Source: Pocillopora verrucosa (taxonomy: Eukaryota; Cnidaria; Anthozoa; Scleractinia; Pocilloporidae). Taken from it: 64,000 nucleotides of DNA. This document shows, one piece after another, positions 1 through 64,000 of this stretch. The stretch lies in contig NC_089315.1 of assembly GCF_036669915.1 (NCBI RefSeq), forward strand, positions 23,823,436 to 23,887,435, written 5' to 3'. The number at the start of each line of letters is the position of its first letter. Position 1 is the first letter of the stretch. The notes below the pieces were generated by a model. The model worked only from the letters and a program-made list of their open reading frames with translations, was not told the DNA's origin and searched no databases. A program made the translations under genes and the position numbers.

Positions 1-2290
1 GTTGGTTTTAAAATACGAATTTCAAAGAAACACTTATCATTGTTGGCAGCATTTAGCTCGTCAAATAACAGTATCAAATTTAATAGGTATGCCTATAGTC
101 ACATCGTTTTTCCATGGTAACAGTATGCTTGTCAAATATCCATAAAGTTCTTCGCTAAAAGCCCAATAGTGAAAGATAGCTGATTATTCCCAATTAATTA
201 CAAATTTTGTTTCCGAATGCTAAGTAAGTTATTACAATGAAAATTCCTGATATCTTTGTTCAATAAAACCAGAGGACATTAAATTTGACAGCAGAATTTG
301 TGGTGGCTTGAAGTGAGTTTTTCGATCGAGTCGTTCAACTTTTTTCCTTAATTATTAAGAATAAAAAGCACGCAAGTATGTACGTATCCAACCATATCTT
401 TGCCTCTTTTTTCTCTATATAACAGTATCAATAAGAAAACGAGAGCACCTTGAAACAAAGAAAGTCAAGGAAGAAAAGGAATACCTTCCAACTTCTAACA
501 AGGTTAGATCATTGGATTTTAACAACATGTCAGCTATCTGGGCCTGTTCATCTGCGTTAATTGAACAATTTAACCTGGTTTTACCCTATGTTTGCGATTC
601 AAAACTATCTCAGTCGGTAATGAAGAACAACTGCAAATTAAGAAAATAATTAATTTCTTCATTGTCTGATTACTTGAATCTCTTCTTAATTGAGGTGGCC
701 TTCAGTTGTTTTCAGCAGTGTTCGTTTAATGAATAAATTATACCATAAATACCTTTCATCTGTTTCAAAAGCGTCAGAGAAATACCTTGTCACCCTTGTG
801 CATGTCAAGACTATCCATCTGTGCTTTCAAATTACCATAGCAACGGTTAAGCCTATCAAATTATCTTTAATTTCTAAGATTTGTGAATCATCGTAAGAAT
901 GATGTCGATCATCCAATTAGAATCCAACTTTTACTAAATCGTTTTGAAAAGGTACTTGATACAAAAGTGCAGACATTTCACAAACTATCTCTCTCTGGCT
1001 TAGGAAATTTCTCATCCAAGACCTTGAATTTCTCGGATATTTGCATTTGAATTCGTGCTCGCATCAAAAGGATTGTCTGAATCTAGCCTGGTTCTACACA
1101 AAGGTTAGTTTTTTTGTGACTTTCTGATAGAGGTCATACTGCCCTTGGTCGCGATTAGAATCTGCAAAATATTTCAGGATGCTCTACTTTCGCAAGGCAA
1201 TCTTTATCCGAGTAAAGTGATAAAAAAAGGAAGGAAAGCGCCGAGCTTATTTGTTTTCTGAGCACTTACAACAGATAATAGGCCGAGAAATTTTCTTGGG
1301 TGATGGTCATAAGACGTTAAAGAAGGTTTTCATTTGATGACAAATTTTGGTCAGCCTTAAGTCTGAATGTATCGGCTCTTGAGCCAAAAAAAGTTTAGCA
1401 TGTTCAGGAGTTCTCAAACTAAGATACATGAATTTTTTTAGATCTCCAGTAAGTTTAGAGTCTGATAATTTCTTTCAATATTACTTCCTTGGATAAGGTC
1501 CTTGAAGCGCAATTATTGAATATGTCATCCCCTGAGGCAAACAAGCAAAATTCAAGTATGCTACCACAATTATCATTTCTTGATTTTTTTTCCAGAATTC
1601 TTTTTGAGATCTCTGACAAGTTTAATTCTCCTATAGTATCTTACATATATGAATATTATTTCAATTTAAATTGTTAACCCTTAAGAGCCTGATTGTTATG
1701 AATTCGAGTCGTAAACCAAATTAAAAGTGATCACTCGAAAAGTAGATATTACAGTGTTTCTTGTGTTTAACATCAATTTATACGAGACTTTTATTGACGT
1801 GATTCAATAAGAACCGTCAAGCCTTAGCACTAACATTGTCTAAGCTCAAGAGACTAAAACCAAACTATTATAGAATACTCCAAGATTAGTGTTTTTCCCC
1901 AAGTAGTCTCCTGAATTTATCTTCAACTGACATAGATCTGTTTTTGTTGACGTGATCTCAAAAAGAATTTCAGAGACTAATATATTGAAAATGTATGAGC
2001 TGTTAGGCTTAAAAAACAAACTGGGAAAAGATGTTCCATAAAATGCTGTTTGTTTTTTAAAAAGCATTTTAGGTTTATCATCAATTGATATATTATTTCA
2101 TCTTAACTTGATTTATGAAAAATTCTCGAGCCTAATCACAAACAATTATCCTACGAGTTGCATCGAATATGAGATGATATATAACCAGTGAGGTGCGTAG
2201 CGCCAGGTTGGTTAAGATAATATCATAGTCGGCAAGCTTGAGTACGCTAACTTTTTTACTAAAAGTGTACACAAAAAAACAATTATAAGC
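1..2290. other. Gene-free AT-rich stretch
   Basis: No supported gene. Short frames of 60-75 codons lack splice context or recognisable domains. Short 'agctcttgag' repeats appear near 1376 and 1843. Confidence 0.5.
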
Positions 2291-2448
2291 AATAACATGA
2301 TTTCTCTTGCAAATTGATGTTAATAAGCACCAGTAAATTTTTCAGAGACAACAAAATTGCACGAGCCCTACGGGCTCGTGCAATTTGTAGTCTTTTAAAA
2401 ACTTAACAAGTGCTTAATAAACCAAATTGCAAGAGAAATCATGTTATT
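2291..2448. mobile_element. Nested inverted-repeat element
   Basis: The outer arms are a perfect 22-bp inverted repeat (2291-2312 'aataacatgatttctcttgc...' and 2427-2448). In the centre is a GC-rich hairpin, 'attgcacgagccc' / 'gggctcgtgcaat' (2356-2368 / 2372-2384). No coding sequence. Looks like a small MITE. Confidence 0.6.
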
Positions 2449-3570
2449 ACTTGTTCATAGTTTACATGAAAAAATATCACCGGAGGCCAAGACAGACGAA
2501 ATTTTGAAAGTGTGCGCAACCTATTTGTAATTTGCATTCGTGTTACAACTTTGTCCTCGTGTTACACGAAAATGCATTCGTCCTCAGTCAGAAGCGCGTA
2601 ATTTTTTGTGTGTGTGTACATTATTACTCTTATTACCAACTAGATTACAGCAAATAAACACTGCTTAATTTTCCGTTGCATACCTTGAAATATTTTATAT
2701 CAAATTTAGCAGTTTCTTATGGTGGATATAGGAGTTGTATTTTCTATTAGTTCTGTTAATTCGTTGTAGTAGATGTAAGCTCTGGGTTAAACTCATACTT
2801 TTCGGCCATTGCTCAATGACGACTCGCTAACAGAGCCGGGGATTTCGCTAACGAATTCGTTTACTAAATTTGTCGGAGCTTGTTTATGAGCCAGGGGCTA
2901 GCTTACAAACTCAGAATACGGCCTCGTTCAGCCAATCATAAGGTTAGAAATTCAATAACTGTGATCCACTTTGTACTAATCCAAAATGTTTGAGCTCTTG
3001 AGCCAAGCTACATCCAAATTGAACAGTAAGTTCAAAAGTCGGTTTTAGTCTCTCAAATTGCTTCTAGAGTTTTTCATCAATGGCATGGTACATTAATTCT
3101 TTTTTAACGAGTTTTGATAAAAATGTTAAGGCCTTTTTTTTTCCCACTTCTGAGCTCTTTACGCTGAAACCAACTGACAGAGTCTGTTCAGCAATTGATA
3201 TCTGTTTCTCTAATCTTGTTTAACGTCTTAACAGAGTCACAAAACCTACAACACAAACACAAACTTAAAACAGAATCAAAAAATCCGCAACACTAACACA
3301 AAACTCAAAACCTAATTGCAAAACTTAGGACATGAATATAAAACTTAAAATAGCTTCTCAAAACCCATAACACTAACACAAAAATCAAAATATAATTACA
3401 AAACCCACAACACGAATGCAAAACTCGTACAAACACGTTCGTAACAATGCCGACTAACACAAAGGATAATAAATGGCTTTGTTTCATTTACCGTACGTGA
3501 AAAAACATATCCGGAAAACATGTCCACAAAAGGCGTCAAATAATTAATACAAAGAAACTTTGATGACCAG

Positions 3571-3712
3571 GCCCCGGTTGTTCGAAGATTGGATAACGGT
3601 ATCCACTGGATAAATCTCTATCCGGTGGATAACGCTAAACGTTTTGCTATTACTTATCCGCTGGATAGCGATAATCCGTTGGATAGTGTTATCCGCCCTT
3701 CAACTGGGCCCA
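3571..3712. repeat. Short palindromic repeat rich in GGATAA/TTATCC
   Basis: Ends 'gccccggttgttcgaag' and, inverted at the right, 'gggcccagttgaaggg'. The inside is a series of 'ggataac' and 'ttatccg' motifs. Elements with these ends are familiar to me from coral and anemone genomes, but I cannot name the family. Confidence 0.5.
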
Positions 3713-3949
3713 GAAAGATAAATTTCTTTGTTTCATTTACCGTGCGTGGGAAATCATATCCGGAAAAAATAACCACAAAAGGCGTAATATGATTGATACA
3801 AAGAGCCTTTAAAGACTAGAAAGGAAATACAAAAAACCTTAAATTAACAGCAACAAAGCCTCAGTAAAATAAATTTTTCTTAGCTTAAAATAAACAAAGG
3901 AAAATCTCCAATAAAAGAATATTTGTGCGACTTCCAGTGGCGAATCCAG

Positions 3950-4285
3950 ACTTCATTCTAAGGTGGGTAACCGAAAAATTTTCCTGCCCTTCGGGCTTTA
4001 AATTAAGGTGGGGCCTTAAAAATTTTTTGGCCTTTCGGGCCTTAAAATTTTCGCTTATAAGGGGGAGGGGGGGCCCGGGCCCCCTGGTCCCCTTCCGTTA
4101 GATCCGCCACTGACTCTAATAGAAGCCAAACATTTCTATCAAGTTTTTTCACCAAAAGACGACAGTCACGGAATGTTTTGGGGTGACGCGAGAAAGAGCG
4201 GAAAACGCCCTTTTGTCCCCAGACTTCCAATCCAAGTTTCGGTTTACTGTGACACGCGCGATGTTGCATACTGACTGGCTTTCTT
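3950..4285. other. G/C-rich low-complexity part of the foldback interior
   Basis: Contains 'cccttcgggcttta' and 'cctttcgggccttaaaa' repeats and a poly-G/poly-C run at about 4060-4090. No gene seen. Confidence 0.4.
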
Positions 4286-4530
4286 GTTCTTCTGAGCTTT
4301 AAGTTTGTGTTTCGAGCTTTGTGTTAGCATTTACGTTTTACGATTGCGTGTCGTGTTTTGTGTTACTGTTTTTGGTTTTGTGTTTCATGTTTCAAGTTTT
4401 GAGTCAGTGTTTTAGATTTTGTGTTTGTGTTTCAGGTTTTGAGTTACTGTTTTAGATTTTGTATTTGTGTTTTAAATTTTGTGTTAGTGTTTTAGGATTT
4501 GTGATTCAGTTTTGTTCCTACCGGCCACTG

Positions 4531-5690
4531 TAATCATCAACTCATGAAACACTTTTTGAGGGTGATTCAATAAAAATCGTGGAGCCCAATCATTGATAAT
4601 ATTTTAGCTCTTGAGACAAAAATAAAATTTAAAAAGTATGCTCCAAAACTTGATATTTGTATCTCAAAGTGCTGAGAAACTGACCATGAGAAATAATTTT
4701 TTGACATATTCAGCTCTTGAGGCTGAAAGCAAATTGAAATAACATGCTCTACAAAATTGATATTTTTCGATTTTTCGATTCGCGGAATTCGTTCTTAAAT
4801 TTCAGAGCGTTTCTTAATTTTTTAGTAGAAATTTCTGGAGTTTAGCCAGCTCTTTACAATTTACAAGCTTTCCATTGTTGTGAAACGTCAATCCATTTTT
4901 ATTCGTGAATGTTATTCGCGTATTCACGAACTCTCATAAATTTACACTCATCAGGAGTTACATTGACATGCTCCTGTTTTCACTTTTATGGCTTTCTCGA
5001 CGAAAACATGAAGAAGAGCAAAGTATTTCATTTGAACAGGTACTCTGCGAACAATCAGAGATATATTTTATGCAACCAGAAACTAAATGTTTGCCATTAT
5101 TGCATAAAAATTTCTTCGTCACTTCAGAGGGATTGCTGGCGAGCATTTCGATTAATTGCTTGTTGTTGCTGGACTGAAATTATAAACGTTCGGCTCAAAA
5201 TGAAATGATTTAAATGCCTGAAAACAAATTTAATATAAAGTCATTTCGACGACAACAGCTACAACAAAATTCCTCCATTTTATTGGAATGTATCTTTAAA
5301 TCTAGGTTACATTCACCTTTAGTTGTTAAGTCACACAGTAAATAAAGATTTTAATACTAAATTTTACTCGTCTAACTTTAAAAAATACATGTCTGCAAGA
5401 ACCCAACACTAAATTATTATCGCTTGAGAGAGCAAGGGTTTCAATTCATGTTTTATCTTCATTTGTTTGCAGACTGAGTGGTGAATATCTCTGATGCTTC
5501 AAGCAGACCAAGCACGTATCAAATAAGACTGCGATCCAAGTGATAAACACGATTTGCTCAGAGGTACAAAACGGATGTAGCGCATTTTTTACAGAAAAAA
5601 TTTTGAGTCAGAGCGAAGACTCAAGCGTCAAAATTGGAGACTGAAAAGTAGATATTTCGTGATTAAGGGCTTTTTGAGGAAAAATATTTT
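4531..5690. other. Gene-free stretch
   Basis: Repeats of the 'agctcttgag' type at about 4606 and 4712. Overlapping frames at 4905-5208 run on both strands and look like chance. Confidence 0.4.
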
Positions 5691-5850
5691 CCCGCCAAAA
5701 AACTTGGAAAAAAATACGGGTGCTTATAATACGCATGCGTCAATTATTTCTCTAGTAACATTTGTTAAATGTGGCGAATTTTCCCGCCAAAAGACTTACG
5801 AAAAAAATACGGCGCTCAAAATACGCATGCGCCATTTTTTAAAAAAAAAA
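5691..5850. promoter_or_regulatory. Two copies of a TTTTCCCGCCAAAA / CGCATGCG block
   Basis: Two copies 92 bp apart (5691 and 5783) each carry TTTTCCCGCCAAAA, close to the E2F consensus, then about 40 bp later ACGCATGCG, close to the NRF1 palindrome. A related inverted copy, 'cttttggcgggaaatt', is at 6325. No gene starts nearby that I can support, so this may equally be repeat DNA. Confidence 0.3.
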
Positions 5851-6101
5851 ATTAAGACATATTCTATATTGTTAATAAGTTTAATCATTTTTGTTGTTGT
5901 CTTGTATTGTCATCTAGTAGCAATAAATAAAGTACCGTGATCAGTTTTTGTCTTATACTTTATTGTCCTACATATGTACTCAATAAACCACAAGTTTCAT
6001 ATTCAATGAAGTATTTTATTTGTTTTGAATTCTCTTTCATCACAAGTTGATTAGTTAAGTAATTTTCAGTTAAATAAATTTGAAAGGCGTCAAGGAAAAT
6101 T

Positions 6102-6105
<4 letters not shown>

Positions 6106-6156
<51 letters not shown>

Positions 6157-6321
6157 TTATGAGAGGAAAAAAGGACGTAACTACATTTGTATTTGCTACA
6201 AATGTAGTTACGTCCTTTTTTCCTCTCATAATATTTATTCTGCTCTGCTTCAACGTATTGAGCACTGTTCCACGCGAAAATCGACTTGCAGACTTCCTAT
6301 ATATATATATATATATATATA
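6106..6321. repeat. Two (TA)n tracts around a perfect 39-bp hairpin
   Basis: (TA)n runs lie at 6106-6152 and 6299-6321. Between them, 6152-6190 and 6198-6236 are perfect inverted copies of each other with a 7-base loop. Open frames here encode only Tyr-Ile repeats and are not genes. Confidence 0.85.
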
Positions 6322-6839
6322 AGACTTTTGGCGGGAAATTCTGGACCAATTTGCACCGAGTTTCCCATGACAACGTTTTCGGCAAAAATTTTAACAAGGC
6401 ATCCTTTACAAAAATTCCCGTCAAAAAAATTAAACAGCATCTCGTGCAAAAATAATTGAAGAGTAATCGCCATTTTCTCGTTCACACTTAAAAAAAAACA
6501 AAACAGTCTAGAAAGTTCTTTCAAAGAAACCACGACTCGACATGTCTATATATCTCTAAACCGTTTTATACTTCAATTCTTTGCACGAGAAAATTTATGG
6601 ACGTTAACCCGTAACGAAAGAGCATCATGGCAAACTAGAGAGTATCTAATCAGAAATGTTAAATTCATCTCCAAAATTGTAATAACGTTTTTGTTAATTC
6701 AAAGTTTTTTTAAATCGAATAGTTTTTTTTGTAAGCCTTTAGCTTGCCATGATATCTTTTTCAGAGTAAAAAGATCTCTTAAGTCGCCAGTTTCGAATAT
6801 CACACAGGATGTAAAAGAACGGAAAAAAAAAGATTATCC

Positions 6840-7250
6840 AAGAATTTGATTTTAGCTACAAAAGCTAAAGATTTTACAATCAGGCTCCAAATTTCTTATA
6901 CTAACTTCGCTAAACTTTTGAGCCGCGAACAAATATGATCAATTAAGCTGCAATAACTAAGACATTTTGTAGATAGGGTCCAAATGTTTATCAGATTCTC
7001 GTGGAAATTTGACAAAAAAGTATCAGTAAAAGTTTGGAGGGGCCTCTTCCAATTTGGTTTCAGCCTTCAAAGGCTAACAGGTGTAACTACGGGGCTCCAA
7101 GTTTCTTAAACCCGATTTGAGAAGCAATTTGAGAAGCAATTTGAGACTCAAAATAGTATAAGTTATAGGAGCAAACTTTTCAAATTCGATTTTTGCCTCT
7201 TAGGGGCTGAGGCATTTCACAATTAGGCTCCAAGTTACCATTGATAAATT
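6840..7250. repeat. Degenerate direct repeats, 'aggctccaa' family
   Basis: At least three divergent copies of a 55-60 bp sequence (about 6841, 7051 and 7178) with the pattern 'ttttagc..aaagctaa...ggctccaa.tttctta'. Related 'agctcttgag' pieces are scattered through 1370-4780. Confidence 0.45.
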
Positions 7251-9304
7251 CTTATAGCGAATAATTTCGAGAGATTTTGTCGTCAAACGCGTTCAATTTC
7301 TGTTTCATTTTGAGCTGAATTTGAGGAGCAAAATCTCAAGCTTTTACTAATCGTTTTTATTTTTAAACGTATTCCTGTGTTATATCGAGTGACTGCCCAA
7401 AAGATCTTTCTTCCACTTACAATAAGTAATAAATAAATTAGCGGAGATACATTTTAAAACCAAATGCCTGGTCCGACTTAATTGATATGTTTTTCAGAAG
7501 ACTTAAGTTCGTATGAAAGAAAAAATGTCATATTAGCCAGCAAAATGACGATCGTTGCGGGAAGCAATCAAAGGCACTAGCTTTTCAAAGCGAGGACTTA
7601 ATTAACTTATTTATTTTCCACAACTTGAACTTTGACTTGAAAAGAACTTGTATTTTTGGTTCGTGCACCGGTTTCGCAAAAATCACCGAGCTCTCTGTGC
7701 AAATGTCAATTCTAAAATGAGAAAAAATATTTATAATTCGTTAAATGCTTATAAAACTCGTCATAGATCTGTGAAAGCATTCAATATGAAAACATGACAA
7801 CTCTTTTATTTGATAGACTATCTGATCTTCTTTGATTTGGATTTCTGATTTCAACTTTCGTCTGAAGTAAATCTGTTTTAACAGGAAGTATCTTAAGTCG
7901 TGATGAGCAAATAAGAATGCAAACAAAATTCTAGTCAATAGACCTAGTCGTCGTTTACTGGTCGAAAGATTGGCTCGCATATTCACGTTGATTTTCGTCC
8001 AATCTGTAAACTATTTTTCAACGGTTTTCGAAACAATTCACTAACTTTATTTCTATCAAATAACTGATCTTTCTTTGAGATATGAAAATCTACTTCTTCA
8101 GCGTGAAATGTGGTAAAATTCAACTGGTTTACACGGTGGTAACTTTCAATTTGTTTAGTTTCTCGACAGAGCTCGTGACCGGGCATTGGAGTTTTAAAAC
8201 ATATATCACTTCCGAACGGAAACCAAACCCAGCTGATGACACAAAGTAACGGATAACATATAAGATGGCACTGCAATAAATTCTTGCTTTGTGAATGAAA
8301 AACAAATACTTTCGTTTTTAAATAAAGTTCCTAAATCCTAAGTTTATTACAGTTCATGCCAAAAATGAATTTTTCATGAATTGAATCAATATTTTTTTGG
8401 CCAATGTTTTCTCTTGGTATTATTCAGTTGTCAATGATTAAGTACGATCGTTTGGGTGAGAGTAGTTCAGAAAAGGTTTGTTGTTGAAATTAGACACTGG
8501 CCTGAGCACAAGTCATCAGAATCGAATGAACAATTGTATGTCAGTCGAGCGTTACAACTTTGGTTTGTTACAGTGATAGATCAGTTTTGCAGTAAAGTGG
8601 CTCAGTGTCAGATTCAAAAGGCGTTCGTCCGTTGATCAGTCGATAAGTTTACTTTGTTCTTTTTGATCTATTGGTGACAGCGTGATTCTTTTTTAATGAA
8701 GTCGTTCTTAAGGTGCCGATACTTATTTTAATTTGTTGTGAGGAGTCGTAAGTAAAGTAGGGGTTCATTGACGTGATTTTGGATGTAAAGAAGATGCCCA
8801 AAATTAAACAAACTCGTTGAAAGATCAAAGTAAAATTTCCGCACAGCCCCATACTATTGTAAAACAAATCTGTTTTCCCAATGGCAATGTATTGTTTTTG
8901 TTGTTGTTTTCTCTATCCAAGAACTGAATGCATAATGTAATAGGTTGTGACTGTGCGGAAATTCTACTGATCTCAAATTTTGAATGCCATTTCATCTTTG
9001 TGCGGCAGAAGTATTTTGTCAGAGTGCCACCTTAATATTACCTTTGTGCGACGTCAACTAAGTTATCGTTGTGATACCAGCTGTTGGACAAACCATATAA
9101 CACGAGCGATCAGAGCCTTGAAATTAATAGTGTCAGCATTTTTTAGCCAGGATTATTTTAGTTTTCAGTTGTTTCTGTCTCAAATTCTATGCAACATAAA
9201 TATTTGAGATGAAATACACCAAATTACAGCTGGTAATTCAAACAAATCAAATGATCGCTCAGGATCTGCCTTACAATTGTAAAACAACAAACTACTTCAA
9301 AAAT
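7251..9304. other. Mostly gene-free stretch with one weak ORF
   Basis: The only frame worth noting is on the minus strand at 7983-8276 (97 codons), with a hydrophobic start (CYPLLCVISWVWFPFG) that could be a signal peptide and a charged remainder. Its stop overlaps the start of a further minus frame (7741-7986). No domain is recognised and there is no paralogue in the window. Confidence 0.25.
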
Positions 9305-11025
9305 GGTGGCTAATCAAGAATTATTCACTTGCCATGATAACAGTTTAATCCATCCCATGACCACTGGTGAAAGAACGAAGACTTCGTACAACAATTAAGC
9401 ATGCAAGGTGCCACCATTTTTGCTAGTATCACTAAATGATTTTTAAGTCTCGGCTTATCTTTGCAGTATCCACTAAAAATTGTCTTCTCTTGACCAATAT
9501 CTCTGTTCTTTCATCCGTCTGACAACATTCGTCTTCCTGAAAGTAGAAAATGTGCAGGTGAGCAAGGAATATTTACTTTTCATGAGGACAAAAACTAAAG
9601 CAAAATTTTGTGTAATTGCTTTGCGCTTTGACTCAATAATAGCGAAAAGGAAAGTATCAAAATTTCAAAATGTTATTTACAGTGAAGCCACAGAGGATAG
9701 GAGTCATAACAACTCCACGTGGCTGCATTAAAATACAAAACGAAGTCCCCAATACATTTAAGAAGCAAACGATTTCAGTGAGAGTTTCGCTAAAACTGTT
9801 TTAAAGTCATTGGCTCTGTTTTTCTCGGAGTCAGCTCCCGAATTTAGTCGAATTTGGAATTGAAGAGCCGCTCAGACTGAGCAACCAATTCGTGTTACGT
9901 CGTTGGACTGAGATAATACGACTCGTTTAGACCTTATCAAGGAGCTTAAGGTGACTATTTTCCAAGGGCAATGCTCACCTACTGTTGTTGTGACATAAAA
10001 GTGCTTTCGTTTCTTTTGTACAGGTCCAGTGTCTTTTTCCTTCTAGAGCACGTTGTAGTATAGTATAACGGACGACATGTCTTCATTCTACGACAAACAG
10101 CGTGGTTTGATGAAAATTCTAACATTATGAATATGGATTAACAGCTGCAGCCAATAATCGGATGCCGCACACGTAGGCTACGTCGCACATTTGGTGCGGA
10201 ATTCCGTCTGCATGCTCAACCAGCTAATGAAGCTAAAATGAAAGGCTTTGTGAGTGACGGATTGGCATGTGACAAGAGGGAAAAATTCATAGCTACTCTA
10301 TTTTAGGAACTACTATGTGACAAGGAAATTACTCTGATAATTTCAAAGAGCCAATTTGGAAGACTGAGTTCATTAAAAGCAGTAGATCCCTGAAATGAAT
10401 AAAGAAATATAGAAGGCCTCAATTAGAAATTGCACGAAGAAATAAATAGTTGTTCGTTTTCCTCTCACGGAGGGATTGTAAAAAAAAGGAGAACGGAAAA
10501 ATTATGATGACGCATTGTAATTAAACGTTGAAGGAGAAAAAATGGAGAAATTAACGCAAGATGAATTCAAAGCGCTGTCGTCTATCACTCAAGGAGATAG
10601 CGACGTGGACCGGCTTTGTTATACTTCTTACCGACAAAGTGGCCAGGCGCACGGTGCATCGAGTTACAGTAGTCCTAGCGGTTAGAATAACAAGAGGAAA
10701 CACAAAAGAAAATAAACTTGAAGGGTTGTGAATGAGGATGTTCATTTATCTTGTCTCGAACGTGAGACGAAGAAAAAAAACATTTTGAGTCCCCATAAGA
10801 CTTCCTGATTTAACGCCCTGATCACTGAGCCACAGAGACTCCCTGATGAGCCATGCAAATGCCATCAGGTCCATGCATATGCGACACGCATCCTGCCTAT
10901 AGCTACGATACTGCTACATCGAAAGTTTGCAAGACAGAGACAAGAAGAACAAATGAAAATCTACCTTTAATTTTCATTTGCATGGAACGAATGTTTCCTG
11001 AATTCACACAACAACCTGGAAAAAT

Positions 11026-11435
11026 CGAACTTTCGGGGCATATTATAAATAAGTTATTTACTCATGTCTCCAAAGCTAACCTAAAACCATTAATTTAGAT
11101 GCAAAGTTTACCAACTTTTAACAATTACGAAAAAAATGTTCGACATAAGTCGATAAGCTAAACGGAAAACCAGAACTTCGGGGCATATTTATAAAATGAG
11201 TTATTTACCCATGTCTCCAAAGCTAACCTAAAACTATTAATTGAGACGTGAAGTTTACCAACTTTTAATAATTACGAAAAACATGTTTGGCACAAGTCGA
11301 TAAGCTAATTGAAAACCCGCACTTTCAGGGCATATTTATAAAATGAGTTATTTACCCATGTCCCAAAGCTAACCGAAAACAATTAATTTGGGTCGTAAAG
11401 TTTACCAACTTTTAACAATTACGAAAAACATGTTT
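11026..11435. repeat. Three ~146-bp tandem repeats upstream of GPCR 1
   Basis: Each unit runs from 'ggggcatatt' through 'tccaaagctaacc' to 'caattacgaaaaa' and 'aagtcgataagct'. Anchors at 11035, 11180 and 11327 give periods of 145-147 bp. The third copy is truncated. GPCR 2 has a single equivalent copy (about 17190-17340). Confidence 0.8.
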
Positions 11436-11632
11436 GAAAAAAAAAAATTGAAAGGCACTTATAATCTCTGGAAGGGAAAATTTGAAAACTTGGGACAATT
11501 TTTGGATTGAAAAGAAAATTGCAGATGTCCCCAACACCTCCTAATAAAAAATGACAGAGCGAAAGAGTCCTGCTAAGTGACATTGTAGAAGATTTTTTTG
11601 ACAACCCGTAAGGCGAAGGTCATTAGTAGGAA

Positions 11633-11736
11633 TATAAATAAAGGGGTATTTAGCAGGTCAATATAACTCGCGCGTTCAAAGGCCTTTCACTTCTCGACAA
11701 CGAGCAGGACAAGATTTTTAACCATCTAGTTGAAAC
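11633..11736 (+). promoter_or_regulatory. Candidate TATA promoter and 5' leader of GPCR 1
   Basis: TATAAATA at 11633-11640 lies 97 bp upstream of the ATG at 11737. The DNA from here to the ATG is well kept in the second unit, including 'ctcgacaacgagcagga' and 'catctagttgaaac'. No other ATG intervenes. Confidence 0.45.
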
Positions 11737-12564
11737 ATGACAACATGGTTTTGGATCCTTGGCTGGTTTCTTACAATCCTTACCATTACAGGGAACGGCC
11801 TCATTATCTTCCTGATTTGTAAGCGAAAGCAGCTTCGCACCAAAACCAACGCGTTTGTGGCGTCATTAGCTGTGGCTGATTTCTGTGTTGGGATGACTGT
11901 TGTTCCTGTGTTATTCATCTTTAAGGAAACAGTTTCAGAAACTGAACTATCAAATAAGGTCCAGCTCTACGTGAGGTTGTTTTTTGTGAGGGCGTCAGTC
12001 ACGAATTTATGCAGTCTGGTGTTAGATCGCTTCGTGGCCGTCGTGAAACCATTTAAATACTTGACATTTATGACGCGTAGCCGAGTAATTCCAATAGTTT
12101 TCTTATCATGGGCCTTTCCAACAATTTTTATCACAGTGAAAGCATCTCTCCACTTTGCCTTCCAAGTGCGACACCTCGATAACATCTTCAATTGGTTAGA
12201 CGCATTCAATTTTAAACTCGTCCCCTGTGTCATTTTAGTCTTCTGCTTTGCATGTATGCTAACTATTATTTGTAAGCACCATCGAAAAATGCGTACTCTT
12301 GTAAAACAAATACGTTCCAACGCAACCGTTTTCTTTCGACCTCAAGATAGCGCCGCTGTTAAAATAATGGCCATCGTTATTGTGGTGTTTCTGTTGTGCA
12401 GCGCAATCAGGTTCTATTGCAGGCTCAGTCCTCTTAGCCGCGGTAATATCGATTGTGATATTCTTCACGTAAAAATACTTATTATAGTTTTAAACTCAGC
12501 TGTAAACCCTATAGCTTATGCGGTATATAAGAGAGACATTAAAAAAAAAAAAAAAAAAAAATGA
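11737..12564 (+). CDS. Rhodopsin-like (class A) GPCR 1, intronless, 275 aa
   Basis: A single-exon seven-transmembrane receptor of the plasma membrane. It shows GNG in TM1, LAVADF in TM2, LDRFVAVVKP (a DRF form of DRY) after TM3, and NPIAY in TM7. It lacks several class A hallmarks: no Cys at 3.25 and none in the second extracellular loop, so no conserved disulfide; TM6 reads LLCSAIRF with neither Trp 6.48 nor Pro 6.50. The N-terminus is very short (MTTWFWILGW leads directly into TM1), without a glycosylation site. Ligand unknown. The end differs from its paralogue: a run of 21 A (12541-12561) codes seven Lys and then TGA, replacing the KELKRMTRMNFSE tail. AATAAA follows at 12583-12588. A TATA-like box lies about 100 bp upstream of the ATG. 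Confidence 0.85.
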   Translation: MTTWFWILGWFLTILTITGNGLIIFLICKRKQLRTKTNAFVASLAVADFCVGMTVVPVLFIFKETVSETELSNKVQLYVRLFFVRASVTNLCSLVLDRFVAVVKPFKYLTFMTRSRVIPIVFLSWAFPTIFITVKASLHFAFQVRHLDNIFNWLDAFNFKLVPCVILVFCFACMLTIICKHHRKMRTLVKQIRSNATVFFRPQDSAAVKIMAIVIVVFLLCSAIRFYCRLSPLSRGNIDCDILHVKILIIVLNSAVNPIAYAVYKRDIKKKKKKK

Positions 12565-14504
12565 TAAGAATGAACTTTTCGGAATAAAACACAATTCTGG
12601 AGAATAATTTTCAAAATTCGTAAGAAGAGTAGAAATAGAGAGGAAATACTTTTCCAAGTTTTTACCTCAGCTGTTTTAACAGCTAAAAGGTTAAAACCTT
12701 TTATCTTATGCGATATGATAGAATTCAAGAAAGAGCTTAAAAGAATGAACTTTTAAAAATGACTCTACAATCATAGAGAATAAATTGAACATTGGTTAAT
12801 AGAGTACAAATGGAGAGAAAATACTTCTTTAAGTTTTTAATTCAGCTGTGAAGCCTAAAGTTAATGCGTAATTCTCCCTGCTGTCTGTCATACAATTCTT
12901 AGAATGTTATTTCAGAGAGTATAATGTTGGATCAACTAATAAATCCTTAATTGATCTATATTTTGTTGTTCTCATCACTTGACTGTTTGATATCGTAAAG
13001 AGGAAACTCTGTCTCGGTCACTCATGGGAGCAAAAAATTGAGGACAATTTTATGAAGTCACAAGAGTCGGTCCACTTAACGTACACAAGTGATTGCACTT
13101 CTAAGAGTGAAACAGATTTTCATTTTCAAGGAGATTCAGCGACCGCAAAGTAAAACTAATGATAGGAAAAAAGCAAACAGATTGTTGAAAAAATTCCAAG
13201 CGAATCATGTTTATTAAAATCTTAAAGGAGCGACAGCTTCACACATTTCAGTGAGCAGTTTGTTAGGCAGCGACAGAAAATTTTACAAGGTGTTGGGAAT
13301 ATGTTCCCTTGCAAGCTTACACCAAGCCAAGACTACATAAATAGGATAACTGAGTCTTTCAGCTGCAATTAATATTGGTTTTCGCATCTGTTTGTCTTTT
13401 GATCTTAGAGCATTTTTGCGACAGTTGACAATACAAACTTACGATGTTTCGCTTAAGACAACTGAATTATAGAGGAGTTTTGCTGCAGAAGGGAAATAAT
13501 TAAGATATTCCATCAAAAACTTTCATGTAGGAGTCGATTGTTAGACAGGTGTTTAGACCTTATACGGGGTTAGAATTAAATCGTTTTTAACCTTTTTCGC
13601 ATACAAATGTGAAGCATATTTCTTCCAACTACGTCTTATGGGGTTTAGAGTCTAAGGTAGGCCAAGCTGAGGGCGACAAAATATAAACAACAAAGATTTT
13701 TCACAAGCTATCAAATTCAGTAAAAAAATTATTCTAACACCAGCTTAGCTTAATCTTGTTTTGAATTTGGCATTTGCACATTTGTACAATATGTAAATTA
13801 AGGGTGACTTAGGGCCCGTTATTCAAACAAAGTTTGACCGTTGTTTGACAAAACTGCGTTCTAAACTTTAAATCTTCAGTTAAGCCACAGCTTTCACCAG
13901 AACAGTTATTTCTGCGAACAGTGTCAAGAGGGCCAAAAGTTAGTTGTAGAAGGACGTTTATTCAATTTAAGCAACCCTCTCACAGAGAATACCCGAGGCC
14001 CACTGATTGTGTAAAACCGCCGTATGGGTTAGACCTACTTTTAATAACCGGCCCAGAGAGTTTAACCCATTGTTAGTGGCTAAACAGGGGCCAATGACCA
14101 AATAGGCATGGCCAGACCTACTTGGAATTTTTTTAGGCAAGGGGGGGAAATATATTTTGAGAACCACGGTTTTAGCTAAGAATTTTCAAATTTGTAAAAT
14201 TGAAGAGGTTTTTACAGATGATTCCTGGAAAGCAGTTGGCAAATTAGGTAAGGATGGCTCATGTACTTTACAGAAAACGCGGTTTATGTTATACCCATTC
14301 TTTCTTAAATTTAAGTGGTATAAATACCTTGTCTAAAACAGTAGTGTGATACAATAACAAACGAGATATATCGGTTCCAAAATAGCGTCACGTGAACGGC
14401 CTTCATTAATTTAAGAACAAGTTTTATAAATACATTTTACTCTTTCTTGTAATAGCCGAAAAACAGTCCGAAGATTGGTTGTGCCATCATTGGTACTTCA
14501 TCTA

Positions 14505-14730
14505 GGTACTTCGACATGATTCAGCGCGAGAGTTACTTCCACTGGTTTGACTGGTAAGACGTTGTTTGTTTGTTTTTTTTTTTTTCCTTTTTTAGGTCTA
14601 GCGGAGTTGTTAGAAATTACCAAGCAAAATTAAAGTAATCCACGACTTTCTTCCTTGAGGTGTTGTGCAAAAATAGATGAGAAGTCCGATGAATGGATTT
14701 GTCCTTCATGTGAACAGTTATCCCAGAAAA
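14505..14730 (+). pseudogene. Possible PHD-finger relic
   Basis: The frame at 14655 reads CCAKIDEKSDEWICPSCEQL, which resembles the second half of a PHD zinc finger (spacing up to W-I-C-P-S-C). About 150 bp upstream another frame reads ESYFHWFDW, ending at a GT, similar to the W(Y/F)HW block of PHD fingers but without its cysteine. Stops separate the two. PHD fingers also occur in retroelement proteins, so a transposon remnant is likely. Weak evidence. Confidence 0.3.
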
Positions 14731-15051
14731 TCAGTTTTCCACAAAAAAAAAAATTCCCGGCTACACGCATGCTACTCCAGTCTCTGATCGACCTTGCTGA
14801 ACTAGAAAGACTCTACCTTCTTTTTGTTATGTATGTTTGACACATTGGTGTTTTCACATTGATATTTCATTGTTCCGCCTCGAGACACACGGTTAAACAA
14901 TACTCACGAGCAAGGAGTTGAGATATAAACTTATTAACTTTTACTACTTTTATCATCCAATTACAGGTCGGAGCCATTCCTGTATTTAGTCGCTAGTCGA
15001 GAATTATTCACTCACATGTAATCAGTTGTACCCGTCCCAAGACAGTTATTA

Positions 15052-15415
15052 GGGAGCTTAAGCAAACCACGACGACGACGGCAACGAGAACGTCATCAAA
15101 CAAAAGGTTTAATGAGCAGAACAATGGCTATGCACGTGCGTTATAAATCTTTGTACATTTCTTTGCATCCTCTGCAAAACAACAACGTGAAATGACCAAA
15201 TTCTGCGTCCTGTACGGAACGTGGACGACGACGGCTAATATTTCGTATTTCCATTTGGAATTACACGCCACCATTACACATTTAGCTCGAGCACGTTTTT
15301 AGAGCCATTAACGAACCGAACAGATCTAGACAACTGCGAATTTCGCTCATAAAATATAAATTCATTTTTTACTTGGCGTCGTACCCGGCGTCGTCGTCGT
15401 GGTTGCTTAAGCTCC
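15052..15415. mobile_element. MITE with terminal inverted repeats, PIF/Harbinger-like
   Basis: A 364-bp element with ends 'ggagcttaagcaaaccacga' and, inverted at the right end, 'ggagcttaagcaaccacgac', followed on both sides by CGA/CGT-rich runs. The direct flanks are TTA (15049-15051 and 15416-15418), the target size of PIF/Harbinger elements. The matching place in unit 1 (near 9375) has no insert. No coding capacity. Confidence 0.7.
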
Positions 15416-15496
15416 TTAATGAATGAACGAAGACCTCGTGCAAAAATTAAATACACAAGGGCCACCATTTTTGCCAGTATTACTAAATAATTTCTT

Positions 15497-15608
15497 ATGG
15501 TGCTTACAAATAATAGTTAGCATACATGCAAAGCAGAAGACTAAAATGACACAGGGGACGAGTTTAAAATTGAATGCGTCTAACCAATTAAAGATGTTAT
15601 CGAGGTGT
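15497..15608 (-). pseudogene. Inverted 112-bp fragment of the GPCR gene
   Basis: This stretch is the reverse complement of GPCR 1 bases 12171-12282 with one mismatch in 112 by my reading. It covers the end of the second extracellular loop and TM5. At the one mismatch it agrees with GPCR 2, while elsewhere it agrees with GPCR 1. It sits 81 bp from the end of the MITE, within DNA that otherwise aligns with unit 1 near 9440. Confidence 0.85.
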
Positions 15609-17554
15609 GGCTCTTATCTTTGCAATATTCACTAAAAATTCAGTGATTCCAGTGTCTTCTCTTGACCAATATCTTTGTTCTTCCATTCGTCTGACAACAT
15701 TCGTCTTCCTCAAAGTAGAAAATATGTTGGTGATTAGGGAATGCTTACTTTAATGAGGAAAATAGCGAAAGCAAAATTTTGTGTAATTGCTTTGCTCTTT
15801 GACTCAATAACAGAAGAAGGGAAAGTATCAAAATTTCAAAATGTTAATTACAGTGAAGCCACCGAGGAAAAGAGTCATAACAACTCCACGTGGCTGTATT
15901 CAAATACAAAATGAAGTCCCCAATACATTTAACAAGCAAAACAATTTTCTTTGAGAGTTTCGCCAAAACTATTTTACAGTCATTGGCTCTGCTTTTCTTA
16001 AAGTCAACTCCCTAATTCAGTCGAATTTCAAATTAAAGAGCCGCTCAGACCAAGCAAACAATTCATGCTACGTCATTGAACCGAGATGATACGACTCGTT
16101 TAGATTGACTATTTTCCAAGGGCAATGTTCACCTGTTGCTTTTGTGACATGAAAGTGCTTTCGTTGCTTTTTTACAGGTCCAGCTTCTTTTTCCTTCCAG
16201 AGCACAATGTTATGTTAAGCACAGCAGACAACACGTCTTCACTCTGCGATGGACGGCTGGTTTGCTGAAAATATAACAGCTTCTGATGAATATGGATTAA
16301 CAACTGCGGCTGCTACGTCGCACGTTTGGTTCGGAATTCTGTTTGCACGCTCAATCAGCTAATCAAGAATCAAGCTAAATGAAGACATTGTGAGTGACGG
16401 ATTGGCATGTGACAAGAGGAAAAAATTCACAGCTACTCTGTGACAAGGAAATTACTCTGATAATTTTAGAGACTGACTAATTTTAGAGCTAATTTGGAAG
16501 ACCAATATTATTAAAAGCAGTAGATCTCTGAGATGAATAAAGAAATATAGAGGGTCTCAATTAGAAAGTACACGAAGAAATGAAAAGTTGTTCGTTTTCC
16601 TCTTACGGAGGGACTGTAAAATAAAAAAAAAAGAACGGAAAATGATGATGACCCTTTGTATTAACGGTGAAGAAAGAAACATGAAGAATTTAACGTATTG
16701 TTCCTCTCTCATGAAGGATTAACGAGATTGAAAGTACGCAAGATGATTTCAAAGCTCTGTCGTTCTATAACACAAGGAGAAAGCGGCATGAACCCTCAGT
16801 TACTTCTTATTGAGAAAGTGACCAGCGTACGGCGCATCAAGCTGCAGTAGTCCTAACAGTTAGAAATGACAAGAGGAAAAATAAAGGAAAATAAATTTGA
16901 AAGGTTTTTGAGGAAGATGTTCATTCATCTTGTCTTGAATGTGAGACGAAGGAAAAATCATTTTGAGTCCCCCCAAGACTTTCTGATTTCGCCCCCTGAT
17001 GTTCCACCGAGCCACAGAGACTCCCTGATGAGCCACGCCATTATCAGGTCCATATGTGACACGCATCCTGCTTATAGCTACAATACTGTTGTCAAAAGTG
17101 AGTGAGAGAGAGACAAGAAGAATAATTGAAAATCTACCTTTAATTTTCATTTGGAACGAATGTTTCCTGAAATCACACAACAACCTGACGCAAGTCGATA
17201 AGCTGAGTGCAAAACCCGAACTTTCAGGGCATATCTATCAAATGAATTATTTACCGATGTCTCCAAAGCTAACCTAAAACCTTTAATTGAGACGTAAAGT
17301 ATACCAACTTTTAACAATTACGAAAAAAATGTTTGAAAAAAAAAATTGAAGGCACTTCTAATCTCAGTTCTTTCCTCAGCTAGACAAAATGTTTGACACT
17401 ATTTTTCGAAAACTTGGGTCAATTTTGGATTAGAAAGAAAATTGTAGATATTCTTAACACATCTTAACTAAAAATAACAAAGCGAGAGTCCTGACACGTG
17501 ACATTGTTTACGATTTTTTTTAACAAATCTTCAGGCGAAGGACACGAACACGAA

Positions 17555-17657
17555 TATATATACAGGATATTCAGCAGGCGAATATAACTTCCGTATTCAA
17601 GGGCCTTTAATTTCTCGACAACGAGCAGGATAACATTTTTAATCATCTAGTTGAAAC
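17555..17657 (+). promoter_or_regulatory. Candidate TATA promoter and 5' leader of GPCR 2
   Basis: TATATATA at 17555-17562 is at the same distance from the start codon as the TATA box of GPCR 1. The sequence has diverged between the two copies at the box but is conserved close to the ATG. Confidence 0.4.
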
Positions 17658-18506
17658 ATGAAAACGTGGTTTTGGATCTTTGGCTGGTTTCTTTCAATCC
17701 TTACCATTACTGGGAACGGCCTCATTATCTTCCTGATTTGTAAGCGTAAACAGCTTCGCACCAAAACCAACGCGTTTGTGGCGTCTTTAGCTGTGGCTGA
17801 TTTCTTTGTTGGGATGACGGTTGTTCCTGTGTTATTTATCTTAAAAGAAACAGTTTCAGAAACTGAGCTAGCAGATGAGGTCCAGCTCTATGTGAGGTTG
17901 TTTTTTGTGAGGGCGTCAGTCACGAATTTATGCAGTCTGGTATTGGATCGCTTCGTGGCCGTCGTGAAACCATTGAAATATTTGATATTTATGACGCATG
18001 GCCGAGTCATTCAAGTGGTTTTCTTGTCATGGGCCTTTCCGGCAATTTTTATCACAGTGAGAGCATCTCTCCACTTTGCCTTCCAAGAGCGACACCTCGA
18101 TAACATCTTTAATTGGTTAGACGCATTCAATTTTAAACTCGTCCCTTGTGTCATGTTAGTCTTCTGCTTTGCATGTATGCTAACTATTATTTGTAAGCAC
18201 CATCGAAAAATGCGTACTCTTGTAAAACAAATACGTTCCAACGCAACCGTTTTCTTTCGACCTCAAGAAAGTGCCGCCGTTAAAATAATGGCCATCGTTA
18301 TTGTGGTGTTTCTGTTGTGCAGCGCAATCAGGTTCCATTGCGGGCTCAGTTCTCTTAGCTGTGGTAATATCGATTGTGATATCCTTCGCGTAAAAATACT
18401 TATTACAGTTTTAAACTCAGCTGTAAATCCTATAGCTTATGCAGTATATAAGAGAGACATTAAAAAAGAGCTTAAAAGAATGACAAGAATGAACTTTTCG
18501 GAATAA
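17658..18506 (+). CDS. Rhodopsin-like (class A) GPCR 2, intronless, 282 aa
   Basis: Close paralogue of GPCR 1, in the second tandem unit, with the same start (ATG after 'ctagttgaaac'). It shares GNG, LAVADF, LDRFVAVVKP and NPIAY, the absence of the 3.25 cysteine and loop-2 cysteine, and the TM6 sequence LLCSAIRF. The C-terminal tail is normal here (RDIKKELKRMTRMNFSE). The TAA stop at 18504-18506 overlaps a polyadenylation signal AATAAA at 18502-18507. It runs towards the 3' end of DIS3L, whose stop is 1,045 bp away. Ligand unknown; a taxon-restricted cnidarian receptor clade is my inference. Confidence 0.87.
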   Translation: MKTWFWIFGWFLSILTITGNGLIIFLICKRKQLRTKTNAFVASLAVADFFVGMTVVPVLFILKETVSETELADEVQLYVRLFFVRASVTNLCSLVLDRFVAVVKPLKYLIFMTHGRVIQVVFLSWAFPAIFITVRASLHFAFQERHLDNIFNWLDAFNFKLVPCVMLVFCFACMLTIICKHHRKMRTLVKQIRSNATVFFRPQESAAVKIMAIVIVVFLLCSAIRFHCGLSSLSCGNIDCDILRVKILITVLNSAVNPIAYAVYKRDIKKELKRMTRMNFSE

Positions 18507-19551
18507 AACACAATTCTGGAGAATAATTTCAAATTTCGTAGGAAGAGTAGAAATAGAGAGGAAGTACTTCTCCAAGTTTTAAGCTCGGCTGTTTTAACAG
18601 CTAAAGAGTTTAAAGAATGAACACTTGAGAATGACTCTACAATTAATCATGTAGAATAATAACATTGGTAAAAAGAGTACAAATGGAGAGATAATACTTT
18701 TTTAAAATTTTAAACTCAGCTGTGAAGCCTTCAGCTTATGCATCATTTAAGAGAGACAAAGATGGAGCAAATCGATTGATCATTTCAACCTTTCCACTCC
18801 TAAGATCTCATTAGTAATTCTCCTCGCTGTCTGCCATACAATTGTTAGAATGTTACTTCAGAGAGTATAGTGTTGGATCAAATAATAAATTAATTGATAT
18901 ATATACATATATATTTTTATGCTCATCTCTTGTCTGTTTGATATCGTAAAGAGGAAATTCTGTCTCGTTCACTCATGGGAGTAAACAATTGAGGACAATT
19001 TTATGAAATCACAAGAGTCGGTCTATTTAACGTACACAAGTGATTGCACTTCTAAGAGTGAAACAGATTTTCATTTTCAAGGAGGTTAAGCGACCGCAAA
19101 TTAAAACTAATGATAAGAAAAAGCAAACAGATTGTTGAAAAATTCTGAGTGAATCGTGTTTATTAAAATCTTAAAGGAGCGACTGTTACACACATTTCAG
19201 TGAGCAGTTCGTTAGGCAGTGACAGAAAATTTTACAAGGTGTTGGGAATATGTTCCCTTCCAAGCTTACACTAAGCCAAGGCTACATAAATGGGATAATT
19301 GAGTCTTTCAGCTGTAATTAATATTGGTTTTCGCATCTGTTTGTCTTTTGATCTTAGAGCCTTTTTGCGACAGTTCACAATACAAACTTACAATGTTTCG
19401 CCTACGACAATTGAATTATGGAGGGGTTTTGCAGCAGAAGGGTTTTTATAGATTTCAAGCTAGAGTCGGTGCATTTAGTAATGTTGTTGCTTAAAAAGCT
19501 TTCGTGCATGGCAGAAAAGTCTAACGGAAAAGTTATGCTCATCATCTCTTC

Positions 19552-22027
19552 TTAAACATCATCATCTCTCAGCGACATTTCTCTGAAGAATTCCATTAGA
19601 CAGTATAAGCTCACACTCTCGTGCGTTTGGCCAAACTCGGATTTGAGTTTGGCAAAGTCACTGTCAAGACCTTGCCGGGTTCCAACAACTTTGTCCTGGT
19701 CATTTCGGCTCGACTTTACCTCCTAACCGACACAAAAAAGTTATGTAAATCATTCCCACACGAGACAAAGTGATAAATAAATATTCAAGAGAATCATCAC
19801 GAACGATACCTTAATAAGTTCACTCCTTTTCATTTTGTGTGAATCTTCATCTTGAGATTCCATTTCACCCGGTGGAGGACTCTGTCTCGTTTCCATAGAC
19901 AAAAGGTCCAGCTTCAAGGACTGAGCATGCGCACGGGCTTCGGCGACGGAAATTCGCACCTTAAAAAGAAATAATTAAGATATTCCAAAAAAACTTTCAT
20001 GTAGGAGTCGGTTGTTAGACAGTCGTTTAAACCTTATGCGGGATTAGAATTGAATCGGTTTTAACCTTTTTCGTATACAAACGTAAAGCATATTGCTGCT
20101 AACCACGTCTTATGGGGTTTAGATTAGGGTAGGCCAAGCTGAGGGCGACAGAATATAAACAACAACGATTTTTTTAACAAGCTATCAAATTACATGAAAA
20201 AAATTACTCTAACACAGGCTTAGCTTATCTTGTTTTGAATTAGGCATTTGTACATTTGTACAATATGTACATTACGGGTGAGTTAGTGCCGGTTATCTAA
20301 ACAAAGTTTAACCGTTGTTTAACAACACTAGGTTCTAAACTTAAAATCTTCAATTTGGCCGCACCTTTTATCAGAAAAGCCATTTCTGCGAACAGTGTCA
20401 AAAGGGCCGAAAGCTGGTAGTGGAAGGATGTTTATTCAATTTAAGCAACCCTCTCACAGAGAATACCCGAGGCCCACTGATTGCGTAAAACCGCGGTATG
20501 GGTTGGACCTTCTTTTAAATAACCGGCTCAAAGAGTTTAAGCAAACCTGGACGTGATCAAATAGTCGAAAATCAAATGATCCCACTGCATTCTTAACTGT
20601 GATGTGAAATTCGTGACAGGAAAGCGATCCTTTGAGGGTAAAAAAATTGACACAAAAATCAGTTTCACTTCTCTGTGTACGATCACATTGTAAGGTAGGT
20701 CTATAACTATTCATAAAAACTCTTTAGCACTGGTTGTAGTTATATTGTTTTCGTTATTGAACATGACGAATAAATAGAGCGTAAAGTTAAAAAGGAAAAA
20801 AACTAGGAAATTTCCAAAATAGAGGTATATTTTACTTTAGACACTGTCTCTACCGGAGGTCTTTGTCCTAAATGTATTTTTTTCCAGAAATTATAATGAT
20901 TATGATTAACTGGTAACAGGAAATGAGGGAAGGGATTTTATGAGATTCATTGTCGACAAATTTTGAGACTACTGCTTGGCAGAAGATTCCCGCTCCATAA
21001 CCGTTCAAAGGAACACTGGACTTAAACCACTGGCGGTTTTGATAAGTCGAGTAAACGAGAACGCCGATAAAAACTAGGCAATGACGTAAATCTGAGGAGG
21101 TCTCATAAGCTCACCGATACACAAACCTAGGCGGAACTGAAGAACGAATTTACTGACCTGGGCCAAAATACACTGATTCCTCTGATATGTGAGAAGTTAC
21201 TACTTGTCCTGTTTTGTCCTTGAGATAGACTGGACCTTTTAAACCATAACTGAAAAGGGAAAAATCATCAATAAGAAATCAATTACTTTAACAAAGTTAT
21301 AATGTAAGGTTACCTTTAACAAAGGGAAACGCTGAGCAAATAAAACTTTATCCCTTGATTTCCTGATGTTAGGCATGTGTATGGGATAAAACATTGAGTG
21401 GAAAACCTGCTATTAATTTGAAGTTCAGGACCGCTTTGAGAAGCATAAACGTTTAAGAATGTAACGTTAGTTCGTCAAGAATTACTACCTGCCTCTTTCA
21501 TTTTTCACCTATCAAGATGAAAAACATACTGGCAATTAGGCGTTTCTGTTCAATTCGACACTTGAATATCAAAATTTTCTCACTCTTCAAATATCGCAAA
21601 AACCACTCTAACTCTTTGAGTCGCGGGAGTGATAGGGATGTAAATTCTCCTTCTTTTTTAATAGAACATCTTTGGAAGACCATTAATGAGAATGAAGGAA
21701 GTTATCAGCTATAAGAGATAGATTGTATATGATACCAAACTTCCTAAACAAGTTAACAACGAGCTGTATCACCGGATATTTGTAAGGGTACACCCACTTC
21801 AACAGTTTAACCCAAGGAACATCAAAAGGGAGTTACAAGTCATCTTTAGCTTCATCCACTATGAGAATGTAAATTAATATTTACCGAGGAACCAATACTA
21901 GGAAACCATTGGCTCTGAGGCTGAAAATAACAGCGTCACAGTTTCGTCTCTCATCGTCTTCAGATAAATCTTGGAAAAACAAGCATTGAAAAAGATCCAC
22001 AGATTCCTTCTGGGCGTTCTGAGCAGC
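19552..22027 (-). other. DIS3L: DIS3L exons 27-31 (S1-like region and C-terminus)
   Basis: Exons: 27 21885-22027, 28 21158-21249, 29 20547-20629, 30 19810-19959, 31 19552-19695. Exon 27 begins [20 protein letters not shown], exon 28 gives [14 protein letters not shown], exon 29 ends [10 protein letters not shown], exon 30 begins [14 protein letters not shown], and exon 31 ends [14 protein letters not shown]. The last two exons sit inside the second GPCR duplication unit. The gene converges on GPCR 2, whose stop lies 1,045 bp away. Confidence 0.88.
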
Positions 22028-25000
22028 CTAACGAGGAAAAAAGCGTAGAAATTTTAACATATATATCAAAAAGCCTTGTTGAAAAATGGGGGATTAGTAA
22101 CCTTCTCAATACAGGTGTTACGACGAAGTTGAAACTATGGTTTGTTAACAGTTAAATTTTTTTGCGCAATTCAATGAGGAAAATGTTGTTTTATGGCAAT
22201 TTTTGGTTTATAGAAAAGCTAAGTCCATGTACGACGTGCACTCTTAATGATCAAAAACCTAACAAATGAAACATGGAAAGAAACAAATATTGCAAAAAAA
22301 ATTTTCTGTGTTCTTCCAATTTTCCTCTGTTTAACTGGTGGAAAATGCGTTCTTTCGCTCAAGTGCAAAGGAAAACATGACGCTCTTTTTTACTCGGCTG
22401 ATGAGTTACAAAGACGATAAAACGTTTTATAACGAATGGAATCCATACCCTGTGTTTAATATTGATATGATGACAAGTCTCTTGAAGTTCTTTGTTGCTT
22501 GGCAGCTGGTTATTATTGTCATTTTCAACTGCTGCCATAAGGAGTCTGTGAACCTGTTGACGACAATACTCATACTAAAGGCACCGAGCAAAAGATTTGG
22601 ATTTACTGATCATGCATGACATCATCATACTATACTTCCGTAGTTACTAAAAACTATACTTGTGCAAGTCTCTAAACATTTCTAAACGGAAAAATTACAG
22701 TTGTTACTCAACTAGAAGTTAGATATGTGATATTTGGAAAAGATGGCCATCACCCGTGAGGGTGCATTATTTTCACAGTCTTTTAAACGGAGAAGCAGCA
22801 GCTTCTCATGTTTTAGTGATCTGTTATATTGATTAAGTTGATGACGTGTAGAACTATTTTATCAGAGCCCATGAAGTTTATTTACTCTTCCTTCTGTTTT
22901 GTTACAGACTACTGAAATCTGTCATCTCTATCATAAGAAAATAAAAATTCAAAAGTCCCTCTTTGGCTGAGCTTCATGAACGAGGGAGAAGATTCATTGG
23001 CTGCATTTGTCACAGGCGTAACTCTGCACTCGAGCCAAGAGCCCCAGAAAGCGCTAGAGCTTATTCCCAAACATCTGTTGAATGAAGCGACTGAAAATAG
23101 CAAGCCTAAAGAGGAAAATAATTAAGAGCATGTTATAACTAAAATCATGGCTCGGCTATGTTCTTGCCGGATGTAACTTGCTCGTGTCAGCTGCCAATCA
23201 AATAAAACTTTCGGTTTTGCAAATGACACGGTAAAGTGAAGACAAGTTAGACATAAACTGTACAAAGATTTACAAACTCACGATGACGTCTGCATATCTC
23301 CTTATCGGTGAAGTGAAATGCGTGTAATGATCCAAGGCGAGACCATAGTGAAAGAAATGTTCCGGGGACAAGGAACCAGTCGAGAAGTATAGAGCATTTG
23401 ACATGGCTTGAGTTGCAAGAGAACGAACCAACTACGAAAGAGTAAATAGTTGAAACACTAAACTAAAAACCAAACTACAACAATTAAAACGGCCTTTCGG
23501 AAAGAAGAGAAATAACTCAAGGAACCAATGAGGAGTGGAGGTAAAAAACAAGAAAGCTTCCTGAAGCTCGAAAGAATGCTAGTGATCAAGAGGCAGTCGA
23601 GTGAGGCCAAGTGTGACCATAACAGGTTAATTTGGTGGTATCAACTGAGTTGATAATACCAAATTACCTCGTTATACTCTCTAACCGACGCAGCAACACA
23701 GTTTCCTTAAAAACTTACTGCCTTTAATCTTAAGTGTGACTATGCTGTGACACTTCATAAGTAAATCACCATGCTATCATGCTGAATGAGAACCCATCTC
23801 TGTCACATTAAGGTCACCTCTAGCCTCAATCCTGCTCAAAGGCTTGGCAACAGTTTAAGAATATTTTTTCGAAGCATCATACAAATACGTTTAAGGCTGG
23901 GTACCTTGTTGAAGTTGGGATCCTGAGGGTCAACGCACTTATCGAGCGAGTCTGCCAGAGATTTATTGGAGCTGAAATTATGATGAAAAAATCATTGACG
24001 GACGAATGTAGGTAGAGAAATAGGTATGAAGGTAAGTACAAAGAGAATTTGGCGATTTAGTGGATAACGGGATGAATTATTTAAAAGGAAGGGAGGGGTG
24101 CGTAGGAGGGTAAGCAGATAGATCGCTAGGAACAGTTTCTGTTTTTCGACCACAAAAATAGAATCAACAGCATCTTTCTATAACACTTGATGCACAAGAT
24201 TGTGTTATCTTAGCGTTTACTCGGATTCTGTTCGGACCGTACCTTGTGTCGATGGAAAATCCTTTAGAGGCTGCACAATGTATAAGGTTTGAGAAGTGCT
24301 GTTTCCTTGGCAACGGGTGGTGACGTAACTATAAAAAGTACAAGCTAGAATTAGCTCTTGTTAATGAAAAGTCTCCATCATGAAAAAAGAAATTCACTTG
24401 AATGTTTGAAACTCCAGTTAGGGTGATTTCCACCTTACCAGAGCTGCACTTGGGAAAGCTTCCGCAATCTTCTTGGCAACCCAGTGATTAGCAAATATCA
24501 TACACTCCGCCACAGTTTCATGGATTTCTAAGGGCTGCGAAAATAATATTCATAATTAAACACTCTTGTTACAATTCAGGATGGAGTCAGTAAGGCTGCA
24601 TGCCTTCTACACGCGTATTACGTTGACGTATGCGCAACATCTCGGCAAGATAATGTTTTTTCCTTATCCCTCTGATCCCTAAAAGTGACTAGCATCTCAT
24701 TTCTCCCTACAGTACCACCCCTGAATCAAACATTAAGGTCATGAGAATAAAGGAAATGATCACCAACTGAAGAAGCTCTTGAACCCTTTGACCCCTTAGA
24801 GTGACTAGCATCTCATTTCTCCCTACAGTACCCCCCCTGAGTCAAACATTAAGGTCACGAGAATAAAGCAAATGATCACCAACTAATAATACTAATATAA
24901 CCAACAGCTTATGACTGTCAAACAAATTCTCCTGGTCAGTACCATAGAAAATGTGAAGAGAACAGTATCAACAGTCAGACAAAATTGCAATAAGGCTCCT

Positions 25001-28000
25001 CGTTATTTTACCAGTAGCCGTAAAAAAAACCCTGAACAACACAAAGTACACTGTAAATCGCACTAAAGTATATGCATTTTGTATTTCACCTTTTTAGGAA
25101 TTAAATCTTTAATGTCCTTGTTATCACCCAGCTGGACTTGAACTTCAACACCCTCCAGCTCCAGGGCTCCTGTGAAAAATTAGACCATGATACCTGGTGT
25201 ACAGTTCATCTATGCTGACACTCATTGACTACTACATGTATATGAATGCAGCTGACCAGTACTGTTTAAGAATAAATTTGGCTTTTTGACAACAGTATTG
25301 ATCACATTACTGTTAATACCTTCTTAACAGTCAACATTTGATGTCAATAAGGAGAGACAAAGCCCTATTAGGGTTAGTTTCTCTTTTTCAAAAACAACAA
25401 ATTTTCAAAATATCCTTAAAACGTAATTTGTAAGCTATTCCATACTCCCGAGAGCCATGATAAATGTAACACGGCATTGAGCTCTATCAACAACGTAATG
25501 GATTTATGCTCACGACTAAGTTTAAAGTTTGAATCTGATTGGTTGGGAAGGTGAAGCGATTTTCTGAACCAACCACAGAGCGTAGTATAGCAAATTTTCT
25601 TCATTCGCACTATGAGCTCTACTACTGGTGACAGCAATTTATAACTCAGTACGAAACAGAAAAATTACCATGAATTGTTCTTCTTGTCTTAATAACTCTT
25701 GCAATATCCATAAGTTTCGTCACCGTTTTTCGAATTTCTGACAATCTATCGGGAAAAAAAAACGCCAAAAAAAAGCATATCTGTAAGGATTTGCGTAATC
25801 TACGCTACAGAAAATTGTCCTAAAATCAAACGTGCACTTTATCTCTGTAGGTAATATGGAAACATGTGTCACTGAACGGTGAGAACCACCACTGTCATTC
25901 AAACTCAACAATTACACACATGATCAACACTCAAGCTACTCGTTTTCTTCTTTTAACATCCGTTTAGTGATTCTTAGTTTGGTTTTATCTTTGTCTGTCT
26001 GTTTTATCTTTTACGGTTTGCATTTCCAATAGGATGTATACATTTCCACACTGAGAGGAAGGAAATCTGCCAGAAATGGAATGTAAAAGAACCTTTTAGA
26101 TGCTTCCGTTCGATCAACTTCTTGTAATTCAGGAATGTCTTCTATGAGCTCCTCATCGCTTGTCTCTCCATCAGCAATGGCTTGCGCTGCCTACGAAAGT
26201 AAAAGAACAAACTCCTTAGGTCACCTTATCCAAAATGTCTTTTTATACTTTAAAGCGGGAAACGTGCATCTACAAATGCCTAATAGCTATTTGGGGAAAA
26301 GGAATGAATGGCTTACCTGGTTTAATATTTAGGATTTTTAGTTTTCCGCGGCTATTTTAGAGTAGCCTTTTGTCTATTCTTCAGGCCGGGAGTGTTATTA
26401 TTATTAATTGTGTCCAAGCCTTATCGACATGAAATTACCAAAACAAGAACTAAAATGGCACGAGATATAATTTACCTCGTAAAACAGCTTGTAGGAAGAT
26501 CGTATGACCGTACGACCAAACCATGTCTTCAAAACATTGAACTCTGAGTCCAAAACCCACATAACACTAACAGCATACCTGTTAAAACACTCGAATAATT
26601 AAAACCACGGTCGCCACAGACATGAACTTTTAAAATTCCCTAACTTAAGGACCTAAGGAAGATGATGGAGGCGCCTAAAGAGCAATGGGAAAAAAACACC
26701 TCCCGACGTGCTGAAAATGTAACTTTTCCTGGACATCATTACATCGTCCAGCATACAAGCTATCATACTGAAAAAAACCTTGGCATTTAGAAACTATTTC
26801 TTGATACAACACCACGTTCTTGTAACTTATTTTGAAGACCATGTCAAGTGGTTAGAATAAAGAGCTACAAATCGGATGTTAAGAGAAACCAAACAACCAA
26901 CAGAAACCAACAGACAGTCCTAAAGCATAGTCTGTGCTGCAACAGCTGTCAGGAATGGACAGAGATACCTTATGGACTCCACCAAACTACCAGAGACGGT
27001 CAATTTATTTCCTAACTGGGGAACCGAAACGATGCAACTTTACCTATCAACACCTCCGATCAGTGAACACAAATCCGCGCTTAGCACTTCTGGTAACATG
27101 TCAAACCTTCGATCAGCCAGGTAGACAGTGGTAGATCTGTTGCACAAAGAAAAGAAACGTCTGCTGAAAAATCGTGAGCTCAGGGGCGTGCTAGGCAAAT
27201 GTTGTTATGATGCTTTTACACACGAATAACAACACTCGCAACTGTGTAACGTCCTTGTGTAGCATCGAAATATAAGGAACTTTAACAATGGTCAGAAAAG
27301 TAATGGCACAAAAATTGATGGCAATGACAGGATGACAGGAACAAACATACTACATTTTTCAAGGTTTCTCAGACGCACCTCTAATCCCAGACTGTGCGGT
27401 ACTAAATTTTACAATTTGCTGGGCCATGTATGTTTAATCGTGGAGAGACAGGTTAATTCATTGGCCCTATGGTTAGTACGTTGGACTTGAAGTGTTCAGG
27501 TTTGAACTGTAGTTTCAATCATTGCACAGTGTTCTTAGGCAAGACACTTTCATCTGACAGTGCCCACTAAATGTTAGAGCAATTTTCATTCGAGTGTCGA
27601 AATTTATCCGGGATAACTTTGGTTTTGATTTTCTTCACGCTGTGTTTGATTCAGAAAACTCCCGCCACTTTCTCAACCAATCAGATTCAAAACTAAATCC
27701 AAACACGACTTGGTCACATGCGTTTTCCCGCGCTTGGGGTAATTTGCTTGTTTTATTTTGAATTATTTTTGCCTTGATAGGATATTTCCTTTTTTTATGA
27801 CTGGCTATTGTAATCACTGTGGCTTTGGTTTTACAACACTCAGTCAAAATTCGCTCTTGAACAAAATTGAATAGTCAGGGACGAAATACAATGGGTGGGC
27901 AGAGGAGGAAGAAGTAACCTGTGATGGACTAGCATCCAATCCAGGAAGAGTACTGGTGTCTATACTCCAAGCGGAATCATACCGTGAATGCCAGGTTACG

Positions 28001-31000
28001 CTGCAGCAGCTGCATGAATACGAGTCAGTCTTACACCAAGACTTTTCTTATGTTTTATCACTGTGAACTATGTGGACGTCGCGTACCTGGATTTAGCCTC
28101 AGCGTCTGTCAAAGACCCTGGTCGGACAAAGTGAGACACATCTGCAATATGAACACCGAGTTCGATCTGCCCACGTTTCAGTGTTCTGTTGACAAATAAT
28201 TACAAAGATTGAAAGGCCTTTGGAATTTACACATGTAAAAATGTACTTATCGAAGGATATAACATGCAACCGGGAAGAGAAGAAATAAAGACATTGTCAC
28301 AAAATTAATTTAGGCACGAACTTCTTCAATTCTGTAGTACACTTTGATCTGAATCATCCCTTTATCTCCCAGAAGTGAACATCATGTAATTTTTTCCCGA
28401 CATGGTCGACTGTATATCCAAAAAAAATGGGAATAAACAAACCTATTTGCTGGAAAGTGATACTTTGACACCAAATTCTTCGACAGAATTTACCAGAAAA
28501 ATTATAGAAGCTGAGAGGTAGCGTTACTAATTTGATCTCAGGAGTTAGAGAGTTGGGCCTTTCTCTTATGATTTCCCAAACACCTATTAGCTTTTGTAGT
28601 AAATGGAAAAGGTGTAGCAAGGCAGTACGTTATCAAAGCAATCAAATAAAAAACTAAAAAGGTTAAAAATAGAATTCAGCTTCACTCTGTTAATACTTCT
28701 TAGAGTGTGGTGCACAGAACATTACCTGACAGATAGAGTATCATCGACATCTTCGCATCCTTTTGGATCAATGCTGAAGATCAAATGCGATTTTCTAAAA
28801 AAGAGAAGAGAAAAATGAAAATTGGTCTATTCAGATTTTTTCTCACGAGTTTGTGTCATGACTCAGAAATTCTTCATACTATTGATAACGATGTTAAGCT
28901 CACCGAAAAACGGTTAGAAATAGCGGACGATAAAGAGAAATTGCTTTGTTTAGAATCACCTAACCTACATAACTCAAGATTCACACCAGCGTGTGCGACG
29001 ACTTTACCCTTTTTCTTTATAACCGGTGAAAGATCACTCTTTGCCAAGAAATTTCCCCCTTCACTCATTTAACTGAGATTCGGTCGCAACCGTACAACTT
29101 ATAAACACTCGATGTCCACAGTTGTTGTTACGAAGGGAACGGAACGCCAGACTATACGATAAGATACCCATTGTTTCTTGAAAAAAAAAACTAAACTTTC
29201 AAAGGAAATTTAAAGGGAAGAGTAACAGTTACTGTTGAGTTAAAACAGAAGAAACAAGCAGAGCGCTTTCATTCTTTCAATTCGTTACTGAGATTGTGCC
29301 GAAGAGAAAGCAACCAAGTGAAGGTCGGAGACAAATGTTGATAGTGCATACGCTTTGAAACTGACGTTTGTATGATGCTCACCGTAAATCTCGCCTTTTT
29401 GCTATTTCCGCCTCAGACATTACCCAGGGGCTCTCTGTTGTGTTGGTGGGAAGCTCCTTCAGCTGTGCTTCAGTGAATGAGGGCGCTGCAAGGGTGTGCT
29501 CCACCATCAAGGCTTGAACCTCGGTCTCTAGGTCGCCAATGGGGCCCAACGAACGAACAAAATGTCCACTAGGGTACATAGAGTTCACCTCCCATAAATC
29601 GATCCTAACGACAATTCTGTTTTAAAAAAGAAATGGTTTGAGAGCGTAGCTAAGAGAATCGATCACATGTGGTTAACTGTGTGGCGGACTCCAGGGTAGT
29701 CTTGAGAAGGACTCCTGTTGGCGGCAGTGACTAACGTTTCGACAAACTGGGTGAAAATCATCCTCACAAGTAAACGCTAACGCAGTTAAAGTATGGTTCC
29801 AATCCAGCAGTGCCACGACACGGTGGTTGTTCACGTGCGAAAATGATTCAAGTCGTTATTCCTTAAATTGACCGAAATGCCGACAGAACAGAACTAGAAA
29901 ACTGGACAGTAGTTTTCATGCCAAATAGACCTCAATTTCTCGACCGAATGTCGCGAAACGAATAAAAAAAAAGTAATCATAAAAACCCAAATAGAAAAAT
30001 AACATGCAAGTACTTTGAATTCAGACGCGCGTAGGACAAAAGGAGTTCTCTTTCGCCCGCGTGTTCGCTCACTTTTGCGCACTTTTTATGTGTTAACGTC
30101 GAACGCTCTCAATGCAGCTTATTAAAACAAAGGAAATCATCACCAAGAAGAGCTCTCTCTTGCAAGTGTGCTCTCTTTCGTCCGCGTGTCCGCTCTCTTT
30201 GATGCGCGTTTCATGCGTTAATGTCGAACGCCCGTCATGCAGCTCATTTAAACAAAAGAAATCAGTACAAAGAGGCCATGAAAACTGAAAGGCGCGTTTC
30301 TCTAGTTCCTTCAACACACCTTACAAGAACGAGTAAGGTTTTATTCATAGAGGAACCCAAAGCAATCCCCGTCCTTCAAAGGCGAAAAACATATATCGTT
30401 GTTATAGAGGTCCGTTAGTTGAGAAAAACGTTTTGTTATGAACCAACCTGTGATCTCGCAAGCTGTCAACTTGACGCGTACTTATCCTTATCTTGGGTAT
30501 ACGGTAATCCCATGGAACCACAACGACCTGAGTCAGCACAAAAATTAAAATTAGACAGAGTATTGGTTCACCCTGGTATCAAAAGTAAACTTTAAAAAAA
30601 AATGGAGTTTGGGTTTGGTCTAAAGAGGAAGGAGGGGTGAAGCTTAACGTACTGAATACCCAGTCACTTTGAACCTGCATCCTCAATGGGGCTTCATACG
30701 CGGTCAGATAGTTTATGATCAGATTGGATACGGTTACGCGTGGATACACCGTCGATGTAAATTAAGCATGCATTGAGTTCATAAAATTTCTTGTTCTCAA
30801 AGCGTCATTCCCGCCTATCCACTGCGAGTTCAACTTCCAATATTACTACGGGAGGGATGGTCGTTGCCACTGCAAGCCTAAAATATCCACCTACCCGTGT
30901 GTCCACTTCAAATATTAATGTAGTCTTGAACAAAATTTGTTACAAATCCCTAAAATCAACCAATTTTCACATACGACCCTCCGTTCCCTCGTTCAATGTT

Positions 31001-34000
31001 AAATACTTATTAGACTGTGGGCAACTATGACACAAAATCCTTTATTCGGGTGTCCAAGGTTGAAGGGGAGGGTGTTTCCTTGCCACTTCATATTCACGTA
31101 TCTGCCTGACCACTTAAAACTTCGTGTATAATGAGAGAAGGAGTGGTTTTCGACGAAGTGTCCGTGTATTTTCTCTAAAGCAGCTTTATGCGACAGGCTA
31201 TTCGGCGGTTATTCTCTCCTGAGTTAGTTTTTAATTATTTACCTTTCCAGCTTGTTTCCTTAAACCCTGGGTTTCCTGAAAATTTATAGAAACGAGGCAA
31301 TCCCAACATGAAAAAGTTTCTTTCTTTTTAGACCTACCTAATCAGTAACCTTAACAACGAAGCTACTAACTCAGCTGTAATTCTGTACAGTACAATTCCC
31401 CAGTTTTGGTAAAATCTTGGGTAAAAGAAATTGGTTGAAATAATCAGAAGGTTCGAAATATCGAAGGAAGAGCTACATTTACAGTTGTTTGATGAGAAAG
31501 GGAAGTGATTCCAGTTGCCGCAAGTTTGTAAAACCGAGGGTTTGAATTATAAGGATTTAACTGAAGCTGAATCTCAGCAGTCATTTGTTTTCCGGAGAGC
31601 TCTTCAATTAAAATTCGTAAAAACCAAAACCAAGATAATCTGAACAGCCAATAAAAACACGGGTCAACAACACAATGAACTCACGAGAGCCTAAAGAAAA
31701 TAAGAACTTTCAACGGGAAATGGCACACTCTGAGATGAGATTCGGCGAAACGAGTGAAACTCACGGTGGACAGCTGAACATGTTGGTTTATGAAGAAGTA
31801 TTTACCTCATTTTCAGCAAAACTTGCGACATAATCTCTCCAGTTCCTTTGCACCACTCCCACCACACGGCCAGTTGGCATGACGTCACTTTGGTCTTCTT
31901 TAGACTCGTCTGCACCTAAATAGAGGCCATCACTTGTATTATTTAGGTGTGCAGTTTGTATTCATGTGTTCACAGAATTTGATTGAATGCATCAGAGTTC
32001 CACAATACTGAATAATTTGAAGGTGTAAGCACCAGACTGTTAAGAGGTTTCTTTCAGTCATGTTTCCCTAAATGTGATAAGTATCTGTCCTCCCCACTGC
32101 TTGGAAGCTAATGGCTGCATTAGCTGAATTTACCAGAATTAAAGTTGTCAAGTAAAAGTACACTGCTTGGAAGCTAATGGCTGCATTAGCTGAATTTACC
32201 AGAATTAAAGTTGTCAAGTAAAAGTACCGGTTATAAGTAGACTGCTGTTTTAAGACACGACACGACAGGATAAAAAGTGGCACCTTAAGGTTTAAAAGCA
32301 TTTCTACATTTCAAGTATTAACTTAAGATTGTTCAAACCTTCATCACTGCTTCTAATAGCCATTGATCTGCCCTTCCACTGAGATTTGGGAAATAACTCC
32401 ACCACCACAACATCACCATGCACAGCCCGATTTCTGAAACCACAAAATGTTACTGAGCATTGAACTTCAATCTGGGTGGCTATACAAGACTGTAGACTTG
32501 CTTAACCCTTTCACTCCCAAGATCTTTTATGTAATTCTCCTTACTGTCTGCCATACAATTCTTATGATGTCTGTGCAAAGAATTTGGAATTCGTTAAATT
32601 TAACTTTTCTTTCTTCTCATCACTCAGGCTTGGTATTGTATTGATATTGTAAGGAGAAACTCTGTCTTGGTCACTCATGGGAATTAAAGGATTAAAGTGA
32701 GTACACATAAACTAAATAATATAAAAATAAAAGCATTTTGAGTTGACATTTTTTAGTTCATACAAACCCACAGGGCTGCATCAACAGGTGTATTAAAATT
32801 ACATAAGGTATGCAATAATTGTAAATTGTGGTAAATTTAAACTTCAAAGGTTGCAGTGAAAACATACAACTGTATTGTACTCAAGCTTAAATGGTAGAGT
32901 AATCAATCAAAAGTCCAAAATGATGTTCAGGGAAGTTCTGCAGAGTGGGGTCTTCAAGTTGATATCATCCCTATACTTGGGTCTCAAAGATGAGTCAGAC
33001 TTTTCTTTGCAAAGTTTTTTTTCTTTTTTCTACACCTGTTTACTAAGTCTAGTTTATGAGGTTGGATGTAGGGCAGCAAAGAGATTTTATTTCATTTTCT
33101 TTTTAACAACATATATGTCTATTATCATTCCCATTTAGTTCTAACAACACAGAATGCGATCAGACATTGTTTCTGATATTTTCTTTCATTTTTGAGTCTC
33201 CATTTCATGTATCATTTAAAAAAGGTGTTCCAGGCATTATGCGAGCCTCCCTCAAAAGTTTGTCACACACTTGCCAATATTAGTCTAATATTGACCAATG
33301 ATTGACAGTTACTGCAGATTTGCAAACACTTGCTTACCTATTCACCATGCCAGTGATGAGTACATCAGAGTCTAGTGAGTCCTTACTGTCTGACATACCC
33401 TTGCTAAGAATGAAGAAAATCACTGTTAAACAATAATGTAATGCAATTGATTATTTGCAAAAATAAGCTGGGTGTTCTTGTTTTATTATTCATGTTGGTT
33501 AGGTTGATTCCAGGCATTAAGGGTCCCAAATTCTTGCCTACATCAGCTTATAGCTGGATAAGTATAGTATATGTGCAAAATTAATGTATGTCTTTAGAAC
33601 AGTTTGAAATGTGAGAACATAAACTTCATTTTAATTCAAGGTAAGCTTTCTCTCACAGGGCCCTTAGTCCTTCCTCTCTTGGTATTCAAGTTCATTTAGT
33701 GCAAACTTTAACTTCATGCACTTGAATAAGCTGCACTTAAATGTAATGATATCATAGATTGACAACAGAGGAAACATAACATACCCTGACTTTTGAACAA
33801 ATGCCTCATCTTGTGCACAATGTTTGTTGACATTGAGACATCCTTGCAAGAAACGACCCTTGGTAAGGAAAGACATTTCTACAGTAACAATGGGATTAAA
33901 AGCTTGAGGTTTCCAAGGCATGATATGCATAGTTGATCAGCTATCATGTAAAACAAACAAGAGTCATTTCTGTTTGTTAACAATTACACACCAATAGGCC

Positions 34001-37000
34001 ACTCACTTTATCCCTTTAACCCCCAATATCGACATGTATATTCTCATCACTGTTCTCCATATGTTTCTTATTTAACTGATTGAGAGAATTTGTTCAAAAA
34101 TCCAGACATTTCATCTTTGGTGATCATTTCATTCATTCTCATAAACTGTGCATTTGATCAGGCAGTAATATTGTTAGGAGAAATTAGATTCCATTGTTGG
34201 GACTTGAAGGGTTATTCACTAAGGTGTGCAGACATGTACATCTATCATGGAATAGTTAGCTGCTAACAAAGCCAATTATATTTAAGCATTTGTGAAAGAA
34301 TGCTGGTAAAAATTAATCATCATTATTAATAGTAACTCTTCCATTAAAAAATCTCTCTCTCTTACAGCTTTAATTCCAGCTTCAAGAACTTCGGCTGGTA
34401 AGTATTCTTGATATTCCTTTGTGGATGCTTCACTCACTACAATAAGTATAAAGTTAAAATGGAATTTTTTAAAAATTTTTTCAAAAAGTCAACTAACAAC
34501 AACAACAAACATCTCAATGTTCTTTAAAACATCATTTTCTTTTGTTTTTCAACTGAAATTCTTGACAAGGGAAATTTAGCTGTCAACACTTATAACCAAA
34601 GAGCAGAACCCATTTCATCATAAGAGTTGGCACAGAAAATTTCTCCACTCCCAAGATTTTGTTCCCAGCCACCTTCCTCCCTTGGTGTTGTAATACAATT
34701 TTGTTCACTCCAACCTTCACTTGATCTTATCAATCTGAAACTAATATCATGGCTTCAAAATTCATTTGCCTCAGCCTGAAATCATTCCAGTTGTGCAAGC
34801 TACTCCCAAAAATAAGGAGAGGGTGCTTGAGGCTGACCAATATAATTTTCATCAAATTTAGGGTACACTCAGTCTTACCTGATTCATTTGCTTCATTATT
34901 TACAGCAGCCAGAGAATAATACAACTCCAGAATTGATTGACAAGTGGGATAGAAATCAGTAAGGTAGTCCTCAGTTCTCATGATAAACACTCCTGCAGAC
35001 TTGTTTCCATACTTTTCCACAATCTGCCAACATACAATATAGGAAAATGTTCCCAAAAAACATACACACTTTAAACTAACTGTATTTAAATATAGATTTT
35101 ATCCAATCTGTTTACCTAGATTATAGATTCAATCTGTTGGCTTTAAAAGAGTGCCTAGCATCTAGTTTCTCCATACAATATCACCCCTGAATCAAACATT
35201 AAGGTACAAGTTAGGATAAAGGAAAATAATGATCAACAACAAAAGAATCTCTTGATTGTGTAACAAATTCACCTTGTCAGCACCTTGGGTAATGTACAGA
35301 GAACAGTATGGAGAATATGGATCCTGGTGATAGGGTATGAAGGGTTTGTCATAAAAGTCACTCAGGGGGAAGCCCCAATCATATTACGTAGTGTTGTTAC
35401 ATTTTTCTTTCAAATCACTGACCATGTTTGCACCTTAAGGTACAAATTTCAGAGGTGATTAAGCCTAATTACAGTATCTATTAACAAAGATGCCACTCCT
35501 AAATCAACTTCTATATTGTATATTGAGGATTTAAAATCAATATACAGATAAAACTTAAAAGTTGCTGAGAAAACAAAATGTTGGTGTTGTACTACATTAT
35601 ACACAAAGGAGATGGAGCTGTACATGTGTGGTGTATATGTTACCTGCTGGTCTTCTGTTAAGATCACAAGGGGCATAGCTTGGTTTAAATGATTATAATA
35701 CCAAACAGCACCAGTGTAAATGCACCTTCAAAGAAAAAGGAACCTCTCTTGAGTGTGGAGATGAAAAAAAATAACAAAACAGTAGTCAAAGCTTTCTAGA
35801 AAACTTTACACATCAAATGAATATGAAAAAATATCTAAAAAACAATGTTGTGGTTTAAATTGTTTTGTTCTGCATTTTTTTTCTTGTATAAGTTGTAAAC
35901 TTATACAAGTAAACTTGTATAAGTTCTGACTGCAAAAATTATTGCTGTGCCTTCAAAGCTTATAAAGTCACTCTGCTGTCAAAACTGACAAGTTTTTTTT
36001 GGACAAAATTTCTAATAATTGACCATACTTCTCATCTTAAGTGAAAAAAATAATTAAATGGTCACAAATTTTAAATCAGTCTATGTTCTCAACATAGCTT
36101 CACCTCCACTGCCACTCTTCCAAAGACTCCCTGGGTTCCCTGGCAACATAAGCCCCATCACAGAACTCATTACTGAATATGATGCTCTGCTGCCTGTTAT
36201 TGTTCACAATATCTTTTAGTTGAGATTGAAGTTTTCTCCCTCCTTGATGCTGGACCTATGAAAACATTTACGGAAGTGCTTCATGTACAAGTGCATTCAT
36301 TGACTTATATGCTAAAGGAATATCCACTCATAACTAAAAGTAAATGTGTTCTTGGCCTTTTTAGCTCAGTGCTATAAAGTTAGAAAACTGAAAGTGAAAT
36401 TTACTTGTGATAAGACAATAAAATAGGTTGACAAGAAAGCATATTATCAAACGTTGTACTTGCTTATTCTTATGTGTGATGTTTTATTACACCTTTAAGC
36501 ATTGATTCTGAAAATGAAACATTTATAACATAGCACATGTGCTTGCCCTATATGTCCTATTAAGCTGCATTGAACAAATCTTTATTTACGCATGCCAGTG
36601 TGTAAATAAGATGACATGAGCATTTTTTTTAACTGGCTTCAGAGTTTCTGTCTTGTTAAGCTGCAGTGCAGTTTTCCTTCTCTTTGCAATATGGAAGAAA
36701 CCAGCAAAGAACTGCCCAATTTTTCTATTGGCATTGACCTTTTAGGTCCTGATCCAACAAGCAACAAAAATAAAGCAGGAAAAAAAAATGCAAGTTGCAT
36801 GTTTTGCAAATTTGTGGGAAGACCAGCTGCAGCAAATTTTGGCTGTAAACTGGATCAAATGTTCTTGCTCAAACCAAAGTATAAAATGTGGTGTATTTTT
36901 GACCAGCCAATAGGGACGTTTGTTTACTTTTTTTGTGCGTTGTGAGAATTTTGCACTCTATCACAATAAAAGACTTCTTCATGCAGATCCTTGTTTTTGC

Positions 37001-38341
37001 TCTGTTATAAAAGAATTTGTTCATGCTTTTAGCTGTGCGTATATTGAGTTATGGATGTACTTGGGAAGTTTAGAGAGCACTCAAAAAGCTAGAGTTGCTC
37101 TCAGCTGTGCCTCGAGCTACTCTTATGCATTTTTGGTGCTCTCCAAACTCCCCTCATGCATCTGTATGCATGCTAAGCATGAAAAAATTCTTAAATATCT
37201 GCTATAAAATATCCATCTACATTCTGCAAAATGCACAAAAAAAGTGTTAGGTTCTTACATGATTAACCACTGTTTCAAAGAAAATTACTCCTTGAATTTC
37301 TTCACTCTCAAATATTTCAAGAAACAGCCTTGAAACCTGAAATAAAACACCAAAGAATCAGCTCAAGGAAATTAACCCTATCATTTGGCTTAATTGTGTG
37401 TCTTAATTGTGTGTTGTTCTTGTCCTGACACAACTAATTATTTTTCATTTTTTTTTAATTCAAAACTTGAATGCCTTCTCTGTCCAACTGTCACATCAGT
37501 GCCTGTAATTACCTATTAGTAAATACTTGCAAACTAAAATCCCTGAGGATGTAAGGATATCAATTTGAACTCTAAATCAAACCTCGTCAAATGCTCAGTA
37601 CCTTTCTGCAGAGCATGGCCATTTGCAAAGCATTTGTGATTTTTTCTTTCTTACCATCCATACCATCACACCGTAAAATCGCCTTTGATGGATGGTCCTC
37701 AGGACAAATTTTAGCCTCAAGAAAAACATCGGTTCGGAAAGTTCATGTGATATGTCAGGGCATAATACCAAGACCACCACCAGCAATTTTCGAGTCGATG
37801 TCCAAAACAAGCTGGCTACAGGTTTGAAAGGTGTACCTCCATACTACAGTCGACTACAAACTGTTACAAAGCCTTGCTTTCAAATGCAATCTATTGCTTT
37901 CGCCATTATTTTTTTTTTGTCAAAGAACTGTTCGCACAATAAAGTATGGTGTTATACGGAAATATTGCTGAAAGGTTTACTCTGCACAAGTCTAACAACG
38001 CTTAGGCCAAGATCGGTCAAAGTGCGGTAAACAAACTCAACTTACCTGGCAATCAGGAACAACGTAATGAGTCAGTGATTTACAAAGCAAAGTTCCGTTA
38101 CCTAAATAACGAATTAAATTAAAGTGTGTGATACTGAACTATATTATGCTGTAACTAAGATAACAACTTCAAAAGATTGACTGTAGCTTACTCTGCTTGC
38201 AAACGCTTACTTACCTTGTTCGCAAACTGCACAAACTTCACTGTGGCAAGGAACATCTTTCCGCAAATAGTGTTCCCGCACAACATCAAGAAGTCGGCCT
38301 GTTTTCGTTTTTAACCTTAGCAGCTTATTAGTTTTGATCAT
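19552..38341 (-). CDS. DIS3L: DIS3-like exonuclease 1 (DIS3L), complete 31-exon gene
   Basis: This gene encodes the RNase II/RNB-family 3'-5' exoribonuclease that is known to associate with the cytoplasmic RNA exosome. I joined 31 exons on the minus strand. Every junction reads GT-AG and all phases agree, giving about 1,045 residues plus a TAA stop at 19552-19554; human DIS3L has 1,054. The start ATG is at 38339-38341. Domains in order are an N-terminal Cys motif (REHYLR...CHSEVC), a PIN-like domain at about 50-205, cold-shock domains at about 215-440, the RNB domain at about 470-810 with [13 protein letters not shown], and an S1-like region at about 850-960. The protein matches DIS3L better than DIS3 ([43 protein letters not shown]). 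The PIN domain lacks the E and D nuclease residues of DIS3, as in vertebrate DIS3L. Its 5' end is head to head with gene X. Confidence 0.95.
22449..28794 (-). other. DIS3L: DIS3L exons 15-26 (catalytic RNB domain)
   Basis: Exons: 15 28726-28794, 16 28087-28185, 17 27044-27136, 18 26476-26578, 19 26093-26190, 20 25669-25745, 21 25090-25169, 22 24439-24534, 23 24243-24328, 24 23905-23971, 25 23282-23431, 26 22449-22553. Exon 15 carries [13 protein letters not shown] with the metal-binding aspartates at about residues 477, 483, 485 and 486, so the exonuclease site looks complete. Exon 16 gives [13 protein letters not shown], exon 17 [20 protein letters not shown], exon 22 [19 protein letters not shown], exon 25 [20 protein letters not shown] and exon 26 [12 protein letters not shown] + strand open frame over exon 26 (22338-22619) is only its shadow. 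Confidence 0.93.
24677..24890. repeat. Two tandem copies of a dispersed coral-type repeat in DIS3L intron 22
   Basis: Both copies contain 'gtgactagcatctcatttct', 'tcaaacattaaggtca' and 'aaatgatcaccaact', about 116 bp apart. A third diverged copy is in intron 5 at 35143-35245. The family is short, non-coding and, as I recall, common in corals. Confidence 0.6.
29675..29830. repeat. Dispersed repeat in DIS3L intron 13
   Basis: Contains 'gactaacgtttcgacaa' followed by 'atcatcctcacaagt', which resembles a repeat I recall as very common in coral genomes. Not present at the matching place in remnant C. Confidence 0.45.
30047..30267. repeat. Two ~96-bp units, ~125 bp apart, in DIS3L intron 13
   Basis: Units share 'ctctttcg.ccgcgtgt.cgct', 'gttaa.gtcgaacg' and 'atgcagct.att.aaacaaa'. 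Remnant C has a single related unit at about 52234-52330. Confidence 0.6.
32096..32227. repeat. Perfect 66-bp tandem duplication in DIS3L intron 10
   Basis: 32096-32161 and 32162-32227 are identical by my reading ('actgcttggaagctaatggc' onwards). Remnant C has only a partial single copy near 53785. Confidence 0.85.
34012..34213. mobile_element. ~200-bp MITE-like repeat in DIS3L intron 7
   Basis: Ends 'ccctttaacccccaa' and 'ttgggacttgaagggtta' are inverted relatives. The same element sits at the same place in remnants C (55560-55765) and D (63035-63240), so it predates the duplications. Confidence 0.6.
34366..38341 (-). other. DIS3L: DIS3L exons 1-7 (N-terminal Cys motif and PIN-like domain)
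   Basis: Exons: 1 38215-38341, 2 38046-38101, 3 37259-37336, 4 36104-36255, 5 35644-35725, 6 34879-35023, 7 34366-34436. Exon 1 begins [16 protein letters not shown] and carries REHYLR and CHSEVC. Exon 2 gives [10 protein letters not shown], which keeps the first PIN aspartate. Exon 3 gives [20 protein letters not shown]. Exons 4 and 5 give [18 protein letters not shown] and VILTEDQQ. Exon 7 gives the [12 protein letters not shown] segment before the first cold-shock domain. The position of the DIS3 glutamate (QEV) reads NHV here, and the GENANDR aspartate is lost. From family knowledge this PIN domain should not cut RNA; that is an inference. The same seven exons are sampled in the downstream remnants B, C and D. 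Confidence 0.92.
36527..37199. mobile_element. ~670-bp insertion in DIS3L intron 3, absent from the remnants
   Basis: In B, C and D the sequence passes directly from 'gattctgaaa..aaacatctatc' to 'gctataaaatatcc'. Only the full gene has this insert. It contains two overlapping + frames (36616-36945 and 36920-37207) of no recognised family, and near its right end two inverted 'gagagcac' / 'gtgctctc' pieces. Probably a non-autonomous element. Confidence 0.5.
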
Positions 38342-40294
38342 ATTTCGGCGTTCATGGATATGAAACAACGGCCATTTTTAAAGTGAAACTACAACTTAAA
38401 CCCGGCGCCATTTTGTTGATTACATATCCCAACAGCACTTGCTAGTTAAACTTTTGATTGGTAACCAGTTACCTCGATACCTCGGTCGCAAACAAATACT
38501 AAATGCGCATTGGTCAGTTGAATTGTGCTTACATCTTCCATTTCCTTGCTTTAATACTAGTTATAGTTCTCACTAGAGCTGCCCCCGCCCTACAGTACTA
38601 TTTTCTATTGTTTTTTTTTTTGAGTTGGGCTTGTTGTTTACAGTTGTGTAATTTTTCTGTTATGTTGTTACGGAATTGCGGCTCAGTACTTTGGTTTTAA
38701 TAATTTTGGATCTCAAAATACTACAAGTGTACAAAATGTAGTTTTGGGAAGTGCTTGGGATGTTTTTTTTGCTGTGTGGTTCAACTTAGGATTTGTTTGT
38801 TCTTCACGATCAAGAAGAAGCAGAATGTAGGGACTTGGGTGAGTTTTGACATTGGAATGTTATAGGTGGCAGACTTGCCTCTGACAAATCCAGAAATTGC
38901 CGAGTCTTTCGGCTTTGTGCAATAAGCTTGATTTACGGCTGACAAATCGGAGTTAACTGAGTCTTTCGGTCAAAATGCTAAACTTACACCGTCTTCTGAG
39001 CATCGGTGAAATTATTTCTGTATTAACTTCTGTATAACACAAATGAAACTCTATAACTCTGAGAATAATCCAACATCAAAGCAAACGAGTTAGAAGCTCA
39101 ACTTTTTCATGTATTTGATATCTGGTTATACTTTAATTATGCTGCAAGTTCTTTGCTTTAAGTTCTCACGTTAGCTGACTGAGCTGTGGACCCTCCGCCG
39201 CCTTCGATCGAGACTTCACACAACTGTTTCTCTTTTGACGGATTTTGATCACCTTTTAAACTCAAAACTACCTTTAATTGTTAGAAAGATGCTATACACA
39301 CTTACCGTTGGACTTGGAAACGCTTCTCGACGCTTTTCAGGGACGCTTAACTCGAAATCTCGACAAGGACAAAGCTTGTATCAAAGACGCCGATCCCAAT
39401 AGTACTCGCGCGCGTTTTTGCTGGCCGCCCATGACCATTTGCGGGAAAAACGTTGATACCTTGCGGCCGTGCAAGCGATCAAATCGAGATTTTTTCTGGT
39501 TACGATCTACCGAAAATACCTACATTTTCTCTTCTCCAGTCTTCCTCTATATTACGCGGGGATTCCTAAGGTGCCTCCTCGGGTTTTTGGCCCCAGAGGG
39601 CCAAAAACCCTGCGGGGGCAATAAGTTCGCATTTTGTTGGAACTGACATGTTCCGATGAAAATACGTTTGAAAAGTCGTTGCTTGTAATAAGGTAGTTGA
39701 GATCCATCAAAAGGCTCTTAACAAGTGGATAAATCGTCTAAAGCATGGGCAGCCCTCCACTACCGTAGACCTCAATTGATACTTTGTCTGTGAAGCAGCG
39801 TTTGCTCTATTGTGCTGTGCACTTGTGCTTCAATATTAAATTTTACCTAATTCATATTTTGGTGTGCCTGGTAGTTGAAACGTACTTTTAATTTCGTCAT
39901 TGTGTTTTTTTTTCAGTTACCACTGAAAGGCCCGAATCCATTTTTTTCTTTGACCACTTCTGGTAATTTTCGAGCTTGTCGCCAAAGTAAGCGGACCAGA
40001 GGTTAGAAAGATATAAATCTTTTTTACTTATTAAATATCAATCAAGGGTTGTCATTTTGACACAAAGCTAACGAAAATTATTGCCGTTATTGTAAATGCG
40101 CTCGCGCTGGTCGCTCGCGCTTAAAATGACAGAGCCTCAAATTGAATCTGATTGGTTTATCAAATCGCACGCGCTTGAATCTCTTTTGTTATGTCACAAT
40201 CTGGGAAATCCATTCGCATGAAAATACTGTCCAGAGAGACTTATATTTCAAAGCGCGTAAACTTTGTTCAGATATAACCCAGCAAAAGCTAAAC
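38342..40294. promoter_or_regulatory. Divergent intergenic region between DIS3L and gene X1
   Basis: This 1.95-kb stretch separates the DIS3L start (minus strand) from the gene X1 start (plus strand). About 1.07 kb of it (38556-39620) is absent from the B/X2 and C/X3 copies, where the two starts are only 875-880 bp apart, so the shared core is short enough to be a bidirectional promoter. CCAAT boxes on the DIS3L coding strand lie at 38457-38461 and 38509-38513. Another ATTGG, 140 bp upstream of the gene X ATG (40151-40155), recurs at 47847-47851 and 58277-58281. I see no clear TATA box. Bidirectional activity is an inference from spacing and conservation. Confidence 0.5.
38556..39620. mobile_element. 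Copy-specific ~1.07-kb insertion with short terminal inverted repeats
   Basis: Aligning the DIS3L/gene X intergenic regions shows that copies B (near 47330) and C (near 57770) pass straight from 'ctttaata' to 'agttcgcatttt', while this copy holds about 1.07 kb between them. Near the left end is TGCCCCCGC and at the right end GCGGGGGCA, which are inverted. A flanking AATA is a possible target duplication. Inside, an open frame at 39278-39646 has no recognised domain. A non-autonomous DNA transposon is the simplest reading; loss from the other copies is the alternative. Confidence 0.45.
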
Positions 40295-41592
40295 ATGGGT
40301 TCTGCTTTAAGTTCATACAAATCCAAGAGAAGAGATAAGAAAGAATATAAGAGGTGAGTAAACATTTTTCTTCCGCTTGAAGGAAAATATTCAGATGCTC
40401 TTGCGACTCGATTTTGTTTTCCATGGTGACATTGATCACATCGTCTATCTTGTTCAAATCTGTTTTTTCCGTCGAGTAGGAAACTCAGAGAGCAACTGAA
40501 AGAAGCACAAGAACACATAGCTCGTCTCCAGGAACAACTTCAGTGTGAAAATGAGTAAGTTCATTCGAGTAATGTTTGCTGAGGTGGCTGATTCTTTCTC
40601 GATTAAACTTCTTTTCTTTGACTTTCTCTTTTCTATACCTAATCGTAGAAACCCAGTAAAAAGTCCATATGCACTAGTTATGTAAGTCTCTGTAGCTAAG
40701 AGGGCTTCATCTGGGTTATTCCGAGAAAAAGTGAGGGACTGAGTATTTGGGTGGTTGCCCAGTATTTCTAGCTCTTGTTAGACGCAAAAAAGGTGGATAA
40801 TTGTTCTATCTAAGACCCTTTCTTAGCTTTTTCTTTTCTTCAAAGTTTTGTATTGTAAACCTAGAATTAGCACTTGCTGGCGCAATTCACCGTTATTGTT
40901 CATTACTTGTGTGGGCTAATTATTCTTCTTCGTTCTCTTTTGACATTTTATGTAGATTACTTGAGGCCTTTCAAAGGTCACGCATCGCCCCTAACGCAGG
41001 GCCTGGAACACAGAAATATCGAGCAGCCACTGAAATGATGAAAGAAATTGACGCTTTGGAGCGAAAGCTTTTCTTTGAGCAAGTTGCTCTGAATGTTACA
41101 GAAAACAGATGTGATTTTCTGGATAACAACTACCGGTAATTAAATTGCCGTTTAATACCTGTACACTATGGCGTTCTTAAAAAGTTAAAAACAGAAGTTT
41201 GAACTCTTCACACCAAAAGATTGTCAGTTCTCAAATAATCAGAAGACTCAATAATAGTCCTCGGTCAGTGCATAGAATGTTTAAAGATCGGCATGTAAGG
41301 AGGGGAGGGGGGAAAACGAAAGCTAGTGCTCTCAAATGGGGCAATTCAGGACAAAAATCATTTCAAGCTGTAAATATGTTTTATCTCTTTTTACAGTCTT
41401 CTTCACGACAATGAGACGAACCTTTACTGGCAGAAGTCATCTTGTCAAACAAACCTGGAGGCCTTGAAAAAGAAACAAGAGGCCATTCAGTTCAGTCGAT
41501 TCAAAGACGAAAATCCGCTGGAACAGTGGGTCGTCTGCTCACTTCCAAATCTTTACTTTGGAAGAGTTGAAACCCTATCATCATGGCATTAG
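40295..41592 (+). CDS. Gene X copy 1: putative N-myristoylated coiled-coil protein, 169 aa
   Basis: Four exons (40295-40353, 40480-40554, 40956-41135, 41397-41592) join with matching phases into 169 residues ending in TAG. The protein starts MGSALSSYKSKRRDKKEYKR. Gly2 and Ser6 fit the N-myristoylation consensus, and the basic run after it would favour membrane binding. Residues 20-45 (KLREQLKEAQEHIARLQEQL) form a clear coiled coil, followed by further charged helices (ALERKLFFEQVALNVTENRC, LEALKKKQEAIQFSRFKDEN) and an ordered-looking tail (WVVCSLPNLYFGRVETLSSW). I do not recognise the family and assign no function. The start was chosen because the same ATG, the reading frame and the splice sites are kept in copy 3; upstream codons in the longer frame are not needed. 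AATAAA lies at 41745-41750. Confidence 0.75.
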
Positions 41593-43770
41593 TGTTCTCT
41601 TAGTTTAAAAAATGAAAATGAAAACAGTGTACTGCCTTTCTTTTCCTAGATATTTTGAATGAAAACATTTGTACTATGCCGTAACTGAATCTTCTAGACA
41701 TATGGTGCGATGGCACTTTTTATTGAAATATCCAATAGAAATTTAATAAACTTATGGTAATTTTTTGTTCGAGGTGATGTAGTAGTTATCTGGCCCTATT
41801 GAAGGTAAATTAAAAGGCCTAGCCTCTGATGAATTTGACCACTCAAAACCAAGGCCATCAATTGCAACACAATGGTAGTTTATAATAGTCGCATGATTCT
41901 TACCAGTCAGTCAAGGTTCGTGGTTTTACTTTCAATAGAAACATCAGCGATTTACACCATTACGTCATGACCTCTGCGGAAGATTTCAGAGTTAAAGCAT
42001 TTTTCTTTAAGTGTTTTTATTCCGTCTCTATAGTGAGATCTTAACTTAAAATAGGAGAAGGAGGTAAATAATTTTAGACTGGAAGTGGAAAATGATACAC
42101 TTGACAATTGACACGCCACATGTGTGAGTTGTTAAGCCCGCCATTGTAACCCGTGTAAGGTCCAACTTCTGCGCCTATCAATTTTCTGTGAACGTTATGC
42201 CTCTTGCAAAAATCATCAAACAGGTATCTTGAGAAAGAGTCAATGAATAAGAGTAAGAAGCTTTGATATACTCGATACAACGTTGTCACGTTTCCCTGGA
42301 AGCGAGATTTTCTTTGTCAGTTCCATCACGAACACCATAACTATACTGTAAAAGAAAACTTTAAATAACCAGAAGCATGTCCCTCATGAAGTTTCTTATA
42401 TTCAGTCACTTTGAACGAAGCACAAACGCAGGTTTCATCTCATGTGCAGTTGTTCGCTTGAGTCTTAAAACAATGTATAACTGAAAGGAAAAGCTCACTG
42501 CTTTCATTTTTCATTTTTAGAGGGCACGGTAACAAATCCTGCAATCTGATTGGTTCTTTACCCGGTCAGTATTTTCCTATCTCTGCCCACGGGCCACAGC
42601 TACGCTTTCGTGAATCGCCGAGTACATCCCAAATTTCGTTGCCATTTCTCATAAACATATCTCTTTTTTCCGGCTGGGCAGTATTTTTAACAAGACACGT
42701 CGGTTACTACCTCAATAAAATAACTTATGAATCCTCTCTTTTCTCTCCCTCAAATCACTTTGGTTGACAGAAAAATATGGGTTTCAGAATGAATTTGTTT
42801 AGGCAGTAGTTTCATTACGTTGGTTGACAAGCGGCCTAAAAACCGTCTGCAATTAATTTTAATCGTTCACAAAAAGTACTTAGAAAGTTAAAACGTGAAG
42901 TATTTGGTTACAGTTAAAATGAGCGATGGAACTTTTATTCATTTAATATCTGAATTTTCTCAAACAATTTGTTCGTAGTGAAAGAGCGAGCGAAGTTTTA
43001 AATTCAGTTCTACAACAAATATACGCCCTCGGTAAGTCTTTCCGAGTCTGTTCAATTTGGACATTTGTACCGTAAATTGCACAACAGAAACTGAAGGGAT
43101 TTATTGAGAAAAGGCCCCAATAAATCCCCTTGTGTCTCGTTGGAGTGTACCATTCGAATTTAGTTTTTGTGGAGGAAACACCAGATTTACACACGCCATT
43201 GCAGCAAACAAACGAGCAAACTCTTAAAACTTCCAAATAAAAAAATTTGACTTACTCACAATTACTTTCCTCGCCGTTAACTTAATGAACAGAGGTAAAT
43301 CTTCGTACATGAATGAATCGTCGATGAGAGTGAATAATACTTTCTGTTAGATCACTGAATGTTTTTGAAGAAAACATTGTCGTGACAGTCCTTGCCAAAC
43401 TAGTTCCGTTGTGTTTCAAATGTTCTTGCGCTTTTTTTTCTTACGCGCTCTCTAATTGACAGGTGTCAGATTGTGACAGATACTTGTAAAAATAATGTTT
43501 CAAAGTTTATTTGGAAGCCTTTTAACTTTCGGTGAGGTATCTCTCTTTAATTTGCATCACCTCTATTTTAATTACCATTTAATCGCTCAAAAATTGTTCA
43601 GTTTATGGAAGATCTTGCCGTATTTACAGCCCTAGACCATTCGGGTTCTTTCGGAAAGAATCTCATCAAGTCTTAAAAAAATAAATATGTTATTTACCGG
43701 CTAAGTGTCGGTCCGTATGGCAAAAAACTGTGACCTCGGTCTTGAAAATGCTGCGGCTTGGCATTGTATT
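41593..43770. repeat. Downstream spacer of gene X1, duplicated at 59712-61790
   Basis: About 2.1 kb that is collinear with the DNA after gene X copy 3. It contains no supported gene. A 97-codon minus frame (42943-43236) is kept in both copies (60944-61237) but has no domain or splice context. Ends with 'ggctaagtgtcggtccgtat', then joins DIS3L intron DNA. Confidence 0.7.
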
Positions 43771-44989
43771 GATATTTTTAGGAAAAATAAAATCTGTCTT
43801 GGTCACTCAAGGGAGTTCAATACAAGAAAACTAAATACTGTAAAAATAGACTGAAGCATTTTAAATTGACATTTTTTTGTTCGTACAAACCCACTGGGTT
43901 GCATCAACAGGTGTATTTAAATACATAAAGTATGTAATAATTGTAAATTGTAGTAAATTCAAACTTTTTAAGGTTGCAATGAAAAAATACAACTGTACTG
44001 TGAGAGTAATCAATCAAAAGCCCGAAATAATGTTCAGGGAAGTTCTACAGAATGGGGTCTTCAAGTTGATATCACCCCTATTCTTGAGCCTCACGGATGA
44101 GTCTGACTTTCTTTGCAAAGTTTTTTTTTCATTTGTTTTACAATTGTTTACTGAGTCTAGTTTATGAGGTTGGATGCAGGGCAGCAAATATATATATTTT
44201 TTCCTTTTCTTTATAAAAACATACATGTCTATTATCATGTCCCATTTATTTCTAACACAGAATGTTATCAGACATTTCTGATATCTTCTTTCTTTTCTGC
44301 AACTGAGTCTCCATTTCAAGGTTTTCAAGGCATTATGTGAAGCCCAAGTCAAAATTTTGTTGCACTTGTCTAATATTGACCAATGATTGACAGTTACTGC
44401 AGGTTTGCAAACACTTGCTTACCTATTCACCATGCCAGTGATGAGTACATCAGAGTCTAGTGAACCCTTACTGTCTCATATACCCTTGCTAAGGATGTAG
44501 AAAATCACTTTTAAACAATAATGTAATGCAATTGATTTATTTGCAAAATAGGCTTGGTGTTTTTGTTTTATTTTTCATGCTGGTTAGGCTGATTCGAAGC
44601 ATTGAGGATCTCACCTTCTTAAATGTGTTCTTGGCATTTTTAGCTCAGTGCTATAAAGTTGGCAAACTGAAAGTGACATTTACTTGTGATAAGACAATAA
44701 AAATATGTCAAAAAGAAATCATATCATCAAATGTCGTACTTGCTTGTTCTTATGTGTGATGTTTAACTATACCTATAAGCACTGATTCTGAAACTTAAAC
44801 ATCTATCAGCTATAAAATATCCATCTACATTCTGCAAAATACACAAAAAGCTGTTCTGTGCTTACATAATTAACCACTGTTTCAAAGAAAATTACTCCTT
44901 CAAGTTCTGCACTCTCAAATATTTCAAGAAACAGCCTTGAAACCTGAAATAAAACACCAAAGAATCAGTTCAAGGCAATTAACCTTGTT

Positions 44990-46790
44990 TGTATAGCTGA
45001 CTATATGAGAACCCTTCAGAGTTCAAAATAATTTTTCAGCTTTTAGCGTGAATTTGTAGGCTTTTGTCAAGGCTAATTTTTTTCTCGGCTGTCAATAATA
45101 AATGAGCAGTCAGCACACATCTTTAACACTCAACATGGTTTATTAACAGTACTGAAAGGAATCAAACACTGAATGCATACATAACAGCATCAGAATCTTT
45201 ATTTTGGTCAACATGTTTTCTTGCAGAAATTCCCTTTCTACCAAAACATAATGAACAGCTCAATTAGTTTTCAGCGTTTGTTCAAGCATGATCACCACCT
45301 CTAGAGGTGAATTGTTGAATGTATGTCTTGCCTTAGACTGAACATAAATTACATTAGTGGTTTCTTCCAAAATGTATCTGCCACTAGTTCTTGGAACGTA
45401 GGAGGTCCTTTCACATTCTTGTGTGTTATTTCTGCATGATAATCTTCACAAGAGTGCCACCTTTTTGTCTTGCATTACCAAAAAGTGGTGGCCTTGAAGA
45501 ACTTGCTTGAGAGCCAGTAAGAGAGACACCATAAGTTAACAAATGACTTAATTGTTCTGTATATGTTGTCCAGCTATCTGTGGGATGTTTGATGGCAAAT
45601 TCGTCAAATCTTCCCCCATGACAAGAAGAGAAGATCCATCCTCTAAATGCAAGACATTAAATCGTCCTGAGTGAGTCAGCCAGTACATCATGTCTCCAAA
45701 CTCATCCCTTAAGTACAAAAAACTCGTTTCCACCTGAGAAATACAATTTTCCTCATTTGCTGTTTTCAGTGTTGAAGATTTCACCCCCAACACAACTGCC
45801 TGCAGGGTAACCACAGTTAAAAACAATCTAAATTTTGTTTTAGATTACTTAATCTTGCATTGTTGCAGTCACGTCATCAGACAATTTTGCAAGACTCCAA
45901 ATGTAGATACAAAGTGTACTTGCCTGAAAAGCTTGAGAAAGCCTGGAAACTGTCATATCCCCCGCTGCTATTCGTAATTTAAGCAGTCTTTTCCAACCCT
46001 AGTCAAATCAAAGGTTTTATTGCTTGCCATGATGTCGGCGAACGGACAGTCCGAAAGGGCACGAAACTTTCACTTCTCCAGGCAGGCCATTAGAAATGGG
46101 GTGGTATCAGAAACTCCCTCTCCGTCACCTTCCTTCCAACCACGTTTTACAGTATGGTGAAAAAGTCAATATGGCTACATTACCCGCACCAATATGCTCC
46201 AATACGAGGTCTAAGATCTTTTTAACTTCTTAGCTAAATGTCGCTGTAATGGACAGAACTGAGGAAGACACTCTAAAACGTCATGAAAGACCATGAAGAG
46301 ACAGCTAAACTTTCACTTCATTCCCAACCTTTTAAACAAGGAAGCGGACCTGACCGTGAGGAGGGGGTGCTGGGGGTAAAAAATTACCGTGTGAATGGAC
46401 CCCTCCCCCTCCCTCTTGGGTAGTTCTGTCTACTATTTTGAGTGTTTTGGCTGAAAAACAAAACTTGAAAATTGCAATCAATTTTCAATTATAACACTGC
46501 CACTGAAAACAGAAAAACTAAGCCATGCCACAGACTGCAACATTATCGGAAGAGCAAAATTGCCCCTCTGTTTCATTTTTCTCTTTATTGTTGACAGGAT
46601 TAAATTAAAAATATAGGTTGCGTTTCAATATTCTATCAGAAGGAAAAATAGTAAAAAATTTTCGATTTGGCACTTTCCTATTTTTTATGATAAAAAATAA
46701 CGAAAATCAAACAAAAAACGTCAATTTTCAATTTTTAATTTTAAAAGAAAATTGAACGGTCGAATGACACACGGATCCCTTGGGCCAAGA
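44990..46790. other. Foreign DNA inside DIS3L remnant B
   Basis: This block lies between exons 3 and 2 of remnant B and is not found in the full gene. Its left part (44990-46040) occurs only here. Its right part (46040-46790) is shared with remnant C at about 56530-57215. On the minus strand it shows exon-like open pieces (next entry), followed by AT-rich DNA with inverted 'caattttcaatttttaattt' motifs. Confidence 0.6.
45425..46000 (-). pseudogene. Exon-like coding relic of unknown family
   Basis: On the minus strand, a piece bounded by AG and a GC-type donor (about 45925-45999) reads WKRLLKLRIAAGDMTVSRLS. After a short intron-like gap, 45548-45801 reads LRDEFGDMMYWLTHSGRFNV and on to a stop. 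A second frame, starting near GRFDEFAIKHPTDSW, stays open for about 60 codons, which suggests one frameshift near 45600. Protein-like composition but no family recognised. May be a captured gene fragment or part of a transposon. Confidence 0.35.
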
Positions 46791-47993
46791 TCGGTCAAAG
46801 TGCGGTAAACAAACTCAACTTACCTGGCAATCAGGAACAACGTAATGAGTCAGTGATTTACAAAGCAAAGTTCCGTTGCTTAATAGCAAAATAAATTAAA
46901 GAGTGTGATACTGAACTATATTATACTGTAACTAAGATAACAACTTCCGAAGACTGGCTGTAGCTTCCTCTGCTTGCAAACGCTTACTTACCTTGTTCGC
47001 AAACTGGACAAACTTCACTGTGGCAAGGAACATCTTTCCGCAGATAGTGTTCCCGCACAATATCAATAAGTCGGCCTGTTTTCGTTTTCAGCCTTAAAAG
47101 CTTATTAGTTTTGATCATATTTCGGCGTTCATGGATATGAAACAACGGCCATTTTTCAAGTAATACTACAACTTGAACCCGGCGCCATTTTGTTGATAAC
47201 ATATCCCAACAACACTTGCTAGTTAAACTTTTGATTGGTATCCAGTTACCACGATATCTCGGTCGCAAACAAATACTAAATGCGCATTGGTCAGTTGAAT
47301 TGTGCTTACATCTTGTATTTCCTCGCTTTAATAAAAGTTCGCATTTTGTTGGAACCGACAGGTTCCGATGAAAATAATTTTGCAAAGTCGTTGCTGGTAA
47401 TAAGGTAGTTGAGATCCATTAAAAGGCTCTTATCAAGTGGATAAATAGTCTGAGGCATGGCAGCCCTCCCTTACCGTAGACCTCATTTGATACTTAGTCT
47501 GTGAAGTTCTACTATGCTGTGCACTTGTGCTTCAATATCAAATGTTACCTAGTTCATATTTTGGTATACCTGGTAGTTAAAACGTATTTTTAAACCTATT
47601 ATTTTCGTTATCGTGTTTTTTTTTCAGTTACCACTGAAAGGCCCTAATCTTTTTTTACTTAGAGCACTTCTGGTAATTTTCGAGCTTGTGGCCAAAGTAA
47701 GCGAACCAGAGGTTTGAAAGATATAACTCTTTTTTACTTATTAAATATCAATCAAGGGTCGTCATTTTGACACAATGCTAACGAAAATTATTGCCGTTAT
47801 TATAAATTCGCTCGCGCTTAAATGACAGTGCCTGAAATTGAACCTGATTGGTTTATCAAATCTCGCGCGCGCTTGAATCTCTTTTGTTGTGTCACAATGG
47901 GGAACACTCCATTCGCATGAAAATACTGTCCAGAGAGGCTTATATTTCAAAGCGCGTAAACCTTGTTCAGATACAACCCAGGAAAAGCTAAAA

Positions 47994-49167
47994 ATGGGTT
48001 CTGCTTTAAGTTCGTGCAAATCCAAGAGAAGAGATAAGAAAGAATATAAGAGGTGAGTAAACATTTTTCTTCCGCTTGGAGGAAAACATTCAGATGCTCT
48101 TGCGACTCGATGTTTTCCATGATGACATCGATCACATCGTCTATCTTGTTCAAATTTGTATACTTTTTTCCCGTCGAGTAAGAAACTAAGAGAGCAACTG
48201 AAAGAAGCACAAGAACACATAGCTCGTCTCCAGGAACAACTTCAGTGTGCAAATAAGTAAGTTCATTCGAGTTATGTTTGCTGGGGTGGCTGATTCTTTC
48301 TCGATTAACCTTCTTTTCCTTGACTTTCTCCTTTTTATACCTAATCGTAAAAACCGAGTAGAGAGTCCATATGCTCTAGTTATGTAAATGTCTTTAGCTA
48401 GGAGGGCTTCCTAGACTCAAAGAAGGTGGATAGTTTGTTCTATCTGAGACCTTTTCTTAGCTTTTTCTTTTCTTCAAAGTCTTATTTTGTAAACCTAAAA
48501 TTAGCACTTGCTGGTGCAATTCACCGTTATTGTTCATTACTAGTGTGGGCTAATGTTTCTTGTTCGTTCTCTTTTGATTTTTTGTATGTAGATTACTTGA
48601 GGCCTTTCAAAGGTCACGCATCGCCCCTAACGTAGGGCCTGGAACACACAAATATCGAGGTGCCACTGAAATGATGAGAGAAATTGAAGCTTTGGAGCGA
48701 AAACTTTTCTTTGAGCAAGTTGCTCTGAATGTTACAGAAAATAGATGTGACTTTCTGGATGACAACTACCGGTAATTAAATCGCCTTTAAATAACCGTAC
48801 ATTATAGCGTTATTAAAAAGTTAAATAAAAAAGTTGTAATTCTTCATACCAAAATATTATGAGTTCTCAAATAATCAGAAGACTCTATAATAGTACTTAG
48901 TCAGTGCATAGAGTGTTTGGAGATCGGCAAGTATGGAGGGGAGGGGAGAGAACGAAAGCTAGTGCTCTCAAATGGGGAAAATTAGGAAAAAATCATTTCA
49001 AGCTGTAAATATGTTTCATCTCTTTTTACAGTCTTCTTTATGACAATGAGACGAACCTTTACTGGCAGAAGTCATCCTGTCAAACAAACCTGGAGGCCTT
49101 GAAAAAGAAACAAGAGGCCATTCATCGATTTACACCATTACGTCATGAACTCTGCGGAAGATTTTAG
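47994..49167 (+). pseudogene. Gene X copy 2: broken by a splice-acceptor change and a 3' deletion
   Basis: Exon 1 (47994-48052) is intact and exon 3 (48592-48771) is well kept. At exon 2 the acceptor 'gagtag|gaaac' of copies 1 and 3 reads 'gagtaagaaac' (base 48181 is A instead of G). The nearest AG is shifted by one base and would lead to a stop at once (AGA AAC TAA). Exon 4 starts at 49032 but is cut at about 49124: the next bases match DNA that lies 3' of copy 1, so roughly 460 bp including the true C-terminus is deleted. The fused frame would end at TAG 49165-49167. The aminergic-like GPCR begins 41 bp further on. Confidence 0.75.
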
Positions 49168-49208
49168 AGTTAAAGCATTATTCTTTAAGTGTTTTAATCA
49201 CCTTTTAA

Positions 49209-51001
49209 CTATCTCTTAAAAGGTAAAGTACATTTACGACTAAAAATCTCGGACAATGCCTTCCTAATCTCGGAATTAAAAAAGCCGTATATGAATGGAT
49301 TCAGAGCACTGTTGCAGTATAAAAGGATGATCGAAGAGCGTCTGATAAGACCCGGGACAGGTGAGATTGAATCTATTAAAAGAATCACAACAAATGGTAT
49401 CCAAGAAATCAGAAAAGTACATGTGACAATGAGAAATGTTTTGAATATTTTGATCTCCCGTTTCAGTCGTGCTCTTTGACTAGTTTTCTTAGGTTCTCCT
49501 TCTGGACTCAGCGCGTTCTTCGTAAACGTCGAAACAGGAGCCAGCGATATTTCTTGCACGTGTATTCTGGTCATATGAGCACGCGCAATTAGAAACATTT
49601 TCATATTCACGAATACGAGAAAAAATACCGGTAGAATAAAAGCTATAACCAGTACAAAAACAGAGTACTCATATCGCAAACCCCATATCGAACAGTTGAC
49701 GTCGTTTTCCTTGGAAGCATGCCTGCCGTATGTGACGAAACCGGCTACTATCAGCGCGCAAAACCAGGACACTCCGATAATTTTCTTGACTCTGCTTTCG
49801 TTCATGCGTGACAGATAATTTAGTGGTGAAGTCACAGCCAAGTATCTGTCTCCGCTGACCACACACAAGTTGTATATGGAGGCGCTGCACAGAATAAAGT
49901 TCAGGAATAAATAGAGGTCGCAGGTAAAATTGCCAAAAGTCCATCGACCTAGAGATCAAGTATACTGAAGTAAATGAAAGAACACAGGTTTGCCCATTAA
50001 CTATTAAAAAAAATTAATGAAAGTAAACGTATTTACAGTCTAACCAGCTCTTGCTTGTCTCTGACCATCTACCTCCTCCTTCCTCCCTCCCTTACCCCCG
50101 CCTCAACTGCCTCCTCCTTCCTCCCCCCCCCTCGCTTCCAGAACATTTGTCAAGTTTCCGACGACGGCTCAATCATGTCCATTTTCCCATGTGGTGAGAG
50201 GTCAAGTCTCAAATCCTTTCGACAACACCTCGTTTTTCACGACTTCCGTTTCTAAGCAAAAATAGTGCTAGCTATGGGCGATGACTACGCGATTAATAAA
50301 ATTTCTTTGAGCGTTTGAAATTAGCAAAAAGAATTTTGATCAGCTTTGGCTGTGGTTAAATGGAATCCCACAAATCGATTGATCGATTTATCATTATCAT
50401 CTTTTTCTTCTATTAGTTAAGGCGAGCTTTCATCCCACGCTATTGCTGAACCCATCGTTTTTCAAGATAGAGAAACGCTCTTTCGGACAGCCCAGCTTTG
50501 ATTAATTTTAAAAATTTTGCTCCGGCGAAGGGCGGAAGGACAGAAGCCAATTTACATAACCAACCGTCTCAGTTGATGAAACCAGATTATATTGCGTGAA
50601 TATCCCCCGCTAACGTAGCACCAGGGTTTCTCAGAAACCTACCCCACTTGTCTTACGTTTGTGTGGTCTATTTTCCATTAAGTAAAATATTTACCTGTAT
50701 CCTGATAGCTAACGAGGTAGCAAAAAGTTAGTGGCAAAACCAGCAAACCAGTGAGGAAATCAGAAAATGACATGCTAGCCACAAAGTACAGTGACGGGAT
50801 CTGCATGCGCCGACAAACCCAGACAAGCCGACATACCACAAGGTTACCAACTGTGGCAAGGCATATGACAACGACGAGGAAACTTGCTATGATAATAGTC
50901 ATTGGACCCCAAGGTGAATGCGGCGCCTGTTCATTCCTCCCAATTGTCTTGCTGGAGTTTTCAGCACTAGCGTGATTTTGAAGTTGTTGCGGGTTATCCA
51001 T
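49209..51001 (-). CDS. Aminergic-like rhodopsin GPCR 3, two exons, 348 aa
   Basis: Exon 1 (50695-51001) and exon 2 (49209-49948) join in phase around a 746-bp intron to give 348 residues. The extracellular N-terminus has an N-glycosylation sequon (NSS). TM1 has GN and TM2 has MSFSDF. TM3 runs from Cys 3.25 to CSASIYNLCVVSGDRYLAV, very like amine receptors. Loop 2 has a Cys (VNCSIWGL) for the conserved disulfide, TM6 has SWIP and TM7 NPFIY, and a basic third loop is present. The residue at 3.32, the Asp that binds amines in amine receptors, is Asn here (LFLNFIL). I would therefore call it amine-receptor-related with an uncertain ligand. It lies between broken gene X copy 2 and DIS3L remnant C and has no paralogue elsewhere in the window. 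Confidence 0.85.
49949..50694 (-). other. Intron of GPCR 3 with a long pyrimidine tract
   Basis: The intron runs between a GT donor after exon 1 and a 'ctctag' acceptor. On the + strand about 50069-50140 is almost pure C/T with runs of CTCCTCCTTCC. On the transcribed strand this is a purine run. Confidence 0.7.
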
Positions 51002-51375
51002 GATTTCATCTGTGATGAAAATTAAATCAGCAAAGAAGTGAGACGATAGTATCTAAAATGAGAAGGCAAACATCGAAGAAAAGAAAATTTCAGACGGTCG
51101 TGGAGCGTGAACACCTGTAAGCCAATGGAAAGTCTGTGGAAGGATCAGCTGCCTGATATTGTTTTCAAAGTGCTTCGTAGGTGTCGATGAGATTTGTATT
51201 CCCTTAAATATTTTTAAACAGATGCAACAAATACATCCATATCGGTCTCTTTGTTTGGTCGTCACCTTTGCCGGAGTGTGGGCCGAGTGTGAAATCGAAA
51301 CAACTAGTCACAAACATGATTGCAAATCAACAAATTTTGATTCAAACCCCTTGTTATGAACTTACCTAATGTCGA

Positions 51376-52231
51376 AAATGAAATGAAGTTTTAGATAACG
51401 ATGTCAAACGGAAATGAAATGGTTAAAAATATGATCTTTCAATATTTCACCTTCAACTTTTAACGTGAAAGTCCCTAGAGACAATATATTTATCGTTTCG
51501 TTCGACTCAAATGTTTGACTATGTTTGGACAGATGTTTTATCCTCGATTTCTCGATCGAATGTCTTGAAACGGAAATGAAAGTAATCATTAAAGTCCATA
51601 AAGCAAAATAGTATGCAAGTATTTTGGATTAAGACGCGCGTAAGACAAAAGGAGTTTGATAACGATGTTGGATAACGATGTCAATCGAAAATGAAATGCT
51701 TCAAAATACGATCTTTCAATATTTCATCTTCAAAAAACATTCTGTTTCATGAACTTTTGACGTGAGACACTATATTTATCGTTTCGTTCGACTCCAATAC
51801 TTGACTATGTTTGGACAGATGTTTTTATCCTCGATTTCTCGATCGAATGTCTTGAAACGGAAACGAAAGTAGTCATTAAAGTCCATAAAGCAAAATAGTA
51901 TGCAAGTATTTTGGATTAAGACGCGCGTAAGACAAAAGGAGTTTGATAACGATGTTGGATAACGATGTCAATCGAAAATGAAATGCTTCAAAATACGATC
52001 TTTCAATATTTCATCTTCAAAAAACATTCTGTTTCATGAACTTTTGACGTGAGACACTATATTTATCGTTTCGTTCGACCCCAATACTTGACTATGTTTG
52101 GACAGATGTTTTTATCCTCGATTTCTCGATCGAATGTCTTGAAACGGAAACGAAAGTAGTCATTAAAGTCCATAAAGCAAAATAGTATGCAAGTATTTTG
52201 GATTAAGACGCGCGTAAGACAAAAGGAGTTT
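51376..52231. repeat. Three 287-bp tandem repeats upstream of GPCR 3
   Basis: Two nearly identical units start at 51658 and 51945 ('gataacgatgttggataacg'). A more diverged unit precedes them (about 51376-51657). They are related to single-copy DIS3L intron 13 DNA at about 29930-30050, so they belong to remnant C's edge and were amplified here. They start 375 bp upstream of the GPCR 3 ATG. Confidence 0.8.
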
Positions 52232-52666
52232 TCTCTTTCACCCACGTATACACTCCCTTTCGCGCGCGTTTCACGCGTTAATGTCGAACGCCTACTATAC
52301 AGCTTATTAAATCGAGAGAAATCAGTACAAAGAACCAAGGAAACTTAAAGGCGAGTGCTTCTAATTCCACTAACACACCCTATAAAAGAACGGGTAGAGT
52401 TTTATTCTTGAAGGGGAATCCAAAGCAATTCCCGTTCTTCAAAAGCAAATAAAAAAGTCGTTGTTTTGGAAATCCGTTAGTTGAGAAAAACGTTCAGTTA
52501 TGAACAAACCTCTGTTCTCGCAAGCTGTCAGCTTACGCGCACATATCCGTATCTTGGGTGTAAGGTAATCCATGGGACCACAACGACCTGAGTCAGCACA
52601 GAAATTCCCTTTAGACTGAGTATTGGTTCACTCTGGTATCACATGTCAATAAAACATGGAGTTTGT

Positions 52667-52920
52667 GGACTTAAATGGAGTAATTCAAAACTATAAGAAC
52701 ATTCTCGAACGATAGATAGTGTACTTGGACAGTGTAATAGGACAGTTGACAAGTCATGCCTTTGTAAGTGGACAGTACGCGTCAAGCGCGCGCGTTGTTG
52801 TCGTGCATTTCGCTGAGTTAACTGTTGTTTGTTCATGAAAAAGTATGACGGATGTCTAGTCCGATTTGCTCATCACTTGTATGATTACAGACCGAATTAG
52901 ACTCCACTCGGTCCTATTAC
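52667..52920. mobile_element. ~255-bp insertion in remnant C
   Basis: Absent from the matching DIS3L intron at about 30610-30655. Contains 'gactccactcggtcctatta' and 'gatgagcaaatcgg' (inverse), familiar to me from a short coral repeat. No coding sequence. Confidence 0.5.
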
Positions 52921-55900
52921 CATAACGAATACCCAGTTGCTTTGAACCTACACCGTTTGAGAGGCTGCATACGCGGTCAGATAGCCTATCGTCAGATTGG
53001 TCAGAGTAGATACGGTTACGCGTGGATATACAGTCGATATAAATTAATTATGCATTGAGTTCGTAAAATTTCTTGTTCTCTAAACGTTACTCGCGCCTAT
53101 CCACTGTGAGCTCTTCTTACAATATTACTAAGGGAGGGGTGGTCCTTGCCACTGCAAGCCTAACACATCCACGTAACCATGTGTCCACTTCAATCTGTGT
53201 TCAAATGTGAATGTAATCTTGAAAAAAAATTTGTTAAAAATCCCTAAAATCAACCAATTTCGACTTACGACCCCCATTCCACCGTTCAATGTTGAATAGT
53301 TATTAGACTGTAAACAACGCGGTCATTTGTTTTTCGGAGAGTTCTTTGATAAAGATTCGTAAAAACCAAAACCAAGATAATCTCTTCAATCCAAACAAAG
53401 GTCAACATCTTAATCAGCCAACGACAGCCAAAAGTAAATGAGAATTTTCAACGCGAAATGGCACACTCTGAGATGAGATTCGGCGAAACGGGTGAAATTC
53501 ACGGTGGACCGCTGAACATGCTGGTCCATGAAGAAGCATTTACCTCATTTTCAGCAAAACTTGCAACATAATCTCTCCAGTTCCTTTGCACCACTCCCAC
53601 CACACGGCCAGTTGGCATGACGTCACTTTGGTCCCCTCTAGACTCATCTTTACCTAAAGAGAGGCCATCACTTGGATCGTTTCGGTGTACAGTTTGTATT
53701 CATGTGTTCAGAAAATTTGATTGAATGCATTGAATGGACTGTTCAGAGGTTTCTTTCAGTCATGTTTTCCTAAATGTGAAATAATTAGCCGAATTTACCA
53801 GAATGAAAGTTGTCTCGATCTACAAAGTACCGCTATAAGTAGACTGCTGTCTTAAGGACATGGCAGGATAAAAAGTGACATCTTAAGGCTTAAAAAAACA
53901 TTTATACATGTCAAGTATCAACTTAAGATTATTCACACCTTCATCACTGCTTCTAATAGCCATTGATCTGCCCTTCCACTGAAATTAGGAAAATAATTCC
54001 ACCACTACAATATCACCATGCACTGCCCAATTTCTGAAACACAAAATGTTACTGAGCCTTGAACTTCAAACTGTATGGCTATACAAGACTGTAGACTTGC
54101 TTAACCCTTTCACTCCCAAGATCTTTTATGTAATTCTCCTTACTGTATGCCATAAAATTCTTATGATGTCTGTGCAAAGAATTTGGAATTAGATAAACTA
54201 ATACTCCCATTATTAACATTTTTCTTTCTTCACATCACTCAGCGGCGGAGATTTTTAGGAGAAATTCTGTCTTGGTCACTCATGGAAGTTACATCGAAAT
54301 AAACTAAACACTGTAAAAATAGACTGAGGCATTTTGAGTTGACATTTTTTTGTTCGTACAAACCCACTGGGTTGCATCAACAGGTGTATTAATAAAAATA
54401 CATAAAGTATGTAATCATTGTAAATTGTAGTAAATTCAAAATTTATACGGTTGCAATGAAAAAATACAACTGTACTGTGAGAGTAATCAATCAAAAGTCC
54501 GAAATAATGTTCAGGGAAGTTCCACAGAATGGAGTCTTCAAGTTGATATCACCCCTATTCGTGAGCCTCATGGATGAGTCAGACTTTTCTTTGAAGAGTT
54601 TTTTTTTCATTTGTTTTACACCTGTTTACTGAGTCTAGTTTATGAGGTTGGATGCAGGGCAGCAAAGATATTTTTTTTCATTTTCTTTTTCAAAACATAC
54701 ATGTCTATTATCAAGTCCCAGTTATTTCTAACAACACAGAATGTTATCAGACATTTCTGATATCTTCTTTCTTTTCTGCAACTGAGTCTCCATTTCAAAG
54801 TTTTCAAGGCATTATGTGAAGCCTCAGTCAAAATTTTGTTGCATTTTTGTCAGTATTTGTCTAATATTGACCAATGATGGACATTTACTGCAGATTTGCA
54901 AACACTTGCTTACCTCTTCACCACGCCAGTGATGAGTACATAAGAGTCTAGTGAGTCCTTACTGTCTGACATACCTTTGCTAAGAATGAAGAAAATCACT
55001 GTTAAACAATAATGTAATGCAATTAATTTATTTGCAAAATAGGCTTGGTGTTTTTGTTTTATTTTTCATGCTGGTTAGGTTGATTCCAAGCCTTGAGGGT
55101 CTCAACTTCTTACCAAGATTAGCTTCTAGCTGAATAAATATAGCATATGCAAAAATGTATGTGTAACAGTTTGAAATGAGATAATTCAAGGTAAGCATTA
55201 TGTTACAAGGACCTCAGTCCTTCCTCTCTTGGTATTCAAGTTCGTTTAGTGCAAACCCTAACTTCATGCACTGGAATAAGCTGCATTTAAATGTAATGAT
55301 ATCATAGATTAACAACAGAGGAAACATAGTATACCCTCACTTTTGAACAAATGCCTTATCTTGTGCACAATGTTTGTTGACATTGAGACATCCTTGCAAG
55401 AAACAACCCCTGATAAGAATCCAAAAGACATTTCTACAGTAACAATGGGACTAAGCTTGAGGTTTCTATGGCATGATATGCATAGTTGATCAACTATCAT
55501 GTAAAATACAAAAGAGACATTTCTGTTCATTAACAACAGCACACCAATAGGCCACTCACTTTATCCCTTTAAATCCCAATATCAACATGTATATTCTCAT
55601 CACTGTTCTACATATGTTTCTTATTTAACTGATTGAGAGAATTTGTTCAAACATCAAGACATTTCATCTTTGGTGATCATTTTATTCATTCTCATAAACT
55701 GTACATTTGATCAGGCAGTAATATTGTTAGGAGAAATTAGATGCCACTGTTTGGACTTGAAGGGTTATTCACTTAGGTGTGCAGACATGTTAATCTATCA
55801 TGGAATAGTTAGCTGCTAACAAAGCTATTTTATAATAAGCATTTGTGAAAGAATGCTGGTAAAAATTAATCATCATTATTAATAGTAACTCTTCCATTAG

Positions 55901-56529
55901 AAAATCTCTCTCTCTTACAGCTTTAATTCCAGCTTCAAGAACCTCAGCTGGTAAGTATTCTTGATATTCCTTTGTGGATGCTTCACTCACTACAATGGGT
56001 ATAAAGTTAAAATGAAACTTTAGTGCCAATTATATTTAAAAAATTTCTTATAATTGATCATACTTCTCATCTTTAGTGAAAAAAAAAATAAATAAATGGT
56101 CACATATTTTAAATCAGTCTATGTCCTCAACAGAGCTTCACCTCCACTGCCACTCTTCCAAAGACTCCCTGGGTTCCCTGGCAACATAAGCCCATCACAA
56201 AACTCGTTACTGACAAGTGCATTGATTGACTTATATAGTAAAGGAATATTCTCTCATAACTAAAAGTAAATGTGTTATTGGCCTTTTTAGCTCAGTGCTA
56301 TAAAGTTGGCAAACTGAAAGTGAAATTTACTTGTGATAAGACAATAAAAATATGTCAAAAAGAAATCATATCATCAAATGTTGTACTTGCTTGTTCTTAT
56401 GTGTGATGTTTTATTATACCTTTAAGCATTGATTCTGAAAACTAAACATCTATCTGCTATAAAATATCCATCGACATTCTGCAAAATACACATAATTAAC
56501 CACTGTTTCAAAGAAAATTACTCCTTGAG

Positions 56530-57215
56530 CATGAAACTTTTACTTCCTTCGCAGACTCCAGGCAGGCCCTTGGGGAGGGGGTGGTATCAGAAACTCCCTC
56601 TCCGTCACCAAGCCTTCCAACCACGTTCTACAGTATGGTGAAAAAGTCGATATGGCTCCATTACCCGCACCAACATGCTCCAACACGAAGTCTAAGATCT
56701 TTTTAACTTCTTAGCTAACGTCCAAAGACTGGCTGCTCACTGTAATGGACAGAACTGAGGGAGACACTCCAAAACGTCATGAAAGACCATGAAGAGACAC
56801 CTAAACTCTCACTTCATTCCCAACCCTTTAAGCAAGGAAGCGGACCTGACCATGGGGAGAGGATGCTGGCGGAAAAATTTACCGTGTGTATGAACCCCTC
56901 CACTAACACGGTAAATTCAATTTTTACACTGCCACTGAAAAAAGAAAAACCAAGCGATGCCACAGACTGCAACATTGTCGCAAAAGCAAAATTGCCGCTC
57001 TGTTTCATTTTTCTTTTTATTGTTGACAAGATTAAATTAAAAATAAAAGTTGCGTTTCAATATTCTATCAAAAGGAAAAAAAAATTTTGATTTGGCACTT
57101 TCGTATTTTTTAGGATAGAAAATAACGAAAATCAAAAATTCACATCAATTTTCAATTTTTAATTTTAAAAGAAAATTGAACGGACGAATGACACACGGAC
57201 CCCTTGGGCCAAGAT
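56530..57215. repeat. Insert in remnant C shared with remnant B
   Basis: Matches 46040-46790. On the minus strand both copies keep an open piece (ILDFVLEHVGAGN in C, ILDLVLEHIGAGN in B) ending at TWLEG. Here the insert directly truncates exon 3. Unknown origin. Confidence 0.5.
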
Positions 57216-58423
57216 CGGTCAAAGTGCGGTAAACAAACTCAACTTACCTGGCAATCAGGAACAAAGTAATGAGTCAGTGATTTACAAAGCAAAGTTCCGT
57301 TGCCTAAATAACAAAATAAATTAAAGTGTGTGATACTGAACTATAGTATGCTGTAACTAAGATAAAAACTTCAAAAGATTGGCTGTAGCTTCCATTGCTT
57401 GCAAACGCTTACTTACCTTGTTCGCAAACTGCACAAACTTCACTGTGACAAGGAACATCTTTCCGTAGATAGTGTTCCCGCACAACATCAAGAGGTCGGC
57501 CTGTTTTCGTTTTCAGCCTTAGAAGCTTATTAGTTTTGATCATATTTTGGCGTTCATGGATATGAAACAACGGCCATTTTTCAAGTCATACTACAAATTG
57601 AACCCGGGGCCATTTTGTTAATTACATATCCCAACAACACTTGCTAGTTAAACATTTGATTAGTATCCAGTTACCTCGATACCTCGGTCGAAAACAAATA
57701 CTAAATGCGCATTGGTCAGTTGAATTGTGGTTCCATCTTGTATTTCCTCGTTTTAATATAAGTTCGCATTTTGTTGGAATCGACAGGTTCCGATGAAAAT
57801 ACGTTTGCAAAGTCGTTGCTTGTAATAAGGTAGTTGAGATCCATTGAAAGGCTCTTATCAAGTGGATAAATCGTCTGAGGCATGGGCAACCCTCCATTAT
57901 CGTAGACCTCATTTGATACTTAGTCTGTGAAGTTCTACTGTGCTGTGCACTTGTGCTTCAATATTAAATGTTACCTAATTCATATTTTGATATACCTGGT
58001 AGTTGAAACGTACTTTTAAACCTATAATTTTTGTTATCGCGTCTTTTTTTTCAGTTACCACTGAAAGGCCTTAATCTTTTTTTTACTTAGAGCACTTCTG
58101 GTAATTTTCGAGCATGTGGCTAATGTAAGCGGACCAGAGGTTTGAAAGATATAACTCTTTTTTACTTATTAAACATCAATCAAGGGTCGTCATTTTGACA
58201 CAAAGCAAACGAAAAAAATATTGCCGTTATTATAAATTCGCTCGCGCTTAAATGACAGTGCCAGAAATTGAACCTGATTGGTTTATCAAATCTCGCGCGC
58301 GCTTGACTCTCTTTTGTTATGTCACAATCTGGAACACTCCATTCGCATGAAAATACTGTCCAGAGAGACTTATATTTCAAAGCGCGTAAACTTTGTTCAG
58401 ATATAACCCAGCAAAAGCTAAAC

Positions 58424-59711
58424 ATGGGTTCTGCTTTAAGTTCATACAAATCCAAGGGAAGAGATAAGAAAGAATATAAGAGGTGAGTAAACATTTCTCT
58501 TCCGCTTGGAGGAAAATATTCATATGCTCTTGCGACTCGATTTTGTTTTCCAGGTGACATTGATCACATCGTCTATCTTGTTCAAATTTGTATACTTTTT
58601 TCCCGTCGAGTAGGAAACTAAGAGAGCAACTGAAAGAAGCACAAGAACACATAGCTCGTCTCCAGGAACAACTTCAGTGTGCAAATGAGTAAGTTCATTA
58701 GTGTAATGTTTGCTGTGGTGGCTGATTCTTTCTCGATTAAACTTTTTTTCCTTGACTTTCTCCTTTTTATACTTAATCGTAAAATCCGAGTAAAAAGTCC
58801 ATATGCACTAGTTATGTAAATGTCTTTAGCTAGGAGGGCTTCATCTGGGTTATTCCGACAAATAGAGAGGGACTCAGTATTCGGGTGGTTACCCAGTATC
58901 TCTAGCTCTTGTTAGACGTAAAGAAGGTGAATAATTTGCTCTATCTAAGACCTTTTCTTAGCTTTTTCTTTTCTTCAAAGTTTTATATTGTAAACCTAAA
59001 ATTAGTACTTGTTAGTGCAATTGACCGTTATTGTTCATTACTTGTTCGTTCTCTTTTGACATTTTATGTAGATTACTTGAGGCCTTTCAAAGGTCACGCA
59101 TCGCCCCTAACATAGGGCTTGCAACACAGAAATATCGAGCAGCTACTGAAATGATGAAAGAAATTGAAGCTTTGGAGCGAAAGCTTTTCTTTGAGCAAGT
59201 TGCTCTGAATGTTACAGAAAATAGATGTGATTTTCTGGATGACAACTACCGGTAATTGAATTGCTGTTTAATAACCGTACACTATGGCGTTATTAAAAAG
59301 TTAAATACAGAAGTTTCAGTTCTTCACACACACACAAAAAATGTGAGTTCTCAAATAATCAGAAGACTCTATAATAGTACTCTGTCGGTGTATAGAGAGT
59401 TTGGAGATCGACAAGTATGGAGGGGAGGGGGGAGAACGAAACCTAGTGCTCTCAAATGAGGCAAATAAAAAAAAAATCATTTCAAACTGTAAATATGTTT
59501 TATCTCTTTTTACAGTCTTCTTCACGAAAACGAGACAAGCCTTTACTGGCAGAAGTCATCTTGTCAAACAAACCTGGAGGCCTTGAAAAAGAAACAAGAG
59601 GCCATTCAGTTCAGTCGATTCAAAGACGAAAATCCGCTGGAACAGTGGGTCGTCTGCTCGCTTCCAAATCTTTACTTCGGAAGAGTTGAAACCCTATCAT
59701 CATGGCATTAG
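58424..59711 (+). CDS. Gene X copy 3: putative N-myristoylated coiled-coil protein, 169 aa
   Basis: The exons are 58424-58482, 58614-58688, 59072-59251 and 59516-59711, with the same lengths and phases as copy 1 (59, 75, 180 and 196 bp) and all splice sites intact. The encoded protein again has 169 residues with MGSALSS at the start and the same coiled coil. Seen differences from copy 1 include R12G in the basic stretch, E-to-A before the exon 2/3 junction, A-G-P-G-T to I-G-L-A-T, and D-to-E or N-to-D changes. Equal length with only scattered substitutions suggests recent duplication and possible retained function. Its 5' neighbour is exon 1 of DIS3L remnant C. AATAAA lies at 59867-59872. Confidence 0.72.
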
Positions 59712-61790
59712 TGTTCTCTTAGTTAAAAAAAAAATGAAAATGAAAACAGTGTAGTGCCCTTCTTTTCGTAGATATTCTGATTGAAAACGTTTCTACTATG
59801 CCGTAGCTGAATCTTCTAGACATATGATGCGATGGCACTTTTTATTGAATTATCTAATAGAAATTTAATAAACTTATGGTGATTTTTTTGTTCGAGGTGA
59901 TGTAGTAGTTATCTGGCCCTATTGAAAGTGAATTAAAAGGCCTAGCCTCAGATGAATTTGACCACTCAAACCCAAGGCCATCAATTGCAACACAATGGTA
60001 ATTTATTATAATCGCATGATTCTTCCCAGTCAGTCAAGGTTCGTGGTTTTACTTTCAGTAGAAACATAGTAGCGATTTCCACCATTTGGTCATGAACTCT
60101 GCGGAAGATTTTAGAGTTAAAGCATTTTTCTTTAAGTGTTTTAATTCCGTCTAGGACGGAAATGGGAGAAGGAGGTAAATAATTTCAGACCGGAAGTGGA
60201 AAATGATACACTTGACACGCCGCGTATGTGAGTTGTTAAAGCCGCCATTGTTACCAGTGTAAGGTTCACCTTCCGCGCCTATCAATTTCCTGTGAACTTT
60301 ATGCCTTTTACAAAAATCATCAAACAGGTATCTTGAGAAAGAGTCAATGACTAAGAGTAAGAAGCTTTGATATACTCGATACAGCATTTTCACAAACAGA
60401 CTGATGTGTTTTCCTTTGCGTTCCCCTGGAAGCGAGATTTTCGTTGTCAGTTCGCATCACGAACACCATAACTATACTGTAAAAGAAAACTTGAAATAAC
60501 CAGAAGCACGTCCCTCATGAAGTTTCTTCTATTCAGTCACTTTGAACGTAGCACAAACGCAGGTTTCATCTCATGTGCAGTTGTTCGCTTGAGTCTTTAA
60601 ACAATGTATAACTGAAAGGAAAAGCTCACTGCTTTCATTTTTCATTTTTAGAGGGCACGGTGCAATCTGATTGGTTCTTTACCCGGTCAGTATTTTCCTA
60701 TCTCTGCCCACGGGCCACGGTTACGCTTTTCGAGATTCGCCGAGTACATCCCAAATTTCGTTGCCATTTCTCATAAACATTCTCGTTTTTTCGGCTGGGC
60801 AGTATTTTTAACAAAACACGTCGGTTACTACCTCAATAAAATAACTTATGAATCCTCTCTTTTCTCTCTCTCAAATCACTTTGGTTGACAGAAAAATATT
60901 GGTTTCAGAATGAATTTGTTTAGGCGATGGAACTTTTATTCATTTAATATCTGAATTTTCTCAAACAATTTGTTCGTAGTGAAAGAGCGAGCGAAGTTTT
61001 AAATTCAGTTCTACAACAAATATACGCCCTCGGTGAGTCTTTCCGAGTCCGTTCAATTTGGACATTTGTACCATAAATTACACAACAGAAACTGAAGGGA
61101 TTTATTGAGAAAAGGCCCCAATAAATCCCCTTGTGTCTCGTTGGAGTGGACCATTCGAATTTAGTTTTTGTGGAGGAAACACCAGATTTACACACGCCAT
61201 TGCAGCAAACAAACGAGCAAACTCTCACAACTTCCAAATAAAAAATTTGATTTACTCACAATTACTTTCCTCGCCGTTTACTTAATGAACAGAGGTAAAT
61301 CTTCGTACATGAATGAATCGTCGATGAGAGTGAATAATACCTTCCGTTAGATCATTGAATGTTTTTGAAGAATACATTGTAATGACAGTCCTTGCCAAAC
61401 TAGTTCCGTTGTTTTTCAAATGTTCTTGCGATTTTTTTTCTTACGCGCTCTCTAATTGACAGGTGTCAGATTGTGACAGATACTTGTAAAAATAATGTTT
61501 CAAAGTTTGTTTGGAAGCCTTTTAGATCACCTTTATCCTTACGCAAATGAAAATGTTTCGGTGAGGCATCTCTCTTTAATTTGCATCACCTATATTTTAA
61601 TTACCATTTGCTCGCTCAAAAATTGTTCAGTTTATGGAAGATCTTGCCGTATTTACAGCCCTAGACCATTCGGGTTTTTTCGGAAAGAATCTCGTCAAGT
61701 CTTAAAAAAATAAATATGTTATTTACCGGCTAAGTGTCGGTCCGTATGGTAAAAAACTGTGACCTCGGTCTTGAAAATGCTGCGGCTTAG
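59712..61790. repeat. Downstream spacer of gene X3, copy of 41593-43770
   Basis: Same order and junction as the copy 1 spacer. Differences include a small extra piece at about 61520-61560 and a missing stretch near 60925. No gene. Confidence 0.7.
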
Positions 61791-64000
61791 TATTGTATTG
61801 ATATTTTTAGGAGAAATAAAATGTCTTGGTCACTCACCACACCCCACTGGGTTGCATCAACAGGTGTATTAAGATACACAAAGTATGTAATCATTCTAAA
61901 TTGTAGGAAACTCAAATTTTTAAGGTTGCAATGAAAAAATACAACTGTACTGTGAGAGTGATCAACCAAAAGCCCAAAATAATGTTCAGGGAAGTTCCAT
62001 AGAATAGAGTCTTCAAATTGATATCATCCCTATTCTTGAGCCTCACGGATGAGTCAGACTTTTCTTTGCAAAGTTTTTTTTTCATTTGTTTTACACTTGT
62101 TTACTGAGTCTAGTTTATGAGGTTGGATGCAGGGCAACAAATATATTTTTTTCATTTTCTTTTCAAAAACATACATGTCTATTATCAAGTCCCATTTATT
62201 TCTAACAATACAGAATGTTATCAGACATTTCTAATATCTTCTTTCTTTTCTGCAACTGAGTCTCCATTTCAAGGTTTTCAAGGCATTGTGTGAAGCCTCG
62301 GTCAAAATTTTGTGGCACTTTTGTCAATATCAGTCTAATATTGACCAATGATTGACAGTTACTGCAGGTTTGCAAACACTTGCTCACCTATTCACTATGC
62401 CAGTGATGAGTACATCAGAGTCTAGCGAGTCCTATCTATCTGACATACCCTTGCTAAGAATAAAGAAAATCACTGTTAAACAATTATGTAATGAAATCAA
62501 TTTATTTGCAAAATAAGCTGGGTGTTTTTGTTTTATTTTTCACGTTGGTTGGGTTGATAAGCATTGAGAGTCTCAACTTCTTGCCAAGATCAGCTTATAG
62601 CTGAATAAATATAGCATAATGTCCAAATGTATGTGTAACAGTTTGAAATGAGATAATTCAAGGTAAGCATTATGTTACAAGGACCTCAGTCCTTCCTCTC
62701 TTGGTATTCAAGTTCGTTTAGTGCAAACCCTAACTTCATGCACTGGAATAAGCTGCATTTAAATGTAATGATATCATAGAGTTACAACAGAGGAAACATA
62801 GTATACCCTCACTTTTGAACAAATGCCTTATCTTGTGCACAATGTTTGTTGACATTGAGAAATCCTTGCAAGAAACAACCCCTGGTAAGAATCCAAAAGA
62901 CATTTCTACAGTAACAATGGTACTAAGCTTGAGGTTTCTATGGCATGATATGCATAGTTGATCAACTATCATGTAAAATACAAAAGAGACATTTCTGTTC
63001 GTTAACAACTGCACACCAATAGGCAACTCACTTTATCCCTTTAAATCCCAATATCAACATGTATATTCTCATCACTGTTCTCCATATGTTTCTTATTTAA
63101 CTGATTGAGAGAATTAGTCCGAACATCAAGACATTTCATCTTTGGTGATCATTTCATTCATTCTTATAAACTGTACATTTGATCAGGTGGTAATATTGTT
63201 AAGAGAAATTAGATGCCACTGTTGGGACTTAAAGGGTTACTCACCGAGGTGTGCAGACATGTTAATCTATCATAGAATAGTTAGCCAGTATTAAAGCTGA
63301 TTATATTCAAAAAAATTTCTAATAATTAACCATACTTCTCATCTTCAGTGAAAAAAAAAATTTTAAAAAAATGGTCACATATTTTAAGTCAGTCTATGTC
63401 CTCAACATAGCTTCACCTCCACTGCCACTCTTCTGAAGACTCCTTGGATTCCCTGGAAACATAAGCCCCATCACAGAACTCATTACTGAATATGATGCTC
63501 TGTTGCCTGTTATTGTTCACAATATCTTTTAATTGAGATTGAAGTTTTCTCCCTCCTTGATGCTGGACCTATGAAAACATTTACAGAAGTGCTTCATGTA
63601 CAAGTGCATTGATTGACTTATCTGGTAAAGGAATATCCACTCATAACTAAAAATAAATGTGTTCTTGGCCTTTTTAGCTCGGTGCTATAAAGTTAGCAAA
63701 CTAAAAATGACATATTTCACTCATGATAAGACAATAAAATATGTTAAAAAGAAGGCATATCAACAAATGTTGTACTTGCTTGTTCTTATGTGAGATGTTT
63801 AATTATACCTTTAAGCATTGATTCTGAAAATTAAACATCTATCTGCTATAAAATATCCATAGATCTACATTCTGAAAAATACACAAAAAGGTGTTCTGTG
63901 CTTACATAATTAAACACTGTTTCAAAGAAAATTACTCCTTGTAGTTCTGCACTCTCAAGTATTTCAAGAAACAGCCTTGAAACCTGAAATAAAACACCAA
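61790..64000 (-). pseudogene. DIS3L remnant D (exons 9, 8, 4, 3; continues past the window)
   Basis: Starts at the same kind of junction as remnant B. Exon 9 (62388-62453) has an in-frame TAG (GAT AGA TAG in place of GAC AGT AAG). Exon 8 (62807-62881) carries the same extra G at its acceptor as remnant C. Exons 5-7 are missing, since DNA near intron 7 joins DNA near intron 4 at about 63290-63310. Exon 4 (63417-63568) and exon 3 (63906-63983) are open. Exons 1 and 2 would lie beyond 64000. Confidence 0.85.

Follow-up and report, generated by a model that had tools for sequence, protein, structure and literature searches.

Tandem duplication of a DIS3L 5' part, a small gene and a rhodopsin-type GPCR gene in Pocillopora verrucosa

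Gene content of the five blocks

The analyzed window is a 64-kb stretch of the Pocillopora verrucosa genome (GCF_036669915.1, NC_089315.1). All coordinates follow the numbering of this window, and the chromosome beyond it was included in the analysis. Five blocks in the same orientation are arranged head to tail within one chromosome in the order A, B, C, E, F, in 264 kb of sequence without N. Blocks A, B and C are located inside the window; E begins within it and, like F, lies to the right beyond its end. The blocks contain the 5' part of DIS3L, the gene of an RNA-degrading enzyme, a small gene designated gene X and a gene for a rhodopsin-type GPCR; A and C lack the GPCR gene. The original prediction had overlooked the GPCR gene and described three blocks of DIS3L 5' exons with gene X. 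The start pairs given for these (38341/40295, 47118/47994 and 57543/58424) were exact, and the total extends to five with a DIS3L/gene X start pair at 80879/81777 in block F, beyond the window. A tRNA was not found in the 64-kb window. The genes and remnants within the window are as follows (DIS3L exon numbers are our own):

19810..38341, minus strand: DIS3L of block A, with exons followed from exon 1 at 38341 as far as the C-terminal region at about 19810
40295..41592, plus strand: gene X copy A, intact, with exons 40295-40353, 40480-40554, 40956-41135 and 41397-41592
43755..47118, minus strand: DIS3L remnant B, which begins with a start codon at 47118; exons 1-3 and 9 were located, and exon 9 contains a stop
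47994..49149, plus strand: gene X copy B, broken, with the acceptor of exon 2 changed from AG to AA and exon 4 cut by a deletion
49209..51001, minus strand: intact gene for the rhodopsin-type GPCR in block B, encoding 348 aa in two exons
52116..57543, minus strand: DIS3L remnant C, with exons 8 and 10 each interrupted by a stop; start codon at 57543
58424..59711, plus strand: gene X copy C, intact
61782..64000, minus strand, continuing past the window to the start codon at 67115: DIS3L remnant E, stops in exons 8 and 9

The DIS3L gene of block A was traced by tblastn using a human DIS3L query, with weak matches for the last exons. A stretch of 274 joined residues matched the Pfam domain RNB (PF00773, E=3.6e-75) and the best PDB match was DIS3-like exonuclease 1 (E=2e-123); Pfam gave no match to the first 213 residues. 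Within the array the catalytic RNB part is present in copy A only: matches past residue 352 of human DIS3L were restricted to block A, and the same was true for close RNB matches across the genome.

All further DIS3L copies are dead, as had been proposed. There are stops in exon 9 of B and E and in exon 10 of C, frameshifts in C and F, and exons that were not found. In remnant C, exons 4 and 12 have each lost a single base, matches to exons 3 and 4 were only partial, and exons 5 and 6 were not found. Each dead copy carries stops or indels of its own. Copies C, E and F share an in-frame TGA in exon 8 that A lacks, so that at least one lesion predates the separation of these copies or was spread by conversion. 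An interpretation of this codon as part of a splice donor was ruled out by the phase of exons 8 and 9, which places the TGA in frame. Exon 1 is intact in B and C, in agreement with the original prediction, and it is open in all five blocks. The predicted fourth DIS3L piece at 61790 turned out to be the body of block E: similarity to DIS3L resumes at about 61782, after a repeat, and this block has its exon 1 at 67115 and its gene X at 70987, both beyond the window.

Gene X is complete, with four exons, and encodes 169 aa in block A. It is open in four of the five copies (A, C, E and F), which includes the two of three window copies expected to be open; copy E has lost its stop and gained five extra residues. 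A paralogue with four exons is located on another chromosome. A Pfam search with gene X revealed nothing above the curated cut-off and the best PDB match had E=0.43. Among viral contigs, nine stretches matched a pattern and none was a relative. Gene X represents an uncharacterized small gene family with several copies in the genome. The GPCR genes of blocks E and F, which lie beyond the window, are intact as well, and all three copies are open over 348 codons.

Junctions, repeats and copy history

Self-alignment of the blocks gave 3,244 aligned columns with 89% identity for A versus C and 1,936 columns with 93% identity for B versus C, both far above chance. Two types of junction alternate along the array, j1 (A/B), j2 (B/C), j1 (C/E) and j2 (E/F):

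42520..43754, no strand: interspersed repeat of about 1.24 kb, abutting j1 in A and C, where the GPCR gene is missing
51391..52231, no strand: junction j2, where a 287-bp chimera that joins GPCR flank to DIS3L intron sequence occurs three times

The two j1 junctions are 93% alike, with a small further deletion at C/E, and the two j2 junctions are 93-95% alike. The j1 repeat in C (about 60651-61781) is 93% identical to the copy in A over the aligned part, and the same j2 join is present between E and F (75639-76187).

Tandem repeats are hard to assemble, and an array of this kind could come from uncollapsed haplotypes or mis-joined copies. Such an artefact is extremely improbable here: the DIS3L parts of different blocks diverge by 0.075-0.135 in noncoding sequence, gene content, lesions and insertions vary between copies, and the 264 kb are free of N.

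Unrooted trees of the copies separated A and F from B, C and E for DIS3L exons 1-2 (ultrafast bootstrap 98) and gene X (90). The same split was recovered in the intergenic DNA with values of 84 on the DIS3L side and 63 on the gene X side. At exon 4 of gene X and its 3' flank, C groups with A (91; B left out). Copy C, allied with B and E on its left side and with A at this position, looks recombinant.

Constraint on gene X, the DIS3L fragments and the intergenic DNA

The ratio dN/dS (omega) was 0.41 for gene X and 0.50 for the GPCR gene. These values do not separate live from dead genes: over all sampled exons, the dead DIS3L of B, C, E and F had an omega of 0.46 (p 0.008). Omega alone was rejected as proof that gene X is alive on the basis of this control, and in general a dN/dS below 1 among tandem copies is no proof of life. 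Since omega is low in dead DIS3L too, the case for gene X rests on conservation of the reading frame and on the comparison of exons with introns. Copies A, C, E and F contain no gapped column in 510 columns of coding sequence versus 88 in 788 intron columns, and divergence is 0.041-0.042 in exons and 0.080-0.137 in introns. The variable sites are distributed over the three codon positions as 8/14/25. Judged from these patterns of sequence change, gene X is under purifying selection. Gene X and the GPCR gene are presumably expressed.

The low omega of the DIS3L remnants could also mean that the truncated copies produce a short N-terminal protein or a functional non-coding RNA, for example one that tunes DIS3L or the exosome. 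Exon 1, open in five of five copies, gave an omega of 0.37-0.40 (p 0.03-0.05; 0.37 with p 0.034). However, its variable sites are evenly distributed over the codon positions (6/6/6), and without exon 1 the omega of the dead copies was 0.53 with p 0.096. Exonic divergence (K) reached 0.73-0.82 of the noncoding value in the four pairs of dead copies that offer 130 exonic bases or more; the two shorter pairs (89 and 125 exonic bases), however, gave 0.14 and 0.48. In addition, the copies carry their private stops and indels, and gene conversion from A could depress omega. The chance that exon 1 remains open after 18 random changes is 0.38; with this chance and the flat codon positions, selection was rejected as a necessary cause of the open exon. 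A function of the fragments is very unlikely. The open state of exon 1 lies within chance; its omega of 0.37-0.40 is not fully explained and leaves a doubt.

Head-to-head gene pairs may share a bidirectional promoter. The start codons of DIS3L and gene X diverge from the following segments:

38342..40294, no strand: intergenic DNA between the start codons in A, 1,953 bp
47119..47993, no strand: intergenic DNA in B, 875 bp
57544..58423, no strand: intergenic DNA in C, 880 bp
38556..39621, no strand: interspersed repeat that interrupts this DNA in block A alone, located 214 bp upstream of the start codon of DIS3L

Together with block F, where 897 bp separate the start codons, B and C resemble such pairs, with a distance of 875-897 bp that is below the approximately 1 kb used to define bidirectional pairs. 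The intergenic DNA is longer in A because of the 1.07-kb repeat insertion, which appears as a gap in the A/B, A/C and A/F alignments. A search with the first 345 bases of this repeat found numerous copies elsewhere, with 97-100% identity for the best of them. Block E is also lengthened, by an insertion of about 3 kb within the intergenic DNA.

If the promoter of gene X needed the DIS3L side, a shared divergent promoter would be retained and the DIS3L arms would persist with it. The three longest invariant runs of the intergenic DNA (38, 33 and 30 columns, two of them within 190 bp of the DIS3L start) exceed expectation: their sum was reached by 46 of 3000 shuffles with five copies and, when copies A, C, E and F were used, by 22 of 3000. 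An early version of this test, in which none of 2000 shuffles reached the top-three sum, was weakened to 46/3000 once each indel was counted once. However, intron 3 of gene X gave an equally strong result (23 and 32 of 3000). The mean intergenic divergence of 0.069 overlaps that of introns 1-2 of gene X (0.080) and equals that of DIS3L exon 1 (0.068), and gene X is open in A and E despite the insertions between the start codons. A promoter-driven module of this kind is unlikely. It is similarly improbable that the blocks form a selected module around the divergent promoter, with extra copies of gene X and the GPCR gene for dosage and DIS3L arms kept for promoter activity or a short regulatory product. 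The locus differs from a head-to-head pair with a bidirectional promoter in that no clear constraint on the promoter is seen. The proposal that selection acts on gene X or the promoter with DIS3L carried along holds for gene X and for the passenger fragments; selection on the promoter is not apparent, as divergence there overlaps that of introns 1-2 of gene X and the run test is no stronger than in a gene X intron.

Origin of the array and comparison with known systems

Taken together, the array is very probably a five-block tandem segmental duplication in which gene X and the GPCR gene are live and the DIS3L fragments are passengers. From this one genome we infer an ancestral order of DIS3L (minus), gene X (plus) and GPCR (minus). 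The first tandem duplication would have joined the 5' flank of the GPCR gene to a DIS3L intron, forming j2. DIS3L to the right of A would thereby have been cut after about exon 12, with the catalytic part missing from the outset. A deletion associated with a repeat may then have removed the GPCR gene and more of DIS3L from one block, forming j1, and unequal exchange between copies could have raised the number of blocks to five. In this order of events gene X and the GPCR gene would have been copied whole, most copies still being open, and the DIS3L fragments would decay as passengers.

The locus is a compact example of how a tandem duplication with a breakpoint inside one gene can leave dead 5' ends of that gene in several places, next to neighbours whose copies are live. 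Automatic annotation could misread these 5' ends as an expansion of DIS3L.

Among the matches listed in the coral literature no title dealt with DIS3L; a microRNA review (PMC7283388) mentions Dis3L2 and microRNA genes. According to sections of a coral catalogue that includes effusa (PMC10236652), 29.9% and 32.6% of genes lie in tandem clusters, and in the families amplified in corals the commonest domain is the rhodopsin-type GPCR, with 34 of 192 orthogroups. Our array shares with these sections the tandem clustering and the amplification of a rhodopsin-type GPCR. As annotated genes are counted there, remnants of dead DIS3L that have no gene model would probably be missed.

The original prediction regarded the unit as one of an undescribed kind. 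This is contradicted by passages of a study on Acropora (PMC12314368), which show that corals are already known to duplicate several genes in tandem together with neutral hitchhikers: tandem duplication recurs there by non-allelic homologous recombination and neighbouring genes hitchhike. In both cases unrelated neighbouring genes and repeats were amplified together and some copies are pseudogenes; transposons are proposed to help in Acropora. In contrast to the cases in these passages, the DIS3L passenger is cut at its 3' side, its extra copies never possessed the catalytic part and there are just five blocks. As tandem duplications go, the array is of an ordinary type, with one passenger gene broken.

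Extent and architecture of the array

For the analysis the window (C4:23823436-23887435 in an assembly of 353 Mb and 52 contigs) was taken together with 80 kb to its left and 120 kb to its right as one stretch of 264 kb, which contains no N bases. Coordinates above 64000 carry the window numbering on rightward. Self-alignment revealed long direct repeats, as predicted for a recurring block of DIS3L 5' part, intergenic DNA and the divergent gene X, and the positions of the three predicted start-codon pairs proved exact. Besides blocks A, B and C, two further blocks were found to the right of the window:

Block E: start codons at 67115 (DIS3L) and 70987 (gene X)
Block F: start codons at 80879 (DIS3L) and 81777 (gene X)

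A DIS3L piece is indeed present at about 61790 and is the body of block E. In a whole-genome search with 38341-38900 (best 40 of 63 candidates), the first 215 bases, which are DIS3L-side intergenic DNA, matched five places, one per block and all in this stretch of C4. The remaining matches among these 40 correspond to a 1.07-kb repeat in block A, with starts no more than 8 bases outside it. This repeat (38556-39621) lies within the DIS3L/gene X intergenic DNA of block A, 214 bp upstream of the start codon of the sole complete DIS3L. The first 345 bases of the repeat have nearly identical copies elsewhere, which suggests a recent insertion.

In blocks B, E and F the DIS3L 5' part is followed by intergenic DNA, then gene X and then a receptor gene (GPCR) that is absent from blocks A and C. 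Along the array the breakpoint junctions alternate in the order j1, j2, j1, j2. At j1 (A, C) the 3' flank of gene X is followed by an interspersed repeat abutting DIS3L intron sequence, and the C/E junction carries a small additional deletion. At j2 (B/C and E/F) the GPCR 5' flank is fused to the DIS3L intron at about position 29930 of block A; a 287-bp j2 chimera is repeated threefold at 51391-52231.

42520-43754, block A: interspersed repeat of about 1.24 kb

At least 43 further near-full-length places of this repeat were found in the genome (40 of 1098 candidates scored). It is abundant, sometimes in tandem, and often has an inverted copy of about 70 bp of its 3' end shortly beyond.

Coding capacity of the three genes

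Features of the receptor gene and of the DIS3L copies
GPCR of the unit, minus strand: two exons, 348 aa, rhodopsin-type (7tm_1)
DIS3L-A, minus strand: exon 1 at 38341 to C-terminal region near 19810, similarity to human DIS3L
DIS3L-B: stop in exon 9
DIS3L-C: exons 8 and 10 interrupted by stops; single bases deleted in exon 4 and, twice, in exon 12
DIS3L-E: stops in exons 8 and 9
DIS3L-F: exons 4, 7 and 8 interrupted by stops; exons 3, 4 and 5 with deletions

The joined exons of the RNB part of DIS3L-A (274 residues) matched PF00773 with 3.6e-75 and, as best solved structure, DIS3-like exonuclease 1 with 2e-123; similarity to human DIS3L was weak in the last exons (E 0.001-0.04). Using a 128-residue query from A, the catalytic part was found in no other copy, and the other genomic matches were located on C8, C12, C13 and C14 (38-67% identity). 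Six RNB-domain matches lie within 200 kb at C8:8450763-8642501. All of them fall in open frames, 887-1420 codons long, and they appear to form a tandem array of a different RNB protein. The predicted death of remnants B, C and D (the body of block E) was borne out by stops in all three and deletions in C. An exon-8 TGA is common to DIS3L-C, -E and -F; no exon 8 could be located in block B.

Gene X consists of four exons (169 aa in copy A). As predicted, two of the three window copies are open: A and C are intact, and B is broken by an AA acceptor at exon 2 and a deletion cutting exon 4. Copy F is also intact; copy E has lost its stop codon, and its frame closes five residues further on. A paralogue with the same four exons is located at C6:15426900-15428700 (42% identity in exon 3, 51% in exon 4), and weaker matches lie on C9 and C7. 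The N-terminus of the C6 paralogue, MGSALS, resembles a myristoylation site. A Pfam search with gene X gave no family above its cut-off, and the PDB two matches, the better with E 0.43.

The GPCR is open in B, E and F. Its first splice model (354 aa) matched 7tm_1 with 1.2e-46, and the best of its other genomic matches showed 32-33% identity (116 of 2812 candidates scored). The window contains a separate second tandem duplication (9454-14065 and 15613-20540), which carries plus-strand frames for rhodopsin-type GPCRs (11734-12564, 17655-18506). Its right copy stops at 20540, within the 3' part of DIS3L-A, and a 70-bp piece of that part recurs at 13996-14065.

History of the copies and selection

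In unrooted trees with ultrafast bootstrap, A and F were split from B, C and E in DIS3L exons 1-2 (98), the DIS3L side (84) and X side (63) of the intergenic DNA, and gene X as far as intron 3 (90). For gene X exon 4 and the 3' flank C grouped with A (91; B left out), and in the DIS3L body tree (A, C, E, F) with E (95). Informative two-against-three sites paired A with F in 19 of 66 cases, the remaining 47 being scattered over nine pairs. Trees and site patterns thus point to related middle blocks B, C and E and to an apparently recombinant copy C; the end blocks are likely the oldest lineages. We infer that a founding duplication would have been followed by a repeat-associated deletion and later by unequal exchange between copies, events which together would explain the array.

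Selection had been proposed for gene X or a shared promoter. Among gene X copies A, C, E and F, gapped columns numbered 0 of 510 in coding versus 88 of 788 in intronic sequence. Mean pairwise divergence was 0.042 in exons 1-3 (five copies) and 0.041 in exon 4 (four copies), and 0.080 in introns 1-2 and 0.137 in intron 3; variable sites at codon positions 1/2/3 numbered 8/14/25. Pairwise dN/dS was 0.12-0.51 across ten pairs, with a bootstrap upper limit above 1 in two of them (A-C, C-E). Codon-model omega was 0.41 for gene X and 0.50 for the GPCR (both p 0.004). A simple reading of these values is undermined by the dead copies of DIS3L (B, C, E and F): their omega was 0.46 over all sampled exons (p 0.008), 0.53 without exon 1 (p 0.096) and 0.37 for exon 1 alone (p 0.034).

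Exonic and noncoding K in pairs of dead DIS3L copies
B-E: 0.061/0.083
C-E: 0.059/0.075
C-F: 0.074/0.102
E-F: 0.094/0.115
B-C: 0.011/0.077 (short comparison, 89 exonic bases)
B-F: 0.041/0.085 (short comparison, 125 bases)

The exonic to noncoding ratio of A was 0.46-0.57 against C, E and F, and 0.32 against B. By this comparison the dead copies are near neutral rates, perhaps not quite at them; the remaining difference may reflect conversion by copy A or an earlier time in which they were functional.

Constraint on the shared promoter is possible. Invariant intergenic runs of 38, 33 and 30 columns exceed expectation (top-three sum reached in 46 of 3000 shuffles), but gene X intron 3 is equally strong in this test (23 of 3000), and at 0.069 the intergenic divergence resembles the 0.068 of DIS3L exon 1 and overlaps that of gene X introns 1-2 (0.080).

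Comparison with known coral gene arrays

Among the papers listed for DIS3L with coral or duplication, none dealt with this locus, so the locus may be undescribed; the kind of unit is already known. In Acropora, according to PMC12314368, unrelated neighbouring gene families expand simultaneously via recurrent tandem duplication by non-allelic recombination. Hitchhiking genes and transposons are involved, and pseudogenes are among the fates. A study of two corals found that tandem clusters hold 29.9% and 32.6% of their genes, and names the rhodopsin-type GPCR as the commonest domain among amplified families (PMC10236652).
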